Assembly (NCBI RefSeq): GCF_030209445.1
Contig: NZ_JARVSD010000018.1
Coordinates: 186,001-250,000, forward strand
Source: Promicromonospora sp. MEB111
GTDB lineage: Bacteria > Actinomycetota > Actinomycetes > Actinomycetales > Cellulomonadaceae
DNA length: 64,000 nucleotides
Reading direction: 5' to 3'
Shown piece after piece: positions 1 through 64,000 of the stretch; the first letter of the stretch is position 1, and every line of letters begins with the position of its first letter. A program made the position numbers and the translations under genes. The notes below the pieces were generated by a model. The model ran no database searches. It was not told the DNA's origin and worked only from the letters and a program-made list of their open reading frames with translations.

Positions 1-148
1 GCTGCTCGCCCGCGACGAGCAGCTCCAGCAGCCGACGTCGGACCGGGTCGCCGAGCGCCTCGAACACACCGGCCCGGGCCGCGTCGAGCGCGCCGGGGGG
101 ACCGGCGTCCGGTCCACCGTCGTCCGCCGGCGCGGCCGCGGCCGGCAC
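1..148 (-). CDS. ArsR-family transcriptional regulator (N-terminal fragment)
   Basis: Only the first 49 codons are inside the window; the rest runs off the left edge. Reading the complement from a GTG at 148 gives a short Ala/Pro-rich lead and then ALGDPVRRRLLELLVAGEQ, the helix-1/helix-2 signature of ArsR winged-helix repressors. The GTG follows directly after the TGA (151-149) of the upstream SRPBCC gene, so the two are almost certainly co-transcribed and perhaps translationally coupled. ArsR plus AHSA1/SRPBCC is a recurrent actinobacterial two-gene cassette in which the repressor controls its own operon. The start codon is inferred from the frame; an in-frame start further upstream overlapping the SRPBCC gene is possible. 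Confidence 0.75.
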   Translation of the reverse strand, partial: MPAAAAPADDGGPDAGPPGALDAARAGVFEALGDPVRRRLLELLVAGEQ

Positions 149-802
149 TCAGGCCTCCGGCGTCGGGGGCGGCGTGGTGTAGAAGGCCAGCGTGCGCTCG
201 CCCGCGGCCCGCGCCGCGTCTGCGTCGTCCCCGCCGGCGATCGCGGCGTCGGCCCAGCCGGCGCTGGCGTGCCGGGCGAACTCGACCCCTTCGGGGGAGA
301 GGGCCCACGCCTCGGACTCCTTGGGGTCCATCGTGGCGCCGGTGGCGAGGTGCAGGCCCAGCCCGAGGAGGCCGAGGTCCCAGCCGACGCCGACGGCGCC
401 CGGGCCGTACTGGGTCCAGAAGTCGGGGTCCACGGGGGACTCGTGCACCAGCTCGAGGGTGGTGCCGCCGTCGGCGGGCGTGAGGGAGACCTCCACCCAC
501 GAGACGCCGCCGCCGAACTCCCACGTGACGGCGAACGACTCGGGCGCGTCGCAGCGCTCGACGAGCCCGCCGGCGTTGCCCTCGAGCTGGTAGCGGCCGC
601 CGACGCTCAGGTCGCCGCTGACCGGCATGAACCAGCGGGGGATGCGGTCGGGTGACGTGACGGCCTGCCAGAGGTCCGACTGCTCGGCGTCGTAGGTGCG
701 CCGGGCGACGGCGATCTTGGTCGGGGTGCCGTCCCGGCTGCCGTCGCGGACCTCGCGGGAGACGAGGCCGGCGGTGGCGACGGGGTCGATGGTGATAGAC
801 AT
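149..802 (-). CDS. SRPBCC / AHSA1-type domain protein
   Basis: A 217-residue soluble protein with the START/Bet v1-like (SRPBCC) pattern. An N-terminal strand is followed by DLWQAVTSPDRIPRWF, then GGRYQLEGNAGG and a WEFGG/TLELVHES strand set typical of activator-of-Hsp90 (AHSA1) relatives. The fold binds hydrophobic ligands; no substrate can be named here. I chose ATG 802 over the GTG at 808 because the purine-rich GAAGGAG (about 814-808) ends five bases upstream of 802 and overlaps 808. It is the first gene of an operon with the downstream ArsR regulator. An inverted repeat just upstream (816-831) is the probable operator. Confidence 0.85.
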   Translation of the reverse strand: MSITIDPVATAGLVSREVRDGSRDGTPTKIAVARRTYDAEQSDLWQAVTSPDRIPRWFMPVSGDLSVGGRYQLEGNAGGLVERCDAPESFAVTWEFGGGVSWVEVSLTPADGGTTLELVHESPVDPDFWTQYGPGAVGVGWDLGLLGLGLHLATGATMDPKESEAWALSPEGVEFARHASAGWADAAIAGGDDADAARAAGERTLAFYTTPPPTPEA

Positions 803-815
803 GCTCACTCCTTCA

Positions 816-831
816 ATAAGTAGACACTTAT
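816..831. promoter_or_regulatory. inverted repeat ATAAGT-N4-ACTTAT, likely ArsR operator
   Basis: A perfect 6-bp inverted repeat with a 4-bp spacer lies immediately upstream of the ribosome-binding site of the SRPBCC gene. On the minus strand it overlaps the -10-like TATAAGT. This is the spacing and AT-rich half-site expected of an ArsR-family dimer site, so autoregulation by the ArsR protein encoded next door is the simple reading. Binding is inferred. Confidence 0.55.
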
Positions 832-950
832 ATTAGGTCACAGGTCCGGCCGGGAGGCAAGTGCCGAGGCGCGGGTGCCGTTGCGGTCCAAAAGAGTGTG
901 CCAAGCGGCGACTGTGCGCGAGTGTCGGTGACGCGGAGTAGGTTCCGAGA

Positions 951-1565
951 ATGGCCCCTGAGGAGAAGGCCCGCATCGCGGTGGTGCCCGCCACGGCCGA
1001 CCGGTTCGACGACATCGCCCGCGTCCTCAACCCGACCGGGCGCGAGCAGGCGTGCTGGTGCATGCACTGGCGCGCCCCGGCCAAGGAGGACGTCACCACG
1101 CGCGGTGCGCGGCTGCGCGAGCTGACGGAGCAGGAGCCCGTGCCGGGGATGCTCGCCTACCTCGACGGTGACGGCGGTGGCGAGGTCGCCGGCTGGCTCG
1201 GCTTCTCGGTGCGATCGGCGGCGCGGTCGCTGCAGCGGTCGCGCGTGCTACCGGTGGGGGAGCCGGAGACCTGGCCCACCACCTGGGTGTTCATGTGCGT
1301 GACGGTGCGCGCGGGTCTCCGCAGGCAGGGGGTCGCCCAGGCGCTGCTCGACGCCGGGGTCGACTACGCCGCGGCCCACGGCGCGACGGCGCTGGAAGCC
1401 TTCCCCGTCGAACCCGAGGACGGGCGGCGGGTGCCGGTGAGCGCGGCGTTCGTCGGCACCGTGGCGATGTTCGAGCGAGCGGGCTTCGACCGGCTGGCGC
1501 CGACCGACGCCACGAGCGGACGGCTGACCCGCTGGCACATGCGGCGGGAGATCGCCGCGGCCTGA
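951..1565 (+). CDS. GNAT-family N-acetyltransferase
   Basis: A 204-residue acetyltransferase. The acetyl-CoA binding signature is visible as VRAGLRRQGVAQALLDAGVD (the R/Q-x-x-G-x-A/G motif at the start of the pyrophosphate-binding helix), followed by ALEAFPVEPEDG and the late VAMFERAGF segment usual before the C-terminal strand. The N-terminal part, with CWCMHWRAP, resembles a group of actinobacterial GNATs of unknown substrate. The ATG at 951 has only a weak purine stretch in front. The gene is convergent with the NTF2-like gene, with 12 bp between the two coding ends and no hairpin there. Substrate unknown. Confidence 0.85.
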   Translation: MAPEEKARIAVVPATADRFDDIARVLNPTGREQACWCMHWRAPAKEDVTTRGARLRELTEQEPVPGMLAYLDGDGGGEVAGWLGFSVRSAARSLQRSRVLPVGEPETWPTTWVFMCVTVRAGLRRQGVAQALLDAGVDYAAAHGATALEAFPVEPEDGRRVPVSAAFVGTVAMFERAGFDRLAPTDATSGRLTRWHMRREIAAA

Positions 1566-1577
1566 GGGCCCGCGGAC

Positions 1578-1973
1578 CTACTCCTCGACCGGCACGACCA
1601 CGCACAGCTCGAAGGTGTCCCGGCCCCGCCGCACCAGGTAGCGCGCACGGTAGGCCGCGGCCTCCGAGGCGTTCTCGTCCTTGAGGCTCCAGCGCACGTC
1701 GACCCACAGCAGCGCGTCGCCCACCTGCTCGACCGCCTTGATCTCCGGCACGGCGGCGACCAGCCCCTGCTCCCGGTAGGAGCCGAGCATGCCGCCGAGG
1801 CCGGCCCGCGCGGCCTCGGCGTCGGGCACCACGACGGAACGGTCGGCCTCGACGATCACCGCCGGTTGGGCGAGGCCGTCGGCCAGGGCGTCCAGGTCGC
1901 CCGTCCCGAGCGCGACGCCGTGGCCGACGAGGAACGCGAGCAGGTCGTCGTGGTCGTACGGGGTACTGGTCAT
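1578..1973 (-). CDS. SnoaL/NTF2-like protein (DUF4440-type)
   Basis: A 131-residue single-domain protein with the alpha-plus-beta cone pattern of the NTF2/SnoaL superfamily. An N-terminal helix pair (DDLLAFLVGHGVALGTGDLDALADGLAQPAV, read in two parts) is followed by strands carrying VEQVGDALLWVDVRWSL and YRARYLVRRG, then a C-terminal strand FELCVVVPVE. Members bind small hydrophobic ligands or act as polyketide cyclases; nothing here fixes a reaction. Its start lies four bases from the stop codon of the PLP-enzyme gene upstream on the same strand, so the two are probably one transcript. Confidence 0.7.
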   Translation of the reverse strand: MTSTPYDHDDLLAFLVGHGVALGTGDLDALADGLAQPAVIVEADRSVVVPDAEAARAGLGGMLGSYREQGLVAAVPEIKAVEQVGDALLWVDVRWSLKDENASEAAAYRARYLVRRGRDTFELCVVVPVEE

Positions 1974-1977
1974 GCCC

Positions 1978-3111
1978 TCACGGTAGCCGGGCGGCGTGCG
2001 CGATCGCCTGGTCCAGGTCGGTCCAGAGGTCCTCGACGTCCTCCAGCCCCACGGACAGCCGCACCAGGTCCGGCGAGATGCCCGCCTCCTTGCGGGACAC
2101 CTCGTCCATGATCCGGTGGGTCAGCGACGCCGGGTGCTGGATCAGGCTGTCCACGCTGCCCAGGCTCACGGCCGGGGTGATCAGCCGTACGGCGGAGACC
2201 AGGGCCACCGGGTCGGCGGAGGTCTCGAACGACACCATCGCCCCGCCGATGCTCGGGTAGTGCACCCGGGTCACCCGCGGGTGCTCTCCGAGCCGGCGGG
2301 CCAGCTCCGCCGCCGTGGCCGCCGCCCCGCGCACCCGCACCGGCAGCGTCGCCAGGCCGCGGAGCAGCTCGTACCCCGCCATCGGGTGCAGCATGGCGCC
2401 GGTGACGAACCGGACCTGGCGCAGCGACCGGGCCAGCTCCTCGTCGCAGGCCACGACGCCACCCATGACGTCGCCGTGCCCGCCCAGGTACTTCGTGGCG
2501 CTGTGCAGCACCATCGCCGCCCCCTGCTCCAGCGGTCGCTGCAGCACCGGTGTGGCGAACGTGCTGTCCACCAGCACGGGCACCGGCGCGCAGGCGTCGG
2601 TCAGGGCCCGCAGGTCCACCTCGTCGAGCGTGGGGTTCGCCGGGCTCTCCACGACCACGAGCCCGGTCCGGCCCGTGATGGCCGACGCCGCGTCCTCGGG
2701 CGCCGCCCACGTCACCGAGGTGCCGAGCAGCCCGGAGTCGAGCAGGTGGTCGGTGGTGCCGTACAGCGGCCGCACCCCGACGACGTGCGGCCGGCCCGCC
2801 GCGACCTGGGTCAGCAGGCATGCCGACAGCGCGGCCATGCCGCTCGCGAACGCGACCGCCGCCTCCGCGCCCTCGAGCTCGGCCAGGGCGTTCTCGAAGC
2901 GGCGCACCGTCGGGTTGGCGACGCGGCCGTAGACGGGCGGACCGCCGTCGTCGCGCCCCTCGGCGAACTCGTCCAGGCGCGTGGCCTCGCCGACGACGTC
3001 GTACGACGGGTAGGTGGTGGACAGGTCGATCGGCGGGGCATGGAGCCCGAGCGCGGCGAGGTCGTCCTTGCCGGCGTGGACGGCGCGCGTGGTCCAGGAA
3101 TGCATGCTCAT
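1978..3111 (-). CDS. Cys/Met-metabolism PLP-dependent enzyme (gamma-lyase/synthase type)
   Basis: A 377-residue fold-type I PLP enzyme of the trans-sulfuration family. The tetramer-interface YGRVANPT motif (61-68), the GMAALSA phosphate-binding loop (91-97), DSTFATP (182-188) and the PLP lysine in SATKYLGGHGD (K207) are all present. These define the cystathionine gamma-synthase / gamma-lyase / methionine gamma-lyase group. I cannot separate the members by sequence alone. Divergence from an Lrp/AsnC regulator 59 bp away suggests amino-acid-responsive degradation (methionine or cystathionine gamma-lyase) rather than synthesis. ATG 3111 was taken; ATG 3105 is equally possible. It is followed by the NTF2-like gene. 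Confidence 0.85.
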   Translation of the reverse strand: MSMHSWTTRAVHAGKDDLAALGLHAPPIDLSTTYPSYDVVGEATRLDEFAEGRDDGGPPVYGRVANPTVRRFENALAELEGAEAAVAFASGMAALSACLLTQVAAGRPHVVGVRPLYGTTDHLLDSGLLGTSVTWAAPEDAASAITGRTGLVVVESPANPTLDEVDLRALTDACAPVPVLVDSTFATPVLQRPLEQGAAMVLHSATKYLGGHGDVMGGVVACDEELARSLRQVRFVTGAMLHPMAGYELLRGLATLPVRVRGAAATAAELARRLGEHPRVTRVHYPSIGGAMVSFETSADPVALVSAVRLITPAVSLGSVDSLIQHPASLTHRIMDEVSRKEAGISPDLVRLSVGLEDVEDLWTDLDQAIAHAARLP

Positions 3112-3170
3112 GGGTGACTATCGGCATTCCTGCTGTCCGACGACGTCCCGGCGTGCTAGATATTCGGGCC

Positions 3171-3641
3171 ATGACCCAGAACGTGCTCCTGGATTCGGTG
3201 GACCGGGCGCTGCTGACCGAGCTGCAGAACGACGGGCGTCTCTCCAACAAGACGCTCGCCCAGCGGGTCGGCGTCGCGCCGTCGACCTGCCTGGCGCGCG
3301 TCCAGCGGCTGCAGAACGCTGGAGTGATCCGCGGGTACCACGCCGCGATCGACCCGGCCGCCGTCGGGCGCGGGCTGCAGGCCATGCTCATGGTGCGGCT
3401 GACCACGCACTCGCGGCCCCTGCTGGGGCCGTTCGTGGAGTGGGTGCGGCGGCTGCCGCAGACCCGGGCCGTGCACCACGTGTCGGGGCCGGACGACTTC
3501 CTGATCAACGTGGCCTGCGCCGACACCGACGAGCTACAGCGCCTGGTGCTCGACCTGACGGCGCGCGGCGAGGTGGGCCGGGTGCAGACCGACCTGGTGT
3601 TCTCCTCCTGGACCTGCGGCCCGGTCACCCCCGCGGAGTAG
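3171..3641 (+). CDS. Lrp/AsnC-family transcriptional regulator
   Basis: A 156-residue feast/famine regulator. The N-terminal AsnC HTH reads DRALLTELQNDGRLSNKTLA, then QRVGVAPSTCLARVQRLQNAGVI (seen in two parts), followed by the RAM ligand-binding domain with VHHVSGPDDFLINVACAD. The coding frame stays open upstream of the ATG, but family homology begins at MTQNVLLDSVD. ATG 3171 leaves a 59-bp divergent promoter region shared with the PLP-enzyme gene, including a TAGATATT -10-like stretch. It probably activates that enzyme in response to its amino acid and regulates itself. A perfect 44-bp palindrome begins three bases after its stop. Confidence 0.92.
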   Translation: MTQNVLLDSVDRALLTELQNDGRLSNKTLAQRVGVAPSTCLARVQRLQNAGVIRGYHAAIDPAAVGRGLQAMLMVRLTTHSRPLLGPFVEWVRRLPQTRAVHHVSGPDDFLINVACADTDELQRLVLDLTARGEVGRVQTDLVFSSWTCGPVTPAE

Positions 3642-3644
3642 CCC

Positions 3645-3688
3645 GTGTCAGACGTACGGGTCACCCGGGTGACCCGTACGTCTGACAC
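3645..3688. terminator. 44-bp perfect palindrome (family B, copy 1)
   Basis: Both 22-bp arms match exactly, with no loop base between them; each half carries GTCAGACGTACGGGTCACCC. It sits between convergent genes, 3 bp after the Lrp stop and 32 bp from the RIO-kinase stop, so it can act as a bidirectional terminator. Nearly the same stem recurs at 63394-63435, with one paired substitution that keeps the palindrome. There is no T-tract. Confidence 0.75.
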
Positions 3689-3720
3689 GGGGCGCTACTG
3701 ACGCCGCGGCGCGCGGGTGT

Positions 3721-4875
3721 TCAGAACGCCTGCGCCAGGAGGTCGGCGAACAGGGCGTCCGGGTCGACGTCCAGCCCGCGGGCGATGAACCAGTCGGACA
3801 CGGTGCGGCAGTCGCGCAGCAGCACGTCGCTCGAGAACGGGTTGGCCGCCAGGTCCACGACCTGCGGCAGGTCGATGATGACCAGCCGCTCGCCGTGGGC
3901 CAGGATGTTGTACGGCGACAGGTCGCCGTGCGCGAGCCCGAGCCGGGCCAGCACGGACATGCCGTGCGTGAGCTGGTCCCAGTACGACTCCAGCAGGTCG
4001 TCCGACGGGCGCGCCCGGGTCAGGCGCGGCGCGGCGACCGCCTGGGTGCGGCCCAGCTCGTCGGTCTCCTCGGTGCCGATGAACTCCATCAGCACCTCGG
4101 TCCCGTCGATCTGCACGGGGTAGGGCACCGGCGCGCCCGCCGACCAGGCCTCGCGCAGGGCGATGAACTCGGCGTCGGCCCACTGGGTGGCCGACACCGC
4201 GCGACCCCAGGCGGACTTGCGGTCCTCCATGGCGCGCTGGTCGCGCGTGCGCCGCACGGTGCGGCCCTCGGTGTACTCGGACCCGCGGTGGAACTGCCCG
4301 TGCTCCAGGCTGCGGTACCGCTTGGCGACCAGCAGGCAGCGCGTGGCCGCCTGGTCGAGCGCCAGGTCCGGGGCGTCGTCGGACGTCGGGCCGGCGCCCT
4401 CCGGAACGGCGCGCTCCACGAGGAACGCGTCGGCCTCCTTCCCGGTCTTGAGGATGCCGAGCTCGGTGTCGAGCGCGGCGTCGCGGGTGACGACCCATTC
4501 CGGCAGCGGCTCGGGCCCGCGCTGCCCCTTGGCGACGGAACGCCAGGTGGACCAGCGCTGCCCGGGGCCGGGCTGGGTGGGATCGGTCTGGGTGGGATCG
4601 GTCTGGTCGTGGTCGTGCGCGACGACGCCGGACGGGTGCCGGTCGGCGCCGTCCTGAACCGTGCCGTCCCGCTCGAACGCGTCGGGCTCGTCGGAGCCGA
4701 ACCCGTCGGCCTCGAACGTGCCCGGGTACGGGCCTTCGAGGTCCTCGCGGCCGGCCCGCACGCCGCGGGCGGACCGACGCTCGTCGTCGGCCGGTCGGTC
4801 GTCGGACTGCTTGCCGCCCCTGCCGGCTGCGCGGATCAGGACGGACTTCTTCGGTGCTTCGGGAAAACGGGGCAA
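3721..4875 (-). CDS. RIO1-family atypical serine/threonine kinase
   Basis: A 384-residue protein with a charged, low-complexity N-terminus (about 1-115, including a double QTDPT repeat) and a RIO kinase domain after it. Visible landmarks are ILKTGKEADAFLV (nucleotide-binding region), the catalytic loop HGDLSPYN (316-323, Asp318, Asn323) and the metal-binding IDLPQ (Asp335). RIO proteins are ADP/ATP-dependent atypical kinases/ATPases; archaeal and eukaryotic ones act in ribosome maturation, and the bacterial role is unsettled. Translation starts at TTG 4875 behind AAGGAG (4888-4883). A 23-codon ORF with its own strong ribosome-binding site ends 33 bases upstream, which suggests leader-peptide control. 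Confidence 0.88.
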   Translation of the reverse strand: MPRFPEAPKKSVLIRAAGRGGKQSDDRPADDERRSARGVRAGREDLEGPYPGTFEADGFGSDEPDAFERDGTVQDGADRHPSGVVAHDHDQTDPTQTDPTQPGPGQRWSTWRSVAKGQRGPEPLPEWVVTRDAALDTELGILKTGKEADAFLVERAVPEGAGPTSDDAPDLALDQAATRCLLVAKRYRSLEHGQFHRGSEYTEGRTVRRTRDQRAMEDRKSAWGRAVSATQWADAEFIALREAWSAGAPVPYPVQIDGTEVLMEFIGTEETDELGRTQAVAAPRLTRARPSDDLLESYWDQLTHGMSVLARLGLAHGDLSPYNILAHGERLVIIDLPQVVDLAANPFSSDVLLRDCRTVSDWFIARGLDVDPDALFADLLAQAF

Positions 4876-4908
4876 GTCGGTGCTCCTTGATGCTGGAGCA
4901 CCGCCGGA

Positions 4909-4980
4909 TCAGTCCCGGGTGCTCCTGGTGACAGTGGCGTCTGCTGCCGCGAGGGCAGCTGCGCGAACGACGTCGTCCAT
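4909..4980 (-). CDS. 23-residue small ORF / possible leader peptide upstream of the RIO kinase
   Basis: The ATG at 4980 is preceded by AGGAAGGAGG (4995-4986) at a 5-base spacing, the strongest Shine-Dalgarno sequence in this part of the window. The peptide begins MDDVVRAAALAAADATV and ends TRSTRD. It stops 33 bases before the TTG of the RIO kinase on the same strand. It could be a leader peptide coupling translation into the kinase, or a genuine micro-protein: Ala-rich, with a short basic tail. No family is recognised. Confidence 0.5.
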   Translation of the reverse strand: MDDVVRAAALAAADATVTRSTRD

Positions 4981-5142
4981 CACTGCCTCCTTCCTGTCCG
5001 CACCGTGCCCGAACACACGTGCCGGAGCCGTTTCCACTACCTGAGCTGGCCGGTCAGCGAGCGCCTCAGGGGTTGGCCCGGTGACCGTGCGAGGAGCATG
5101 GCACGGGGCGCCGAGGAAGCGCACCTGTTTTTTCCGGGGCCG

Positions 5143-5240
5143 GTTCGGCACTTCGCTGAGCGTTCGGCAGTTGGCATCGAGATCGGCTCAGGCCTCTGCC
5201 GATCTCGATGCCAACTGCCGAGTCGAAAAGGCAAACTGCC
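5143..5240 (-). repeat. 98-bp repeat with long hairpin (family C, copy 1)
   Basis: It shares about 90 of 98 positions with 6524-6621. Its core is a perfect 23-bp inverted repeat, arms 5165-5187 and 5198-5220 (CGGCAGTTGGCATCGAG on the left arm), around a 10-base loop. The element ends 4 bp from the stop of the AbiEi-like gene, so in minus-strand RNA it forms right after that stop. Likely terminator or 3'-end structure. Confidence 0.75.
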
Positions 5241-5244
5241 GCGG

Positions 5245-6225
5245 TCAGGACGGCGGTAGCAGGGGGTTGACGCGCGCCCGCTGGAGCACGTGGGGTGGCA
5301 GGTGGGCTGTGAGACGGGCGAGCATTGAGGGGACGTCTCTGCGGTCGGACGCCGTGACGCGTTCCACGGCGACACCCGTCCGGCGGATCGCCTCGGCGCG
5401 CCCCTTCTCGCTCATGAACTCGCGCGCGGGGTCGTGACCGGTGCCGACGCCGTCCGGTCGGTACTTGATCAGGCCGTCGAACTCGACGCCCAGGTTCCAC
5501 TGCTCATAGCCGAGGTCGGTGTGGAACAGGCCGCTGTCGGTCGGCACGGCCATCTGGGTGACCGGCCTGGGAAGGCCGGATCGCAGCATCTCGTAGCGCA
5601 CCCAGGTCTCCCAGGGTGAGTGCGAGCCGCCGTCCGCCAGCTCGAGGACCAGCCGGGCGCGCCGGACGCCGCGCCGCTCGGCCCGGGCACCGAGCTCCAC
5701 CAGGAGCTCGGCGCGATCGATGTCGTGGCTCAGCGCGAAGTCCGCGATGACGAGGGCCTCCAGCGGGTGCAGCGCCAGCGCGCAGTCCACGACGGTACGC
5801 ACGAGCGACGTCACCGGAAGACCGTGCACGGTGGTGACGGCGTAGGCCGGGACGGTGCCCACGTGTCGGGCGATGTCCTTCGCCGCGCGGCTCGAGGGGC
5901 GGTAGCGCTGGTAGACGTGTGTGCGGTCAGGCACGGTCCAGACGGGGCACCCCAGAAGGAGCGCCGCCGTCGTGTGGCTGAACACCACGTTCGAGCGGAG
6001 CTGCCGGTGTAGCGCCCGGGCGCGGGCGAGCTCCCGGTTCCGCTTCTCGCGCGGAGCCGATGCGGGACCGTCCGCCCGGATGTCGTCCGGGTCGCAATAG
6101 GCACCCCGCCGGATGCGGGTCAACGAGCCCTGGCGGCTGGCGAGTGCCAGCTGATTCTTGTCCTGCTCGCGCGCCAGGAGCACTTCGGGGACGGCGACGC
6201 CGTCCTGGGTAAAGGTCACTTTCAT
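5245..6225 (-). CDS. AbiEi-antitoxin-like wHTH plus DUF559/Vsr-like domain protein
   Basis: A 326-residue protein. The N-terminus has the AbiEi-type winged-helix layout (VAVPEVLLAREQDKNQLA, then SRQGSLTRIRRGAY), followed by a middle segment with VFSHTTAALLLGCPVW and VTTVHGLPVTSLVRTVVDCA. The C-terminal part (SPWETWVRYEMLRSGLPRP, YEQWNLGVEFDGLIKY, AIRRTGVAVERVT) matches the DUF559/very-short-patch-repair-like endonuclease fold; VEFDG carries the usual acidic pair. Actinobacteria hold many orphan copies. There is no AbiEii toxin next to it, so a toxin-antitoxin role is not supported. I took ATG 6225 (MKVTFTQDG), where homology starts; the frame extends to 6285. Confidence 0.72.
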   Translation of the reverse strand: MKVTFTQDGVAVPEVLLAREQDKNQLALASRQGSLTRIRRGAYCDPDDIRADGPASAPREKRNRELARARALHRQLRSNVVFSHTTAALLLGCPVWTVPDRTHVYQRYRPSSRAAKDIARHVGTVPAYAVTTVHGLPVTSLVRTVVDCALALHPLEALVIADFALSHDIDRAELLVELGARAERRGVRRARLVLELADGGSHSPWETWVRYEMLRSGLPRPVTQMAVPTDSGLFHTDLGYEQWNLGVEFDGLIKYRPDGVGTGHDPAREFMSEKGRAEAIRRTGVAVERVTASDRRDVPSMLARLTAHLPPHVLQRARVNPLLPPS

Positions 6226-6523
6226 GGACACGAGCGTGGCGGGCGCGCGCCGCTCAGGTGTCGCCGTGCCGGACGCCCTGTGCACCAGGTGGCTTCGACC
6301 CTGCCTGTGGTCGCACTCGAAGCGTTGCGCCTCGGTGCCCAGGGACGTCTGGGCGGCGTTCGCGATCCGGCCCCGCTACGCGACGAACGACGAGAACGGC
6401 ACTTCGCGCCGGGGACCGGGGACCGCGTACTGGGCGCCGGGTACTGGGCAACGGGCACTGGGCGCTTTGCGCCGGGCACCGGTCGCGGGATCGCCGGCTG
6501 CGACAGAGCCCAGCAGCCCGCAC
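6226..6523. other. intergenic stretch with degenerate short repeats
   Basis: No convincing gene in either strand. From about 6407 to 6485 it holds an irregular array of 9-12 bp units of the type GGGNACTGG / CCGGGNACC, with a GGCACTTCGC box at 6399-6408 that also occurs inside both family C repeats. The array lies between the AbiEi-like gene start and repeat copy 2. Confidence 0.5.
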
Positions 6524-6621
6524 GTTCGGCACTTCGCTGAGCGTTCGGCAGTTGGCATCGAGATCGGCTCAGGCCTCTGCCGATCTCAGTGCCAAGTGCC
6601 GAGTCTGCGGGGCAAACTGCC
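6524..6621 (-). repeat. 98-bp repeat with decayed hairpin (family C, copy 2)
   Basis: The same element as 5143-5240, with 8 differences. The left arm is unchanged but the right arm has three substitutions (TCAGTGCCAAGTG instead of TCGATGCCAACTG), so the hairpin is imperfect. It lies 62 bp beyond the stop of the Ser/Thr-kinase gene on the same strand. Confidence 0.72.
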
Positions 6622-6683
6622 GACTTCCGAGCCCGGCGTCAGGAGGCTGCCGACCTCGCAGCACCTTGACGGACGCCGCGGGG

Positions 6684-9047
6684 TCAGCCCTCTTCCGAGT
6701 TCCAGGGAAGGGCGTCCTCGAACGACTGCCAGAGCGAGTCGGTCACGTCCTCGGTCGTGTCCTGGACGCCCTGTTCGAGGTCGTCCTGGATCTGCTCGCG
6801 CTGCTCCTGCAACGAGTCGCGGGCGTCCTGCGTGACCTGCTGCGCGTAGCCGACCACGCCCTGCACCGCGATCACGATGACCCACACGACGACGACCAGC
6901 CAGAACGGCCACGTGCGGCCGCCGCGGCGCGAGCGCACCGCGCGCACGAGGTTGACGAGGGCGGCCGCGATGATGCCGAGCAGCGGGATCGACAGCTCCG
7001 CCATGCGCGGCGCCCATTCCGGGTCGAGGCCCAGCGTCGCCACCGTGATGTCGCCGAGCGCGGCGAACAGGGGCAGCTCGGCCGCGCTGGGCATCGCGTC
7101 GAAGCCCGGGATCAGGCGCACGAGCTGGTAGAGCGCGATGAGGAGCAGCACGCGCGGGATCCAGCCGAGGATCACCGCGACGGCGCGCGGGCCGCCGTCG
7201 GAGCTCCGGTCCCGGTCGGCGCGGGCGTCCCGTTCGTCACGGGCGTCCCGCCGCGAGAGCCCCGCCGCGGGCCCGGCCGGCTGCACCGGTCCCGTCGGCT
7301 GGACCGGCCGGGCGGGCTGCACCGGCCCCGTCGGCTGCTGCACAGGCGGCTGGGGCTGCACCGGCCCGGTCGGCCGCTGCACGGGCTGCGTGCCGGTCGT
7401 CCCGGGCTGCTGCGCCGGCGACGGCGCCGTCCGCGCGCCCGTCGCCGCCGACCCCGGGCGGAACGAGGGGGCGACCTGCGTGGCCTGCTGGTGGGCGGCC
7501 GGCGCCACCCGCGGCGCGCTGCTGGTGTGCCGGCGGGGCGTGGTCGCGCCGGGTGTGCCGGGCAGCGGCAGGCCGTGGCGCTGCCGGTAGGCCGCCCAGC
7601 CCTCGAACGTGTCGGAGTAGCCCTCGGGCGTGAACGCCGGTGCCCACCGCATCGCGGCCCACAGGTAGTCCTTGATCGCGGCGGGCGCGCGCCCGCCGGC
7701 CCGCTGCGGCCCGACGGCGGCCAGGTACGTCGAGATGACCTCCTCGGCCGCGCCGTCGAACCCGTCGCCGTGCACCTGGTGCAGGCGGCCCATGAGCTGC
7801 TGGTCGTAGACCAGGTTGGTCATGGGTTCGCCCGGCTGCACGGGGTTGCTCGCGAGCACGCTGGTGGGCGCCACGGTGGCCGCCGCCGCGCTGCCCGTGA
7901 GCACCTCGGTGACCAGGCCGCGCTCGATCGTGGTGACCCCCGCCGCGGCGAGCAGCGCGGGGTCGAGCCGGGCGCTGTCGGTGGCGAGCTGGGCCACGGT
8001 GCGCGACAGGTTGTGCAGCGGCGGGCGGTCCTCGGGCCGGTGCCGCGTCATGGCCAGGATCAGGGGGAGCAGCCGCTGGTCCACGGGCCCGACATCGGCG
8101 GCCGTCAGATCGCGCCCCGCGAAGTTGAGGTCGTTGGGAAGCTGGCCCGTGGCGAGGAAGATCAGCAGGAGGCCCAGGCTGTACACGTCGGAGCGGGCGT
8201 GCGGCTTGCGCACGAACAGCTCGGGCGCCATGTACGAGATGGTGCCCGCCGCATGCGTCGACGTGGTGGTGCCGTGCCCCTTGGCGATGCCGAGGTCGAT
8301 GAGCACGTACCGGTCGGGCGCGGCGATGATGTTGGCCGGCTTCACGTCCCGGTGCAGGAAGTGCTCCTCCTGCAGCACGGCGAGGGCGTCGAGCACGTCG
8401 TCCGCCACGCGCAGCACCTCGTGCACCGGCAGGGGGCCCTCCGCGGCCAGGCGCTGGGACAGCGTGGGACCCGGCACGAGCTCCATCGCGAACCACGGCG
8501 TGGGGGAGTCCAGGCCTGCCGCGACGAGCTGCGGGAACCCGCGTCCGGCGAGCCGCTCCAGCAGGGCCGCCTCGCCGACGAACCGGTCCAGCGAACCCGA
8601 CTCGGTGTTGGTCAGCACCTTGAGCGCCACCTCGCCGCCCTGGCCCGTGGCCCGGTACACGTGGGCGAACCCGCCGTGGCCGAGCGAGTCACCGAGCTGG
8701 AACGGCCCGAGCACCTCGCCCGTCGCAGGGATGCGCGGCACGCCTCCGGGCACCCCGGAGCCGGTGTACGCGCCACCGGTGTACCCGGCTCCCTGCCCGA
8801 CTGCGCCCCCGGGTCCGGCCACGCTCGTGGGCGCCACGTTCGCGGGCACACCGTTCGCCGTCCCGGACGGCCCGGTGGGCAGCACCACCCGCGTGGGCGC
8901 GGTGGGCGGCGGGACGGTCCGCGTGGGCGCGGGCAGCGGCGGCACTGCCCGCGTGGGCGGCGTCGGCACGACGGCGGTCTGGTCGCCACCCCCGACCGGC
9001 TGTCCGGCAGGGCGTGCGGCCGTCATGCGGGTGGTCTCGTCGGACAA
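6684..9047 (-). CDS. membrane Ser/Thr protein kinase with C-terminal membrane module
   Basis: A 787-residue Hanks-type kinase. Residues 1-110 are low-complexity with spaced TRAVPP/TRTVPP/TRVVLP motifs. The kinase domain spans about 113-375: glycine loop GHGGFAHV (123-130), Lys143, catalytic HRDVKPAN (232-239), DLG (251-253) and APE (274-276). A disordered Pro/Gln/Thr-rich linker follows. The C-terminus has roughly three membrane segments (AVAVILGWIPRVLLLIALY, SIPLLGIIAAALVNLV, WPFWLVVVVWVIVIAV) and an acidic/Gln-rich tail. Translation starts at TTG 9047 behind GAGGAG. It lies 108 bp downstream of a paralogue sharing the start context and membrane module, probably one operon. There is no PASTA domain, so it is not PknB itself. 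Confidence 0.92.
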   Translation of the reverse strand: MSDETTRMTAARPAGQPVGGGDQTAVVPTPPTRAVPPLPAPTRTVPPPTAPTRVVLPTGPSGTANGVPANVAPTSVAGPGGAVGQGAGYTGGAYTGSGVPGGVPRIPATGEVLGPFQLGDSLGHGGFAHVYRATGQGGEVALKVLTNTESGSLDRFVGEAALLERLAGRGFPQLVAAGLDSPTPWFAMELVPGPTLSQRLAAEGPLPVHEVLRVADDVLDALAVLQEEHFLHRDVKPANIIAAPDRYVLIDLGIAKGHGTTTSTHAAGTISYMAPELFVRKPHARSDVYSLGLLLIFLATGQLPNDLNFAGRDLTAADVGPVDQRLLPLILAMTRHRPEDRPPLHNLSRTVAQLATDSARLDPALLAAAGVTTIERGLVTEVLTGSAAAATVAPTSVLASNPVQPGEPMTNLVYDQQLMGRLHQVHGDGFDGAAEEVISTYLAAVGPQRAGGRAPAAIKDYLWAAMRWAPAFTPEGYSDTFEGWAAYRQRHGLPLPGTPGATTPRRHTSSAPRVAPAAHQQATQVAPSFRPGSAATGARTAPSPAQQPGTTGTQPVQRPTGPVQPQPPVQQPTGPVQPARPVQPTGPVQPAGPAAGLSRRDARDERDARADRDRSSDGGPRAVAVILGWIPRVLLLIALYQLVRLIPGFDAMPSAAELPLFAALGDITVATLGLDPEWAPRMAELSIPLLGIIAAALVNLVRAVRSRRGGRTWPFWLVVVVWVIVIAVQGVVGYAQQVTQDARDSLQEQREQIQDDLEQGVQDTTEDVTDSLWQSFEDALPWNSEEG

Positions 9048-9155
9048 GCAAGGACTCCTCAGCAGCGCACCGGAACTACCGGTTGGACGTGAGAAACGCT
9101 ATCAGCGTCCTGCCCCTGACCGCGGTCGAAGTGCCCGACCCGTGACCTGGCCCGC

Positions 9156-10463
9156 TCAGCCGTTCCCGCCGGGCAGCGCGTCCTCGAGCTGGTCGTTGAT
9201 GCTTTCCTCGACGCTCTCGGTCGCGTTCTGCCGGGCGTCCTCGACGCCCTTGTCGATCTCCTGCTGCACCGAGTCCTTCGCGTCCTGCTTGGCGTCCTCG
9301 ATCTCCTGGTCCACCGTGTCCTGGACGTTCTGCTTCACGTTCTCCGTGGCGTCCTGGGCGTAGCCGACGATGCCGCCGACGGCGAACACGACGATCCAGG
9401 CGACGATCGCCAGCCCGTACGGCCAGATCGCCAGCGACGTGTTCAGTGACCGGATCGTGTTGAACAGGCCCGCGAGCGCGATGCCGAGCACCGGGATGGT
9501 CATGTTCGCGGCCTGGTCCGACCACTCGGGGTTGAGGTTGAGCATGCCGAGCACGCCGTCGCCGATCCCGCGGAACAAGGGGAACTGCGAGACATCGGGC
9601 ATGACGTCGAACCCGGGGATCAGCCGGATCAGCTGGTACACGCTCAGCGCGAGCAGGATCCGCGGGATCCACGCCAGGACGGCGCCCGCCGTCGAGCCGT
9701 CCCCGCGGGAGTCGTCGTCCCGGTCGCGACGCTGCGGCGTCGGGTGGCCGGACTGCGGGCCGAAACCCTGCTCGAACGGGTTGGGCGGGCCCGCCTGCTG
9801 GCCCTGCTGCTGCCCCGGCTGGGGGTAGCCGGCCTGCTGCCCGTAACCCTGGCCGTAGCCCTGCTGTCCGTAACCCTGCTGCCCGGCCTGGCCCGGCTGA
9901 CCGTACGCCGCGGTCTGGCCGTACCCCTGCTGACCCTGCTGCCCGTAGCCGGCCTGCTGGCCGTACCCCTGCTGGCCCTGCCCGTAGCCGGGCTCCCCGG
10001 GAAAGGCGCCGGGGGCCTGGACCTGCGTGGGCTGCTCGGTCTCGTAGGGCCGGTACGGCCGCGCGGGCGGCGGCGTCGCCGACCGGTAGTCCCGCTGCGT
10101 GCCCGCCGGAGGCAGGAGCTGGGTGGACTCGTCGACGGCGGAGGCGCCGCGCGGCGGCGGCATCACCTGGGTCGACTCGTCGACGGGCGAGCCGCCGCGG
10201 GGCGGCGGCATCAGTTGCGTGGACTCATCGACGGGGGAGGCGCCGCGGGGTGGCGGCATGAGCTGCGTGGACTCATCGACCGGGGAGCCGCCCTGGTTCC
10301 CCGGGACCCGCTGTCCGGCTCCACCACCCGGTGCGAATGCGCTCATCCGCTGGGTCGCGTCATACGATGACGGGGCTCCCGGCTGCCCCGGACGAGCCGG
10401 TGGTCGCTGGATCTGCGTCGGGTCGGCCGCCGGAGGAATTCGGCGGGTGGGCTCGTCGGACAC
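9156..10463 (-). CDS. repeat-rich membrane protein paralogous to the neighbouring kinase's membrane module
   Basis: A 435-residue protein with no kinase domain. It starts at GTG 10463 ([11 protein letters not shown]) behind GAGGAG, the same arrangement as the kinase's TTG start (SDETTRM). Residues 60-123 are four 16-residue repeats [16 protein letters not shown]; residues about 150-235 are Gly/Tyr/Gln-rich (GYGQQ-type). The C-terminal half, with [40 protein letters not shown], a third membrane segment, GYAQ and a long Gln/Asp/Glu-rich amphipathic tail, aligns through its length with the kinase C-terminus. The two genes are therefore duplicates that gained different N-terminal domains. The ESTQ threonines resemble phospho-acceptor sites; that this protein is a substrate of the kinase is inference. 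Confidence 0.8.
10095..10286 (-). repeat. four tandem 48-bp coding repeats
   Basis: In frame within the membrane-protein gene, they encode four copies of a 16-residue unit around [11 protein letters not shown]. Copies 1-3 differ by one or two residues; copy 4 is diverged ([14 protein letters not shown]). Looser relatives of the motif flank the array ([24 protein letters not shown]). Confidence 0.9.
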
Positions 10464-10631
10464 GCAAGGGCTCCTCGGTTGTGGTCCCGGTTTCGACACC
10501 TGTTTGCGCGAGAACCTACCAGGTGGGGTGAATGCCCCGTTGGGGTGGCCAGCGGGCCGATCATGGCCGACGCTTGCTCTCGGGGGCGAACCCACGCTAT
10601 GCCGCCTGCCCAGGAACTTCGGAGGAAACGC

Positions 10632-12413
10632 ATGAGCTCTGACACCGTGCCACGCTGGCCTCGGATCGACGCGATCGTCCGCGAGGACGGTTCCGGCGAG
10701 GTGACGATCGACGGGACGTTCCACCCGATCGCCGCCGGCAGCCTGGAAGAGGCACGGGTGGAGGTCCTGCGCCGGGTCACGGAGAACGCCGTGCAGATCG
10801 GCAGGCCCGTGCGGGCCTCCGCGACCGGCCCGGAGGGGCTCTGGAACCTGATCGTGCACCCGGACGGGACCGTGGTGCCGGAGGAGGACGAGCTCGCGCC
10901 GCCGTCGTCGCCGACGCCGCAGGCGCCGCCCGCCTCCCCGCTTCCCGAGCCGCAGCCGGAGCCCTTGCCCGAGCCCCTGCCTCAGCCCGGAGCGGGTCCG
11001 GGGACGTTCCCGGCCCCCGCGTTCGAGGGCGTGCCGGTCGCGGACCTGGCCCCGGGCGGTGACACCGCCGCCCCCGAGGCGACCGAACCGATCGACACCG
11101 ACACGGTGCGCCGCGCCCCGCGCGCGCCCGAGGGGTCGAACGGCGCCGGCACGCCGTCCGCCCCGGAAGGCGGCCCTGCGTTCGCGCCGGAAGCCCCGGC
11201 GTTCGCGCCCGACCCCGCGGAGAACCTGCCCGCTCCCGGCGTCGCGCCCACCATTCCTCTCCCGTCCGACGGCGCGCCCGCAGCCGGCGACCCGGGTGTC
11301 GCCGACTGGGTCCGCGAGAACGCGGCGCAGGACCTCCCGGGCAGCGTCCCGGGCGGGATCCACGGCGGTCTCGCGGGCCCCGTGCCCACGAACGGCGTAC
11401 CCACGGCCGACTACGCCGGTCCGGACGGCGGGCTCTCCACGCCGCAGTCGAGCCCCACGCGAGCGGTCGAGGGTGACACGCCGCGCTCGCGCCGCGAGGC
11501 GCGGCAGTCGTTCCTCACGCACCAGCAGGACGAGGACCCGGCCACGCAGGGCTTCCGCGGGATGCTGACCCGCATGGGCATCCGCGTGGGCCCGAGCGAG
11601 TCGGAACGGCTCGAGCGCGCCGACGAGCGCGCCGTGAGCCAGCACTGGCCCGGCCCGCGCACCATCTCGATGGTGAACGGCAAGGGCGGCGCGGGCAAGA
11701 CGCCGTCGACGGTGCTGCTCGCGGCGGTCTTCGCGCAGTTCGGCGGCGCGGGCGTGGTCACGTGGGACAACAACCAGACCCGCGGCACCCTGGGCTGGCG
11801 CACCGAGCAGGGCCCGCACGAGTCCACCCTGCTGGACCTGCTGCCGCAGACCGACCGGCTCCTGGGCCCGTCGGCGCAGGCCGCCGACCTCGCGCGGTAC
11901 GTGCACCACCAGACGCGCGACCGGTTCGACGTGCTGCGCTCCAAGCCGATCGCCATGGCCAACGAACAGCGGATCGAGCCGCAGGACGTCGACGCGATCC
12001 ACTCCGTGCTCTCGAAGTACTACCGGATGATCCTCATCGACTCCGGCAACGACGAGTCCGACCCGATGTGGCAGCGGATGATCGACCTGACCGACCAGCT
12101 CGTGGTCGCCACCACGACGCGCGACGACCACGCGGAGGCCGGGGCCCTGCTGCTCGAGGCGCTCGGCACCCGCGACGGCCGGTCGGCGTACCTGGCGCAG
12201 CAGGCGGTCGTGGTCGTCAGCCAGGCCGACCCCAAGGAGTCCTCGGGCGAGCTGGAGAAGGTCGCCGACGGGTACCGGTCGCTGGCCCGTGAGGTCGTCA
12301 CCATCCCGTTCGACCCGGCCATGGTCGACGGGCACCTGCGGTACGGCGCCCTGCGCCCGGAGACCCGGCGTGCCTGGCTCGCCGCCGGCGCTGCCGTGGC
12401 CGGCGGCCTCTGA
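10632..12413 (+). CDS. MinD/ParA-like ATPase, EspI-like, with Pro-rich N-terminal region (copy 1)
   Basis: A 593-residue protein starting at ATG 10632 behind GGAGG. Residues 1-90 form a small domain ([36 protein letters not shown]). A long Pro/Ala/Glu-rich linker follows to about 285, then a MinD-type ATPase: deviant Walker [13 protein letters not shown] (about 349-360), [25 protein letters not shown] (Walker B region) and [14 protein letters not shown]. The architecture resembles EspI/MinD-like proteins encoded beside type VII secretion loci, but no Ecc genes are here. It is divergent from the kinase-paralogue operon, and the C-terminal half is nearly the same as that of the second copy at 16866-18470. 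Confidence 0.85.
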
Positions 12414-12428
12414 ACGAGGGTCGAGCGA

Positions 12429-12466
12429 CGTCCGGCCCCCGCCCGGCAGCGGGCGGGGGCCGGACG
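12429..12466. terminator. GC hairpin terminator between convergent genes
   Basis: A perfect 17-bp stem with a GCAG loop (left arm CGTCCGGCCCCCGCCCG). It lies 15 bp after the ATPase stop and 20 bp from the DUF457 gene stop, so it can serve both strands. Not related in sequence to the other palindrome families. Confidence 0.85.
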
Positions 12467-12486
12467 ACGTCGTCGTGCCGGGCGGC

Positions 12487-13311
12487 TCAGCCCGGGAAGA
12501 GCCCGAGGAACTGGTACCAGACCGCCATCGTGTCGTAGCCCATCTCGTTCAGCAGCGCCCACACGATGCCGACGACGGCGTACAGCGACACGGGGATGAG
12601 AAAGATCCACTCCCGGACCGACCCGGCGTCGCCCAGGATCGGCAGCGACAGGTTGCCGCCCGACCGCCAGATCATGTCGAGCTCCAGGCCGCGCCCGTCG
12701 CGCATCCAGCGAGGGCTGCGGAACTTCAGCGGCCAGAGCAGCGGCACGCCGTTGGTGGTGATCATGTCGCCCAGGATGTGCACGGTGCAGCCCAGCGCCA
12801 CGCTGAACGGCATCCAGAACCATTCCTCGGGCGCGAAGATCGCGATGAGCACTGCCAGCGTGATCGACGTGGTCCAGGGCAACAGCTTGGTGTCGCGCGT
12901 GATCTTGAGCGCCTTGAGGGCGAACGCGACCAGCAGCACGCACATGATGCCCGGGCCGATCAGGATCGAGCCGAACTGCTCGTTGCCCGTGTCGATGCTC
13001 AGGAAGCTGAGGCCCCAGGCGATCGCCGTGAACACCGCGACGCCGAGGATCGAGTGAGTGCCCTTGCGGTGCCCGCCCGAGACGGCCTCGATGCCCTTGA
13101 CCACGACGTTCGAGACCGGCTTGAGCGAGTTCGCGATGGTGCCCGAATGATGGTCGGCGTCCGGCAGGAGCGCGGCTCCCGCGCAGACGAGGGCTCCCGC
13201 GACGACGCCCGTGTCGGTCACCCCCGGATACCAGCCGAACGCGATCGGCGTCGACGCCGTGACCGCTACCCAGGCCGCGGCTCCCGTCGCGGCGTGGTTG
13301 CCTCCCATCAT
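12487..13311 (-). CDS. YdjM/DUF457-type inner-membrane metal-dependent hydrolase
   Basis: A 274-residue polytopic protein. Features are [13 protein letters not shown] near the start, then [16 protein letters not shown] and [12 protein letters not shown], with the His/Asp residues that define the LexA-regulated membrane metal-hydrolase family (YdjM/YfhO-like). Several hydrophobic segments and a later [18 protein letters not shown] carry further conserved His/Asp. Substrate unknown. ATG 13311 (or the adjacent ATG 13308) gives the start at the conserved MMGGNH. It converges with the ATPase gene and shares its terminator. Confidence 0.8.
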
Positions 13312-13457
13312 GGTGGTGTGCGCTCCAGTTCCCGGGGTCTCCCCGAATCGGCAGTTTGGCCTTCTGACCAGGTCCGTTCCTGGCCGGGGCACACCCTAGC
13401 GCGGGCTACCGACACAGAGCTGGAGGAGCACGCCGCGCGTCCTGCGACGCGGTCGGG

Positions 13458-13949
13458 TCAGGCGCCCGTCACGTAGGCGTAGTGGTGGAAGTTCTGGTCG
13501 CGCACGAAGCCCTCGGACTCGTACAGCCCCTGTGCGGCGAGGTTGTCCCACGCGGTCGCCAGCGAGACCCGGATGGCGCCGGCCTCCTTGGCCAGGCGGC
13601 AGGTCTCCTGCACCAGGGCGCGCGCAGCGCCCGTCCCGCGCGATCCCGGGGCGACGAAGAGGTCGTTCAGCACCCACGACCGGCTCAGGCTCACCGACGA
13701 CCAGGTCGGATAGCTCTGCGTGAACCCGACGATCCGGGCGTCCTCCGTGGGGTCCGCGCCCTCGACGGCCACCTCCGCGACGAGCAGCACGCTGTCGCCC
13801 GCGTCGCGACGGGCGGTCAGGTAGGCCCGCGCCTCGGCGTCGGGCACCTCCTGGTCGTAGAACCTCAGGTACTGGCGGAACAGGTCGACCACGGAGTCGA
13901 CGTCTTCGTCGGTCGCGGGGCGCACATCAACAGACACGCACGTGATCAT
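13458..13949 (-). CDS. GNAT-family N-acetyltransferase
   Basis: A 163-residue single-domain acetyltransferase. It has an N-terminal VRPATDEDVDSVVDLF, the central strand LVAEV, the acetyl-CoA motif LFVAPGSRGTGAARALVQ (R-x-x-G-x-G/A form), and the C-terminal ATAWDNLAAQGLYESEGFVR with the typical N-x-x-A-x-x-L-Y-x-x-x-G-F pattern. The latter places it among RimI-like or stress GNATs acting on small amines or protein termini. ATG 13949 is assumed; GTG 13937 is an alternative. It is divergent from the luciferase-like gene. Confidence 0.85.
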   Translation of the reverse strand: MITCVSVDVRPATDEDVDSVVDLFRQYLRFYDQEVPDAEARAYLTARRDAGDSVLLVAEVAVEGADPTEDARIVGFTQSYPTWSSVSLSRSWVLNDLFVAPGSRGTGAARALVQETCRLAKEAGAIRVSLATAWDNLAAQGLYESEGFVRDQNFHHYAYVTGA

Positions 13950-14063
13950 GTCAGGCCGACCGGGGTGGGCGCCATGACCTCCCGCGATACCGAAACCGGT
14001 ACAGAACTGGTAAAGGGCGGCGGCCGAGGAACACGCCGGACCCCGCGACGGTTGACCAAGGCG

Positions 14064-15125
14064 ATGAACACCCAGCCACGCTTGTCCGTCCTTGACCTCG
14101 TGCCCGTCCGCTCGGGCCAGACCAGCGCCCAGGCCCTGTCGGCCTCGCTCGACCTGGCGGCGCTCGCCGACCGGCTCGGCTACGAGCGCTACTGGTTCGC
14201 GGAGCACCACAACATGGCAGCGGTCGCGGCGTCGTCGCCGCCCGTGATGATCGCCGCCGCCGCCGCGCGGACCTCCCGCATCCGGGTGGGGTCGGGCGGC
14301 GTGATGCTGCCGAACCACGCCCCGCTCGTGGTCGCGGAGCAGTTCGCGGCACTGGAGGCCGTGGCCCCCGGCCGCATCGACCTCGGCATCGGCCGCGCCC
14401 CGGGCAGCGACCCCGTGGTCACCTCCCTGCTGCGCGCCACGGGTCCGACGGCGGACGTGGACCGCTTTCCGCAGCACGTCACCGACATCCTGAGCCTGAT
14501 GGGGCCTGACGGCGCACGGCTGCGCCTGGTCTCGGGCGACATCTACGACGTGCGGGCCACCCCGGCCGCCGGCAGCGTGCCGACCGTGTGGCTGCTCGGC
14601 TCCAGCGACTACTCCGCGCGCCTGGCCGCCGAGCTCGGGCTGCCGTACGTGTTCGCGAACCACTTCTCCGGGCAGGGCATGGACCAGATCCTCGCCCTGT
14701 ACCGGGACGGCTACCGGCCCTCGCCGGAGCACCCCGAGCCGCGCACGTTCGTGACGGTCAACGCGGTGGCCGCGCCGACGGCGGACGAGGCCCACGACCG
14801 CGCCCTGCCGCAGCTGCGGCAGATGGCCCGGCTGCGCTCCGGCCAGAAGCTGGGCCCGCTGGAGACCGTCGAGGAGGCCCTGCGCGCCACGGCCGACGAG
14901 CCCGCCGACGGCATGATCGCCCAGTCCATCGAGGCGATGCGGGCGCGCTGGCTGATCGGCGACGCCGAGCATGTCGCGGCCGAGGTGCGCGGCCTGGCCG
15001 AGCGGCACGGCGTCGAGGAGGTCATGCTCGTGCCGGTGGCCGGCTCGCGCGACGACGAGCCGCTGGACGCGACGTTCGGGCGCTCGCAGACGCTGGAGCT
15101 GGTGGCGGGCGCGCTGAGCGACTGA
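14064..15125 (+). CDS. luciferase-like flavin-dependent monooxygenase (LLM class)
   Basis: A 353-residue bacterial-luciferase-fold TIM barrel. It has LDLVPVRSGQTSAQAL at the N-terminus, YWFAEHHNM (the conserved EHH), RIRVGSGGVMLPNH, and GRIDLGIGRAPGSDP, the standard group-1 (YhbW-type, alkanal-monooxygenase-like) signature. These enzymes use FMNH2 or F420H2; the cofactor cannot be decided here. The coding frame is open upstream to 13482, but homology begins at MNTQPRLSVLDL (ATG 14064). It is followed 59 bp later by a perfect hairpin. Confidence 0.9.
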   Translation: MNTQPRLSVLDLVPVRSGQTSAQALSASLDLAALADRLGYERYWFAEHHNMAAVAASSPPVMIAAAAARTSRIRVGSGGVMLPNHAPLVVAEQFAALEAVAPGRIDLGIGRAPGSDPVVTSLLRATGPTADVDRFPQHVTDILSLMGPDGARLRLVSGDIYDVRATPAAGSVPTVWLLGSSDYSARLAAELGLPYVFANHFSGQGMDQILALYRDGYRPSPEHPEPRTFVTVNAVAAPTADEAHDRALPQLRQMARLRSGQKLGPLETVEEALRATADEPADGMIAQSIEAMRARWLIGDAEHVAAEVRGLAERHGVEEVMLVPVAGSRDDEPLDATFGRSQTLELVAGALSD

Positions 15126-15184
15126 GCGCCGCGACCGCGTCGCGCGGCACGGCCGCGACCGGCACGGCGGGCACCGCCGCGAAC

Positions 15185-15220
15185 ACGGGGTACCGGATCT
15201 GACCAGATCCGGTACCCCGT
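15185..15220. terminator. 16-bp-stem hairpin terminator
   Basis: Perfect inverted repeat ACGGGGTACCGGATCT with a GACC loop, downstream of the luciferase-like gene. It separates that gene from the SDR promoter. Confidence 0.8.
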
Positions 15221-15270
15221 CGTCGTGCGCGGGGGTTGTGCGTGGGAGGCGCTGGGTGCATAGTGGGGGT

Positions 15271-15294
15271 GGCCAACCAACTTGTTGGTTGGCC
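15271..15294. promoter_or_regulatory. 24-bp palindrome upstream of the SDR gene, likely TetR operator
   Basis: GGCCAACCAAC-TT-GTTGGTTGGCC is a perfect palindrome with 11-bp arms, 27 bp upstream of the SDR start codon. It overlaps the expected promoter. The TetR regulator encoded directly after the SDR is the obvious candidate to bind it. Confidence 0.7.
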
Positions 15295-15321
15295 CAATCG
15301 AATCCCGTCAGAGGAGCGCCC

Positions 15322-16230
15322 ATGTACACCGTCCCCGATCAGACCGGCCGCACCGTCGTCGTCACCGGTGCCAACAGCGGCACCGGCCGCGAGGCCGCCA
15401 AGCGCCTCGCCGCAGCCGGCGCCCACGTGGTCCTCGCCGTCCGCAACCCGGACAAGGGGGCGGACGCCCTCGCGGAGGTCCTCGCGACCCGGCCCGACGC
15501 GCGGGCGGAGGTGCGGCTCCTGGACCTCGCCGACCTGGCGTCGGTCCGCGCCTTCGCCGACGGGCTCGGGCGCGACCTCGACCGGCTGGACACCCTGGTG
15601 AACAACGCGGGCGTGATGGTCCCGCCGCAGCGGTACGAGACCGCCGACGGACACGAGCTGCAGTGGGGCACCAACTTTCTCGGCCCGTTCGCCCTGACCA
15701 ACCGGCTCCTGCCGATGCTGCTGGCGGCGCCCGCGCCGCGCGTCGCCACCATGAGCTCCGGCGTGGCCAACCGGGGGCGGATCGACTTCGACGACCTCGA
15801 CTGGGAGCGGCGCCCGTACCGGGCCTGGGCCGCGTACGGGCAGTCCAAGCTCGCCGACCTGCACCTGGCCCGGCACCTCGCGCACCTGGCCGCACGCCGC
15901 GGCTGGGCCCTGGTGAGCACGGCGGCACACCCCGGGTTCACCCGGACGAACCTCCAGATCACGGGACCGACCATGGGCCGGGAACGGCGGAACGGTTGGA
16001 CCCCGCGGTCACCGCTGCCTTCCATGGCGCCGCCGGAGGGCGCCGGCTCGATCCTGCTCGCCGCCGCCGACCCCGGTGCGCCGTCCGGCGCCTACTACGG
16101 GCCCCGGTTCATGCTGGTGGGCGAACCCGTCCCGGCGCGGCTCAACCGGCGCATGCGCGACGACGCCACGGCAGCCCGCCTCTGGTCCGTCGCCGAGGAG
16201 ACCACCTCGACCGCGGTGCCCGCGGGCTAG
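15322..16230 (+). CDS. short-chain dehydrogenase/reductase
   Basis: A 302-residue SDR of the retinol-dehydrogenase-like/WW-oxidoreductase type. The N-terminal TGANSGTG is the NAD(P)-binding glycine motif, preceded by VVVTG. It also has VRNPDKG, LVNNAGVM (about 92-99), and the catalytic Ser-Tyr-Lys in MSSGVANRG and YGQSKLADL. The start ATG 15322 is preceded by GAGGAG. Substrate unknown. It forms a unit with the TetR gene 10 bp downstream, under a perfect palindromic operator. Confidence 0.88.
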   Translation: MYTVPDQTGRTVVVTGANSGTGREAAKRLAAAGAHVVLAVRNPDKGADALAEVLATRPDARAEVRLLDLADLASVRAFADGLGRDLDRLDTLVNNAGVMVPPQRYETADGHELQWGTNFLGPFALTNRLLPMLLAAPAPRVATMSSGVANRGRIDFDDLDWERRPYRAWAAYGQSKLADLHLARHLAHLAARRGWALVSTAAHPGFTRTNLQITGPTMGRERRNGWTPRSPLPSMAPPEGAGSILLAAADPGAPSGAYYGPRFMLVGEPVPARLNRRMRDDATAARLWSVAEETTSTAVPAG

Positions 16231-16240
16231 GCTGAGCCAC

Positions 16241-16846
16241 ATGCCCATCCCCGCCGCTGCCGACGTCGGACGCGCCTCGACACCCGAGCGCATCCTGGAG
16301 GCCGCGGCCGAGGAGTTCGCGCGGTACGGGCTCGCCGGCGCGCGCGTGGACCGGATCGCCGAGGGCGCCTCGGCCAACAAACAGCGCATCTACGCGTACT
16401 TCGGTGGCAAGGAGGCGCTGTTCGACCAGGTGGTGAGCGCGCGGATCCTCGACCTGCTCGACGCCGTGCCCTTCACCGCGGACGACCTGCCCGGCTATGC
16501 CGTGCGCCTGTTCGACTTCACGGTGGGCCACCCCGAGCTGGTGCGGCTCCTGCTCTGGCACACGCTGGAGCGGCCGGGCGCGCTCGGCGCCCTGGAGCGG
16601 TCGGTGACGTCGAGCGCGGCCAAGGTCGAGGCGCTGCGCGACGTCCAGGCGCGGCACCCGGAGCGGATCGACGGCACGGTGCCGGCCGACCGGCTGCTCG
16701 GCCAGGTGCTCGCCGTCGTGCACGGCTCGGTGCTCACCGTGGGCGGGATCCTCGCCGCCCCGGAGGGCACGGAGGCGGCGGACGACGTGCGCGCCGACGT
16801 CCGCCGCGCCGTCACCCGGATCGTCGCCCCGGCCGCCTCCGTGTGA
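16241..16846 (+). CDS. TetR-family transcriptional regulator
   Basis: A 201-residue TetR repressor. The N-terminal HTH reads ERILEAAAEEFARYGLAGAR then VDRIAEGASANKQRIYAYFG, with a helical ligand domain after it (AcrR-like, C-terminal TetR_C-type PF17926-like HPELVRLLLWHTLE). It starts 10 bp after the SDR stop codon, so it is co-transcribed, and probably represses the operon through the palindrome at 15271-15294. Convergent with the second MinD-like ATPase gene. Confidence 0.9.
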   Translation: MPIPAAADVGRASTPERILEAAAEEFARYGLAGARVDRIAEGASANKQRIYAYFGGKEALFDQVVSARILDLLDAVPFTADDLPGYAVRLFDFTVGHPELVRLLLWHTLERPGALGALERSVTSSAAKVEALRDVQARHPERIDGTVPADRLLGQVLAVVHGSVLTVGGILAAPEGTEAADDVRADVRRAVTRIVAPAASV

Positions 16847-16865
16847 CCTCCCGGCCGGTGCGGCG

Positions 16866-18470
16866 TCAGAAGCCCCGGGCGAGCGCCGCGCCTGCGGCGA
16901 GCCACGCCCGGCGGGTCTGCGGGCGCAGGGCGCGGTAGACGAGCTGGCCGTCGACCATGGCGGGGTCGAACGGGACGGTGACCACCTCGCGCGCCAGCGA
17001 CCGGTACCCCTGGGCGACGCGGCGCAGGTCGGCCGGCGTCGCCTTCGGGTCGGACTGGCTCACCACGACGACGGCCTTGCGGGCCAGGTCCGCCATGTGC
17101 TCCCCGCGGTTCGCCAGCGCCTCCAGCAGCAGTGCGCCCGCCTCGGCGTGGTCGTCGCGGGTGCTGGTGGCGACCACGAGCTGGTCGGTGTGGTCGATCA
17201 TCCGTAGCCACATCGGGTCGGACTCGTCGTTGCCCGAGTCGATGAAGATCATCCGGTAGTACTTGGCCAGTACCGCGTGGATCGCGTCGACGTCCTCCGA
17301 CGAGATGCGCTGCTCGTGCGCGAGCGCCATCGGCTTGGACCGCAGCACGTCGAACCGGTCGCGCGACTGGTGGTGCACGAACCAGGCGAGGTCGGCGAGC
17401 TGCGCCGTCGGGCCCAGGAAGTGCTCGGTCTGCGGGATCAGGTCGAGCAGGGTCGCCTCGTGCGGGCCCTGCTCGGTGCGCCAGCCCAGCGTGCCGCGCG
17501 TCTGGTTGTTGTCCCACGCGACGACGCCGGAGCCGCCGTGCGAGGAGAAGACCGCCGACAGCAGCACCGTGGCCGGCGTCTTGCCGGCACCGCCCTTGCC
17601 GTTCACGATCGAGATGGTGCGGGGGCCGGGCCAGTGCTGGCTCACCACCTGCTCGTCGGCGCGCTCGGCCCGCTCGGTCTCGCCGGGGCGCACCCGCAGC
17701 CCGACCCGCGCCAGCACGCCGCGCACACCCTGCGTGGCCGGCTCGTCGAGGCGGTCCTGCACGAGGAAGGAGCGGCGGTTGTCGCGGCGTCCGCCGTCGT
17801 GCCCGGGCCTGAACGGCGACTCGGTCCCGGGTGCCTGGGCACCGAACGAGGCGCCCGGACGCTGCGGGGCCCGGTCCTGCTGCGGCACGTTCTGCTGGGG
17901 TATGCCCTGCGGCGCGGGGCCCTGCGGGTCACGCGGGTCCTGCGGGGGAGCCTCCGGCGGGAGGCCGGGCTGGCCGACGCCGTGCGGGCTCACCCCGTGC
18001 TGCCCGACGCCGTTGGGAACGGCGGCGTGCTGGCCGGCGCCCGGCTGGTCGGCATGGCCCATGACGCTCGTCCGCTGCGGCACCGCGGCCCCGGCGCCCG
18101 GACCGGCCGCCGGGGGCCCGGCGTGCACGGGTACGGCGTGCGCCGGCTGGGCGGGGGCGACGGGCTGGGCGAGGCTCTGGGGCAGGGCGGCCTGGGCCGC
18201 CTGCGCGGCCCCCGCGCCGCCGTCCTGCACCACCCTGCCGTCGGGGTGGACGGTCAGGCCGGTGGGTCCCTCGGGGCCCAGGGCCTGGACCTCCACCGCC
18301 AGCCCGACGCTCGCCGAGAACTCCATGACCAGGCGCATGACCTCGCTGCGGGCCTCGCCCAGGCTGTTCCGGTAGACGGGCACCGTCTGGCCGTTGATCG
18401 TCACCTGCCCTGAGCCGTCGTCACGCACGATCACATCGGCGCGCGGCCACCCCGCGGTTTCGACGCTCAC
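16866..18470 (-). CDS. MinD/ParA-like ATPase, EspI-like, with Pro/Gly/Gln-rich linker (copy 2)
   Basis: A 534-residue paralogue of the ATPase at 10632-12413. It starts at GTG 18470 (VSVETAGWPRADVIVRDDGS) behind AAGGGGAG. The small N-terminal domain (QVTINGQTVPVYRN, GLTVHPDGRVV) is conserved between copies; the linker (about 90-225) is diverged. The ATPase half is almost the same: deviant Walker [13 protein letters not shown] (Lys292 at its start), [34 protein letters not shown]. Both end in [12 protein letters not shown]-type sequence. It lies 83 bp downstream of the rifamycin monooxygenase on the same strand. Role inferred: spatial positioning or secretion-linked ATPase. Confidence 0.85.
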   Translation of the reverse strand: MSVETAGWPRADVIVRDDGSGQVTINGQTVPVYRNSLGEARSEVMRLVMEFSASVGLAVEVQALGPEGPTGLTVHPDGRVVQDGGAGAAQAAQAALPQSLAQPVAPAQPAHAVPVHAGPPAAGPGAGAAVPQRTSVMGHADQPGAGQHAAVPNGVGQHGVSPHGVGQPGLPPEAPPQDPRDPQGPAPQGIPQQNVPQQDRAPQRPGASFGAQAPGTESPFRPGHDGGRRDNRRSFLVQDRLDEPATQGVRGVLARVGLRVRPGETERAERADEQVVSQHWPGPRTISIVNGKGGAGKTPATVLLSAVFSSHGGSGVVAWDNNQTRGTLGWRTEQGPHEATLLDLIPQTEHFLGPTAQLADLAWFVHHQSRDRFDVLRSKPMALAHEQRISSEDVDAIHAVLAKYYRMIFIDSGNDESDPMWLRMIDHTDQLVVATSTRDDHAEAGALLLEALANRGEHMADLARKAVVVVSQSDPKATPADLRRVAQGYRSLAREVVTVPFDPAMVDGQLVYRALRPQTRRAWLAAGAALARGF

Positions 18471-18553
18471 TCGGGTGCTCCCCTTCTCCGGTCGCCGGAC
18501 TTCGTCGTGGCGAGGTTCATGAACGCGCACAGAGTACCGGTGGCTTTCACCCG

Positions 18554-20020
<1,467 letters not shown>

Positions 20021-20067
20021 TCAGGCGCCGAAACCGGCGACGGCCAACGATTCTGCGCCCCCACAGG

Positions 20068-20086
20068 CCCCTTGCCGCAAGCCCCC
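20068..20086 (-). promoter_or_regulatory. RAE-like element upstream of rox
   Basis: On the minus strand, GGGGCTTGCGGCAAG (20085-20071) matches the first 15 positions of the 19-bp rifamycin-associated element as I recall it; the last arm is less symmetric. Its centre CTTGC-C-GCAAG is palindromic. It lies 63 bp upstream of the rox start, just beyond a TATAAC -10 box (20098-20093), so it sits at the likely transcription start. Confidence 0.7.
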
Positions 20087-20092
20087 CACTGC

Positions 20093-20098
20093 GTTATA
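20093..20098 (-). promoter_or_regulatory. -10 box of rox
   Basis: TATAAC on the minus strand, the best -10 candidate upstream of rox, 7 bp before the RAE-like site. No strong -35 is visible 17 bp further upstream. Confidence 0.4.
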
Positions 20099-20187
20099 CG
20101 TTGAAACTGGCAGGAAGTGCGGCCCCCGCTCCCATCCTCACCGCGGAGACCCCAGGCTCTGGCCCCGGGCGGCCGCCGGCAAGTGAA

Positions 20188-20243
20188 CGGTAAAAGGTCA
20201 GGTGATCGGCAACTCGAGTTGCCGATCACCTGACCTTTTACCG
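20188..20243 (-). terminator. 56-bp perfect palindrome (family D, copy 1)
   Basis: 28-bp arms with no loop bases (left half CGGTAAAAGGTCAGGTGATC), 25 bp beyond the HNH-gene stop. On the minus strand it is preceded by GAGCAGGGTGATCGGTA, and the whole unit recurs at 44285-44345 in the same orientation relative to the gene before it. It has a short T/A run at the stem base. Confidence 0.78.
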
Positions 20244-20268
20244 ATCACCCTGCTCGAACCTGCTCGGC

Positions 20269-20739
20269 TCAGGCAGCGCGGGCCGCTCTGTGCCGGATGG
20301 CGCGGGCGTAGTCCGCGCGTGGGACGTGCGGCGTCACGTGGAGCACCATGCCGGCCTCGGCCGGGGTGCGGTCCGCCTTGTGCGAGTTGCACTCGTAGCA
20401 GGCGGCCACGAGGTTCATCCACGTCGAGGGCCCGCCGCGGGACCGCGGCAGGATGTGGTCCACGGTCTCGGCGGGGCCGCCGCAGTAGGCGCACAGGCCG
20501 TCGCGCCGCTTGACGCCCAGCTTGGTGCACGCGGGCGCCCCGCCCGACTTGTAGAGCCACCGCATCGTCACGTACCGGACCAGCCGCAGCACGCGCGGTA
20601 AGGGGAACGGCCCGAAGGAGCGGCCGTCGACCGCCTCCTCCACGACCGCGACCTCGCGCACGAGCATGTGGATGGCGTGCCGGACCGATACCCGGTGCAG
20701 CGGCTCGTAGCCGGCATTGAGGACTAGGACGTCGGCCAC
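20269..20739 (-). CDS. HNH endonuclease family protein
   Basis: A 156-residue protein of the small actinobacterial HNH family. It starts VADVLVLNAGYEPLHRVSVR and contains CAYCGGPAETVDHILPRSRG (zinc-binding Cys pair and the DH of the HNH motif), then the N-helix WMNLVAACYECNSHKADRTP (second Cys pair and final Asn/His). Function in vivo is unknown despite very wide conservation. I chose GTG 20739 because GGAAGGAG lies six bases upstream and homology starts there; the frame is open to 20844. A 44-residue ORF and a hairpin precede it on the same strand. Confidence 0.85.
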   Translation of the reverse strand: MADVLVLNAGYEPLHRVSVRHAIHMLVREVAVVEEAVDGRSFGPFPLPRVLRLVRYVTMRWLYKSGGAPACTKLGVKRRDGLCAYCGGPAETVDHILPRSRGGPSTWMNLVAACYECNSHKADRTPAEAGMVLHVTPHVPRADYARAIRHRAARAA

Positions 20740-20827
20740 GGGCCTGCTCCTTCCGGTGAGCTTGTCGTCTCGGTTCTTGTCTTTCGAGTGGTACTGGCTG
20801 TGCTGCTGTTCAGCCCCGGGACGACAA

Positions 20828-20862
20828 GAGCCGCCCGGGAACAAGATGTCCCGAGGCGGCTC
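20828..20862 (-). terminator. hairpin between the 44-residue ORF and the HNH gene
   Basis: GAGCCGCCCGGGA pairs with TCCCGAGGCGGCTC (one bulged A) around an 8-base loop. It lies 28 bp after the small ORF's stop and 89 bp before the HNH start, on the same strand. It could terminate the small-ORF transcript or act as an attenuator for the HNH gene. Confidence 0.55.
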
Positions 20863-20889
20863 ACATTCACTGGTCCGGCCATTACCGGA

Positions 20890-21024
20890 TCAGGAGCGTA
20901 TGGCGCCCCGGATGGCCTCGCGGCCGTCCCAGAGGTGCTGCGCGGTGGTCGGGTAGGACGACTCGGTGGCAGCACTGGCCTTGCCCAGGCCTGCGGCCTG
21001 GTGCGCGATGCGGGTGCGAACCAT
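20890..21024 (-). CDS. 44-residue small protein upstream of the HNH gene
   Basis: ATG 21024 is preceded by GGAAAGGA about 11 bases upstream; the frame ends at TGA 20892-20890. The peptide begins MVRTRIAHQAAGLGKASAAT and then has ESSYPTTAQHLWDGREAIRG. It is not low-complexity, is moderately basic, and contains a mix of helix-forming and aromatic residues unlike the Arg/Ala/Pro-only translations of shadow frames. A hairpin follows. No family is recognised and no function is proposed. Confidence 0.5.
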   Translation of the reverse strand: MVRTRIAHQAAGLGKASAATESSYPTTAQHLWDGREAIRGAIRS

Positions 21025-21335
21025 CGTGTGTCTCGTCCTTTCCGGTGGTCTCGGATACGGCTGTCGGTCGTGCCGGCGTCGTGGAACAGGCGGTCACAGA
21101 CACACAACCTGCCGCCACGGCACCAGTCCGTGTGTGAAGAAAGGTACAACGAGGACTTGGTAGCGTCTATGGCTTTTCCGGAACTGCAACCCAAGGATGC
21201 ATCAAGTGCTCGGCGTGGCGCGGTCCCGCGGCGTGTCGCGCCGCGGGCAGGCTCAGGGGGCCGGCACCGTCTCGGGTTCCGCTGCGGCGGCCAGGCTCAC
21301 CTGCGGGGCCGGCGACCCGGCGTCCACCAGCCCGT
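21025..21335. other. intergenic region between arginine deiminase and the 44-residue ORF
   Basis: 311 bp without a convincing gene. A 9-bp-stem hairpin CCCGCGGCG/CGCCGCGGG (21225-21247) lies 88 bp past the arginine deiminase stop and is the probable terminator. The comparatively AT-richer part around 21120-21175 is the likely promoter region for the leftward small ORF and HNH gene. Confidence 0.45.
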
Positions 21336-22613
21336 CTACCAGCTCACGGGCTCCCGGATGATCGGGCAGGTCATGCAGTGCCCGCCGCCGCGCCCGCGGC
21401 CCAGCTCGCCGCCCGCGATCTCGATCACGTCGATCCCAGCCTTGCGCAGCAGGTCGTTGGTGGTGGTGTTGCGGTCGTAGGTGAACACGACGCCCGGCTC
21501 GACGGCCACGGAGTTGTTGCCGCTGTCCCACTGCTGGCGCTCCGACTCGTAGACGTCGCCGCCGGTCTCGATGACCCGTAGCTGGCCCAGCCCGGAGACC
21601 TGCCCCACCACGTCGAGGAAGGACGAGCGGCCGGCGTCGGTCACCGAGACGCCGAGCGGACCGGAGTCGGGGCGCAGCACGAACGGGTGCACACGGTCCA
21701 CGATCCGCGGGTAGACGGTGACGGTGTCGACGTCGACGAACGTCATGATCGTGTCCAGGTGCATGGCCGCACGCAGCCGCGGCATGCCCGCCACCACGAT
21801 CTGCTCGGCCGCGCCCGCCTGGAACAGCGAGGCAGCGACCTGCGTGATCGCCTGGCGCGACGTGCGCTCGCTCATGCCCATCAGCACGGTCCCGTTGCCG
21901 ATCGGCATGATGTCGCCGCCCTCGAAGGTGGCCTCGCCGTGGCTGCTCTCCGGGTCGCCCCACCACACGCGGCTGCCCACGAAGTCGGGGTGGTACGAGT
22001 AGATCGCCTTCATGAGCAGCGTCTCGTCCCGGCGCGCCTGCCAGTACAGCGGGTTCAGCGTGAGGCCGCCGTAGATCCAGCAGGTCGTGTCGCGCGTGAA
22101 CAGCGTGTTCGGCAGCGGCGGCATGAGGTACTCGCGCGCGTCCGGGCTGAGGTCCGCCAGCGCGCGGAAGCCCGGCGGCAGCTCGGGCACGTCGGCCACG
22201 GCGAGGCCGCCGATCAGGTACCGGGCCAGCTCGTGCTCCGGCAGGGACTCCAGGTACTCGCGCGTCGCCTCGACCAGGCCGTTGCCCACGATCTCGGGCA
22301 CGATCTTGCGGTCGAGGAGCCAGTCGCGCGCCCCCGGCACGCGGAGCGTCTCGGCGAGCAGGGCGTGCAGCTCGACGACGTCGACGTCGCGCTCGCGCAG
22401 CTCGGCCACGAAGTCGGCGTGGTCCTGCTGGGCACGCTCGACCCACAGGACGTCGTCGAACAGGAGGTCGGCGGAGTTGGACGGGGTGAGGCGCTGGTGG
22501 GCCAGCCCGGGGGCGCAGACCAGGACCTTGCGCAGGCGGCCCACTTCGGAGTGGACGCCGTACGCCGACGAGGGTGTGCCGGCCGGGGGCGGTGTGCTGT
22601 CGATGGTGTTCAT
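21336..22613 (-). CDS. arcA: arginine deiminase
   Basis: A 425-residue guanidino-group-modifying enzyme that hydrolyses L-arginine to citrulline and ammonia. Family landmarks are [17 protein letters not shown] at the start, [14 protein letters not shown], the catalytic [19 protein letters not shown] (catalytic His and Asp) and the nucleophile Cys413 in [10 protein letters not shown]. Length fits ArcA (about 400-420). The other deiminase-pathway genes (ornithine carbamoyltransferase, carbamate kinase, antiporter) are not adjacent, so it is an isolated gene, perhaps for acid stress or arginine use. It lies 16 bp downstream of the VIT-family gene on the same strand. Confidence 0.93.
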
Positions 22614-22629
22614 CGGGCGATAACGGTAC

Positions 22630-23388
22630 TCACCCGACCGCCGTCGTGCCGAGCAGGGAGCCGATCGCGAAGGTCGCGCCGAGCGCGAGCGCCCCGCCGA
22701 CGACGACGCGCGCCGTGGCGCGCACCCGCGGCGCGCCGCCGATCCAGGCCGCGACCCAGCCGGTCCCGGCGAGCGCCGCCAGCACGACGACGAACGTGAC
22801 GCCGACCCGCCAGGGCTCGGGGATCAGGAGCACGGCCGCGAGCGGCAGGACGGCGCCGAGCGTGAACGCGACGGCGGACGCGAGCGCGGCGTGCCAGGGA
22901 CTGACGACGCCGTCCTCGTCGATGTTGAGCTCGGCCTCCAGGTGGGCGGCGAGCGCGTCGTGCTCCGTGAGCTCGACGGCGACCTGGCGGGCGGTGGCGG
23001 GGGACAGGCCCTTGCCCTCGTAGAGCTCGGCCAGCTCCGCGAGCTCCTCCTGCGGCATCGTGGCCAGCTCGGCCTTCTCCTTGGCGATGAGCGCCCGCTG
23101 GGTGTCGGACTGGCTGGAGACCGACACGTACTCGCCCAGCGCCATCGAGATCGCGCCGCCGACGAGGGCGGCGAGGCCGGCGGTGAGGATCGGTCCGGTC
23201 TGCGACGTCGCCGCCGCGACGCCGACGGCGACCGCGGCGACCGAGACGATGCCGTCGTTCGCGCCGAGCACGCCGGCGCGCAGCCAGTTCAGGCGCTCGG
23301 CGAGCCCGTTGGTGTGGGGTTCGTCGGGGTGGCCGACGGCGGCGCGGCCGGTGTCCGGCCGTTCCGCGCCGGACGGTGGTGTGGTCAT
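22630..23388 (-). CDS. VIT1/CCC1-family transporter
   Basis: A 252-residue membrane protein. The family hallmark is at residues about 28-50: [20 protein letters not shown]. Next comes [19 protein letters not shown] (M-A-x-G-E-Y motif ending the first membrane pair), then a cytoplasmic helical segment rich in Glu ([34 protein letters not shown]) that in VIT1 binds iron, then three more hydrophobic stretches. Likely Fe(II)/Mn(II) export or sequestration. Start ATG 23388; an in-frame upstream ATG at 23424 is less likely because the family starts near LNWLRAG. Confidence 0.88.
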
Positions 23389-23472
23389 GGGCTCAGGCAA
23401 CCAGGACTCGGCGCGGAGGGCCAATGTCGGGGCCGAGGTTGGGCAGCCTCACCTTGCCGTGATGCCGCTCCG

Positions 23473-23534
23473 CTTCGAGGCCGGGGTTTCTCCGCTTTCA
23501 GCCGCCCCAAAGCGAAGAAACCCCGGTCTCGAAG
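23473..23534. repeat. imperfect 62-bp palindrome (family A, copy 1)
   Basis: The 26-bp arms (left CTTCGAGGCCGGGGTTTCTC) have two mismatches around a 10-base loop. It shares its stem with 34560-34621 and 38357-38420. Unlike those, it lies between divergently transcribed genes rather than at a gene 3' end. The rest of the 23389-23717 interval shows no gene. Confidence 0.7.
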
Positions 23535-23702
23535 GGGGCAGGACGATCGCAGACGGCTCGCGGCGGCGCGAAGGCTGACCACATGGCGCTCCCAACCGTT
23601 GCGTATACGCACTGATCTACCCCATTCCCTGCGAAGCGATGTCTTTCTTGGCACAGTCAGCCCATCAAGAGTGCTTGTCGGGGCTCAACGGCGTGGAGCG
23701 CT

Positions 23703-23720
23703 CATAACACGTGCATTATG
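23703..23720. promoter_or_regulatory. inverted repeat CATAA-N8-TTATG, likely antitoxin operator
   Basis: An AT-rich inverted repeat centred on CACGTG directly in front of the toxin ribosome-binding site. This is the position where a HigA/XRE antitoxin would bind to autorepress the operon. Confidence 0.5.
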
Positions 23721-23732
23721 GTGGAGGCATGG

Positions 23733-24086
23733 ATGTGGAACGTCGTCCTGCTCGAGGAAGTTGATGCGTGGTTCCTCGACCTAGTCCGGGCGGAGGACCC
23801 GGTGGCAGAGCATGTCGCCGCCGCGATCGAGCTGCTCGCCCGGACCGGCCCGTCCCTCGGGAGACCCGCGGTCGACTCGATCAAGGGGTCGACGGTGCAC
23901 AACCTGAAAGAGCTTCGCGCGACCACGGTCCGTGTCCTGTTCGCCTTCGACCCGGCCAGGAGAGCTGTGCTGCTGGTGGCGGGGGACAAGGCGGGACGAT
24001 GGGACGAGTGGTACCGGGTGAACGTCCCAGTGGCCGAGCGTCGGTACGAGCGGTGGCTCAGCGGTGAGTACGACGAGGAGGTGTGA
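23733..24086 (+). CDS. RelE/HigB-like toxin (phage Gp49-like)
   Basis: A 117-residue basic/aromatic protein with the HigB-type RelE-fold pattern: VVLLEEVDAWFLDL, a helical segment, GPSLGRPAVDSIKGSTVHNL, then LKELRATTVRVLFAFDPARR and AVLLVAGDKAGRW. The LKELR...VRVLFAFDP strand pair and following DK are typical of mRNA-cleaving HigB/RelE toxins. I chose ATG 23733 (MWNVVLL) because GGTGGAGG lies just upstream; ATG 23718 would lie inside the inverted repeat. The stop is followed three bases later by the antitoxin gene, toxin first as in HigBA systems. Confidence 0.82.
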   Translation: MWNVVLLEEVDAWFLDLVRAEDPVAEHVAAAIELLARTGPSLGRPAVDSIKGSTVHNLKELRATTVRVLFAFDPARRAVLLVAGDKAGRWDEWYRVNVPVAERRYERWLSGEYDEEV

Positions 24087-24089
24087 CAG

Positions 24090-24407
24090 ATGGCTCGTTC
24101 ATGGAACGAAGTGAAGGCCGACGCGGTCGCGACCGGTCTGGACGAGGCGCGGACAGCCGAGATCATGGCTGAGATGCGCGAGCAGGTGCGCGCATACAAG
24201 CTCGCTGACATCCGTCGGTCCCAGCACATGACCCAGGCCGTTCTGGCGCAGGGGATGGGCGTGGCGCAGCCCCGAGTGTCCGCGATCGAGCACGGCCGGC
24301 TCGACTCGACCGAGCTGGGCACGCTGCGGTCCTATGTCGAGGCGCTCGGCGGCCGGCTGCGTGTGATCGCGGACTTCGGCGACGAGTTCGTCGTGGTGCA
24401 GGGCTGA
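24090..24407 (+). CDS. HigA-like XRE-family antitoxin
   Basis: A 105-residue protein with an N-terminal helical region that probably contacts the toxin (VKADAVATGLDEARTAEIMA) and a C-terminal Cro/XRE HTH: LADIRRSQHMTQAVLAQGMG, VAQPRVSAIEHGRLDSTELG, then LRSYVEALGGRLRVIADFGD. This is the standard antitoxin architecture of HigBA-type (RelE/XRE) pairs. It starts 3 bp after the toxin stop and converges with the DUF1684 gene, with only 7 bp between coding ends. Confidence 0.88.
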   Translation: MARSWNEVKADAVATGLDEARTAEIMAEMREQVRAYKLADIRRSQHMTQAVLAQGMGVAQPRVSAIEHGRLDSTELGTLRSYVEALGGRLRVIADFGDEFVVVQG

Positions 24408-24414
24408 CTGGCCC

Positions 24415-25134
24415 CTAGTACTGCGGGGTGCGCTCGCCGACCGGGACCTCGACCGCCAGCGTGTTGCCCTCCTGGGCGAGCGGGCACGTCCACGCCGGGT
24501 CGTAGGCGCAGGACGGGTTGTAGGCGAAGTTGAGGTCGAGCACCAGGTCGCCGACGCCGAAGTCGTCGGGACCGCCGCCCTCGCCGCCGTCGGACCCGCC
24601 GGTGTGCCCGAGCCAGGAGCCCTTGATCGTGTCGATGAGATAGCGGCCACCGCCGTAGGTGCCGCCGGGCGGGCCGGCCAGCGCGTCCTTGATGGGCACG
24701 AAGAGCCCGCCGCCGTAGGAGGCGAGGCGCCAGACGTCGAGGGTGCCGAGGTCGCCCAGGGCGTCGGATCCCAGGGCGACCGTGCCGAGCAGCTCGAACG
24801 GCACCACGCCGTCGGTCCCGGTGGGGACGTCGAGGCGGCGTGGCGCGCCGTCGGGGCCGGGCTCGGCGGGCACGATCGGGGCGCTCAGGCGCCAGGCCGG
24901 GTCGTAGGGGGTGACGGTCAGCCCGGTGAAGCCGGGCCGCTCCTCCGGGAGGATCGGGGAGACGGGGTGGGTCGCGAAGAGCTCGTCCCGGGCGGCGATC
25001 CAGCCCGCGTGCGCGGCGGCCGGGTTCACGACCGCGCGGGTGCGGGCCTCGGCGTACAACGCGAAGACGCGCCGCCGCCAGTCCGCGGTCTGGAGTGCTG
25101 TGGTGGCCGGGGAGGTGGTGGCGGCGTGCGTCAT
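24415..25134 (-). CDS. DUF1684 family protein
   Basis: A 239-residue cytoplasmic protein of the conserved DUF1684 family. It has WRRRVFALYAEARTR near the start, RDELFATHPVSPIL (the R-D-x-L-F-x-x-H-P-x-S-P-L pattern), YDPAWRLSAPIV, LDVWRLASYGGGLFVPIKDA, GGGRYLIDTIKGSWLG, and LDLNFAYNPSCAYDPAWTCP with VEVPVGER at the end. The invariant NFAYNPSCAYD box is a strong identifier. Biochemical function is not established. Start ATG 25134. No recognisable operon partner. Confidence 0.85.
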   Translation of the reverse strand: MTHAATTSPATTALQTADWRRRVFALYAEARTRAVVNPAAAHAGWIAARDELFATHPVSPILPEERPGFTGLTVTPYDPAWRLSAPIVPAEPGPDGAPRRLDVPTGTDGVVPFELLGTVALGSDALGDLGTLDVWRLASYGGGLFVPIKDALAGPPGGTYGGGRYLIDTIKGSWLGHTGGSDGGEGGGPDDFGVGDLVLDLNFAYNPSCAYDPAWTCPLAQEGNTLAVEVPVGERTPQY

Positions 25135-25234
25135 GCGTCCGACACTACCCACCGTGGGTGACAGCCGCGGGCGGTCGGACCAGTGGTCGCGCGGGCACCC
25201 GCGGCGTCGCGCCGCCCCGCCGGGTGGCTGGGGG

Positions 25235-25693
25235 TCAGCGACGTTCGAACAGCTCGTAGACCTGCTCCAGGCGGGCATAGGCCTCGTCGAACCACTCGTC
25301 GGACACGGGCACGGCGGTCGTCACGTCCGTCAGCAGGCCCATCCTGTCGCGGACCGTGACGACGAGCATGTCGTCGTGCTCCCAGCGGACGTGCACCTCG
25401 GTCGCCCTCTGGTCCTCGCGCCAGGCGACGTCGTGCCCCAGGTCCAGCGCGTCGAGCACCTCCCGCCAGGCGTCCAGGTCATCGTCCCCGACGAGCGTCG
25501 CCAGCGCGCCCCGCACTCCGTTCCCGGCGGACTGGTCCCCGCAGTCGATCTCGATCGTGCCGCCGGCCTGGATGACGCGCCCGTCCTGTGGGGCGAGCGA
25601 GTCGATGCGGAGCGCCACGACGTTCCCGTCGCCCTCGAAGCGGAAGAGCTCGCACGGCAGCCCTGCGGGTCGACCCGCATCCTGTGATGTCAC
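25235..25693 (-). CDS. hypothetical protein (152 aa)
   Basis: I do not recognise a family. The protein is acidic, soluble and without signal or membrane segments. It contains LFRFEGDGNVVALRIDSLAP, VIQAGGTIEIDCGDQ, a helix WREVLDALDLGHDVAWRED, RATEVHVRWEHDDMLVVTVR and a C-terminal amphipathic helix EAYARLEQVYELFE. Codon use and strand-like alternation look genuinely coding. It lies 100 bp upstream of the DUF1684 gene and 36 bp downstream of the first nitroreductase gene, all on the minus strand, so it may share their transcript. Confidence 0.6.
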   Translation of the reverse strand: MTSQDAGRPAGLPCELFRFEGDGNVVALRIDSLAPQDGRVIQAGGTIEIDCGDQSAGNGVRGALATLVGDDDLDAWREVLDALDLGHDVAWREDQRATEVHVRWEHDDMLVVTVRDRMGLLTDVTTAVPVSDEWFDEAYARLEQVYELFERR

Positions 25694-25729
25694 GGGCGCG
25701 AGTCAACCACCTCCCACCGACACGAGGGG

Positions 25730-26185
25730 TCAGGCCTTCGGCGTCAGCCGGACGACGGGGATCTCCCGGTCCGTCGTCTGCTCGTACCGGCGGAAGTTCG
25801 CCGCCTCGGCGGTGATCTGCCGCCACGCCTCGGCACGTTCCTCCCCGTGCAGCTGCTCCGCGGTCACCGCGACCTTGCGCCCGCCCTGCTCGACGGTCAC
25901 CTGGTCCGGGTGGGCGGCGAGGTTGAGGTACCACGCCGGGTTGGCGGGAGCCCCGCCGGCGGAGGCGACGATCAGCCAGCTCCCGTCGGGGCCGGGGAAC
26001 CAGGCCAGCGGGTTCGAGCGGGGCTGTCCGCTCTTGCGCCCGACGGTGGTCAGGACCAGCAGGTTCATGCCCATCGTCGGGGTCTCGGCGCGCCGGGCGC
26101 GCCGCATGAGGAGCCGGTTCATCCAGCGGAAGCCGCGGCCGGGCTGCTTCGCACCGCGCGTGCCGGTGGGGTAGGTGAAGGTCAC
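25730..26185 (-). CDS. deazaflavin (F420)-dependent nitroreductase family protein
   Basis: A 151-residue Ddn-type split-barrel protein. It has the family motif LLVLTTVGRKSGQPRSNPLA, a phosphate-binding lead typical of F420/FMN nitroreductases, followed by NPAWYLNLAAHPDQVTVEQ and YEQTTDREIPVVRL. Its GTG start at 26185 is one base beyond the stop codon of its tandem duplicate, so the two are a coupled pair. The C-terminal TDREIPVVRL is the substrate-pocket strand. Substrate unknown. Confidence 0.88.
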   Translation of the reverse strand: MTFTYPTGTRGAKQPGRGFRWMNRLLMRRARRAETPTMGMNLLVLTTVGRKSGQPRSNPLAWFPGPDGSWLIVASAGGAPANPAWYLNLAAHPDQVTVEQGGRKVAVTAEQLHGEERAEAWRQITAEAANFRRYEQTTDREIPVVRLTPKA

Positions 26186-26186
26186 G

Positions 26187-26642
26187 TCAGTCCTTGGGCG
26201 TCAGGTGGATGACCGGGATCTCCCGGTCGGTGGTCTGCTCGTACTTGCGGAAGCCCGGGGCCTCGTCGGTGATCTGCTTCCAGACCTGCTCGCGCTCCGT
26301 GCCGTGCAGCTCGCGTGCGGTCACGGCGACCTTACGGCCCGCCAGCTCGACGGTCACCTGGTCCGGGTGCGCCGCGAGGTTGAGGTACCAGGCGGGGTTG
26401 GCCTGCGCCCCGGCCGCCGACGCCGCGATGAACCAGCCGCCGTCGGGCGCCGCGAAGTAGCCGACCGGGTTCTCGCGGGCCTGCCCGCTCTTGCGGCCGA
26501 CGGTGGTCAGTACCAGCAGCGACATGCCCATCGTCTTGCCGTCCGCGCGCCGGGCGCGCCGCGCGATCAGCTTGTTGAAGAAGCGGGTGGACCGGCCCGG
26601 CTGCCGCGCACCGTGGGTGCCGGTCGGATGGGTGAAGCTCAT
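26187..26642 (-). CDS. deazaflavin (F420)-dependent nitroreductase family protein (tandem duplicate)
   Basis: A 151-residue duplicate of the following gene, the same length, with LLVLTTVGRKSGQARENPVG, NPAWYLNLAAHPDQVTVELA and YEQTTDREIPVIHLTP conserved. Differences cluster in FAAPDGGWFIAASAAGA and the first 40 residues. It starts at ATG 26642, divergent from a MarR gene 94 bp away. An inverted repeat between them suggests MarR control of the pair, possibly in response to a quinone or nitro-aromatic. Confidence 0.88.
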   Translation of the reverse strand: MSFTHPTGTHGARQPGRSTRFFNKLIARRARRADGKTMGMSLLVLTTVGRKSGQARENPVGYFAAPDGGWFIAASAAGAQANPAWYLNLAAHPDQVTVELAGRKVAVTARELHGTEREQVWKQITDEAPGFRKYEQTTDREIPVIHLTPKD

Positions 26643-26693
26643 GGTGCTGCCTTCCGGTCGGACGTCCGAGGAAAAGGTTCGTACTGTTGACTA

Positions 26694-26713
26694 TACATGG
26701 CATGAACCATATT
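26694..26713. promoter_or_regulatory. imperfect inverted repeat, candidate MarR operator
   Basis: ATGG-N6-CCAT with partly matching AT-rich flanks, the most AT-rich spot of the divergent interval between the nitroreductase pair and the MarR gene. Binding is inferred from position. Confidence 0.4.
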
Positions 26714-26735
26714 GGCTGTGTACCTTTGACGAGTG

Positions 26736-27203
26736 ATGCCCGACGAGATCCCCGACGCCTCGCTGGGCTGCGCCGCACACGGCATCGGGGGCATGCCCGA
26801 GCTCGTGGAGCTCGCCGTGGTGCTGACCGCCACCGTCGCCCGCGTCGCCGAGGAGCAGGAGCTCACGCCCATGCAGGGCCGTCTGCTCTGCGGTCTCGGC
26901 GACCAGCCCCAGCGCATGGTCGACCTGGCGCAGCTCCTGGGGATCGAGAAGGCGGCGCTCACCGGCCTCGTCGACCGGGCCGAGCGGCGCGGGCTGCTGG
27001 AGCGCGGCCCGGTCCCGGGCGACCGCCGGGCGGTCCAGGTGTCGCTGACCGACGCAGGGACCCAGGCGGTGGCCGCCTTCGAGGCCGGCGTCACGAGCGC
27101 GCTCGACGGCCTGCTGGCCACGCTGCCGGTGGAGGACCGGCCGGAGTTCCGGCGGCTGGCGTCGGCCGTCGTCGTGGCGGCCCGGGGTGCGCGCGCGGCC
27201 TAG
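26736..27203 (+). CDS. MarR-family transcriptional regulator
   Basis: A 155-residue winged-helix regulator: LTPMQGRLLCGLGDQPQRMV, then DLAQLLGIEKAALTGLVDRA (recognition helix) and ERRGLLERGPVPGDRRAVQV, the D-x-R wing of MarR. ATG 26736 is taken; the overlapping GTG 26733 is the alternative. Divergent from the nitroreductase pair and followed 9 bp later by a VOC protein gene, so it probably controls both sides. Confidence 0.9.
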   Translation: MPDEIPDASLGCAAHGIGGMPELVELAVVLTATVARVAEEQELTPMQGRLLCGLGDQPQRMVDLAQLLGIEKAALTGLVDRAERRGLLERGPVPGDRRAVQVSLTDAGTQAVAAFEAGVTSALDGLLATLPVEDRPEFRRLASAVVVAARGARAA

Positions 27204-27212
27204 GATCACGGG

Positions 27213-27596
27213 GTGCTGCGACTCTCCGACGTCACCTACCTCGTCCGCGACCACGACGAGGCGATCACCTTCTTCGTCGACGCCCTCGGGTTCGCCCTGC
27301 GGGAGGACGAGACCAACGCGGCCGGCCGCCGCCGCGTCGTCGTCGGCCCCGCGGACGGCGGCACCGGCCTCGTGCTCGCGCTGAGCGGGGCCGACGACGT
27401 CGTCGGGCGGCAGGCGGGCGGGAAGGTCGCGTTCTTCCTCGAGACCGACGACTTCGCCGCGCAGCACGCGCGGATGGTCGCGGCGGGCGTGCGGTTCCGG
27501 GAGGAGCCGCGGTACGAGGTCTACGGGACGGTCGCCGTCTTCGAGGACCTGTACGGCATGCCGTGGGACCTGATCGAGCCGCCGTCGGGCGCCTGA
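27213..27596 (+). CDS. VOC-superfamily (glyoxalase/bleomycin-resistance-like) protein
   Basis: A 127-residue protein with two beta-alpha-beta-beta-beta modules: LSDVTYLVRDHDEAITFFVD then ALGFALRED, and GGKVAFFLETDDFAAQHARM then GTVAVFEDLYGMPWDLIEP. The C-terminal E-D-x-x-G-x-x-W-D-L pattern is typical of VOC metal-binding proteins of the YaeR/Glo_EDI_BRP type. GTG 27213 start, 9 bp after the MarR stop, so likely one operon. A 17-bp-stem terminator follows. Confidence 0.85.
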   Translation: MLRLSDVTYLVRDHDEAITFFVDALGFALREDETNAAGRRRVVVGPADGGTGLVLALSGADDVVGRQAGGKVAFFLETDDFAAQHARMVAAGVRFREEPRYEVYGTVAVFEDLYGMPWDLIEPPSGA

Positions 27597-27609
27597 GGCT
27601 CAGGCCGCG

Positions 27610-27647
27610 ACCGAAGGCCCCCGAGGCGTACCTCGGGGGCCTTCGGT
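27610..27647. terminator. 17-bp-stem hairpin between convergent genes
   Basis: ACCGAAGGCCCCCGAGG pairs perfectly across a CGTA loop, 13 bp after the VOC-gene stop and 15 bp from the M23-peptidase stop. A bidirectional terminator by position. Confidence 0.88.
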
Positions 27648-27662
27648 GTGGCGGAGCGGGCG

Positions 27663-28586
27663 TCAGCCGCAGTGCTCGAACGGGCTGGTGTAGCTGGTGG
27701 AGCCCACCGAGCCGCCCCACTTCACGCAGGTGCCGGGTGCGGACCGCTTGACCGGGCCCGCGTAGTAGCCGTAGCTGCCGGAGTCGGTGGTGCGCGACGC
27801 GCCCTGCGGCTCCAGGAAGGCCGAGACGGCGGTCGGCGTGCCGAGGTTGGTCGACTTCAGGGTGACCACGCAGTTGTTGCCGGTGCCGGAGTTGTACAGC
27901 AGGTAGGTGCGGCCCACCGTGCCGAGCGCCGCCTGGTCGACCACCGTGAAGCCGCTGCCGCAGACCTCCGCCGGCGTGTACGGGTTGCTCGACCCGCAGG
28001 CGTTGGTGCTGGTGACGGCCTTCTTCTGGCCCACGGAGACGGTCACGCCGTCGACGGTCGGCGAGGTGTCCACGACGCCGGAGGAGCTGCGCTGCTCGTA
28101 GTGCAGGTGCGGTGCCTCGGAGCCGCCGGTGGAGCCGACGGTCCCGATGACGGTGCCCTGGCTGACCGACATGGTCTGGCCGGGGTTTCGCACCATCGTG
28201 GCCAGGTGGGCGTAGCGGGTCCGGGTGCCGTCGCTGTGCACGATCTGCACCCACTTGCCGTAGCTGGTGCTGCCCTCGTCGTCGAACGTGGCGGTGCCGC
28301 CGGCCGTGGCCCGGACCGTCTCGCCGTTGATGGCGTCGCCGCCGTAGGTCTGCCAGTCGATGGAGCCGTTGGGGCTGTGGCCCCCGCTCCAGTTGTTGGC
28401 GTAGAACGTCTTGGAGCAGCTGAACGGCGACTTGTGGGAGATGGCCAGCACGCCGGCGCCGTCCGACGCGGTGGCCGAGGACGCCGTGGCCGACGCCGCG
28501 GGTGTGGCGACCAGGGCGAGTGCGGCCAGGGCCGCGAGCGCCCACTGCCTGGCGGTTCTTCTGCGGAACGGGGAGTTGACTGTCAT
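27663..28586 (-). CDS. secreted M23-family metallopeptidase
   Basis: A 307-residue exported protein. The signal peptide (about 1-33: RRRTARQWALAALAALALVA, then TPAASATA) follows a basic twin-Arg-like start. The peptidase core has NWSGGHSPNGSIDWQTYGGD (first zinc ligands His and Asp), YGKWVQIVHSDGTRTRYAHL and the second His pair in APHLHYEQR, the lysostaphin/peptidase M23 signature. The last ~110 residues (CGSGFTVVDQAALG, VKWGGSVGSTSYTSPFEHCG) form a Cys-containing module seen in actinobacterial secreted hydrolases. Probably peptidoglycan endopeptidase. ATG 28586 follows GGAGAG. Confidence 0.9.
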   Translation of the reverse strand: MTVNSPFRRRTARQWALAALAALALVATPAASATASSATASDGAGVLAISHKSPFSCSKTFYANNWSGGHSPNGSIDWQTYGGDAINGETVRATAGGTATFDDEGSTSYGKWVQIVHSDGTRTRYAHLATMVRNPGQTMSVSQGTVIGTVGSTGGSEAPHLHYEQRSSSGVVDTSPTVDGVTVSVGQKKAVTSTNACGSSNPYTPAEVCGSGFTVVDQAALGTVGRTYLLYNSGTGNNCVVTLKSTNLGTPTAVSAFLEPQGASRTTDSGSYGYYAGPVKRSAPGTCVKWGGSVGSTSYTSPFEHCG

Positions 28587-28717
28587 TGGTGCTCTCCATC
28601 CTGAGGTCTGACTCTTGGCCTGACGCAGGAAGGCTGGCACGGGACCCCGGCCGGTGCCCATGGGGAGGACTGCCCGTGGACGGCTCGTGGGCTGGTCGGG
28701 TTCGGCTCGCCGGCCGG

Positions 28718-29050
28718 TCAGCCGGTGACCCGCCCGGCGCCGCCGTCGACGGTGACGGTCGCGCCGTCGCTCAGCGTGGTCGTCGCGCCGGGGACGGCGA
28801 GCACCGCGGGGATGCCGTGCTCGCGGGCCACGATCGCGGCGTGCGACAGGACGCCGCCGGTCTCGGTGACCACGGCGGACACCAGGCCGAACAGGGCGGT
28901 CCAGGCCGGCTCGGTGAAGCGGCAGACGAGCACGTCGCCGGGGCTCACGAGCATGAAGTCGTCCGGTCCGTGCACCACGCGCACGGGCCCGGACGCGAGG
29001 CCCGGGCTGCCGGGGATCCCGGCCAGCTCGACGACGGAACCGTCCGACAT
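28718..29050 (-). CDS. stand-alone PEP-utilising enzyme swivelling (phosphohistidine) domain
   Basis: A 110-residue protein consisting only of the mobile domain of PEP synthase/PPDK-type enzymes. The phosphohistidine site TETGGVLSHAAIVAREHGIP (His70) is intact, as are the preceding GDVLVCRFTEPAW and the final VTVDGGAGRV. No ATP-grasp or PEP-binding partner is adjacent. ATG 29050 has a strong GAAGGAG upstream. Divergent from a 215-residue regulator-like gene 61 bp away, a pairing that suggests they work together. The phosphate donor and acceptor are unknown. Confidence 0.85.
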   Translation of the reverse strand: MSDGSVVELAGIPGSPGLASGPVRVVHGPDDFMLVSPGDVLVCRFTEPAWTALFGLVSAVVTETGGVLSHAAIVAREHGIPAVLAVPGATTTLSDGATVTVDGGAGRVTG

Positions 29051-29111
29051 GATTTCTCCTTCGGTGACCTGTTCGCGTTGACACTCTCCACCGGACGATG
29101 CACGGTGCACC

Positions 29112-29759
29112 ATGACCTCTGTCCCGGTGCCCGGCCGATCCTCTCAGCCGGAGCTGCTCGTGCTCCACTCCGTACGCATCCAGGGCATGGCCGACGACGA
29201 CGCCGTCGCCGCGCGGTTCGGCCTCGATCCGGCGGACACCCGCGAGACGCTGCTCGACGACGAGGCGTACGGCTGGGTCCGGCGTGCGGCGTTCGGGAGT
29301 ACGGCGGGCTGGTCGCTCACGGAGCGGGGCCGCGCCGAGGACGACCGGCTCCTCGCCCTGGAGCTGGCCGAGTCGGGGGCGCGGGCCGTCGTCGAGGAGG
29401 CGCACGAGGTCTTCGCGCCCCTGAACGCCCGCCTGCTGCAGGCGTGCACCGACTGGCAGCTGCTCCCCGCCGAGGACGACCGGCTCGCTCCCAACACGCA
29501 CACCGACGTGGACTGGGACGCGCGCGTGCTGGACGAGCTCGCCGCGCTGGGCGGTGAGCTGACGCCGCTGGTCGCCTCGCTCGCCGGCGTGCTGGCCCGG
29601 TTCGACGGGTACGACACGCGGTTCGCCCGGGCGCTGGACCGGGCGCGGGCCGGGGAGGGCGAGTGGGTCGCGGGCACCGGCATCGGCTCGTGCCACGTGG
29701 TGTGGATGGAGCTGCACGAGGACCTGCTCTCGACCCTGGGGATCCCGCGCGGCGCGTAG
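29112..29759 (+). CDS. putative winged-helix regulator (215 aa)
   Basis: Not assigned to a named family with certainty. The N-terminal 75 residues look like a winged helix (PELLVLHSVRIQGMADDDAV, then FGLDPADTRETLLDD, WVRRAAFGSTAGWSLTERGR with the L-T-x-x-G-R of MarR/PadR-type wings). The rest is helical (RAVVEEAHEVFAPLNARLLQ, ELTPLVASLAGVLARFDGYD). It is divergent from the stand-alone swivelling-domain gene and probably controls it. The stop-codon region is duplicated in tandem directly after the gene. Confidence 0.65.
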   Translation: MTSVPVPGRSSQPELLVLHSVRIQGMADDDAVAARFGLDPADTRETLLDDEAYGWVRRAAFGSTAGWSLTERGRAEDDRLLALELAESGARAVVEEAHEVFAPLNARLLQACTDWQLLPAEDDRLAPNTHTDVDWDARVLDELAALGGELTPLVASLAGVLARFDGYDTRFARALDRARAGEGEWVAGTGIGSCHVVWMELHEDLLSTLGIPRGA

Positions 29760-29798
29760 CGGTCCGCGCGGCGCGTAGCAGGCCGTCCGGTGCGTAGC
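29745..29798 (+). repeat. tandem duplication of a stop-codon region
   Basis: The 16-bp string CCGCGCGGCGCGTAGC occurs at 29745-29760, containing the TAG stop of the preceding gene, and again at 29764-29779; a shortened third copy, GTGCGTAGC, ends at 29798. Period 19 bp then irregular. Confidence 0.7.
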
Positions 29799-29825
29799 GC
29801 CCGGGCCGGCCGCTAGGTTCGTCGC

Positions 29826-30419
29826 ATGGCGACCAGACACCTGTACCTGGCACGGCACGGAGCGGCGGACGCGTTCGGCGAGCTGACCGATGTCGGACGG
29901 CGGCAGGCGGACCTGCTGGGCGCCCGGCTCGCCGGGCTGCCGGTCGACGCGGTGTGGCACTCGCCCCTCCCGCGCGCGGTGGCGAGCGCGCGCGTGGTCG
30001 GCGAGCACCTGCCGGGGGTCCCGGTCGCGGAGGCGCCCGAGCTGATCGACCACGTGCCGTACGTGCCCGCGGCGCCGGACCTGCCGCCGGCCTGGGCCGG
30101 CTTCTTCGACGGGTTCGACGACGCCGAGCGCGCCCCGGGCGAACGCCTCGCGGCGGCGCTGGTCGACCGGTTCGCGCGGCCCGCCGACGCCGAGACGCAC
30201 GAGGTGCTGGTCACCCACGCGTTCCAGGTCGCGTGGCTGCTGCGCCACGCGCTCGACGCGCCTCCGGCCCGCTGGCTCGGCCTGAACAGCGGGAACGCGG
30301 CGCTGACCGTGATCGAGTACCGCGACGGCCTGCCGCCCACGGTCGTGCTGTTCAACGACATGGGCCACCTGGCCGCCGACCTGCGCTGGACGGGCTTCCC
30401 GCCGTCGGCGCGGCCCTGA
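29826..30419 (+). CDS. histidine phosphatase (phosphoglycerate-mutase-like) family protein
   Basis: A 197-residue branch-1 histidine phosphatase. The catalytic RHG is in LYLARHGAADAFGELTDVGR (His at about 11), the second phosphate-pocket Arg is in VWHSPLPRAVASA, and the second catalytic His is in EVLVTHAFQVAWLLRHAL. The substrate could be a phospho-sugar, nucleotide or protein; none can be selected. ATG 29826. It converges on the NUDIX gene, with 22 bp between ends. Confidence 0.9.
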   Translation: MATRHLYLARHGAADAFGELTDVGRRQADLLGARLAGLPVDAVWHSPLPRAVASARVVGEHLPGVPVAEAPELIDHVPYVPAAPDLPPAWAGFFDGFDDAERAPGERLAAALVDRFARPADAETHEVLVTHAFQVAWLLRHALDAPPARWLGLNSGNAALTVIEYRDGLPPTVVLFNDMGHLAADLRWTGFPPSARP

Positions 30420-30441
30420 CGGGCCTCGGCCTGCCTGTGCT

Positions 30442-30900
30442 CTAGGGGATCAGGCCCGCCCAGCGGCGGGACAGGTCCACCAGCGCGACCCGGTTCAGCG
30501 CGTCGATCTCCTCGGCGGTGTGCCACGCCACGCCGTCGGTGGAGCCGTCCTCCTCGACGCGCAGCTCGCCGCCGGTGATGTGCGCGCGGTAGACGATCCG
30601 GAGCGCCTGGCCCGGCCGGTCCGCCGCGTGCACGCGCTCGGCCGCCGGGAACACGATGCTGTCGACGCCGAGCAGCCCGTCCAGCTCCACGTGGTAGCCG
30701 GTCTCCTCGAGCACCTCCCGGACGGCGGCGTCGGCCGGATGCTCGCCCGGGTCGATGCCGCCGCCGGGAATCGTCCAGCCGTGGTGCCTGCCCTCGGACC
30801 AGTGGGGCAGCAGCATCCGGCCCGCCTCGTCGGTGATGACCGCGTACGCGGAGACCCGCAGGTCCATGGTGCCGTCGTCGCTGATGAACATGGTGCCCAT
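30442..30900 (-). CDS. NUDIX hydrolase
   Basis: A 152-residue pyrophosphohydrolase. The Nudix box starts GGGIDPGEHPADAAVREVLE and ends ETGY, matching GX5EX7REUXEEXGU; the preceding RVSAYAVITDEAGRMLLPHW and GWTIP are the usual first strands. The substrate is probably a nucleotide-linked pyrophosphate. Start uncertain: ATG 30900 (MGTMFISDDG) or the internal MDLRVSAYAV, which begins the domain. Upstream of it on the same strand is the patatin-like gene's 3' neighbour region; spacing to that gene is 58 bp. Confidence 0.85.
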   Translation of the reverse strand: MGTMFISDDGTMDLRVSAYAVITDEAGRMLLPHWSEGRHHGWTIPGGGIDPGEHPADAAVREVLEETGYHVELDGLLGVDSIVFPAAERVHAADRPGQALRIVYRAHITGGELRVEEDGSTDGVAWHTAEEIDALNRVALVDLSRRWAGLIP

Positions 30901-30958
30901 GATGGCGGCAGCAGCGCGCAGGAGGCACCCGTGCACCGCGGACACACCTCGGTCCCCG

Positions 30959-31822
30959 TCAGCTGAAGAGCGCCGCCAGCTCCGCGGCCTGGGCGCGCCC
31001 CACCGCGCGTCCCGCGGCGGCCGACGGCGCCCGCGTCGCGGGGGAGAGCGGGTTGATGCCGAACGCTTCGATCGACGCGTCGTCCGCGCCGATCATGAGC
31101 ACCTTCGCCGGCGCCAGGGCCGCGACCTGCTCGCTCGCGGAGGGGCCGAACGCCGACGGCGAACCCGGTCGCTGCGGTGTGACGACCAGCACGTGGTCGG
31201 CGCCCGCGGCCAGGTCGACGTTCGCCACGGACCGGATGCCGCCGTCCACGTAGCGCCGGTCGCTGATGGTCACCGGTGGCCACACACCGGGCACCGCGCA
31301 GCTCGCGGCGATGGCGTCCAGGAGTCGCACGCCCGAGTCGCGGCGGAAGACCCGCAGCTCGCCCGACTCGGCGTCGACCGCGGGGATGGTGAGGTCGGTG
31401 TCGGGCCATTCCGTACTGAGCAGGTCCGCCTCGTGCTCCTTGAGCCTGGTCGCCTCGTCGGTGGTCGGGGCGGCGAGCGCCATCGCGCCGATGCGGCGCC
31501 GGATCACGAGCGGGTCGGGCGGGGAGCCGTCGGCCGACGGCTCCAGGGCGGCGACCCAGCCCGCGAGCATGGCCGGCCCGTCGAACTCGACCACGAAGTC
31601 GAGGCCGTCGTCGACGAGCTGCGCCTCGTACAGCTCCTCCAGCGGCGTGCCGCTCGTGACCTGCGCGGCCACGGCAGCCCCGGCGGACGTCCCGACCACC
31701 CGGCCGGCACTCACGAGACGGGCCGCGAGCGCCCGGTCCTTGTCGGCGATGCCCTGCAGCACGCCCAGCTCCCAGGCGACGCCGGCCACGCCGCCACCTC
31801 CGAGCACGAGTGCGTCAGTCAT
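30959..31822 (-). CDS. patatin-like phospholipase
   Basis: A 287-residue serine lipid acyl hydrolase. The oxyanion-hole glycines are in ALVLGGGGVAGVAWELGVLQ, the nucleophile elbow in VVGTSAGAAVAAQ (Ser of GTSAG), and the catalytic Asp in RYVDGGIRSVANVDLA (D-G-G). There is no signal peptide, so it acts inside the cell, probably on membrane phospholipids. ATG 31822. It is between the TetR and NUDIX genes on the minus strand. Confidence 0.88.
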   Translation of the reverse strand: MTDALVLGGGGVAGVAWELGVLQGIADKDRALAARLVSAGRVVGTSAGAAVAAQVTSGTPLEELYEAQLVDDGLDFVVEFDGPAMLAGWVAALEPSADGSPPDPLVIRRRIGAMALAAPTTDEATRLKEHEADLLSTEWPDTDLTIPAVDAESGELRVFRRDSGVRLLDAIAASCAVPGVWPPVTISDRRYVDGGIRSVANVDLAAGADHVLVVTPQRPGSPSAFGPSASEQVAALAPAKVLMIGADDASIEAFGINPLSPATRAPSAAAGRAVGRAQAAELAALFS

Positions 31823-31874
31823 GCCTCGCACACTACGACCGGGCCTCGGGCCTGGCGCGGTCACGCCCGGGTGA

Positions 31875-32573
31875 TCACGGGGTGATCGCGGGCCGTTCCC
31901 GCGGCCGCAGGACGGCCGTCGTGGGGCGGTCGGGAGCAGCAGTCCCGACCAGCCGGTCGACCGCGTCCTCCAGCGCATCCAGCACCTTCGGCAGGGCGGC
32001 GGCGACGTCGTCGGGGTCGGCGTCGGGCCGGTCGTAGGTGGACCCGATCAGGTGTTCGGCGGCGTCCAAGATCACCCGCTGGCGCCCGGGGTCGGCCAGG
32101 CCGATCAGCACCGAACCGGACATCACGGTCTGGAAGGCCGTGACGATCTCGGCGGTCGGGGTGTCGTGCACCAGTCCGTGCGCCTGCATGATCGAGATGA
32201 TCCGGTGCAGCGCCGGGCCGGGGAAGTCGTCCGAGCCGGCCGGGCCGCCCGGCTCTCCCAGCCGCTGCGTCGCGAGCCCCGGGAAGTCCAGCACGGCGGC
32301 GATCTCGCGGCGCACGACGTGCGCGATCGTCAGGGGAGTGGTCCCGGCGCGCAGCTCGTCCGCGAGCGAGGTCAGGAGCCCGGCCGCCTCGAGCTGCAGC
32401 ACGGCGTCGTGCAGCCGGGCCTTGGTGGGCCAGTAGAGGAAGACCGTGCCCTTGCCGACGCCTGCGCGTGCTGCGACGGAATCGACCGTCGTGCGCTCCG
32501 CGCCGTCCAGGAGGAACTGCTCCCGGGCCGCGGCCAGGATCGCCTCCGCGCGGTCCTGCACCGGACGTGCCAT
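31875..32573 (-). CDS. TetR-family transcriptional regulator
   Basis: A 232-residue TetR repressor with HTH residues RAEAILAAAREQFLLDGAER and VDSVAARAGVGKGTVFLYWP (the G-x-x-K/G-G-T-x-F/Y-x-Y-F/W pattern). I chose ATG 32573 because AAGGGG sits six to seven bases upstream and overlaps the GTG at 32579. Divergent from a FAD monooxygenase gene, with a perfect 9-bp-arm palindrome between them that overlaps the monooxygenase promoter. Likely a repressor of that enzyme, relieved by its substrate. Confidence 0.92.
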   Translation of the reverse strand: MARPVQDRAEAILAAAREQFLLDGAERTTVDSVAARAGVGKGTVFLYWPTKARLHDAVLQLEAAGLLTSLADELRAGTTPLTIAHVVRREIAAVLDFPGLATQRLGEPGGPAGSDDFPGPALHRIISIMQAHGLVHDTPTAEIVTAFQTVMSGSVLIGLADPGRQRVILDAAEHLIGSTYDRPDADPDDVAAALPKVLDALEDAVDRLVGTAAPDRPTTAVLRPRERPAITP

Positions 32574-32616
32574 CGTCACCCCTTCCTCGCGCCGCGTTCA
32601 TCCTAGTCGCGAGTTC

Positions 32617-32642
32617 TTGACTCACTAACGATCGTGAGTCAA
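32617..32642. promoter_or_regulatory. TetR operator overlapping the FAD-monooxygenase promoter
   Basis: TTGACTCAC-N8-GTGAGTCAA is a perfect inverted repeat in the divergent interval. Its left end doubles as a -35 (TTGACT, 32617-32622), with AATAAT at 32641-32646 as -10 (18-bp spacing) for the rightward gene. A repressor bound here would block RNA polymerase. Confidence 0.75.
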
Positions 32643-32681
32643 TAATCGAATCACGTCATCCGGACGAGGAGAGGGAACGGC

Positions 32682-33881
32682 ATGAGCAAGCCGCGCGCAC
32701 TGGTGGTCGGGACGGGGATCGGGGGTCTGGCGACGGCCCTGCGTCTGCACGACGTGGGCTGGGAGTCGGTGCTGGTCGAGCGGGCGTCCGAGCGCCGCGG
32801 TGCCGGGTACTTCGTGGGGATGTTCGGCACCGGGCAGTCGGCCGCGGCTCGGCTCGGGGTGCTGGACGCCATCGGCAACCGCACCGACCCCGCCACGATC
32901 ACGTACGACGTCGAGCGCGACGGCCGCCGTCGGCCTGGCATGGGCTACGGCGACCTGCCCGGCATGCCGCAGCTCGTGCTGCGCGGCGACATCGAGGGCG
33001 CCCTGTACGACGCCGTCGCCCAGCTCGCGCCGATCCGGTTCGGCACCACGCCGGTGGCCGTCGAGGAGACGGTGGACGGCGTGGATGTCACGCTGCGCGG
33101 TGCCGACGGCGCCGATACCACCGAGCGGTTCGACCTCGTGGTGGGCGCCGACGGCCTGCGCTCGACCGTGCGCCGGCTGGCCTTCGGCCCGGACGCCGAC
33201 TACCTGCGGCCGTTCGACCACATCATCGGCGTCTCGGTGCTGAAGGAGGCCGTGCCCGGCTTCCGGCCGACCGACGGGATCGTCCTGGCGGAGCCGGGCC
33301 GCTCGGCGTGGGTGTTCCCGTTCACCGACCACGAGCCGACCGTGCTGTTCAGCTACCGCACGGACGACGAGGACGCGCAGTTCCGCCGTCCGCCCGCCGA
33401 GTCGCTGCGCCGGGCCTTCGGCCCGGAGCCCGCCGGACCCGTGCTGGGCAACCTCCTGGACCAGTTCGAGGCGGCCGACGACGTCCTGTTCGACTCCGTG
33501 CACCAGGTGGTGATGCCGAGCTGGCACACCGGCCGCGTGGTGCTGCTCGGCGACTCCGCCTGGTGCGTGACGCTCTACTCCGGCATGGGCGCCTCCAGCG
33601 CGATGGCCGGCGCGGACCTGCTCGGCACCGTGCTGCAGCGCAATCCCGGCAACCCCGCCCGGGCCCTGCGCGAGTGGGAGCTGCGCATGCGCCCGTTCAT
33701 CGCGACCCACCAGCGCAACGGCCGCCGGGACCTGGTGATGTTCGTGCCGCAGACCCGCCAGGACAAGCGGGCGCGCACCCTCACGCAGACCCTGCTGGGC
33801 AACCCCACGGGCAAGCGCGTGATGCAGAGGGTCTTCGCTCCGCGCTTCGCGGAGAAGTCGCTGGACGTGGCGGCCGCCTGA
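32682..33881 (+). CDS. FAD-dependent monooxygenase (TetX/PHBH-like)
   Basis: A 399-residue group A flavoprotein monooxygenase. It has the Rossmann motif LVVGTGIGGLATALRLHDVG, E-R after strand 2 (VLVERASERRG), the DG motif VVGADGLRSTVRRL and the GD motif VVLLGDSAWCVTLYSGMGAS. The usual H-x-x-x-P after GDSA is replaced by WCVTLYSG, as in some TetX-like and oxidoreductase relatives. It begins at ATG 32682 about 40 bp after the TetR operator. Possible roles are drug or aromatic-compound hydroxylation; the substrate is unknown. Confidence 0.87.
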   Translation: MSKPRALVVGTGIGGLATALRLHDVGWESVLVERASERRGAGYFVGMFGTGQSAAARLGVLDAIGNRTDPATITYDVERDGRRRPGMGYGDLPGMPQLVLRGDIEGALYDAVAQLAPIRFGTTPVAVEETVDGVDVTLRGADGADTTERFDLVVGADGLRSTVRRLAFGPDADYLRPFDHIIGVSVLKEAVPGFRPTDGIVLAEPGRSAWVFPFTDHEPTVLFSYRTDDEDAQFRRPPAESLRRAFGPEPAGPVLGNLLDQFEAADDVLFDSVHQVVMPSWHTGRVVLLGDSAWCVTLYSGMGASSAMAGADLLGTVLQRNPGNPARALREWELRMRPFIATHQRNGRRDLVMFVPQTRQDKRARTLTQTLLGNPTGKRVMQRVFAPRFAEKSLDVAAA

Positions 33882-33890
33882 CCGGCCCGG

Positions 33891-34514
33891 TCAGCCGATC
33901 CGTTCGCCGGCCGTCGCCCGGGCGGCCAGGCGGTCGTCCTCGCTCGCCTCCCAGACCTCGTGGGCGGCGTGGACGGCCAGGAGGATGATGACGCAGCCCA
34001 GGACCAGGTCGGGCCAGCCGGAGCCCGTCCATGCGGTGAGCAGGCCCATGGCGATGATCGCGACGTTCACGAGCACGTCGTTGCGGGCCGACAGGAACGC
34101 CGCCCGGCCCAGCGCCCCGCCGTGGTGGTGGGTCCGGGCGAGCAGCCACGCGCTGACCCCGTTGACGACGATCGCACCGAGCGAGGCGACGACCAGCGGG
34201 CCGACGTCGGGCGCCGTCGGCCCGGCGAACCGGCCCACGGCCTGCCAGGCCGCCACCGCCGCGGGCCCCAGGATGATCAGGGCCATGACCTTGCCCATGA
34301 CCGCCCGCCGGGCGAGCGGCCAGCTCAGCGCGACGAGGATCAGCAGGTTGATCGCCGTGTCCTCGAGGAAGTCGACGCTGTCGGCGAGCAGCGCGACCGA
34401 GCCGGCGGCGAGCGCCACGGTGAGCTCGACGAAGAAGTAGGCGAGGTTGAGGGCCGCGACGACCAGCACGATCCGGCGCAGGGCTGCGGTGCGGTCGTCC
34501 GGTGTCGTGGGCAC
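33891..34514 (-). CDS. short cation-diffusion-facilitator-like membrane protein
   Basis: A 207-residue protein with the CDF transmembrane domain only. Segment 2 reads VALLADSVDFLEDTAINLLI (D-x-x-x-D-x-x-x-N metal motif) and segment 5 AAFLSARNDVLVNVAIIAMG (D-x-x-x-N). About five to six hydrophobic segments, then a charged tail (EVWEASEDDRLAARATAGER). The ~90-residue cytoplasmic dimerisation domain of standard CDF proteins is absent, so it is a shortened member; metal not predictable. GTG 34514. It converges with the FAD monooxygenase gene, with a minor hairpin between. Confidence 0.8.
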   Translation of the reverse strand: MPTTPDDRTAALRRIVLVVAALNLAYFFVELTVALAAGSVALLADSVDFLEDTAINLLILVALSWPLARRAVMGKVMALIILGPAAVAAWQAVGRFAGPTAPDVGPLVVASLGAIVVNGVSAWLLARTHHHGGALGRAAFLSARNDVLVNVAIIAMGLLTAWTGSGWPDLVLGCVIILLAVHAAHEVWEASEDDRLAARATAGERIG

Positions 34515-34559
34515 GGGGTCATTGTGCCGCGCGGGGCGGGTCCGGGTTGGCCCGATCCG

Positions 34560-34621
34560 CTTCGAGGCCCGAGTTTCTCCGCTTTGAGCGGCGTCAAAGC
34601 GGAGAAACTCGGGCCTCGAAG
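34560..34621 (-). terminator. 62-bp palindrome with perfect 28-bp arms (family A, copy 2)
   Basis: The left arm starts CTTCGAGGCCCGAGTTTCTC; the loop is GCGGCG. It lies 27 bp beyond the ABC-permease stop on the minus strand and 45 bp upstream of the CDF gene start. The same stem occurs at 38357-38420 and, imperfectly, at 23473-23534, with paired changes at the varying position. Confidence 0.8.
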
Positions 34622-34648
34622 GAGATCCGGCAGCCGGGACGAGGGCGG

Positions 34649-35467
34649 TCAGTCGGCCGAGCGGATCATGGCCCGGACCCCCACCGTGAGGCCCACGGCC
34701 GCCGTGACCACCGCCGCCACCCAGCCCCATGCGACGGCCGAGGAGGCCAGGTCGCCCGCGAAGGCGGCGCGGCCCGAGTCGACGACGTAGCGCAGCGGGT
34801 TGACCGTGGAGATGGCGCGCATCCACGCCGGCCCGGTCTCCAGCGGCAGCAGCATGCCCGAGAGCAGCATGACCGGGAACAGCACGGTCTGCTGCACCAC
34901 CCAGAACATCCACTCCTGCTTGCGCACCGCGAGCGCCAGCGAGTACGACAGGGCGCCGACGCCGATGCCCAGCACGGCGAGCTGCAGCAGCGTGAGCACC
35001 GCGCCGAGCGGGTTCGGGCGCAGGCCGAACGGCAGCATCACGAGCAGCACCACCGCGGACTGGGCCAGGACCGGCACCATCTCCTTCAGGGCGCGGCCCA
35101 CGAGCTGCGCCGGCCGGGACAGCGGGGTCACCAGCATCCGCTCGTGCACCCCGGAGGAGATGTCGAGCTGCAGGTTGGAGCCGGTCACCGAGCTGCCGAA
35201 CAGCGTGGTCATCGCCAGCACGGCGGGTACGAACCACAGCCAGACGTCGGCGCCGAGGGTCGCGCCGGCCGAGCCGACCAGCAGCGGGCCGAACAGCCCG
35301 AGGAACACGAGCGGCTGGATGAGCCCGAACAGGAGCGAGAACGGGTCGCGCGCCACCGGGCGCAGCTCGCGGAGCAGCACGATCCGGGTGTCGCGCACGA
35401 AGCTGCGGTGCGCGAGCGGGCGCTCCGTGGAGGCCTGCGGGGCGGGGGTCAGGGTCGCGGCGCTCAT
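34649..35467 (-). CDS. ABC-2-type permease (DrrB-like)
   Basis: A 272-residue membrane subunit of an ABC exporter. About six hydrophobic segments are visible, with the ABC-2 pattern VRDTRIVLLRELRPVARDPF at the start, LLFGLIQPLVFLGLFG, then ERMLVTPLSRPAQLVGRALK (the E-R-x-x-x-x-P conserved loop) and the late MLLSGMLLPLETGPAWMRAI then NPLRYVVD. It overlaps the ATPase gene by 4 bp, so the pair is translationally coupled. Substrate, drug or lipid, unknown. Confidence 0.9.
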   Translation of the reverse strand: MSAATLTPAPQASTERPLAHRSFVRDTRIVLLRELRPVARDPFSLLFGLIQPLVFLGLFGPLLVGSAGATLGADVWLWFVPAVLAMTTLFGSSVTGSNLQLDISSGVHERMLVTPLSRPAQLVGRALKEMVPVLAQSAVVLLVMLPFGLRPNPLGAVLTLLQLAVLGIGVGALSYSLALAVRKQEWMFWVVQQTVLFPVMLLSGMLLPLETGPAWMRAISTVNPLRYVVDSGRAAFAGDLASSAVAWGWVAAVVTAAVGLTVGVRAMIRSAD

Positions 35468-36546
35468 GCCGGGACCTCCTTCTTGGTCGTCGCGGAGGTG
35501 GGGGCGTTCGTGGGCTCGTCCGGGTCGGGTGCGGCGCCGTCGACGCCGGTCTCCCGCAGGCTGCGGCCGGTGAGGCCGAGGAAGACGTCGTCGAGCGTGG
35601 GTCGCGCGACGTCGACGCGGCGCACGTCGACGCCGGCCGCGTCGGCGGCGCGCAGCAGGCCCGGCGCGGCGCCGGGCCCGTCCGCGGTGCGGATCTCGAC
35701 GGTCTGCTCGACGCCGGGCGCGCGCCCGGCCGCCTGGGCTCGCACCCCGCCGTCGGCCACGCGGACCGACCGGGTGCCGGGCGCGCGCTCGGCGATCGTC
35801 GCGAGGGCCGCCGCGTGCTCGGCGGGGACCCGCAGGGTCACCAGGTCGCCCGCCAGCTCGGCCTTCAGGGCGTCGGCGGTGTCGTCGGCGATGACCTGCC
35901 CGTGGTCCACGACGATGACGCGCTCGGCGAACGTGTCCGCCTCGTCGAGGTAGTGGGTGGTCAGCACGATGGTCATCGGCTCGGGCGCCGCGGTGCGCAT
36001 CCGCAGGATGTGGTCCCAGAGGTTGGCGCGGTTGTGCGGGTCCAGCCCGGTCGACGGCTCGTCGAGGAACAGCAGCGGCGGCCGGTGGACCAGGCCGACG
36101 GCCACGTCGAGGCGGCGCTTCTGCCCGCCCGAGAGGCTCTCGACCTTGCGGTCGGCCTGCTCGGTCAGGTCCAGGGCCTCCAACAGCTCGGCCGCGCGGA
36201 CCCGGGCCCTGCGGCGGTCCAGGCCGTAGATCTCGCCCTGCGTGACGAGCTCGTCGCGGACGTGCTGGGCGGCGCCGCCCGCGCCGCCCTGGCCCACGTA
36301 GCCGATGGCCGCGCGGACCCGGCCAGGGCGGTCGGTGACGTCGTACCCGGCGACCTCGGCCGTGCCGGACGTGGGCTCGATGAGGGTGGTCAGCATGCGC
36401 AGCGTCGTGGTCTTGCCGGCTCCGTTGGGGCCGAGCACGGCCACCAGCTCGCCCGGCTCGACGTCCAGCGAGATGCCACGCACGGCGTGGACGGTGCGGG
36501 TGCGGCTCACCACGAAGTCCTTGGTGAGTGCTCGGGTGCGGATCAC
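35464..36546 (-). CDS. ABC transporter ATPase (DrrA-like)
   Basis: A 360-residue ATP-binding subunit. Walker A is GPNGAGKTTT (39-48), the Q-loop GYVGQGG, the signature LSGGQKRRLDVAVGL, Walker B LLFLDEPSTGLDP and the H-loop TTHYLDEAD. The extended C-terminal region (about 230-360) matches the daunorubicin-resistance DrrA type, which carries a regulatory domain ending in RPTLDDVFLGLTGRSLRE. GTG 36546 is preceded by AAGGAG. Divergent from the WYL regulator across a 113-bp interval holding an inverted repeat. Confidence 0.93.
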   Translation of the reverse strand: MIRTRALTKDFVVSRTRTVHAVRGISLDVEPGELVAVLGPNGAGKTTTLRMLTTLIEPTSGTAEVAGYDVTDRPGRVRAAIGYVGQGGAGGAAQHVRDELVTQGEIYGLDRRRARVRAAELLEALDLTEQADRKVESLSGGQKRRLDVAVGLVHRPPLLFLDEPSTGLDPHNRANLWDHILRMRTAAPEPMTIVLTTHYLDEADTFAERVIVVDHGQVIADDTADALKAELAGDLVTLRVPAEHAAALATIAERAPGTRSVRVADGGVRAQAAGRAPGVEQTVEIRTADGPGAAPGLLRAADAAGVDVRRVDVARPTLDDVFLGLTGRSLRETGVDGAAPDPDEPTNAPTSATTKKEVPA

Positions 36547-36614
36547 GATGTCTCCTTCTTGCGGTCCGTGCGTTCGGTCGGTCCTGCTCTGCGGTACCCC
36601 CTCAGCCTTCCCGA

Positions 36615-36641
36615 GGTAGAGGTCAGATCCTGGCCTCTACC
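36615..36641. promoter_or_regulatory. inverted repeat GGTAGAGG-N11-CCTCTACC in the divergent promoter
   Basis: A perfect 8-bp inverted repeat, nearly extending inward, between the ABC exporter and the WYL regulator starts. It is 18 bp from the regulator's GTG. Probably the regulator's binding site, controlling both directions. Confidence 0.55.
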
Positions 36642-36659
36642 GCATGCGATCCTGGATTC

Positions 36660-37649
36660 GTGCTCGAGACCTCCGGACGCCTCCTCGCCCTCCTGTCGCT
36701 GCTCCAGGCCCGCCGGGACTGGCCCGGCGCGCTCCTCGCCGAGCGGCTGGGCGTCAGCGCGCGCACGGTGCGGCGCGACGTCGACCGGCTGCGCGAGCTG
36801 GGCTATCCCGTCAACGCCACCAAGGGGCCCGACGGCGGCTACCGCCTCGACGCCGGGGCCGAGCTGCCCCCGCTGCTGTTCGACGACGAGCAGGCGGTCG
36901 CCGTCGCCGTCGCGCTGCGCACCGGGGCCATCCCCGGGGCCGAGGAGGGTGCCCTGCGGGCGCTGGCGACCATCCGCCAGGTCATGCCGGCTCGCCTGCG
37001 TGCGCGCCTGGACGCGCTCGAGGTGACCACCGTGCGGCGCCGGCCGGGGCCCGAGGAACCGGCCGTGGACCCGGACCTGCTGCTGGCGCTCGGCTCGGCC
37101 TGCCAGGCCCGCGAGGTGGTGCGGTTCGACTACGCGGGCGGCACCATGGCCACCGTCGGGGAGGGCGACGCCGCGTTCCGGCCGCCGCGCCGCGTCGAGC
37201 CGCACCACCTCGTGACGTCGGAGGGGCGCTGGTACCTCGTCGCGTTCGACCTCGACCGCGACGACTGGCGGCTGTTCCGGGTGGACCGGCTGACGCTCCG
37301 ATCCGGCACCGGGCCGCGGTTCGCGCCGCGGGATGTGCCCGGCGGCGACGTGGCCGCGTTCGTCGGGCCGCGGATCACCGGGTCCCGCTCGCCGGTGCGC
37401 GGCGAGGTGGTGCTGCACGCGCGGGCCGCCGACATCGCGCCGTGGATCGGCGGCCACGGGCTGTGCGAGCCCCTGCCCGACGTGGACGGCGAGCCCCGGT
37501 GCCGCGCGGTGCTCGGCTCGTGGTCCTGGGCCGGCCTGGCCGGGCGGCTCAGCGTCTACGGCGTGCCGTTCGAGGTGGTGGGGCCGCCCGAGCTCGTGGC
37601 GGCGACCCGGGAGCTGGCGGGCCGGTACGCGGCGGCGGTGCGGGACTGA
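36660..37649 (+). CDS. WYL-domain helix-turn-helix regulator (YafY-like)
   Basis: A 329-residue regulator. The DeoR-type HTH11 is at residues about 5-55 (ETSGRLLALLSLLQARRDWP, then LGVSARTVRRDVDRLRELGY), with NATKGPDGGYRLDAG as the wing. The WYL ligand-sensing domain follows (about 140-240: RRVEPHHLVTSEGRWYLVAF, DWRLFRVDRL), with a C-terminal WCX extension. GTG 36660 is the start by homology; the coding frame is open further upstream. Divergent from the DrrAB-like exporter, which it most likely controls. Confidence 0.92.
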   Translation: MLETSGRLLALLSLLQARRDWPGALLAERLGVSARTVRRDVDRLRELGYPVNATKGPDGGYRLDAGAELPPLLFDDEQAVAVAVALRTGAIPGAEEGALRALATIRQVMPARLRARLDALEVTTVRRRPGPEEPAVDPDLLLALGSACQAREVVRFDYAGGTMATVGEGDAAFRPPRRVEPHHLVTSEGRWYLVAFDLDRDDWRLFRVDRLTLRSGTGPRFAPRDVPGGDVAAFVGPRITGSRSPVRGEVVLHARAADIAPWIGGHGLCEPLPDVDGEPRCRAVLGSWSWAGLAGRLSVYGVPFEVVGPPELVAATRELAGRYAAAVRD

Positions 37650-37783
37650 GGTGCCGCCCGGCGTGGGCCGGGGCCCGCGGCTCAGCGCGGGGCCTGACCT
37701 GCGAGAAGGGGGCGCGCGGCACGGGAACCGCACAGTATGTTGATGCGTTGCCCGAGGACTCGACCCCAACAGAGAGCGTGCGC

Positions 37784-38344
37784 ATGACGAACCTGTCCGA
37801 CTTCAGTGACAACGAGCTCGCCCAGATCCTGGACGCGCCGGGTGCCGTGCTGAAGGGCGCGACCCTCGCCGACGGCCAGCCGGGGGCGATCCAGTTCTTC
37901 AAGGAGATGGCGTCGGGGGCCAAGGTGTTCCGGGAGGCGCAGGAGCACGAGAACGACTTCGTCCGCGAGGTGGCGGTCGCGATGCGCGCCCGCCTGGGGG
38001 AGCAGGACGCGGCCGAGGCGGAAGCCGCCCGGAACCCCGCCTCGCAGGTCGGGGTCGCCGCCGCTGCCGCCGCCACCGAGCGCGCGGCCACGGAGGGCAC
38101 GCGCCCCGATCCCGAGGGCGAGACGGCCCGCGCGGTCGAGCTGACCGGTGCCTCCGTCAAGGTGCTCCGCGAGCGCGCCGACGCCGCCGACGTCGAGGCC
38201 TACGCCGACTGGATCCTGCGGATCGCGGAGGAGGTCGCCGAGGCCGCGGGCACCAAGGAGGGCGGCTTCTTCAGCAAGCGCGTGCTGGTCACCGCCGGTG
38301 AGCGCGACTTCATCGACCGCCTCACGGCCGCCGTCGGGCGCTGA
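37784..38344 (+). CDS. conserved hypothetical protein (186 aa)
   Basis: A soluble, helical, acidic protein. Landmarks are LSDFSDNELAQILDAPGAVL at the N-terminus, AIQFFKEMASGAKVFREAQE, an Ala-rich middle (about 80-115), and AADVEAYADWILRIAEEVAE followed by GGFFSKRVLVTAGERDF. The L-S-D-x-E-x-x-x-I-L-x-A-P opening and the late W-x-x-x-I-A-x-x-V-A-x-A-x-x-E-G-G-F-F pattern are shared with short bacterial proteins I have seen only as hypothetical. ATG 37784. It converges on the response-regulator gene across a 60-bp palindrome. Confidence 0.7.
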   Translation: MTNLSDFSDNELAQILDAPGAVLKGATLADGQPGAIQFFKEMASGAKVFREAQEHENDFVREVAVAMRARLGEQDAAEAEAARNPASQVGVAAAAAATERAATEGTRPDPEGETARAVELTGASVKVLRERADAADVEAYADWILRIAEEVAEAAGTKEGGFFSKRVLVTAGERDFIDRLTAAVGR

Positions 38345-38356
38345 CCTTCTCAGTCA

Positions 38357-38420
38357 CCTTTGAGGCCCGGGTTTCTCCGCTTTGACGCCCGTCAAAGCGG
38401 AGAAACCCGGGCCTCAAAGG
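38357..38420. terminator. 64-bp palindrome with perfect 30-bp arms (family A, copy 3)
   Basis: The left arm starts CCTTTGAGGCCCGGGTTTCT; the loop is GCCC. It lies between convergent genes, 12 bp after the hypothetical-protein stop. The TGA stop of the response regulator (38416-38414) is inside the right arm, six bases from its outer end. The stem is shared with 34560-34621. Confidence 0.82.
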
Positions 38421-39115
38421 GAATCGGCACGCAGGCGCGCGTACTCCAGCTCCGGCCGCCCGCGGGTCCCGTACCGGGGCGCGCGGCTGGCGACGCCGCG
38501 GTCCGCGAGGAACTCCAGGTACCGGCGGGCCGTGATCCGTGCCAGGTGCAGCTCGTCGGCCACCTCGCTCGCCGACAGCGGGCCCGGCGCCCGGGCGAGC
38601 AGGTCGGACACCGCGTCCAACGTGTCCTGGGACAGCCCCTTGGGCAGCCCGGCGGCGTTCGACGTGCGCAGCGCCGCGAACGCGGTGTCCACCTCACGCT
38701 GGCTCATCGTCGAGACGGGCGAGCGCATCTGCTCGAAGTACTTGCGGTACGCCCCGAGCTTCTCGGCGAACAGCCCGAACGCGAACGGCTTGATGAGGTA
38801 CTGCACCACGCCGACGGCCACCGCCTCGCGCACCACCTCCAGCTCGCGCGCCGCCGTCACGGCGATCACGTCCACCACCAGGCCCGCCGCGCGCAGCTGG
38901 CGGCACAGCACCAGACCGTGCCGGTCGGGCAGGTTCATGTCCAGCAGGAGCAGGTGCACCTCCTGCCCCGCGGCCTGCGCGTCGCGCAGCGCCCGGACGG
39001 TCTCGCCCGCCGTGTGCACCACCCCGGCCAGCTCGAACCCGTCCACGCGGCGCACGTACTCGCCGTGCGCGTCGGCGGTGCGGTGGTCGTCCTCCACGAC
39101 CAGGACCCGGATCAC
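38414..39115 (-). CDS. CitB/DcuR/DpiA-type response regulator
   Basis: A 233-residue two-component regulator. The receiver domain is VIRVLVVEDDHRTADAHGEY (acidic pocket), the phospho-acceptor Asp in LLLLDMNLPDRHG, then VIAVTAARE and the Lys in YLIKPFAFGLF. The C-terminal part is the DpiA-type HTH (LSQDTLDAVSDLLARA, SASEVADELHLARITARRYL). Start GTG 39115 overlaps the sensor-kinase stop by 4 bp. It is paired with the kinase below and divergent from DctA, implying control of C4-dicarboxylate or citrate uptake. Its stop codon lies inside a palindrome arm. Confidence 0.92.
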   Translation of the reverse strand: MIRVLVVEDDHRTADAHGEYVRRVDGFELAGVVHTAGETVRALRDAQAAGQEVHLLLLDMNLPDRHGLVLCRQLRAAGLVVDVIAVTAARELEVVREAVAVGVVQYLIKPFAFGLFAEKLGAYRKYFEQMRSPVSTMSQREVDTAFAALRTSNAAGLPKGLSQDTLDAVSDLLARAPGPLSASEVADELHLARITARRYLEFLADRGVASRAPRYGTRGRPELEYARLRADSL

Positions 39116-40854
39116 CCGCGGCCGCCCGTGACAGGCGGCCCGGCGGGTCCAGCGCGTCCGGCCAGGGCGGGCGGTACGACGGCGGCGCCGTCGTCCGGCG
39201 GGCCGCCCGGCGCGGCCCCCTCGGGGCGGGGGAGCGTGACCGTGAAGACCGCGCCGGTGCCCGCCCCGCGGGTCAGCTCGACGTCGCCGCCGAGGCTCTC
39301 GACCACCTGGCGCACCAGCGCCAGGCCGTAGCCGCGCCCGCCCGCCGCGGCGTCCTTGGTGCTCCAGCCCTGGTCGAAGATGTGACCGAGGTCGGCGTCG
39401 GCGATGCCGGCCCCGCTGTCGGAGACCTGGAAGACGAGCGAGCCGTCGTCGCCGTTGGCGAGGTAGGTCTCGACCCACGCCTCGTCCGCCCCGTCGAGCG
39501 CGCGGGCCGCCGCGGCGTCGATCGCGTTGTCGATCAGGTTGCCCAGGATCGTCACCACGTCCACCGGCTCCAGCCAGTGCGTCCCCGGCGTCAGGTGCGT
39601 CTCGAAGTGCATCTCGACGGCGCGCTCGCGGGCCTGGGCGGCCTTGCCCAGCACGAGCGCGGCGATGACGGGCTCCTCGATCGCCTGGACCACGCGGTCG
39701 GTGAGCCGCTGGCCCAGGTCCGTCTCGCCGGCGATGAACCGCAGCGCCTCGTCGCTGCGGCCCAGCTCGATGAGGGTCGCGATGGTGTGCAGGCGGTTGC
39801 TGAACTCGTGGGTCTGGGCGCGCAGCGCCTCCGAGATGGTGCGCACCGACGACAGCTCGCCGGTGACGCGCTGCAGCTCGGTGCGGTCGCGCAGGGACAC
39901 GACCTCGCCGACGTTGCGCCCCGCGGCCGCCGCGGTGTCGCGGCCCACGAGCAGCACGCGGTCGCCCACGCGGACCGGGCCCTCCGGCGCGGTGCCGACC
40001 AGCACGTCGTGCACGGCGGGGGACAGGCGCGGATCGTCGACGGCGAACGGCGCCGTCAGGTCCGGGACGTCGAGCAGCCGCAGCGCCTCGTCGTTGGCCA
40101 GCACCACGGCGCCGTCCTCGACCAGCAGCATGCCCTCCTCGACGGAGTGCAGCACCGCCTCGTGCGCGGTGAACAGGTGCGCCAGCTCGTCCGGGCCCTT
40201 GCTCTCCGTGATCCGGTCCAGCCGGCGGGCCAGGATCGTCGCGGCGACGGCGCCCGTGCCGAACGCCAGGAGCGTGCCGACGCCGACCACCACCAGTCGC
40301 GGCACGATGCTGTCCCACAGCCGGTCGAGCGTGACCCCCGCGGAGACCATGCCCACCACCTCGCCGTCGTCCGTCACGACCGGAACCACCGCGCGCACCG
40401 ACGGACCGAGGGTGCCGTCGTAGACCTCGGTGAACGTCTCGCCGCGCAGGGCCGGTGCGGTGGTGCCGACGAACGGGCGGCCGATCTGCCACGTGTTGCG
40501 GTGTGTGTAGCGGGTCCGGTCGGCGTCCATGACGGTCAGGTAGTCGATGTCGGTGGTGGCCATGACCCGCTCGGCGTACGGCTGCAGCAGTCCGGAGGCC
40601 TCGGCGACGGCGCCCGCGCGGTCCGTGCCCAGCGTCTCGTGCGCCCGCGCCACGGTGTCGATCACGAGCGACTCCGCCGCGACCGTGGCCGCCAGGTCGG
40701 TGCTCTCCTTCGCGGCGTGCGTCTCGGCCGAGGACCGGGCGTCCAGCGCCAGCAGCCCGAACACGATGACCGCCCCGGCGAACAGCAGCGCCGTGTGTAC
40801 GGCGAGGAACCACCTCGCGATACTCGCACCCCGTCGCTGCGCCACGGGGTCCAT
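39112..40854 (-). CDS. CitA/DcuS-type sensor histidine kinase
   Basis: A 580-residue membrane sensor. TM1 is about 15-38 (WFLAVHTALLFAGAVIVFGL), followed by an extracellular CitA/DcuS-type PAS domain (TDIDYLTVMDADRTRYTHRN, then ALRGETFTEVYDGTLGPSVR, VSAGVTLDRLW). TM2 follows, then a cytoplasmic PAS (SVEEGMLLVEDGAVVLANDE). The SpoOB-type phosphoacceptor is LRAQTHEFSNRLHTIATLIE (His in HEFSN), and the HATPase has NLIDNAID and GAGIADADLGHIFDQGWSTK. This is the standard layout for carboxylate sensing. ATG 40854 by TM1 position. Divergent from dctA, 121 bp apart. Confidence 0.92.
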   Translation of the reverse strand: MDPVAQRRGASIARWFLAVHTALLFAGAVIVFGLLALDARSSAETHAAKESTDLAATVAAESLVIDTVARAHETLGTDRAGAVAEASGLLQPYAERVMATTDIDYLTVMDADRTRYTHRNTWQIGRPFVGTTAPALRGETFTEVYDGTLGPSVRAVVPVVTDDGEVVGMVSAGVTLDRLWDSIVPRLVVVGVGTLLAFGTGAVAATILARRLDRITESKGPDELAHLFTAHEAVLHSVEEGMLLVEDGAVVLANDEALRLLDVPDLTAPFAVDDPRLSPAVHDVLVGTAPEGPVRVGDRVLLVGRDTAAAAGRNVGEVVSLRDRTELQRVTGELSSVRTISEALRAQTHEFSNRLHTIATLIELGRSDEALRFIAGETDLGQRLTDRVVQAIEEPVIAALVLGKAAQARERAVEMHFETHLTPGTHWLEPVDVVTILGNLIDNAIDAAAARALDGADEAWVETYLANGDDGSLVFQVSDSGAGIADADLGHIFDQGWSTKDAAAGGRGYGLALVRQVVESLGGDVELTRGAGTGAVFTVTLPRPEGAAPGGPPDDGAAVVPPALAGRAGPAGPPVTGGRG

Positions 40855-40975
40855 TGTGGACCGCCCGCGCCGCTGCTCCGACCGCCGTGAGAACACTATG
40901 TACGCAATGGTGGGGTTCGCCGCCCTGGCCAGCACTCTTGTCGCTGACCACACAGCGTTGTGAGAGGAACACACC

Positions 40976-42388
40976 ATGGCGGTAACGCAGCCCGCCGGCG
41001 CCGGGACCACCCCGCGCCGCCGGCTCGACAAGAGTCACTACCTGTACATCGCGGTGATCGTCGCCGTCGTCGCCGGCGTCATCGTGGGCCTGGCCTCCCC
41101 GGAGACCGGAGTGGCGCTGAAGCCGCTCGGCACCGGGTTCGTCGCCCTGATCAAGATGATGATCTCGCCCGTCATCTTCTGCACCATCGTGCTGGGCATC
41201 GGTTCGATCGCGAAGGCCGCCACCGTGGGCCGGGTCGGCGGTCTGGCGCTGCTCTACTTCCTTGTGATGTCCACGTTCGCGCTGTTCATCGGCCTGGTCG
41301 TCGGCAACGTGCTGCACCCGGGCGAGGGCCTCAACATCGCGGACGCCAGCTACGAGGCGGAGGGCGAGGCCGCCGGCCTGGTCGACTTCGTGCTCGGCAT
41401 CATCCCCACCACGCTCGTCTCTCCGCTGACCGGTGAGTCCGTGCTGCAGACGCTGTTCGTGGCGCTGCTCGTCGGCTTCGCCATCCAGCAGCTCGGCGCC
41501 CGCGGCAAGCCCGCGCTCGACGCCGTCCGCATGGTCCAGGCGATCGTGTTCCGCGTGCTGACGATGATCCTGTGGGTGGCCCCCGTGGGCGCGTTCGGCG
41601 CCATCGCCGGCGTCGTCGGCGAGACCGGCTGGGGCGCCGTCGTCGCCCTGGGCACCCTGATGCTCGGCTTCTACCTGACCTGCATCGTGTTCATCGCGGT
41701 GGTGCTGGGCGCCGTGCTCTGGTTCGTGGCCCGCGTGAACATCTTCTCGCTCATGAAGTACCTGGCGCGGGAGTACCTGCTGATCGTCAGCACCTCTTCG
41801 TCCGAGGCGGCCCTGCCGCGCCTCATCGCCAAGATGGAGCACCTGGGCGTGTCCAAGCCGGTCGTCGGCATCACGGTGCCGACCGGGTACTCGTTCAACC
41901 TGGACGGCACGGCCATCTACCTGACCATGGCGTCGCTCTTCATCGCCTCCGCCATGGGCACGCCGCTGTCCGTGCCCGAGCAGATCGGCATGCTCGCCTT
42001 CATGATCATCGCCTCGAAGGGCGCCGCCGGGGTCACCGGCGCCGGCCTGGCGACGCTCGCGGGCGGCCTGCAGACCTACCGCCCCGACCTGGTCGACGGC
42101 GTGGGCATCGTGGTGGGTATCGACCGCTTCATGTCCGAGGCGCGGGCCCTGACCAACTTCACGGGCAACGCCGTGGCCACCGTCGTCATCGGCACCTGGA
42201 CCAAGGAGATCGACCGCGACCGCGTGACCCAGGTGCTGTCCGGCTCGCTCCCGTTCGACGAGAGCGCGGCGGACGACCTGCACGCGCCGGACGACGCCCC
42301 GTCCGAGGCGTCGGAGACGGACGCCGGCGACGACGCCGACCGTACGCGCGGCTCGCGCCCGCGGGTGCCGGAGCCGACGGGCGTCTGA
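40976..42388 (+). CDS. dctA: C4-dicarboxylate:cation symporter (DAACS family)
   Basis: A 470-residue transporter of the glutamate/dicarboxylate symporter fold. It has eight membrane segments plus re-entrant loops. The first hairpin loop carries STSSSEAALPRLIAKMEHLG, then PTGYSFNLDGTAIYLTMASL (the N-x-D-G-T motif binding Na+ and substrate) and the second hairpin IASKGAAGVTGAGLATLAGG, with DRFMSEARALTNFTGNAVAT at the end. These identify DctA. It probably imports succinate, fumarate or malate. ATG 40976 follows GAGAGGA. The divergent CitA/CitB-like pair is the likely regulator. Confidence 0.93.
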   Translation: MAVTQPAGAGTTPRRRLDKSHYLYIAVIVAVVAGVIVGLASPETGVALKPLGTGFVALIKMMISPVIFCTIVLGIGSIAKAATVGRVGGLALLYFLVMSTFALFIGLVVGNVLHPGEGLNIADASYEAEGEAAGLVDFVLGIIPTTLVSPLTGESVLQTLFVALLVGFAIQQLGARGKPALDAVRMVQAIVFRVLTMILWVAPVGAFGAIAGVVGETGWGAVVALGTLMLGFYLTCIVFIAVVLGAVLWFVARVNIFSLMKYLAREYLLIVSTSSSEAALPRLIAKMEHLGVSKPVVGITVPTGYSFNLDGTAIYLTMASLFIASAMGTPLSVPEQIGMLAFMIIASKGAAGVTGAGLATLAGGLQTYRPDLVDGVGIVVGIDRFMSEARALTNFTGNAVATVVIGTWTKEIDRDRVTQVLSGSLPFDESAADDLHAPDDAPSEASETDAGDDADRTRGSRPRVPEPTGV

Positions 42389-42412
42389 GGGCGCCCGACC
42401 AAGGACCGACGA

Positions 42413-42529
42413 CGGCCGGGGAACTCTGGGGGTACCCCGGCCGCCGTCCGACCAGGTCCGCCTCCAGCAGGCGATCAGGCGTGTTCTCCGACCTCGGAGC
42501 ATGCGGGATCGCCAGCTGGAGGCGGACCT
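42413..42529. terminator. double hairpin downstream of dctA
   Basis: The first hairpin is CGGCCGGGG/CCCCGGCCG (42413-42421 with 42435-42443). The second is longer: AGGTCCGCCTCCAGC (42454-42468) pairs with 42515-42529 and extends inward six bp after one mismatch. Its 32-base loop contains a small CTCCGA-CC-TCGGAG hairpin. Together they form a branched structure 25 bp after the dctA stop. Confidence 0.65.
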
Positions 42530-42562
42530 CTTGCCGTTCGCTCCGGGACCGGTGTGCGGGAA

Positions 42563-42610
42563 TATATGGACGGCGCGTGCACTTCTGTGTTTATATGGAC
42601 GCACAGTCCA
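42563..42610 (+). promoter_or_regulatory. direct and inverted repeats upstream of the two-SDR operon
   Basis: TATATGGACG occurs exactly at 42563-42572 and 42592-42601, 29 bp apart (about three helical turns). The second copy is also the left half of TGGAC-N5-GTCCA (42596-42610). This AT-rich patch is the promoter/operator region of the SDR operon; the TetR encoded after the operon is the candidate ligand. Confidence 0.5.
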
Positions 42611-42632
42611 CATCGAGACCAGGGAGCACCCC

Positions 42633-43391
42633 ATGAGCACCAGTACCGAGACCAGCAGCACCGGCACCACGCGTGTCGCGCTCGTCACCGGCGGGTCCGG
42701 CGGCATCGGCCGCGCCGTCGTCGGGCGGCTCGCGGCGGACGGCTACGCCGTCGCCGTGCACTACGCGGGCAACCAGGCCCGGGCCGACGAGGTCGTCGCC
42801 GAGGTCCAGACCGCCGGCGGCCAGGCGATCGCCGTCGGCGGGGACGTCGCGGACGAGGTCGCGATGGCCGCCGCGTTCGACGCGACCGAGGCGGCGTTCG
42901 GCGGCGTCGACGTCGTGGTCAACACGGCCGGCATCATGCTGCTCGGCCCGGTCGCGAGCTTCGACCTGGCCGACCTCGACCGCATGCACCGCACCAACAT
43001 CCGCGGCACGTTCGTCGTGGCCCAGCTCGCCGCGAACCGGCTGCGCGCAGGCGGCGCCCTGATCAACTTCTCGACGTCGGTGGTGCGGGCCCAGTTCCCG
43101 GCCTACGCCGCGTACGTGGCCAGCAAGGCCGCCGTCGAGGGCATGACGCTGATCCTGGCCCGCGAGCTGCGCGGCAAGGACATCACCGTCAACGTGGTGG
43201 CGCCCGGCCCCACGGCCACCCCGCTCTTCCTGGACGGCAAGGACGAGCAGACCATCCAGAACCTGGCGAACGCCGTGCCCCTCGAGCGCCTCGGCCAGCC
43301 CGAGGACATCGCCGAGACGGTCGCCTTCCTGGCCGGCCCCGCACGGTGGGTCAACGGACAGGTCATCTACACCAACGGAGGCCTGGCATGA
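42633..43391 (+). CDS. SDR-family oxidoreductase (FabG-like)
   Basis: A 252-residue classical SDR. The glycine motif is VTGGSGGIGRAVV, the variant NTAG is in VVVNTAGIML, the catalytic Ser in INFSTSVVRA and the Tyr/Lys in AYAAYVASKAAVEGMTLILA. The C-terminus WVNGQVIYTNGG is typical of FabG-like reductases with NAD(P). ATG 42633 follows AGGGAG. The stop overlaps the start of the next SDR gene (ATGA), so both enzymes are made together. Substrate unknown. Confidence 0.9.
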   Translation: MSTSTETSSTGTTRVALVTGGSGGIGRAVVGRLAADGYAVAVHYAGNQARADEVVAEVQTAGGQAIAVGGDVADEVAMAAAFDATEAAFGGVDVVVNTAGIMLLGPVASFDLADLDRMHRTNIRGTFVVAQLAANRLRAGGALINFSTSVVRAQFPAYAAYVASKAAVEGMTLILARELRGKDITVNVVAPGPTATPLFLDGKDEQTIQNLANAVPLERLGQPEDIAETVAFLAGPARWVNGQVIYTNGGLA

Positions 43392-44302
43392 GCGCCGTCG
43401 TCGTCATCACCGGAGCGTCGAGCGGGTTCGGAGCCCTCACGGCGCGGGCCCTGGCCGCCGCGGGCCACACCGTCTACGCGGGCATGCGGCAGACCGAGGG
43501 GCGCAACGCGCCGCAGGTCGACGCCGCGCGGGAGTGGGCGGCCGCGCACGGGGCGGACCTGCGGCCGGTCGAGCTCGACGTGAGCTCGCAGGAGTCGGTC
43601 GACCGCGCCGTCGAGCAGATCGAGGCCGAGCACGGGCAGGTGGACGTGCTGATCCACAACGCCGGGCACATGGTCGTCGGCCCGGCCGAGGCGTTCACCC
43701 CGGAGCAGCTCGCGCAGCTCTACGACGTCAACGTGCTGTCCACCCAGCGCGTGAACCGGGCGGTCCTGCCCGGCATGCGCCGCCGCGGCGCGGGACTCGT
43801 GATCTGGGTCTCCAGCTCCAGCGTCAAGGGCGGCACCCCGCCGTACCTGGCGCCCTACTTCGCGGCCAAGGCGGGCATGGACTCCCTCGCGGTGTCGTAC
43901 GCCGCGGAGCTGGCCCGCTGGGGCGTGGAGACGTCGATCGTGGTGCCGGGCTCGTTCACGAGCGGCACCAACCACTTCGCGCACGCGGGCCACCCGGCCG
44001 ACACCGCGGTGGAGGCCGACTACGAGACCCGGTACGCCGGGCTGATGGGTCAGGTCGCGGAGAAGCTCGCGGCCCTGGCGCCCGACGCCGACGTGTCGCT
44101 GGTCTCCGACGAGATCGCCCGCATCGTGGCCCTGCCCGCCGGGCAGCGGCCGTACCGGGTGCACATCGACCCGGCCGACGACGGCTCCGAGGTGGTCTCG
44201 GACCTCGCAGACCGGACCCGTCGCGAGTTCCTCGACCGGGTCGGCCTGCCGGACCTGCTCACGGTGCGGGGCGGGGACGGGGCTGAGCAGGGTGATCGGT
44301 AG
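43388..44302 (+). CDS. SDR-family oxidoreductase
   Basis: A 304-residue SDR, translationally coupled to the preceding SDR by a 4-bp overlap. It has the glycine motif [32 protein letters not shown] (N-A-G), the catalytic Ser in VSSSSVKGG and Tyr/Lys in [13 protein letters not shown]. The longer C-terminus ([20 protein letters not shown]) resembles oxidoreductases acting on larger substrates. The last codons (GDR then TAG) fall inside the start of a palindromic repeat shared with the 20.2-kb locus. Confidence 0.88.
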
Positions 44303-44345
44303 CAGGTCAGGTGATCGGCAGTCCGAGCTGCCGATCACCCGACAC
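44285..44345 (+). terminator. palindromic 3'-end element (family D, copy 2)
   Basis: It begins GAGCAGGGTGATCGGTAG, which contains the SDR stop codon, and continues into GGTGATCGGCAG (44310-44321) paired with 44328-44339 around TCCGAG. The leading string and stem match the minus strand of 20188-20255, the element after the HNH gene. Orientation relative to the upstream gene is the same in both. Confidence 0.75.
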
Positions 44346-44411
44346 CCTGCCGATCGAGCAGGTCGGCGACGCGAGGCCACCTAGACTCGCGGGAGCTCAG
44401 GAGGAGGGGAC

Positions 44412-45038
44412 ATGACGAACCAGGCGACGGCGTCCGCCGCCGAGCGGCCCGAGGCGCGCAGCCGGGGGCGTGGGCGGCGGCCGGCCGACGAGGTGCGCGC
44501 CGACGTGCTGCGGGCCGTCGGCGAGGTGCTGCTGGCCGACGGCATCGCCGACCTGACGTTCGAGCGGGTCGCGCGCCTGTCCGGCGTCAGCAAGACGACG
44601 CTCTACAAGTGGTGGCCCTCCAGGGGGGCGCTCGCCCTGGACGGCTACTTCCACGCGGTGGAGCACACGCTCGCCTTCCCCGACACGGGTGACATCCGCA
44701 CCGACCTGCGCGACCAGCTCCGCGCGTTCGTGCACCTGATGACCACCACGCCCGCGGGCCGGCTCCTCACGGAGCTGATCGGGCAGTCCCAGACCGACCA
44801 GGACCTTGCCGTGGCCTACCGGACGCTGTACTCCTCCGAGCGGCGGCGCCTCGCGGGGGACCGGCTGCGCGCGGCGCAGGAGCTGGGGCAGATCCGGGAC
44901 GACGTCGACGTGCAGGTGGTGGTCGACCAGCTCTGGGGCGCCGTCTACCACCGGCTGCTGGTGCCCGACGAACCGGTCACCGAGGCCTTCGCCGACGCGC
45001 TGGTGGGCAACCTGCTGGGTGGGATCACCCGGGGCTGA
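44412..45038 (+). CDS. TetR-family transcriptional regulator
   Basis: A 208-residue TetR protein. The HTH is EVRADVLRAVGEVLLADGIA with LTFERVARLSGVSKTTLYKW (G-V-S-K-x-T-x-Y recognition helix), and WWPSRGALALDGYFHAVEH begins the ligand domain of the TetR_C_11-like type. ATG 44412 follows AGGAGGAGGGG, a very strong ribosome-binding site. It lies after the two-SDR operon, separated by the family D hairpin, and is a good candidate to repress that operon. Confidence 0.92.
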   Translation: MTNQATASAAERPEARSRGRGRRPADEVRADVLRAVGEVLLADGIADLTFERVARLSGVSKTTLYKWWPSRGALALDGYFHAVEHTLAFPDTGDIRTDLRDQLRAFVHLMTTTPAGRLLTELIGQSQTDQDLAVAYRTLYSSERRRLAGDRLRAAQELGQIRDDVDVQVVVDQLWGAVYHRLLVPDEPVTEAFADALVGNLLGGITRG

Positions 45039-45110
45039 ATCCGGGCGATCCGTCTCGTAAGGTGTCCTGCGGCGAGAGAGAGCGCTCGCGGCTCCGGGGA
45101 GAGGCAGATC

Positions 45111-45422
45111 ATGGGATCACCGTCCGAGCAGGACACGGCACCGACCCGTACCGAGGTGCGGTGGAGCATCGTGTTCGTGCCGATCCTGCTCGCGGGGATG
45201 ATCGGCTTCGCCGTCATCCTGGTCACGGCCGTCGCTGCGGCCGGCGGGCCGTGGGACACGGTCGGTATCGCGCGCCCGTCGCCCCTCTGGGCTCTGGTCG
45301 TCGGAGTCTGCCTTGCCGAGGCGGTGATGTTCGGGGGCCTCCGTCAGCAGTTCTCGACCTTCTCGCGCGCGCGGCGGTTCGGCGTCCGGGACGATCGCAG
45401 GCCCCGCCGACGCCGGTCGTAG
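45111..45422 (+). CDS. small two-segment membrane protein (103 aa)
   Basis: No family recognised. Two hydrophobic segments (WSIVFVPILLAGMIGFAVIL and LWALVVGVCLAEAVMFG) are separated by a short polar loop, with a strongly basic C-terminus (RARRFGVRDDRRPRRRRS) likely to stay in the cytoplasm. ATG 45111 follows GGGGAGAGGC. It converges with the AEC permease gene, with 11 bp between ends and no clear terminator. Confidence 0.65.
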   Translation: MGSPSEQDTAPTRTEVRWSIVFVPILLAGMIGFAVILVTAVAAAGGPWDTVGIARPSPLWALVVGVCLAEAVMFGGLRQQFSTFSRARRFGVRDDRRPRRRRS

Positions 45423-45433
45423 AACCTGCGTCG

Positions 45434-46441
45434 TCAGCCCAGCAGCACCGTGATCACCAGCGACACCGGCAGCGCCAGCAGCATGCTCACCAGCGTGATG
45501 TCGCGGACCGGCGTCGTCGCCAGGCGGAAGTGACCCGCGAACAGGAACACGTTCTGCGCCGTGGGCAGCGCGGCCATCAGCACGACCCCCAGCAGGTCCA
45601 GGCCGTCCAGCCCGAACAGGAACCGGCCGACCACCCACGCGAGCGCCGGCATGGCCAGGGTCTTGAGCACGGTGCCCAGCACCACCTCGGCCCGCGCCTC
45701 GCGGCCCAGCGGCCGCTGCCCCCGCAGCGACATGCCGAACAGCAGCAGGAGCAGCGGCACCGAGGCGTGGCCGAGCATCTCGACCGGCTGCCCGAGTACC
45801 GCGGGCAGGTCCACGGAGAACGCCGCGGCCAGCAGCCCGAGCCCCGTCGCGACCGTCACCGGGTTGGCGAGCGACCGGGCGAGGGTGGCGCCGAGCGAGC
45901 GGGCCGCGGCGGCGCTCTCGACGTCGGCGGCCTCGACCGCACCCGCGTCGCCCGCGCCGTCGGGGTCGACGAACCGGCCCGCCCGCCCCGCCCGGTGCCG
46001 GCACCACGCGAACACCGACATGTACACCGGCGCGACCACGAGGAGCTGCGCGATGAGCACCGACACCACCGGGGCGGCGGTGCCCACCGCGTACAGCGCG
46101 ATCGGCACGCCGATGTTGCCCGCGTTCACGTACGAGCTCGCCATCGCACCGGCCGCGACCGGCCCGGCGGGCCGCCGCAGCAGCCCGCCCGCGACCACCG
46201 CGTACAGCAGCCCCGTGGCCGCGGCGGTGATCAGCGCGATGGGCGTGTAGGTTCGCAGCACGGCGCCCAGGTCGGCGTCGGACATGAGCAGGAACATCAG
46301 CGCCGGGTTGGTGATGTAGTACACCAGCGGTGCGATACCGCGCTGCATGGCGCGCGCCTCGCCGGGCAGCGCCCAGGCGGCCACGAACCCCACACCCACC
46401 AGCACGAGCACGATCGCGAACCCGAGCAGCACCCCGCTCAT
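45434..46441 (-). CDS. AEC-family (auxin efflux carrier-like) transporter
   Basis: A 335-residue membrane protein with ten hydrophobic segments of the BART superfamily. Typical pieces are PLVYYITNPALMFLLMS, ASSYVNAGNIGVPIALYAVG (the N-x-G-x-x-G-x-P motif) and VVLMAALPTAQNVFLFAGHF (P-x-A-x-N). Bacterial AEC members carry malonate, malate and other carboxylates. It is the last gene of the kdgD-dehydrogenase-gudD operon, 19 bp after gudD, so it probably moves a hexarate or a product such as 2-oxoglutarate; the direction is unknown. Confidence 0.9.
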   Translation of the reverse strand: MSGVLLGFAIVLVLVGVGFVAAWALPGEARAMQRGIAPLVYYITNPALMFLLMSDADLGAVLRTYTPIALITAAATGLLYAVVAGGLLRRPAGPVAAGAMASSYVNAGNIGVPIALYAVGTAAPVVSVLIAQLLVVAPVYMSVFAWCRHRAGRAGRFVDPDGAGDAGAVEAADVESAAAARSLGATLARSLANPVTVATGLGLLAAAFSVDLPAVLGQPVEMLGHASVPLLLLLFGMSLRGQRPLGREARAEVVLGTVLKTLAMPALAWVVGRFLFGLDGLDLLGVVLMAALPTAQNVFLFAGHFRLATTPVRDITLVSMLLALPVSLVITVLLG

Positions 46442-46460
46442 CGCCGACCCCGTGGAGCAC

Positions 46461-47789
46461 TCAGCGGACGAGGCACGGGCGCTTCGGGTCGAACGTCCAG
46501 TCCGGGATCAGGTACTGCATCGCCAGGGCGTCGTCGCGGGCGCCCAGCCCGTGCTTCAGGTACAGCTCGTGCGCGGCGGCCAGGCGCTCGCGGTCCAGCT
46601 CGACGCCGAGCCCCGGCGTCGTCGGCACCTGGATCGCGCCGCCTTCGATCCGCGGCGGCGCCGTCGTCAGGCCCTGTCCGTCCTGCCAGATCCAGTGCGT
46701 GTCCAGCGCCGTGGTCTCCCCGGGCGCGGCCGCGCCGACGTGCGTGAACATGGCCAGCGAGATGTCGAAGTGGTTGTTGGAGTGCGATCCCCAGGTGAGC
46801 CCGAACTCGTGGCAGAGCTGGGCCACCCGCACGGAGCCGGCCATGGTCCAGAAGTGCGGGTCGGCCAGCGGGATGTCGACGGCGCCCGCGCGCACCGCGT
46901 GCGCCATCTCCCGCCAGTCGGTGGCGATCATGTTGGTCGCCGTCGGGAGCCCGGTGGCGCGCTTGAACTCGGCCATGACCTCGCGGCCGGAGAACCGGCC
47001 CTCCGCGCCACAGGGGTCCTCGGCGTAGGCGACCACGCCGCGCATCCGCCGGCCGAGCCGGATCGCGTCGTCCAGCAGCCAGCCGCCGTTGGGGTCGAGC
47101 GTGATCCGCGCGTCGGGGAAGCGCTCCTTGAGCGCGACGACGGTGTCGACCTCCAGGTCGCCGGCCTGTACGCCGCCCTTGAGCTTGAAGTCGGTGAAGC
47201 CGTACCGCTCGGCGGCGGCCTCGGCCAGCCGCACGACGGCGTCGGGCGTCATGGCCTCCTCGCGGCGCAGCCGCCCCCACGCGTCGGGCTCGTCGTCCCC
47301 GCGCAGGTACGGCAGGTCGGTCGCGTCCGGGTCGCCCACGTAGAAGAGGTAGCCGAGCATCGGCACGGCGTCGCGCTGGACGCCGTCGCCGAGGAGCTCC
47401 GCCACGGGCACACCCAGGTCCTGGCCGTGCAGGTCCAGCAGCGCGGACTCCAGGGCCGTGACCGCGTGCACCGTGGTGCGCAGGTCGAAGGTCTGCAGCC
47501 CGCGCCCGCCCGCGTCGCGGTCGGCGAAGGCCCGCGCGACGTCGCGCAGCAGGGAGCGGTACCGCGCCACCGGCTGCCCGACGACGATCGCGCCGGCCTC
47601 CTCGATCGTGGCCCGGATCTTCTCCCCGCCGGGAACCTCGCCCAGCCCGGTGCGGCCGTCGGAGTCGGTGACGATCGCGACGTTGCGCGTGAAGAACGGG
47701 GCGTGCGCGCCGGACAGGTTCAGGAGCATCGAGTCGTGGCCCGCGACGGGCACGACCTCGACGCGGGCGATCGTGGGGTGCGCGCTCAC
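46461..47789 (-). CDS. gudD: D-glucarate dehydratase
   Basis: A 442-residue enolase-superfamily enzyme converting D-glucarate to 5-dehydro-4-deoxy-D-glucarate. It has [20 protein letters not shown] then PGGEKIR at the start, the catalytic FKLKG (Lys202, Lys204), metal ligands in LDPNGGW (Asp232, Asn234) and YAEDP (Glu257), [10 protein letters not shown], and the His of [20 protein letters not shown]. The C-terminal [18 protein letters not shown] is characteristic of GudD. Length matches the family. GTG 47789 overlaps the dehydrogenase stop by 4 bp. Confidence 0.94.
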
Positions 47790-49423
47790 CGGGCGGCCTC
47801 CGCGACGTCGGCGTCCGTGACGTCGCGGTCCGTGGCACCGAGGACGACGTCGAGCACGCCGTCCACCCGCCGCGTCAGGTGCCACGGGTTGTCCGACCGG
47901 AGCGGCTCGGGCAGCAGGTACTCCGGCAGGTTCTGGTAGGCCACGGGCCGCAGGAACCGCTCGATCGCGAGCGTGCCCACCGAGGTGGTGCGTCCGTCCG
48001 ACGTCGCGGGGAACGGGCCGCCGTGCACCATCGCGTGCCCCACCTCGACGCCGGTGGGCCAGCCGTTGGCCAGGATGCGACCGGCCTTGCGCTCCAGCAC
48101 GGGCAGCAGGGCGGCGGCGGTCTCGCGGTCGTCCTCGGTCAGGTGCAGCGTCACGGTGAGCTGCCCCTCGAGGCGCTCGACGGCGGACAGCAGCTCGGCG
48201 GCGTCGGCGTACCGGACCACGAGCGAGGCCGCGCCGAAGATCTCGGCCTGCAGCACGGGGTTGCTCAGCAGGGTCGGCACCGCGCTGGCGAACACCGCGG
48301 GCGCGGGGGCGTTCCGTGTCGCGCCCGGCGATCCGGCCCCGACGAGCGAGACGCCGTCCTGCGCGGCCAGCGCGTCGACGCCGTCCTGCCACGCCTGCGC
48401 GATGCCGTCGGTGAGCATGGTCTGGCCGGCGGCCGCCGCGGCGGCGCGCCCGGCGGCGGCCACGAACGCGTCGCCGCGCTCGCCGTCCGGCACGAACACG
48501 AGGCCCGGGGCGGTGCAGAGCTGGCCCGACGAGCCGGTCACCGACGTGAGGTACGCGGCGGCCAGGGCGTCGACGTCGCCCGCGAGGGCGCCGTCGAGCA
48601 GGATCGTGGGGTTGATCGAGCTCATCTCGGCGTAGACGGGGATCGGCACGGGCCGGGCCGCGGCGGCCGCGACGAGCGCGAGGCCGCCGCCGCGGGAGCC
48701 GGTGAACCCGACGGCCTGGATCGCGGGGTCGGACACGAGGGTCTGGCCCACGACCTTGCCCGGCCCGTAGACCAGCGAGAACACGCCGGGGTGCAGGCCG
48801 GACGAGGCGACGGCGTCCGCCACCGCGCGGCCCACCAGCTCGGCCGTGCCGGGGTGCGCGTTGTGCGCCTTGACCACCACGGGGCAGCCCGCGGCCAGAG
48901 CGGAGGCGGTGTCGCCGCCCGCGGTGGAGAAGGCGAGGGGGAAGTTGCTGGCGCCGAACACGGCCACCGGACCGACGGGCACCTTGCGCTGCCGGATGTC
49001 GGCGCGCGGCAGGGGAGTGCGGTCGGGCAGCGCGGGGTCGATCCGCACGCCGCGGTGGTCACCCTGCCGCACGACCTGCGCGAACAGGCGGAGCTGGTTC
49101 GTGGTCCGGGCCACCTCGCCCGTCAGGCGGGCCGCCGGGAGGCCGGTCTCGCGCATGGCCCGTGCGACGACGTCGGGCGTGATCGCCTCGATGTTGGCCG
49201 CGACCTGCTCCAGGAAGCGGGCGTGCGGCTCGGGCGCGAGCGCGGAGAAGGAGGCGAACGCCTCCTGCGCGGCCGCGGTCGCCTGCGCGACCTGCGCCTC
49301 GTCGAGCAGGGAGTAGGCGGGTTCGAGCGCCTGGGCCGTGGCCGGGTCCTGCCCGGCGAAGGTGCCGGCGGTGCCCGCAAGGGGCGTGCCGGCGACGATC
49401 GAGTGGCCGGTGAGCTGGGTCAT
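47786..49423 (-). CDS. 2-oxoglutarate-semialdehyde (2,5-dioxovalerate) dehydrogenase
   Basis: A 545-residue aldehyde dehydrogenase of the NADP-dependent ketoglutarate-semialdehyde type. It has [30 protein letters not shown] (NADP fold), the general base Glu266 in YAEMSSINP and the nucleophile Cys303 in [11 protein letters not shown]. The late [20 protein letters not shown] then [18 protein letters not shown] is diagnostic of the alpha-KGSA/YagF class. It oxidises 2,5-dioxopentanoate, the KdgD product, to 2-oxoglutarate. ATG 49423, 25 bp after kdgD; coupled to gudD by a 4-bp overlap. Confidence 0.92.
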
Positions 49424-49448
49424 CGCATGTCTCCTTGGTGCGTTCGGG

Positions 49449-50408
49449 TCAGCCGGCCAGGGTGTCGACGGCGGCGTCGGCCGCGGCGGGGCGCACCCCG
49501 GCGGCGTCGATCAGGGCGGAGAGGTCGGCGAGGTCCTGGGCGGTGAGGTCCTGGAGGGGCGCGCGCACGCTGCCCATGTCGCGGCCGACGGCCTTCATGC
49601 CGCCCTTGACGATGGAGACGCCGTACCCCTTGGTGCGGTCGCGGATGTCGAGGTAGGGCAGCACGAACCGGCGCAGCTTCTCGGTGACCGCCGCGTGGTC
49701 CAGGTTGCGGACGTCGCGGTAGAACTCGAGGGCGAACTCGGGCACGAAGTTGTACATGGCCGACGAGTAGGTGCTCATGCCGAGCTGCAGCAGCGGCAGG
49801 GCGTAGGTCTCGGCGGTGGGCAGGCCGCCCAGGTAGAAGAGCCGGTCGCCGTTGGTGGCGTAGACGCGCGTGAGGTGCTCGATGTCGCCGATCGCGTCCT
49901 TGAACCCGATGAAGTTGGGGTGGCGCTCGGCCAGCCGGGCGACCGTGGTCGCGGAGTAGATCGCGTTGCCGCGGTTGTAGATGATCACGCCGAGGCCGGT
50001 GGCGGCGCACACCGCCGAGGCGTGCTCCAGCAGCCCGTCCTGGTCGGCCTCGGTCAGGTACGGGGGCAGCAGCAGGAGGCCCTCGGCGCCGGCGTCCTGC
50101 GCGGCGCGGGCGTTGTCGATCGCCTGCGCGGTGTTGCCGCCCGCGCTGCCGAGCACCGGGGTGCGGCCCGCGGCGGTCTCGACGGCGAGGCGCACCACGC
50201 GGGCCGACTCCTGCGGCGTCAGGCTGAAGCCCTCGCCCGTACCGCCCGCGGCGAAGAGGCCGCCGATCCGGAAGCTCGACTGCCAGTCGATGTGGTCGCG
50301 GTACCGCTGCTCGTCGATCGCGCCGTCCGCGGTGAACGGCGTGACGGGGAACGACAACAGCCCGTCCTTGAGGGCGACGGCGAGCTCCTGCGGTGCATAC
50401 GTGGCCAA
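49449..50408 (-). CDS. kdgD: 5-dehydro-4-deoxyglucarate dehydratase
   Basis: A 319-residue class I aldolase-superfamily (DHDPS/NAL) enzyme. It has the GGTGEGFSL loop (55-63), tyrosine in IIYNRGN (Tyr144) and the Schiff-base Lys170 in FIGFKDAIGDI. The GFKDAIGD form and the late MYNFVPEFALEFY with DIRDRTKGYGVSIVKGGM set KdgD apart from DapA and NanA. It dehydrates and decarboxylates 5-dehydro-4-deoxyglucarate to 2,5-dioxovalerate. Start TTG 50408 behind GGAGGG; first gene of the operon kdgD-dehydrogenase-gudD-AEC. Confidence 0.92.
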   Translation of the reverse strand: MATYAPQELAVALKDGLLSFPVTPFTADGAIDEQRYRDHIDWQSSFRIGGLFAAGGTGEGFSLTPQESARVVRLAVETAAGRTPVLGSAGGNTAQAIDNARAAQDAGAEGLLLLPPYLTEADQDGLLEHASAVCAATGLGVIIYNRGNAIYSATTVARLAERHPNFIGFKDAIGDIEHLTRVYATNGDRLFYLGGLPTAETYALPLLQLGMSTYSSAMYNFVPEFALEFYRDVRNLDHAAVTEKLRRFVLPYLDIRDRTKGYGVSIVKGGMKAVGRDMGSVRAPLQDLTAQDLADLSALIDAAGVRPAAADAAVDTLAG

Positions 50409-50543
50409 GGTGGCCCCCTCCTGTGACAGACGTCGACGATGGCGACTGGTCGGGCTAGGTCTCGGCGCCACGGTAGGAACGGTCCACGATGCCTGTCCAA
50501 GCCCAAAACGGCATCGACTCATGCTGGCCCTGCATCAAACCTT

Positions 50544-50607
50544 CGTTGAGTGCTGGATTTTCGCCCTCTCGAACCGATTCGACAGGGCGAAAATCCAGCA
50601 CTCAACG
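50544..50607 (-). terminator. 64-bp hairpin containing the LysR stop codon
   Basis: Perfect 24-bp arms (left CGTTGAGTGCTGGATTTTCG) with a 16-base loop that folds further as TCGAA/TTCGA. The TGA stop of the LysR gene (50604-50602) lies inside the right arm, three bases from its end. It lies upstream of kdgD on the same strand. Confidence 0.82.
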
Positions 50608-51480
50608 GGAGGGGTGGAGGAAGCGGAGGAACTCGTGGAGGGCCGGGTTCTTCGAGTCCCGGTTCCAGATGGCGTGCAGCTCGACGACGCCGTGCGGCAC
50701 GTCCAGCTCCACGAACGTCACGCCCGGCAGCCCGAGCAGCCGGGCCGACTCCGGGACGAACGCCACGCCGCGGCCCGCGGCCACGAGCGAGCACATCGTC
50801 AGGATCTGGCTGACGACGTGCACCACGTTGTTGTGCTCGACGGCGATGTACCGCACGACCATGTCGTAGAAGTACCGGGCCTTGGTGGGGTGGTGCCCCA
50901 CGACGGGCTGGTCGCGCAGGTCGGCGGCGGTCACGGGGCGGTCCAGCCGGGTCAGCGGGTGCGCGGGCGGCACGGCCAGCACCAGGTCCTCCGACAACAG
51001 GAGCCGGGAGTCGAAGCTCTCCTGGTCGAACGGCGGCCGGCCGAGCGCCAGGTCGAGCTCGCCGCGACGGATCGCCTCGATCTGCTCGATCGTGACGAGC
51101 TCCTGGAGGTCGAGGTCGACGTCGGGCATGAACTCGGCGATCTCCTGCACGAGCGTGCCCAGCAGGCTGAACCCGGAGGCGGCGGTGAAGCCGAGGCGCA
51201 GCACGCCGGCGCGGCCCGCGGCGATCTTCCGGGCGAGCGCGGGGGCGGCGTCGGCGGCGGTCAGGAGGCGGCGGGCCTCCTCGAGGAACACCGCGCCCGC
51301 CGTCGTCAGCTCGACGTGCCGGTTGTCGCGCTCCAGCAGGGGGACGCCGACGGCACGTTCCAGCTTCTGGACCTGCCGGCTCAGCGGCGGCTGGGTCATG
51401 TTGAGTCGCTCCGCAGCGCGGCCGAAGTGGAGCTCTTCCGCCACGGCGAGGAAGCAGCGGACCTGATCGAGGGTGTACAC
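50602..51480 (-). CDS. LysR-family transcriptional regulator
   Basis: A 292-residue LTTR. The HTH is VYTLDQVRCFLAVAEELHFG, RAAERLNMTQPPLSRQVQKL then ERAVGVPLLERDNRHVELT. The co-inducer domain starts at LRLGFTAASGFSLLG and contains ELDLALGRPP and VAAGRGVAFVPESARLLGLP. Start GTG 51480. Divergent from tctC, and a T-N11-A box lies in the shared 137-bp promoter region. It lies between the transporter genes and the kdgD operon, so it most likely activates hexarate uptake, possibly both units. Its stop lies within a palindrome. Confidence 0.92.
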   Translation of the reverse strand: MYTLDQVRCFLAVAEELHFGRAAERLNMTQPPLSRQVQKLERAVGVPLLERDNRHVELTTAGAVFLEEARRLLTAADAAPALARKIAAGRAGVLRLGFTAASGFSLLGTLVQEIAEFMPDVDLDLQELVTIEQIEAIRRGELDLALGRPPFDQESFDSRLLLSEDLVLAVPPAHPLTRLDRPVTAADLRDQPVVGHHPTKARYFYDMVVRYIAVEHNNVVHVVSQILTMCSLVAAGRGVAFVPESARLLGLPGVTFVELDVPHGVVELHAIWNRDSKNPALHEFLRFLHPSR

Positions 51481-51497
51481 GATGGCCTTTCCGGGAA

Positions 51498-51526
51498 TTG
51501 ATGCATTCCGAGAATCAAGCAATGCA
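51498..51526. promoter_or_regulatory. LysR-type binding site in the LysR/tctC interval
   Basis: TTGAT-N11-ATCAA (51498-51502, 51514-51518) fits the T-N11-A LTTR consensus. It interlocks with a second inverted repeat, TGCATT-N13-AATGCA (51502-51526). It is 18 bp from the LysR start and about 90 bp from tctC. Confidence 0.65.
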
Positions 51527-51617
51527 GTAAGAGGCTTAGACAGGCATCGTATGGGCTTCCTATGCTCAACGCCCGACCGGCACCTGCCCGTCGGAGATCT
51601 CAACGAGGAGAGCTGTG

Positions 51618-52661
51618 ATGACAACTCCTACCCCCCGAAACCCGCGCCGCAGCCCGCGCACCAGCCCGCGCGCCGGCAAGGTCGCGCTGGGCGCCACCGC
51701 CGCGTTCGCCGCCCTGACGCTCGCCGCGTGCGGCGGCAACGTGGGTGCCGCCGGGGGCGGCGAGGGTGAAGACTTCCCGTCCGGCCCGGTGACGATCACC
51801 GTGGGGCAGGACGCCGGCGGGTCGACCGACCTCATCGCCCGGGCCGTGGCCGAGGGCATGGCCGAGGACCTCGGCGTGGCGGTCCCGGTGGTCAACCGTG
51901 CCGGGGCCAACGGCGCCGTGGCGACCGAGGAGGTGGCGGGCAAGCCCGCCGACGGGTACGAGCTGGTGCTGCTGAACGCCTCCCTCATCACGATCACGCC
52001 GCTGGCGGTGTCCGAGGACGAGGCCGTGGACCTGGGCAAGCTCGACGTCCTCAAGGGACTCTCGCAGGACGACTACGTGCTGCTGGCCAGCGTGGACTCC
52101 GGGTTCGAGAACCTGGACGACCTCAAGGGCGCGTCCGGCGAGATCAAGTACGGCACCACGGGCGTGGGCACCGGCTCGCAGCTCGCCCAGGCGGCGCTGT
52201 TCGCGCAGGCGGAGATCGACGGCACGGCCGTGCCGTTCGACTCGGGCTCGCCGGCGCTCACCGCCGTCGTCGGCGACCAGGTGCAGGTGGCCACGGTGCA
52301 GCTCGGCGAGGCCAAGCCGCAGATCGACGCCGGGAAGGTGGTGCCGCTGCTGGCCTTCTCGGCCGAGCGCAACCAGTTCCTGCCCGACGTGCCGACCGCC
52401 GTCGAGGAGGGCTACGACGTGCCCGTGTCGCAGTACCGCGCCCTGGCCGCCCCGAAGGGTCTGCCGGAGGACGTCAAGGCCCGGCTCGTCGAGTCGATCG
52501 ACGCCGCCATCGCCTCGGATGCCTACACGTCGTTCAACGAGAACAACCTGCTGACCCCGCACGAGATCTCGGGCGAAGAGGTCACCACTCAGTGGTCCGA
52601 GCTCGCGGAGAAGTACCGGGCGCTCACCGAGGAGTACGACATCAGCCTCGCGGAGGGCTGA
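51618..52661 (+). CDS. tctC: tripartite tricarboxylate transporter substrate-binding lipoprotein (TctC-like)
   Basis: A 347-residue lipoprotein. It has a basic N-terminus, hydrophobic segment VALGATAAFAALTLAACGG with lipobox L-A-A-C (Cys about 38), then the TctC/Bug fold: VTITVGQDAGGSTDLIARAV, NRAGANGAVATEEVAGKPAD, IKYGTTGVGTGSQLAQAALF, LPDVPTAVEEGYDVPVSQYR. Bug proteins bind carboxylates; the locus argues for glucarate, galactarate or talarate. ATG 51618 (GTG 51615 also possible) follows GAGGAG. First gene of tctC-tctB-tctA-usp. Confidence 0.92.
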   Translation: MTTPTPRNPRRSPRTSPRAGKVALGATAAFAALTLAACGGNVGAAGGGEGEDFPSGPVTITVGQDAGGSTDLIARAVAEGMAEDLGVAVPVVNRAGANGAVATEEVAGKPADGYELVLLNASLITITPLAVSEDEAVDLGKLDVLKGLSQDDYVLLASVDSGFENLDDLKGASGEIKYGTTGVGTGSQLAQAALFAQAEIDGTAVPFDSGSPALTAVVGDQVQVATVQLGEAKPQIDAGKVVPLLAFSAERNQFLPDVPTAVEEGYDVPVSQYRALAAPKGLPEDVKARLVESIDAAIASDAYTSFNENNLLTPHEISGEEVTTQWSELAEKYRALTEEYDISLAEG

Positions 52662-52667
52662 TCCCTC

Positions 52668-53246
52668 GTGGCAACGGCAACCAAGGAGGCACGCGTGGAC
52701 GGCAGCTCGAACGGCAAGCCGGACGGCAGGGCGGACGGCGGAGCCGCCGTCGCGCCCGCCGACCCGGCCCAGGCCCTCGCCGACGAGTGGGCCGAGGAGA
52801 CGCCGCCGCCCGCCGGGCCGGTCGCCAACCTCGCGGCCAGCCTGGTCACGACGGCGATCGGCGTCCTGGGCGCCGTGACGGCGGTCGGGCTGGGGCTGGG
52901 CACGCCCACCCAGCCGGGTGCCGGCCTGTGGCCGCTCGCGATCAGCGTCGCCGTGGTGGTGCTGTCGCTCGCCCAGGTCGTCGTCGGACGGCGGGGCGGC
53001 GACGGGGAGAAGTTCTCCCGCTACTCGTGGCTCTCCCTGGTCGGCCTCGCGACCCTCCTGGGGCTCGTGGCGCTGCTGCCGGTGATCGGCTTCGAGATCC
53101 CCGCCCTGCTGCTGAGCCTGATCTGGATGAAGTTCCTGGGCGGCGAGTCCTGGCGCTCCGCCGTCCTGTACTCGGTGCTCGTCGTCGGGGTGCTCTACGG
53201 GGTCTTCGTCGGGGCGCTCGGCACCAACGTCCCGCACCTCTTCTGA
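52668..53246 (+). CDS. tctB: TctB-family small membrane subunit
   Basis: A 192-residue protein. A disordered, charged N-terminus (about 1-50) precedes four hydrophobic segments: VANLAASLVTTAIGVLGAVT, GLWPLAISVAVVVLSLAQVV, WLSLVGLATLLGLVALLPVI and AVLYSVLVVGVLYGVFVGAL. The PTQPGAGLWPLAIS stretch is the usual TctB loop, and the C-terminal FVGALGTNVPH matches the family end. GTG 52668, six bp after tctC. Confidence 0.9.
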   Translation: MATATKEARVDGSSNGKPDGRADGGAAVAPADPAQALADEWAEETPPPAGPVANLAASLVTTAIGVLGAVTAVGLGLGTPTQPGAGLWPLAISVAVVVLSLAQVVVGRRGGDGEKFSRYSWLSLVGLATLLGLVALLPVIGFEIPALLLSLIWMKFLGGESWRSAVLYSVLVVGVLYGVFVGALGTNVPHLF

Positions 53247-53281
53247 CCGCACCGCAGGTCTGATCCGCAAGGGAAACGCAC

Positions 53282-54832
53282 GTGGAATCACTGCAGAACG
53301 TAGCCGCCGGCTTCGCCGTCGTGCTCGAACCGACGAACCTCCTGTACTGCCTGCTCGGGGTGGTCATCGGCATGCTCATCGGGGTGCTGCCGGGCCTCGG
53401 CCCGGCAGCCACCATCGCCATCCTGCTCCCGCTGACGTACGGCGTGGAGCCGGTCACCGCGATCATCATGCTTGCCGGCATCTTCTACGGCGCCCAGTAC
53501 GGCGGCACCATCACGTCCGTGCTGCTCCGGCTGCCCGGCGAGGCCAGCTCGGTGGTCACGGTCCTGGACGGGCACGCGCTCGCCAGACAGGGCAGGGCGG
53601 GCACGGCGCTCGGCGTCGCTGCCGTCGGGTCGTTCATCGGTGGCACCGTCGCCATCGTCGGGCTGACCTTCCTCGCCCCGGTCGTGGCCGGCTTCGCCCT
53701 CGACTTCGGGCCGCCCGAGTACGCGGCCCTGGCCCTGCTGGGCATCCTCCTGGTCTCGACCATCGCGTCCGGCGCGCGGCTCAAGGCGCTGATCGCCGCG
53801 GCGATCGGGCTGCTGCTGGCCACCGTGGGGCGCGACGCCTTCACGGGTGCCGAACGCTTCACGTTCGACAACCTCAGCCTGGCCGACGGCATCGACTTCG
53901 TGCCCGTGGCCATGGGCCTGTTCGGGCTCGGCGAGATCCTCTACAACCTGGAGGAGCGGCACCGCGCGGTGCACGCGCCGGGCAAGGTGGCCAACGTCTG
54001 GCCGTCGCGCAAGGACCTCAAGGAGTCGTCGGGTGCCGTGACCCGCGGTTCGGTGCTCGGGTTCTTCCTCGGCATCCTGCCCGGCGGCGGCGCGACCATC
54101 GCCTCCATGGCCGCCTACGCGGCGGAGAAGAAGCGCGCCAAGGACCCGAGCCGGTTCGGCAAGGGCGCGATCGAGGGAGTGGCCGGGCCGGAGACGGCGA
54201 ACAACGCCGCCGCGACCAGCTCGTTCATCCCGCTGCTCACGCTCGGCATCCCCGCCAACGCGACCATGGCACTCATGTTCGGCGCGCTCCTGATCCAGGG
54301 CATCACCCCGGGCCCGCAGCTCGTCACCGAGCACCCCGAGCTGTTCTGGGGCGTGGTCAACTCGATGTACATCGGCAACGTGCTGCTGCTCATCATGTCG
54401 ATCCCGCTGGTGGGCGTGTTCGTGCGCATCCTGCGGGTGCGCGCGGCGATCCTGGCGCCCGTGACGGCCCTGATCACGATGGTCGGCGCCTACACCATCA
54501 ACAACTCGGTGTTCGACGTGCTGCTGGTCGTTGTTTTTGGCGCCGTCGGGTACCTGATGAAGAAGTTCGGGTTCGAGCCGGGGCCGCTCGTGCTGGCGTT
54601 CGTGCTGGGCTCGCTGCTGGAGTCCAGCCTGCGGCGCTCGCTGCTGATGTTCGACGGGTCCGCCGCAGGCTTCTTCACGCGGCCCATCTCCGCCACGCTG
54701 CTGGTGGTGTTCGTGGTGGTGGCCGTGCTGCCGCTGATCCGTGCCGTCCGCGACCGGCGGGCGGGCGGGGATGTTGCTGGTGCGCCGGACGCCGGTGCGT
54801 CGGCGAAGAACCGAGAGGAAGAGTCCGTATGA
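53282..54832 (+). CDS. tctA: TctA-family large membrane subunit
   Basis: A 516-residue permease with about eleven segments. The hallmark GVLPGLGPAATIAILLPLTY is near residues 34-53 and is repeated in inverted topology as GFFLGILPGGGATIASMAAY (about 257-276), with YGAQYGGTITSVLLRLPGEA and FIPLLTLGIPANATMALMFG between. This is the diagnostic TctA double P-G-x-G motif. The Na+- or H+-coupled substrate is bound by TctC. Start GTG 53282. Its stop overlaps the UspA start by 4 bp. Confidence 0.93.
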   Translation: MESLQNVAAGFAVVLEPTNLLYCLLGVVIGMLIGVLPGLGPAATIAILLPLTYGVEPVTAIIMLAGIFYGAQYGGTITSVLLRLPGEASSVVTVLDGHALARQGRAGTALGVAAVGSFIGGTVAIVGLTFLAPVVAGFALDFGPPEYAALALLGILLVSTIASGARLKALIAAAIGLLLATVGRDAFTGAERFTFDNLSLADGIDFVPVAMGLFGLGEILYNLEERHRAVHAPGKVANVWPSRKDLKESSGAVTRGSVLGFFLGILPGGGATIASMAAYAAEKKRAKDPSRFGKGAIEGVAGPETANNAAATSSFIPLLTLGIPANATMALMFGALLIQGITPGPQLVTEHPELFWGVVNSMYIGNVLLLIMSIPLVGVFVRILRVRAAILAPVTALITMVGAYTINNSVFDVLLVVVFGAVGYLMKKFGFEPGPLVLAFVLGSLLESSLRRSLLMFDGSAAGFFTRPISATLLVVFVVVAVLPLIRAVRDRRAGGDVAGAPDAGASAKNREEESV

Positions 54833-55224
54833 GCATCGTCGTTGGCTACGTCCCCACGCCCGCGGGGGAGGCCGCCGTGCAGGCGGCGATCGTCGAGGCG
54901 GGGCTCCGGGACGAGGACCTGCTGGTCGTGAACTCGGCGCGGGAGGGCTCTCTGGTCGAGTCGACGGTCGCCGCCGACGAGGACCTCGACCGCGTGCTCG
55001 CGCAGGCGGAGCGGGCGGGGGTGCGGGCGGAGCTCGTGCGCGGCACCCACCGTGACGACTTCACGGACGAGATCCTCGACCTGGCCGAGAAGCACGACGC
55101 CTCGCTGATCGTGATCGGCCTGCGCCGCCGCAGCACGGTGGGCAAGTTCATCATGGGCTCGGTGGCGCAGCGCATCCTGCTCCAGGCCGAGCACCCGGTC
55201 CTGGCGGTCAAGCCCCCGCGCTGA
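54829..55224 (+). CDS. universal stress protein (UspA) family
   Basis: A 131-residue single Usp domain. It has IVVGYVPTPAGEAAVQAAIV at the start, then the ATP-binding motif in LIVIGLRRRSTVGKFIMGSV followed by AQRILLQAEHPVLAVKPP, equivalent to G-x2-G-x9-G-(S/T). It is translationally coupled to tctA (ATGA), so it is part of the transporter operon and may sense ATP or gate uptake. UspA proteins coupled to TRAP-type carboxylate transporters are known; here the partner is a TTT transporter. Confidence 0.9.
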   Translation: MSIVVGYVPTPAGEAAVQAAIVEAGLRDEDLLVVNSAREGSLVESTVAADEDLDRVLAQAERAGVRAELVRGTHRDDFTDEILDLAEKHDASLIVIGLRRRSTVGKFIMGSVAQRILLQAEHPVLAVKPPR

Positions 55225-55269
55225 CCGCCGGCGCCGTCCGCCCGGCTCCGCCGGCGTCCGCCGGCCCGG

Positions 55270-55332
55270 CGTTGACCACAGCGGTTCCTGCCAGAGAGGT
55301 GGCCCTCCTGGCAGGAACCGCTGTGGTCAACG
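55270..55332. terminator. 63-bp hairpin between convergent genes, containing the GntR stop codon
   Basis: Perfect 25-bp arms (left CGTTGACCACAGCGGTTCCT) around a 13-base loop that pairs further as GAGG/CCTC. It lies 45 bp after the UspA stop; the GntR TGA (55329-55327) is inside the right arm, three bases from its end, the same geometry as the LysR hairpin at 50544-50607. Confidence 0.82.
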
Positions 55333-56022
55333 TGTTCCCGACTCCATCAGGAGGCGGCGGCGGGATGACGTCAGGTGGGTGCGGATCGCCGCTGCGGCGG
55401 CTTGCGGGTCCCGTGCGTCCAGGGCGTCGAGCACGGCGCGGTGCTCCTGGACGACGGCGGTGAAGCGGCCGCCGTCCTGCGCCGTGGCCTCGTGCGTGTC
55501 CAGTCGGCCGCGGGGCATCGCGATCATCTGCGGGCCCAGCCGGTCCAGGGCCTCCAGGAGGAACCTGTTGCCCGCGGCCTCGGCCACCAGGCGGTGGAAC
55601 GCGAAGTCGTGCTGCATCGCGGTGGCGGGATGCCCGTCGGACGACGCCAGCGCGCCCAGCCGGTCGGCCAGCGCCGCGAGCTGCGCGGGCGTGCGCCGGA
55701 CGGCGGCCAGCGCGGCGGCCTCGGTCTCCAGCGCGATGCGGTACTCGACCAGCGCGAGGCGGTCGGCCAGGGACCGGGCGACGGGCGCGCCGTCGTCGTC
55801 CTCGGTGGGTGGGGTGAGCGCGTAGCTGCCGCTGCCGCGGCGGGTGTGGACCAGGCCCTCCAGGTTCAGGCGCGCGATGGCCTCGCGGACCACCGTACGG
55901 CTGACCTGGTGCTCGACGGCGAGCCGCGGCTCGCTCGGCAGCTTCTCGCCGGGGGCGATGTCGCCGTTGACGATGCGCGTGCGCAGCGTCTCCACGAGGG
56001 TGCCGCTCAGGGTCTGGGCCAT
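55327..56022 (-). CDS. GntR-family regulator (FadR/FCD subfamily)
   Basis: A 231-residue regulator. The wHTH is LVETLRTRIVNGDIAPGEKL, LAVEHQVSRTVVREAIARLN and LEGLVHTRRGSGSYAL. The FCD domain, with metal-binding His residues, includes EYRIALETEAAALAAVRRTP, MQHDFAFHRLVAEAAGNRFL and VVQEHRAVLDALDARD. FCD regulators commonly control sugar-acid catabolism. It is 44 bp downstream of the talarate/galactarate dehydratase gene, so co-transcribed with it, and is the likely repressor of the hexarate genes. ATG 56022. Confidence 0.92.
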   Translation of the reverse strand: MAQTLSGTLVETLRTRIVNGDIAPGEKLPSEPRLAVEHQVSRTVVREAIARLNLEGLVHTRRGSGSYALTPPTEDDDGAPVARSLADRLALVEYRIALETEAAALAAVRRTPAQLAALADRLGALASSDGHPATAMQHDFAFHRLVAEAAGNRFLLEALDRLGPQMIAMPRGRLDTHEATAQDGGRFTAVVQEHRAVLDALDARDPQAAAAAIRTHLTSSRRRLLMESGTR

Positions 56023-56066
56023 GGCCTCATGCTTCCATCTCGATCCCGCCGACCCCACCCGACGTG

Positions 56067-57200
56067 TCAGGCGGGGCCGAAGACCGCGGTCTCCGTGGTC
56101 CAGGCGCGGGCCTGCTCGCTGAAGGTCACGCCCAGGCCGGGGCGGTCCGGCACGAGCATGCGCCCGTCCTTGGTCTCGAGCCGCTCGTTGAACAGCGGGT
56201 CGAGCCAGTCGAAGTGCTCCACCCACGGCTCGCGCGGGTAGGTGGCGGCCAGGTGCAGGTGGATCTCCATCGCGAAGTGCGGCGCGAGGTCCAGCCCGGC
56301 CTGGTCGGCGAGCGTGAGCAGCCGCAGGAACTGCGTGATGCCGCCGACGCGCGGGGCGTCCGGCTGGATGATGTCGCACGCGCGGGTCGCGATGAGCCGC
56401 TCGTGCTCCGCCACGGAGGCAAGCATCTCGCCCGTGGCGATCGGGGTGTCCAGGGCTGCGGCCAGCGCCGCGTGGCCCTCGGCGTCGTAGGCGTCCAGCG
56501 GCTCCTCGATCCAGACGAGGTCGAACTCCTCCAGGCGCCGGCCCATGCGCAGGGCGGTGCCGCGGTCCCACTGCTGGTTGGCGTCGACCATGAGCGGCAC
56601 GTCGGGTCCGATGTGCTCGCGGACGGCGGCGACGCGGGCGAGGTCCGTGCGCCCGTCGGGCAGGCCGACCTTGATCTTGATGCCGCCGATGCCCTCGGCG
56701 ATCGACCTGCTCGCGCGCTCCTTGACCTCCTCGATGCTCGCGTTGAGGAACCCGCCCGAGGTGTTGTAGGTGCGCACGGAGTCGCGGTGCGCGCCGAGCA
56801 GCTTGGCCAGCGGCAGGCCGGCGCGCTTCGCCTTGAGGTCGTAGAGGGCGATGTCGACGGCGGCCAGCGCCTGGGTCGCCACTCCGGAACGGCCGACCGA
56901 CGCGCCCGCCCAGAGCAGCTTCGTGTAGAGCTTGGCGATGTCGTTGGGGTCCTCCCCGATCGCGGACTGCGCCACCTCCTTGGCGTGCGCGTACTGGGCG
57001 GGTCCGCCGGCGCGCTTGGAGTAGGAGAAGCCGAGGCCTTCGAACCCCTGCTCGGTGGTGATCTCCGCGAACAGGAACACGACCTCGGTCATGGGCTTCT
57101 GCCGCCCGGTGAAGACCTTGGCGTCGGAGATGGCGGTGGCCAGCGGCAGCGTGACAGTCGAGAGCTGCACGGTCCGGATGGCGTCGGGCTGGTACGTCAT
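56067..57200 (-). CDS. L-talarate/galactarate dehydratase
   Basis: A 377-residue enolase-superfamily enzyme (mandelate-racemase subgroup). It has GLGFSYSKRAGGPAQYAHAK, the IKIKVGLPDG lysines (Lys175, Lys177), the metal ligand in MVDANQQWDRGTA (Asp206), IEEPLDAYDAEGHAALA (Glu232), IATGEMLAS and the C-terminal PHFAMEIHLHLAATYPREPW, then VEHFDWLDPLFNE. The SYSKRAGG loop, KxK pair and PHFAMEIH His are those of TalrD/GalrD. Product 5-dehydro-4-deoxyglucarate feeds KdgD. ATG 57200 follows AAGGAG; the promoter is visible at 57231-57260. Confidence 0.9.
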   Translation of the reverse strand: MTYQPDAIRTVQLSTVTLPLATAISDAKVFTGRQKPMTEVVFLFAEITTEQGFEGLGFSYSKRAGGPAQYAHAKEVAQSAIGEDPNDIAKLYTKLLWAGASVGRSGVATQALAAVDIALYDLKAKRAGLPLAKLLGAHRDSVRTYNTSGGFLNASIEEVKERASRSIAEGIGGIKIKVGLPDGRTDLARVAAVREHIGPDVPLMVDANQQWDRGTALRMGRRLEEFDLVWIEEPLDAYDAEGHAALAAALDTPIATGEMLASVAEHERLIATRACDIIQPDAPRVGGITQFLRLLTLADQAGLDLAPHFAMEIHLHLAATYPREPWVEHFDWLDPLFNERLETKDGRMLVPDRPGLGVTFSEQARAWTTETAVFGPA

Positions 57201-57230
57201 GGCGCTCCTTTGCGGCGGGATGTTCTACCG

Positions 57231-57260
57231 ATCATACAAGTCGTGAACCTGTCTGACCAA
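57231..57260 (-). promoter_or_regulatory. promoter of the talarate/galactarate dehydratase-gntR operon
   Basis: On the minus strand TTGGTC (57260-57255), an 18-bp spacer and TATGAT (57236-57231). It is 30 bp upstream of the dehydratase ATG. The surrounding ACTTGTATGATC could include a GntR half-site. Confidence 0.55.
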
Positions 57261-57281
57261 TATGGATGGGACCCTGGGTCC

Positions 57282-58223
57282 ATGACCTCCCACCTCGTCC
57301 TCGGCGCCGGGCCTGTCGGCACCGCGCTCGCCCTCCGGCTGGCGCGTGCCGGCCGCTCCGTCGGGGTCGTGACCCGCTCCGGCGGCGGCCCCGAGCACCC
57401 CCGCGTGGAGCGGATCGCCCTCGACGCCACGGACGCGACGGCGCTCGCGGCGGCCGCCCGGGGAGCGGACGTGCTCTACAACTGCGCGAACCCGGGCTCG
57501 TACCAGGCGTGGGAGCGCGGCTGGCCCCCGCTGGCGGGTGCGGTGCTGCACGCGGCCGAGGTCTCCGGCGCGGTGCTCGTGACGCTGAGCAACCTCTACG
57601 GCTACGGCCCCGTGGACGGGCCGATGACCCGCGGCCTGCCGCTCGCGGCGTCGGACCACAAGGGCCGGCTCCGGGCGCGGCTGTGGCAGGAAGCGCTCGT
57701 CGCCCATCGCGCCGGGCGGGTGCGGGCCACCGAGGCGCGCGCCTCCGACTACATCGGGCCGACCGTCCCCACCTCCCACGGCCTGCTGCCCATGTACGCG
57801 GCGGCGACGCTCGCGGGCCGGCCCGCCTCGGTCATGGCCGACCCGGACCAGCCGCACACCTGGACGGCGGTCGACGACGTCGCCGCGACCCTCGTCGCGC
57901 TCGGCGCCGACGACCGGGCCTGGGGCTCGCCGTGGCTGGTGCCGTCCAACCCGCCCGCGACCGTCCGCGAGGTGCTGCGCGAGCTGGGTGCGCGGGCCGG
58001 GACGGGGGAGCCCCGGCTGCGCCGCGTGCCGCGCGCGGTGCTGCGGGCCGGGGGCCTGGTGGTGCCGCTGCTGCGCGAGGCGCTGGGCGTGCTCTACCAG
58101 TACGACCGGCCGTTCGTGGCGGACGCGGCCGAGACCACCGGGGTGTTCGGCGTCCGGCCGACGCCGTGGGACGACGTCCTGGACGCGACGGCAACGGCGT
58201 GGCGGGCGCGGGCGGTGGCCTGA
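57282..58223 (+). CDS. NAD(P)-dependent epimerase/oxidoreductase-like (extended SDR)
   Basis: A 313-residue extended/atypical SDR. The nucleotide motif is HLVLGAGPVGTALALRLARA (G-x-G-x-x-G). It also has ADVLYNCANPGSYQAWERGW, LSNLYGYGP in place of the usual S-x-x-Y region, TEARASDYIGPTVPTSHGLL and the late TWTAVDDVAATLVALG, which all match NAD-dependent epimerase/dehydratase proteins. The canonical Y-x-x-x-K is not evident (Tyr in LYGYG only), so it may act as an atypical reductase or a regulator. ATG 57282, divergent from the dehydratase. Its stop region is duplicated in tandem. Confidence 0.8.
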   Translation: MTSHLVLGAGPVGTALALRLARAGRSVGVVTRSGGGPEHPRVERIALDATDATALAAAARGADVLYNCANPGSYQAWERGWPPLAGAVLHAAEVSGAVLVTLSNLYGYGPVDGPMTRGLPLAASDHKGRLRARLWQEALVAHRAGRVRATEARASDYIGPTVPTSHGLLPMYAAATLAGRPASVMADPDQPHTWTAVDDVAATLVALGADDRAWGSPWLVPSNPPATVREVLRELGARAGTGEPRLRRVPRAVLRAGGLVVPLLREALGVLYQYDRPFVADAAETTGVFGVRPTPWDDVLDATATAWRARAVA

Positions 58224-58249
58224 GCCGACCCGAGCCTGAGCCGACCCGA
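58218..58249 (+). repeat. perfect 16-bp tandem repeat across a stop codon
   Basis: GCCTGAGCCGACCCGA occurs twice without a gap (58218-58233, 58234-58249). The first copy contains the TGA of the epimerase-like gene. Confidence 0.75.
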
Positions 58250-58281
58250 AAGGGGAGACGAGCGGCTGGTAGCATCGTCGT

Positions 58282-58710
58282 ATGGCGATGACAGAGGTTA
58301 CGGGCGATGTCGCGGCCCGGGAGTCCGAGGCGATGGTCGTGGCGGCGTGCCTGTTCCACGGGTTCTCGGACCCGTCGCGGCTGGCGATCCTGCAGCACCT
58401 GGCCCTCGGCGAGCACCGCGTGGTGGACCTGACCGGCCACCTGGGCCTCGCGCAGTCCACGGTGTCGAAGCACCTGGCCTGCCTGCGGGACTGCGGGCTC
58501 GTCGAGTCCCGCCCGCAGGGCCGGGCGTCGGTGTTCTCGCTGACCCACCCGGAGGCGACGCTCGCGGTCCTCGCGTCCGCCGAGAAGCTTCTCGCGCTGA
58601 CCGGCGACGCCGTGGCCCTGTGCCCGGTCTACGGCGTGGACGGCTCGGCGGTGCACCCGACGGGGGCGGCGGCGCAGGCTGCGACGACGGCGCCGGGGGC
58701 GGCGTCGTGA
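58282..58710 (+). CDS. ArsR/SmtB-family metalloregulator
   Basis: A 142-residue winged-helix repressor: HGFSDPSRLAILQHLALGEH, then HLGLAQSTVSKHLACLRDCG (recognition helix, with a Cys pair in HLACLRDCG) and LVESRPQGRASVFSLTHPE. A Cys in VALCPVYG and the His/Cys positions around the recognition helix are candidate metal ligands, as in CmtR/NmtR-like sensors. It overlaps the CDF transporter gene by 4 bp (GTGA), a metal-sensing operon. ATG 58282 or the nearby ATG 58288. Confidence 0.9.
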   Translation: MAMTEVTGDVAARESEAMVVAACLFHGFSDPSRLAILQHLALGEHRVVDLTGHLGLAQSTVSKHLACLRDCGLVESRPQGRASVFSLTHPEATLAVLASAEKLLALTGDAVALCPVYGVDGSAVHPTGAAAQAATTAPGAAS

Positions 58711-59648
58711 GCCACAGCCACGGTCCCGGGGGCCACACCCACGACCACGGCGCCCACGGCGACCCCGGCGGACGGCGCCGCCTGGCCGTCGCGTTCGGCA
58801 TCACGGCGTCCGTCTTCGTGGCCCAGGCGGTCGGCGCCCTGCTCACCGGCAGCCTCGCGCTCCTGGTCGACACCGCGCACATGCTCACCGACGTGGCGGG
58901 CCTCGCCATCGCGCTCGGGGCGGCGTCGCTCGCGCTGCGGCCGCCGTCGTCCCGCCGGACCTGGGGGTTCCGGCGCGCCGAGATCCTGGCCGCGCTGGCG
59001 CAGGCCGCGGTGCTGCTCGCCGTCGGCGTCTACGCCCTGGTCGAGGGCGTGAGCCGCCTGGTCGGACCGGCCGAGGCGCCCGGTCCGGGCCTGCTCGTCT
59101 TCGGCGTCGTCGGCCTGGTGGGCAACGTGGTGGCGCTGCTCGTGCTCGCGGGCGGCCGCTCGGCGTCGTTCAACCTGCGCGCCGCGTTCCTGGAGGTGGT
59201 CAACGACGCGCTCGGCTCGGTGGCGGTGATCGTGGCCGCGGTCGTGATCGCGACGACGGGCTGGGAGCGGGCCGACGCCGTCGCGGGGCTCGTCATCGCC
59301 GTCCTCATCCTGCCGCGCGCCGCCCGGCTGCTGGCCGACTCCGCGAGCGTGCTGCTGGAGTCGACCCCGCCCGGCATGGACCTCGACGAGGTGCGGGCCC
59401 GGCTGCTGGAGGTCGAGCACGTCGAGGAGGTGCACGACCTGCACGCCTCGCTCGTCGCGACCGGCCTGCCGACCATCAGCGCCCACGTCGTCGTGCGCGA
59501 CGTGTGCTTCCGGGACGGGCAGGCGCCGCCGGTGCTCGACGCGCTGCAGAGATGCGTCGCCACGCAGTTCGACGTGCGCGTGGAGCACTCGACCTTCCAG
59601 CTCGAACCCGCCGAGCACGCCCGGCACGAGGCACCGACGCACGCCTGA
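58707..59648 (+). CDS. cation diffusion facilitator (CzcD/ZnT-like) metal exporter
   Basis: A 313-residue CDF transporter. It opens with a His-rich tail (SHSHGPGGHTHDHGAHGD), then six membrane segments. The metal site is in LLVDTAHMLTDVAGLAIALG (H-x-x-x-D) and FLEVVNDALGSVAVIVAAVV (N-D-x-x-x-S variant), followed by the cytoplasmic domain with EEVHDLHASLVATGLPTISA and HVVV. It probably exports Zn(II), Co(II) or Cd(II). GTG 58707, coupled to the ArsR gene, which senses the metal. Confidence 0.93.
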   Translation: MSHSHGPGGHTHDHGAHGDPGGRRRLAVAFGITASVFVAQAVGALLTGSLALLVDTAHMLTDVAGLAIALGAASLALRPPSSRRTWGFRRAEILAALAQAAVLLAVGVYALVEGVSRLVGPAEAPGPGLLVFGVVGLVGNVVALLVLAGGRSASFNLRAAFLEVVNDALGSVAVIVAAVVIATTGWERADAVAGLVIAVLILPRAARLLADSASVLLESTPPGMDLDEVRARLLEVEHVEEVHDLHASLVATGLPTISAHVVVRDVCFRDGQAPPVLDALQRCVATQFDVRVEHSTFQLEPAEHARHEAPTHA

Positions 59649-59675
59649 CGTGTCCGGTGCCCGGCCGGGACTCGC

Positions 59676-60287
59676 CTACGCCCCCGACACCCCGCACACC
59701 CGCTCGACCAGGTCGCGCCAGCCCGCCTCGAAGCGGGCCGTCGGCTCCGGCCCCTCCAGCTCCGGGCCGGCGAAGAGCTGGAGCAGCAGCGGGCCGTCCA
59801 GCGCGTACGCGAGCTGGCCCGCGAGTACCTCGATGTCGGCGCCCGGCAGGTGGACCTCGCGCAGCAGCACCCGCAGGTGGATCTCGGACAGGGGCCGACG
59901 CCGGCCGGCCGCGTGCCGGCCGTCGATCGTGGCGCGCGCGACGGCGTGGTGGTCGGCGAGGAAGCGGACCCGCGCCGTGCCGTAGGCGATGAGCCGGTCG
60001 ATCGCGGGTGCCCCCGGGCCGAGCGGCGGCGGGCCGCTGAGCACCCGTTCCTGCAGCTCGCGCTCGCTGTCGTCGAGCAGGGCCTGGAAGATGCCGGCCC
60101 GGGAGCCGAACCGGCGGAACACGGTGCCCTTGCCGAGCCCGGAGCGTTCGGCCAGGAGGTCCATCGTGAGACAGTCCGGCCCCGCCTCGGCCAGGAGCTC
60201 GCGGGCGGCGGCGAGCAGCACCTGACGGTTGCGGGCGGCGTCGGCCCGCTCGGGCTGCGGTGTGCCCCACGTCATCGGCGTGCTCAT
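59676..60287 (-). CDS. TetR-family transcriptional regulator
   Basis: A 203-residue TetR protein with HTH NRQVLLAAARELLAEAGPDC and LTMDLLAERSGLGKGTVFRR then FGSRAGIFQALL. The ligand domain belongs to the type following KGTVFRRFG. Divergent from the nitroreductase-family gene, with an imperfect 22-bp palindrome between; likely its repressor. ATG 60287. Convergent with the CDF gene. Confidence 0.92.
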   Translation of the reverse strand: MSTPMTWGTPQPERADAARNRQVLLAAARELLAEAGPDCLTMDLLAERSGLGKGTVFRRFGSRAGIFQALLDDSERELQERVLSGPPPLGPGAPAIDRLIAYGTARVRFLADHHAVARATIDGRHAAGRRRPLSEIHLRVLLREVHLPGADIEVLAGQLAYALDGPLLLQLFAGPELEGPEPTARFEAGWRDLVERVCGVSGA

Positions 60288-60312
60288 GCTCCGGATGCTA
60301 TCGGGAACGGCA

Positions 60313-60334
60313 TAAGCGGGGTAAAGTCCGGTTA
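60313..60334. promoter_or_regulatory. imperfect 22-bp palindrome, candidate TetR operator
   Basis: TAAGCGGGGTAAAGTCCGGTT then A: its ends TAAGCGGG and TCCGGTTA agree at six of eight positions as inverted repeats. It lies midway in the divergent 86-bp interval between the TetR and nitroreductase genes. Confidence 0.45.
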
Positions 60335-60373
60335 GGTCGGCCGGGGGGCCGACGGAGGTCCGAGGAGGACAAG

Positions 60374-60805
60374 ATGACTGACATGAACACCGAGATCATC
60401 GAGGCGTTCAGGGCGAACGCGGGCGTCGTGAACGCGCCCGTCGCGGGTGGGCACTTCGACGGCAAGCGGCTGCTGCTCCTGCACCACGTCGGACGGGTCA
60501 GCGGCAAGCAGTACGTGACGCCGCTGGTGGCCGCGACGGACGGCGACGCCTACCTCGTCGTGGGCTCGATGGGCGGCGCGCCCAAGGACCCGACCTGGGT
60601 GGCCAACGTGGAGGACGGCGCCGCGGAGACGACCATCGAGGTGGGCGGCCAGACCCTGCGGGCGACCGCCACCGTGGTGCGCCCGACGGCGCCCGAGTGG
60701 GAGCGGCTCTACGGGATCTGGGCCGAGTACTGGCCGGACGCCAAGGTGTACGAGACCCACACCGACCGCAAGTTCCCGGTGATCCGGCTGGAGCCGACGG
60801 CCTGA
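60374..60805 (+). CDS. deazaflavin-dependent nitroreductase family protein
   Basis: A 143-residue F420/FMN split-barrel protein: GGHFDGKRLLLLHHVGRVSG then KQYVTPLVAA (the L-L-H-x-x-G-R-x-S-G-x variant of the Ddn motif), YLVVGSMGGAPKDPTWVANV and THTDRKFPVIRLEP. It is more distant from the tandem pair at 25.7-26.6 kb than those are from each other. ATG 60374 follows GAGGAGG. Divergent from a TetR gene. Substrate unknown. Confidence 0.88.
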   Translation: MTDMNTEIIEAFRANAGVVNAPVAGGHFDGKRLLLLHHVGRVSGKQYVTPLVAATDGDAYLVVGSMGGAPKDPTWVANVEDGAAETTIEVGGQTLRATATVVRPTAPEWERLYGIWAEYWPDAKVYETHTDRKFPVIRLEPTA

Positions 60806-60823
60806 GCCCCACGGCCTGAGCCC
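60797..60823 (+). repeat. 13-bp tandem repeat across a stop codon
   Basis: ACGGCCTGAGCCC occurs at 60797-60809, containing the nitroreductase TGA, and at 60811-60823. Third example of this pattern in the window. Confidence 0.6.
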
Positions 60824-60848
60824 GGCAGCCCCGCGCCCGGCGCGTGGC

Positions 60849-61967
60849 TCACCCCGCGCCGACCGAGCGGACGAACTCCCGCACGCGCGCCGCCATCTCC
60901 TCGGGCACCTCGCCGACGGTGAAGTGCCCGCCCTTCGTCAGGCGGTCGAACACCCGCAGGTCGAGGTAGTGGCGGCGCGCGAGCGACTCCGGATACGTGC
61001 CCTCGTGCCGCTGGACGAGGACGGCCGCGGGCACCGTCGTGGGCGGGATCGGTCCGGGCTGGTCGGCGCCCTCGTAGTAGGGGCGGAACGACGACGCGAT
61101 GGTCTGGGTGGCCCAGTAGATCGTGGCCTCGGTGAGGATCCGGTCCCGGGAGATGCGCCGCTCCACCGCGCGCGGGTCGCCGGGCGGGGTGTCGCTCCAC
61201 TCGACGAGCTTCTCCGTCAGCCAGGCCAGGAGGCCGGCGGGGGAGTCGTTGAGGGCGGTCGCGAGCGTGTCCGGCCGGGTGGCCTGGACGTGGCCGTAGG
61301 CGCCGTCGGTCCCGTGCTGGGCGGCGATGCCGTCGAAGAACTCCTTGACCTCCGGGTCGTCGAGGGTCGTGCGCTCCTCGGCGGTGGGGAAGTGGGCGTG
61401 GGTGGCGACGATGCCCGCCACGTGCTCGGGATACCGGGCGGCGATGAGATCGCTGACGTTCGCGGTCACGTCCTCGCCGTAGGTGAAGTACCGCTGGTAG
61501 CCGAGCACGTCGGTCATCAGCGCGTGCATGGTGGCGGCCAGGCGCGTCTCCGACATCTCGCCGTCCGCGTACGGCGTCGAGAACGCGAAGCCGGGCAGGC
61601 TCGCGACCACCACGTCGAACTCCGGAAGCAGGTCTGCGAAGTCGAGCTGCAGCGCGAACGTGTGCGGCCACCCGTGCAGCACGAGCAGCGCCGGCGCACC
61701 GGCCTCCTGCGACCGGAGGTGCGCGAAGTGCACGTCCGCGCCGCCGATCCCGGCGAGGAACTGCGGGTGCCCGTTCAGCCAGGCCTCACGCGCCCGCCAG
61801 TCCCAGCCGATCCAGTGGTCGACGAGCTCGCGCAGGTAGCCGGACGTCATGCCCGACGGCGGACGCCGGGGCGAGTCCTCGGGGATCCTGCTGCGCGCCA
61901 GGCGATCGCGCAGGTCGGTCAGGACCTGGTCGGGGACGTGCACGGTGAAGGGCCGGGGCTCGCTCAT
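60849..61967 (-). CDS. epoxide hydrolase family alpha/beta-hydrolase with EHN domain
   Basis: A 372-residue protein. The N-terminal EHN domain (about 1-95: [40 protein letters not shown]) precedes an alpha/beta-hydrolase: LLVLHGWPHTFALQLDFADL (oxyanion H-G-x-P) and VVASLPGFAFSTP. In the nucleophile region YGEDVTANVSDLIAARYPEH replaces the usual G-G-D-W-G; the Asp is kept but the flanks differ. The catalytic His is probably in GGHFTVGEVPEEMA. Likely epoxide hydrolase or a divergent hydrolase. ATG 61967. Confidence 0.82.
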   Translation of the reverse strand: MSEPRPFTVHVPDQVLTDLRDRLARSRIPEDSPRRPPSGMTSGYLRELVDHWIGWDWRAREAWLNGHPQFLAGIGGADVHFAHLRSQEAGAPALLVLHGWPHTFALQLDFADLLPEFDVVVASLPGFAFSTPYADGEMSETRLAATMHALMTDVLGYQRYFTYGEDVTANVSDLIAARYPEHVAGIVATHAHFPTAEERTTLDDPEVKEFFDGIAAQHGTDGAYGHVQATRPDTLATALNDSPAGLLAWLTEKLVEWSDTPPGDPRAVERRISRDRILTEATIYWATQTIASSFRPYYEGADQPGPIPPTTVPAAVLVQRHEGTYPESLARRHYLDLRVFDRLTKGGHFTVGEVPEEMAARVREFVRSVGAG

Positions 61968-62012
61968 GCCCCGACGTTATGCGCCGCCACTGACATCCAC
62001 CCGGGCCATGAC

Positions 62013-62054
62013 GGCCGGACGGACAGGTCACCCGGGTGTCCTGCCCGTCCGGCC
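62013..62054 (-). terminator. 42-bp near-perfect palindrome (family B relative)
   Basis: 21-bp arms with two mismatches. The outer stem is GGCCGGACGG; the inner 10 bp, CAGGTCACCC/GGGTGTCCTG, match the centre of the family B palindromes at 3645-3688 and 63394-63435. It starts 7 bp past the M6-protease stop. Confidence 0.72.
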
Positions 62055-62061
62055 GCGAGGG

Positions 62062-63309
62062 TCAGGGGTTGACCGTCACCTTCAGCGTGCCCGCCGGGCC
62101 GGCGCGGAAGGTGAGCACCGCGCCCGTCGTCGGCTCGGTCCAGGACGAGCCCGCCGCGAACGGGGCGTCGTCCAGGCCGCCCGCCGAACCCGGCGTCGCG
62201 TCCACCACCCGGACCGGGCCCTCGCCCGACCGCACGGACGTGTCGACCGTGTAGACCAGCGCGCCTCGCGCGCCGATGCCCTCGTCGTAACCCACGGGCT
62301 GCCGGTTCTCGACGACGACGGCGCGCGTCGCCGACAGCGGGTACACCACCATCGCGTCCTGCCCCGGGCTCGCGTCACCCGAGCGTGCCACCGGCGCCAG
62401 CCGCGCGGACGTCGTCCGCCCCTGGCCGGCGCAGACCACCTGGTCGTCGTCCAGCCAGCCGAGCTGCCACCGGTGCCAGGCGAAGTACTCCGGCCCCGCA
62501 CCCGAGATCAGGCCCATGAGGTCCCAGCCGCCGACCGCGGCGTGGTAGTTGCCCGGGTCCTCCGGCGGCGCCTCGAACAGGTAGAGGTCCGGCAGGCCGA
62601 GCGTGTGCCCCGACTCGTGGGCCAGCACGAGCCCGCCCCAGCGCCACTGGTCGTAGCCGAACGTCACGGCGTGCGTGAGGTGGTTGCCGTCGGCGGTGAC
62701 GTCCAGGAAGTTCGTCGTGGGCGAGTAGGTGATGTTCGGCGCCTCCTTGGTGGCCGTCACCCAGACCACGTCGACGTCGGTGAAGTCGAACGTGTCGTCC
62801 GCCGCGGCGATCGCGTCGCCGATGTAGCGGACGTGGTCCTCGTAGCTCAGGCCCCGCTCGAACGGGTACGACGTGGACGGCTCGGGCATCCGCACCCAGC
62901 CGTCCGACGTCGTCGTGGTGACGTCCAGCCTGCCGCCCGAGACCCGCTCCAGGTACTCGACGCCCGAGGCCAGGTTGGCCTCCGCCTCCTGGGCCGAGCC
63001 CGCGGACGCCGGATGGTCGTCGAAGTCCACGAGCAGCAGCGCGGCCTTGAGCGTGCCGACGGCCGGGAGCGCCTGGTCGTCCACCGGGAACCCGGAGCCG
63101 AGCCCGCCGACGGCGGCGGGCAGGCGGCAGTCGGCGGCGCCGTGCACCGCGGTCGGGGCGACGGACGATGCCGCCGACGGCGCGGCGGACGGCGGCGGGG
63201 AGGCCGCCGCGCTCGCCGGCACGGCGCCGAGGGCGAGGGCGAGGGCGCTCGCGGCGACCGCCGCGAGCGGTAGGGCCAGGGACGGTCGGGCGGCTCGCTG
63301 CTGCTTCAT
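62062..63309 (-). CDS. secreted M6-family (immune inhibitor A-like) metalloprotease
   Basis: A 415-residue exported protease. The signal peptide (about 1-36) has a hydrophobic core ALPLAAVAASALALALGAVP, with cleavage near ASAAA, followed by a Pro/Ser/Ala linker and LLLVDFDDHPAS, the M6 opening strand. The zinc site is HESGHTLGLPDLY (HExxH 231-235, third ligand region GLPDL), with GGWDLMG downstream as the Met-turn. It probably degrades extracellular protein. ATG 63309. It is downstream of another secreted-protein gene, separated by a palindrome. Confidence 0.9.
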   Translation of the reverse strand: MKQQRAARPSLALPLAAVAASALALALGAVPASAAASPPPSAAPSAASSVAPTAVHGAADCRLPAAVGGLGSGFPVDDQALPAVGTLKAALLLVDFDDHPASAGSAQEAEANLASGVEYLERVSGGRLDVTTTTSDGWVRMPEPSTSYPFERGLSYEDHVRYIGDAIAAADDTFDFTDVDVVWVTATKEAPNITYSPTTNFLDVTADGNHLTHAVTFGYDQWRWGGLVLAHESGHTLGLPDLYLFEAPPEDPGNYHAAVGGWDLMGLISGAGPEYFAWHRWQLGWLDDDQVVCAGQGRTTSARLAPVARSGDASPGQDAMVVYPLSATRAVVVENRQPVGYDEGIGARGALVYTVDTSVRSGEGPVRVVDATPGSAGGLDDAPFAAGSSWTEPTTGAVLTFRAGPAGTLKVTVNP

Positions 63310-63393
63310 GCGTGCTCTCCAGTTCGCTGGTCGGACATCACTCGAACCTTGCCTGCACCGCCGGGTCCGCGCTCGCGCGCCGGCCGGCGGAGC

Positions 63394-63435
63394 TGTCAGA
63401 CGTACAGGTCACCCGGGTGACCTGTACGTCTGACA
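63394..63435 (-). terminator. 42-bp perfect palindrome (family B, copy 2)
   Basis: Perfect 21-bp arms (left TGTCAGACGTACAGGTCACC). It differs from 3645-3688 at one position per arm (G to A on the left, C to T on the right), a compensatory pair. It begins 3 bp after the stop of the secreted-protein gene. Confidence 0.78.
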
Positions 63436-63438
63436 CGT

Positions 63439-64000
63439 TCATCGGTCGGCGTCCGCCGGAGGGAGCACCAGGGTGCGGACCGGCTCCTGGTTGCCCGCCC
63501 GGTCGGTCGCGGCGAACTCGATGACCTGGGGCACGTCGGACAGTGCCCGGCTGAACGGCTCGGCGAACGTGGCCCAGAACGTGTCCGGCCCCTTCCACCG
63601 GATGCTGTCCACGCCCGAGACGTCGTCGGCGGCGGCGAGGTTGATCTCGACGCCCCGCGGGCCCAGGCGCTTGGTCGTCACGGTGGTCCGCGGCGGCCTG
63701 GTGTCGACGCTGACCTCGCGGACGACGCGGCGTTCCCGCCCCGCCTCGTCGACGGCGCGCGCGGTGACCGTGTGCACGCCGTCGGACAGGACCAGGGGCG
63801 CCTGACCGGCCGGCCGCCACGGCTCGTCACCGACGCGGACCTCGACGGCCGGCTCGCCGACGTCGGCCCGCGTGGAGACGGTGAGCTCCGCCGGCCGGAG
63901 GTACCAGCCGGTGACGCCGGGCGCGGCGGCCGCGACGATCTCGACGCGCGGGGCGGAGCCCTCGTGCGTCGGGGTCGGCGCCCGGGACAGGAGCGCCGCC
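63439..64000 (-). CDS. C-terminal part of a secreted protein with Ig-like/OmpL47-type domains
   Basis: The reading frame is open from the stop at 63439 to the right edge, 187 codons visible; the start is outside the window. It contains two beta-sandwich repeats: GWYLRPAELTVSTRADVGEP with SDGVHTVTARAVDEAGRER, and VEINLAAADDVSGVDSIRWK with QVIEFAATDRAGNQEPVRTL. The H-x-V-x-x-x-A-x-D-x-A-G-N endings are typical of OmpL47/Big-like accessory domains at the C-terminus of actinobacterial secreted glycosidases and ThuA-type proteins. The catalytic domain cannot be seen. Confidence 0.72.
   Translation of the reverse strand, partial: AALLSRAPTPTHEGSAPRVEIVAAAAPGVTGWYLRPAELTVSTRADVGEPAVEVRVGDEPWRPAGQAPLVLSDGVHTVTARAVDEAGRERRVVREVSVDTRPPRTTVTTKRLGPRGVEINLAAADDVSGVDSIRWKGPDTFWATFAEPFSRALSDVPQVIEFAATDRAGNQEPVRTLVLPPADADR

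Follow-up and report, generated by a model that had tools for sequence, protein, structure and literature searches.

Palindrome families at gene 3′ ends in Promicromonospora and their proposed partnership with AbiEi-Vsr-type nucleases

The DNA analysed here, a 64-kb stretch of a soil bacterium's genome referred to below as the window, carries a series of long palindromes together with a gene for a protein of 346 amino acids that lies between two palindromes of one family (Table 1). All eleven palindromes that a preliminary description had named by position, along with the extra members of its family lists, were found in the sequence, but three starts were about 10-20 nt off (5143, 6524 and 44285 in place of 5164, 6545 and 44294). 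The copy at 62013 had been placed in family B; its inner part is indeed B, but the remainder is not. Arms in the window are mostly 21-38 bp long, with one D core of 16 bp. The two palindromes that belong to none of the families A-L are probably ordinary hairpin terminators.

Table 1. Palindromes and the nuclease gene of the window
Feature	Position	Strand	Details
Family B palindrome	3642..3691	.	arms 25 bp, no loop
Family C palindrome, 3′ flank of nuclease gene	5164..5221	.	arms 24 bp
Gene for 346-aa protein, between two family C palindromes	5245..6285	-	predicted AbiEi-type DNA-binding part and Vsr/I-Bth0305I-type endonuclease domain
Family C palindrome, 5′ flank of nuclease gene	6545..6602	.	
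Non-family palindrome	12429..12466	.	convergent genes either side
Family D palindrome	20183..20248	.	arms 33 bp, no loop
Family A palindrome	23473..23534	.	
Palindrome outside families A-L	27610..27647	.	convergent genes either side
Family A palindrome	34550..34631	.	
Family A palindrome	38357..38420	.	arms 31 bp, perfect
Family D palindrome, imperfect	44294..44355	.	core 44306-44343
Family E palindrome	50544..50607	.	arms 30 bp
Family F palindrome	55270..55332	.	arms 25 bp
Family B palindrome, chimeric or decayed	62012..62055	.	B core with different outer arms
Family B palindrome	63394..63435	.	arms 21 bp, perfect

The N-terminal part of the protein matches AbiEi in both fold and sequence profile, and its C-terminal domain has the fold of Vsr/EDxHD nucleases, EDxHD being the name of the Vsr-like class of I-Bth0305I. 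The PDB matches of the protein are to distant folds; a number of positions, acidic and otherwise, do not vary in either group, and E226, D257 and E268 are among the invariant residues. At the window locus its gene is neighboured by one with a RIO domain and one for a protein kinase, and no AbiEii toxin gene lies beside it. The preliminary description drew no link between this gene and the palindromes. The product is a candidate for the enzyme that mobilises family C. According to PMC7319586, those AbiEi proteins that have been studied recognise inverted repeats of 23 bp in the promoters of their own genes, and by analogy this lends indirect support to the earlier idea that the palindromes are protein-bound. 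A plasmid-borne nuclease was considered and rejected: 72,556 plasmid records gave two weak matches, one of them annotated DUF559.

The genome was sampled as the window together with 40 stretches of 20 kb (864 kb altogether), using one second-order Markov shuffle as the null. Palindromes scoring at least 13 numbered 133 in the 864 kb versus 7 in the shuffle, and those scoring at least 17 numbered 71 versus 0. The proximity to stop codons claimed for the window extends to this sample, with 59 of the 71 lying at -20 to +80 nt from a stop as positioned by crude GC3-based gene calls; of 20000 positions drawn at random, 1544 fall in this interval, and of 2548 drawn from intergenic DNA, 816 do. Copies assigned to families fall in divergent regions in 13 cases of 164 and in tandem or convergent regions in 131, and in tandem regions their median distance to the upstream stop is 20 nt. 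The reported lack of T-tracts was likewise borne out, since only 1 of 83 tandem-region family copies has at least 5 T in the next 10 nt. Six examples have hairpin strengths of -42 to -63 kcal/mol, which together with the 3′-end position fits a putative terminator role. On the sense strand in tandem regions, the ratio of G-U to A-C pairs is 38:27 for family copies and 20:4 for hairpins outside the families (Fisher p 0.044); as a sign of selection at the RNA level, the G-U excess is suggestive only. An Rfam scan returned 0 families at gathering level.

Families A-D exist as first proposed, with E, F, G, H and others besides, and they reach well past the copies originally listed: the 18-base core of family B (at most 2 mismatches) alone has 79 forward and 77 reverse matches genome-wide, against 0 for a reversed-pattern control. 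The elements have discrete, sharp ends, giving a unit of 48 bp for B and 70 bp for A. Paired changes that keep the fold had been noted in the window, and comparison of same-family sites between relatives confirmed them: in 53 base pairs both sides were altered and the pair was still Watson-Crick, in 64 a single side was altered, and in 6 both were altered without remaining Watson-Crick, versus about 8 doubles expected had the sides changed independently; the counts are partly non-independent, since a number of sites were used in several genome pairs. Symmetric blocks distinguish certain same-site copies, and gene conversion among palindromes is possible. A scan of 1.93 Mb for isolated arms of families A-F turned up few, most of them decayed palindromes, together with a small number of lone B arms. 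No direct-repeat excess indicative of target-site duplication was seen over mismatched-flank controls for B, A, E and C, save small 2-nt excesses in E and C, and no conserved insertion motif was found at palindrome sites; a fixed target motif and target duplication were both rejected. The idea that new copies enter the loops of older palindromes was also set aside, the symmetric-flank excess being slight for B only and nil for A, E and C.

Across 13 species of the genus, the copy number of the palindrome families ranges from 0 to about 145, and at orthologous gene ends of close relatives a palindrome may be present, absent or replaced by one of another family. These features, taken with the discrete ends, support mobility, as the preliminary description had suggested. 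Outside the genus, family A was found in no genome and family B is near control level. Part of the set is simply inherited, since same-site copies of one family are mostly more alike than random copies of the two genomes: between G000, in which B is the commonest family, and G127, the species richest in B copies, the values are 0.91 versus 0.83 for B, with no difference for A (n=2). Spread by viruses was rejected: viral_contigs gave 0 exact matches to 19-base cores of families B, A and E.

The association of the palindromes with the nuclease gene is the key to their reading. Alike palindromes stand on both flanks in 39 of the 60 nuclease homologues with enough flanking sequence, and 21 are without them. 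Among 320 control genes, taken from four species of the genus while the homologues span more genera, the only one so flanked was the window's nuclease gene itself; the homologues are related, so that this contrast is less independent than the counts suggest. The flank-pair score threshold of 12 was reached by 16 of 400 random palindrome pairs, and two of the 39 loci are weak, L258 scoring 12, exactly the threshold, and L241 13.5. The label E that L241 bears in the tree stems from a short chance motif. Every labelled clade of the protein pairs with a separate family of palindromes, namely A, C, D, E, F, G, L, M, N and P, and the families map on the protein tree with the minimum number of changes. 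A dispersed M family was predicted from the flanks of nuclease genes and then found. For families B, H and K no nuclease was found; between two B copies, no gene resembled the nuclease profile in the 23 rows from retrieved loci, each row being a B pair and several of them coming from the same locus. About 90 A copies are present in G127, where no A-type nuclease was found, and M copies are present in G122, G123, G124 and G130, where the homologue search gave no M-type match.

The nuclease gene could instead be a passenger of the homing type. Its targets would be palindromes spread by other means such as template switching, recombination or another enzyme, and it would lie between two copies because it inserted into or beside them. 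In favour of this are the many copies, and family B as far as seen, for which no nuclease was found, the likeness of the catalytic part to a homing endonuclease, and the turnover of family B between species although no partner enzyme was found. Palindromes without a matching enzyme are not decisive, however: for REPs, too, PMC3733652 reports that repeat families do not clearly track the transposase genes; and the assignment of one family per labelled clade with minimum changes, together with the predicted M family, fits enzyme-driven spread more simply. We regard the passenger account as unlikely. It is decidedly improbable that the flanking palindromes are operators for AbiEi-type self-repression and the dispersed copies an immobile regulon or set of binding sites. 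The repeats bound by studied AbiEi proteins (PMC7319586) do invite this explanation, but here palindromes stand on both flanks of the gene, the dispersed copies lie past stops rather than in promoters (13 of 164 divergent versus 131 tandem or convergent), a conserved nuclease-like domain would be needless, and presence or absence of discrete units between species would be an unusual origin for operators.

Ordinary terminators, intrinsic or U-less, inherited vertically and alike through convergence or old gene duplications, would account for the tight 3′-end position, with its median of 20 nt past the stop in tandem regions, for the strong hairpins and for the copies inherited in place, and the non-family hairpins of the same regions do look ordinary in their 20 to 4 preference for G-U over A-C. 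Such a reading is already disfavoured, and we hold it to be very improbable, given likeness over 48-70 bp across unrelated genes, sharp ends, up to 145 copies, no A found in any genome outside the genus and only a near-control level of B there, family swaps at orthologous sites, and the weaker G-U preference of the family copies (38 to 27). REP elements, which carry a GTAG or CGTC tag at one end and depend for movement on a Y1 tyrosine transposase (RAYT), behave similarly, as small dispersed palindromes with a gene flanked by them. However, a profile search for Y1_Tnp (PF01797) matched 0 of the 13 genus genomes, while the control search was positive in 5 of 14 named genomes, and the arms, mostly 21-38 bp, exceed REP stems of 5-13 bp as given in Table 1 of PMC3733652. 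Mobilisation by a RAYT is hardly credible, and in these genomes it is refuted except in the case of a Y1 enzyme so diverged that the profile missed it.

The data show the palindrome families, where they lie, how they turn over from species to species, and that nuclease and flanking palindrome correspond clade by clade. We think it probable that the palindromes are small, REP-like, non-autonomous mobile elements whose cognate enzymes are AbiEi-Vsr nucleases and which are tolerated as 3′-end hairpins, and we infer movement, cleavage and termination. Many families would be serviced, now or formerly, by their own AbiEi-Vsr enzyme from one protein family. The full gene-bearing unit would be palindrome-gene-palindrome, about 1.4 kb (5164-6602 for example), with most copies being the palindrome alone. 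The AbiEi part may bind the arms, whose length in the window is near that of the 23-bp repeats of studied AbiEi proteins; the nuclease part may cut or nick the element, perhaps in an extruded hairpin or cruciform state, and the hairpin would then be copied or joined at another site. We propose that copies persist mainly at most 40 nt past stops because hairpins there end transcripts in both directions, or are tolerated in that role. Hairpin-templated correction, copying from family members and selection for the fold could together keep the arms matched. Whether the system amounts to a separate class of selfish DNA we consider evenly balanced: near-perfect hairpins of 48-70 bp that an AbiEi-Vsr cut-and-copy enzyme, unrelated to known transposases, would place as new copies at the 3′ ends of genes, with about ten co-diversified nuclease/palindrome pairs in one genus and others in other Micrococcales, and with the hosts' transcript-end signals continually replaced.

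Co-location and matching phylogeny have yielded a testable pairing of a nuclease family with repeats. If the proposal is true, small DNA elements have a new means of spreading, one that relies on neither HUH nor DDE enzymes; a widespread group of AbiEi/DUF559-like proteins acquires a function; and mobile hairpins rewrite gene 3′ ends in these bacteria. Among open-licence PMC papers, searched by titles and abstract openings, we found none linking AbiEi/Vsr/DUF559 proteins to palindromic repeats and none on these repeats in Promicromonospora.

Several known systems share part of this picture. Of the features of an intrinsic terminator, the hairpin just past the stop is present (59 of 71) and the U-tract is not (1 of 83). 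DNA-uptake sequences are mostly single short motifs, and the hosts of uptake-sequence terminators are Neisseria and Haemophilus. MITEs of DDE insertion sequences are also non-coding inverted repeats at many sites, whereas the present elements are nearly all inverted repeat with no interior, show no target duplication and leave few isolated arms in 1.93 Mb. Paired uptake sequences form hairpins of common sequence that have been proposed as terminators (PMC2267715), like the hairpins here, which differ in their about equal forward and reverse numbers (79/77 for B) and their 48-70 bp units. AbiEi antitoxins, including Rv2827c (PDB 1zel), share the N-terminal fold, but the protein here has an extra nuclease-like domain and, in the window, RIO-domain and kinase genes as neighbours with no AbiEii toxin. 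Vsr-like homing endonucleases such as I-Bth0305I share the fold of the C-terminal domain, which here is fused to an AbiEi-type part and flanked by palindromes, with no intron or intein as far as seen. REP/REPIN-RAYT systems (REPtrons) and TIR-TIRYT systems (TIRtrons) likewise have small dispersed palindromes of several families per genome, repeats even in genomes that yielded no matching gene, and a gene flanked by its own palindrome family, paralleled here, by analogy and with another enzyme, in 39 of 60 homologues. Unlike in those systems, the flanking gene here encodes an AbiEi-Vsr nuclease instead of a Y1 HUH transposase, and the arms, mostly 21-38 bp, are near-perfect and lie strikingly close to stop codons.

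The long palindromes of the preliminary description are present where it placed them, three of them displaced by ~10-20 nt. Across 864 kb of the window's genome (G000; the window plus 40 more 20-kb stretches), 71 palindromes reached a score of at least 17, compared with 0 in one second-order Markov shuffle. The families also reach beyond those originally named: in 1.93 Mb scanned from four genomes, 405 palindromes scored at least 12 and about ten families recurred, with B the commonest in G000. Family assignment was by core motifs among the 333 palindromes scoring at least 13, of which 166 lie outside every family; shuffled arms gave 0/333 false assignments. Family K (CTGGTCGAGCTTGTCGAGACC and variants) differs from A-F in its forms: besides palindromes it includes single and tandem arms, and it is also found inside reading frames. 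K was seen in stretches of two other species of the genus, G127 and G128 (for example, loci L104-L123 and L124-L130), and none of the 133 palindromes scoring at least 13 in the 864 kb of G000 was assigned to it.

The proximity to stop codons noted earlier was borne out, as 59 of the 71 highest-scoring palindromes lie at -20 to +80 nt from one, a range that takes in 7.7% of random positions and 32% of random intergenic ones. The gene calls were made for this analysis from GC at the third codon position and are crude. With them, 164 family copies (score at least 15) were distributed as 83 tandem, 48 convergent, 13 divergent and 20 inside called genes or elsewhere, corresponding to 0.61, 0.75 and 0.16 copies per kb of tandem, convergent and divergent intergenic region. 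Family copies in tandem regions stand a median of 20 nt from the upstream stop (at most 40 nt in 60/83), and in tandem regions longer than 110 nt their median relative position is 0.13 (n=58), where even placement would give 0.5. No U-tract was found 3' of the family palindromes checked in tandem regions.

Centre-aligned copies cease almost entirely to resemble each other 24 bp out from the centre in B and 35 bp out in A, and neither a target duplication nor a flanking motif was found around family copies. Copies are as a rule whole palindromes. Isolated arms of A-F are few, most of them decayed palindromes and a handful single B arms. The B elements on G127 C1 at G127a 126139 and G127b 109797 (script coordinates) have outer symmetric arms that restart with TGTCAGAC, and they look like one B copy nested inside another. 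The paired changes previously described hold up: same-family, same-site comparisons, in which some sites enter more than one genome pair, gave 53 base pairs altered on both sides and still Watson-Crick, 64 altered on one side and 6 altered on both sides otherwise, against an expectation of ~8 doubles if the sides changed independently. Changes also come in symmetric blocks, as in E at window 50544 versus G127, and these look like a swap for another subfamily, not stepwise change. G-U versus A-C mismatches in tandem regions numbered 38:27 in family copies, no clear excess, and 20:4 in non-family hairpins (p 0.044). Because the G-U excess is clear only in the latter, this weakly hints that the symmetry of the families is maintained at the DNA level.

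Copy numbers differ greatly between species. Family B has 0.5 to 145 copies (mean of two strands; 13 species); beyond the genus, 118 genomes of the order were sampled and 12 of them have 1-3 matches each, 14 in total, against 7 matches in 6 genomes for a reversed B control pattern. All 65 exact-match stretches of B in genome_contigs stand under Promicromonospora names, from which the genus is taken to be Promicromonospora. Family A has no match in G119, G123 or G124, a single one in G125, ~10 to 90 in the other nine species and none in 66 genomes outside the genus; family E ranges from ~1 to 77 copies per species, with 1-5 matches in 5 of 86 outside genomes.

The palindromes turn over between species at individual sites. 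G000 and G127 share ~90% DNA identity, and 51 placeable G127 family sites carry in G000 the same family (20), another family (5), a non-family palindrome (4), a decayed copy (1) or none (21), a mapping that is automatic and whose alignments show some 'none' cases to be poorly placed. In reverse, 22 G000 sites carry in G127 the same family (17) or another (5). Clear swaps comprise B in G000 for E in G127, E for B, C for B, E in G000 and G125 for K in G127 and G128, and B in G000 and G127 for K in G128. At one site, B lies between the stop and another hairpin in G127 and G128, and G000 has the hairpin alone; in G127 this hairpin is almost intact, in G128 it is eroded, as if the newcomer B had replaced its role. 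Between G000 and G127, same-site copies show higher likeness than random pairs do in B (0.91 vs 0.83) and E (0.86 vs 0.74), with no gain for A (n=2), so many copies are inherited in place.

Coordinates of individual genes and palindrome loci
Feature	Position	Setting
Predicted nuclease gene	window 5245-6285 (-)	flanked by the window's two C palindromes
M6-type metalloprotease gene	within window 62012-63435	between two B palindromes in G000, G127 and G128
L065 palindrome	G000 C11:286877-286912	one arm repeats the convergent gene's last codons in inverted form; family B element at this site in G127
L099 cluster	G128 C18:49763-56049	four A, two C and one B palindromes in 6.3 kb, among sigma-factor, DoxX-like, EamA and MarR type genes

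The setting of the metalloprotease gene seems to be simple conservation, and the L065 palindrome looks like a product of template switching in situ.

Neither Pfam nor NCBIfam gives a match to the predicted nuclease at 0.001; its profile matches are AbiEi_4 (E 0.03) and PADLOC AbiEi (9.6e-15). Homologues turned up in 34 of the 39 genomes searched, spanning 22 of 27 genera, and a profile search across four genomes yielded 34 matches at E <=1. Most of the fetched loci have a palindrome on both sides. This co-location is tight. Among the 60 of 61 unique homologues with at least 250 nt on each side, 41 have palindromes on both sides, 39 as an alike pair (L258 and L241 being weak cases), 12 on one side and 7 on none. 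Of 320 control genes encoding 250-350 aa in four Promicromonospora genomes, processed identically, 16 have palindromes on both sides and one has an alike pair, namely the window nuclease gene itself. A family-based control gave 15/457 for both sides and 3/457 for a shared family at both flanks, the window gene included, and random palindrome pairs were judged alike in 16 of 400 cases. Among the 34 profile matches are further nuclease clades, each set between a pair of A, L, F or (by motif) G palindromes. Additional AbiEi-Vsr clades without clear two-sided palindromes (L278, L283, L277, L279, L280) are possible partners of families yet to be recognised. Between the same two kinase-like genes, G127 has a single B palindrome and G000 has palindrome-nuclease-palindrome, so the gene-bearing unit lies at the type of site that small elements use.

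The phylogeny of the nucleases matches the families. A tree was made of 57 of the proteins, with SH-aLRT support by a quick method. Mapped onto it, the ten palindrome labels carried by 35 proteins require 9 changes, the minimum; labels came from short flank motifs, leaving 26 of 61 homologues unlabelled and F on one protein. In the adjacent clades C and M the palindromes are related, sharing GAGATCGG. Family M, spotted beside nucleases before it was looked for across the genus, has 12-26 matches per strand in each of the seven species that carry an M-type nuclease, while G000 and G119 have none. Likewise, G128 has no E-type nuclease and almost no E copies. M copies also occur in G122, G123, G124 and G130, where the search for an M-type nuclease gave no match, and G127 has ~90 A copies with no A-type nuclease found, so palindromes may outlive, or do without, their own enzyme. 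No nuclease for B was found, and B without an enzyme is the largest gap in this reading.

Long palindromes extend to two other genera of the family, where they form their own families with other sequences (L203-L214): those scoring at least 17 number 9.3 per 100 kb in G170 (140 kb) and 9.0 in G008 (100 kb), compared with 8.2 in G000. Within the genus, G125 and G126 are palindrome-poor (2.5 per 100 kb in the parts examined), and none was found in 80 kb of G042, from another family of the order. A nuclease homologue in G008 lies between two alike palindromes, with a third copy of that family nearby.

A structural model of the window nuclease (31-row alignment, mean pLDDT 89.7) matches AbiEi over residues 33-218 and, at residues ~221-334, has a predicted fold matching Vsr and the catalytic domain of the homing endonuclease I-Bth0305I; the model for the A-type clade (15 rows, pLDDT 84.9) has the same two predicted domains. 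We infer that the nuclease would bind, cut and spread the palindromes. According to PMC7319586, AbiEi proteins that have been studied bind inverted repeats of 23 bp, a length close to that of the palindrome arms here. REP/RAYT, in which small dispersed palindromes accompany a Y1 transposase, serves as a working analogy for the nuclease and its palindromes, although the parts are non-homologous.
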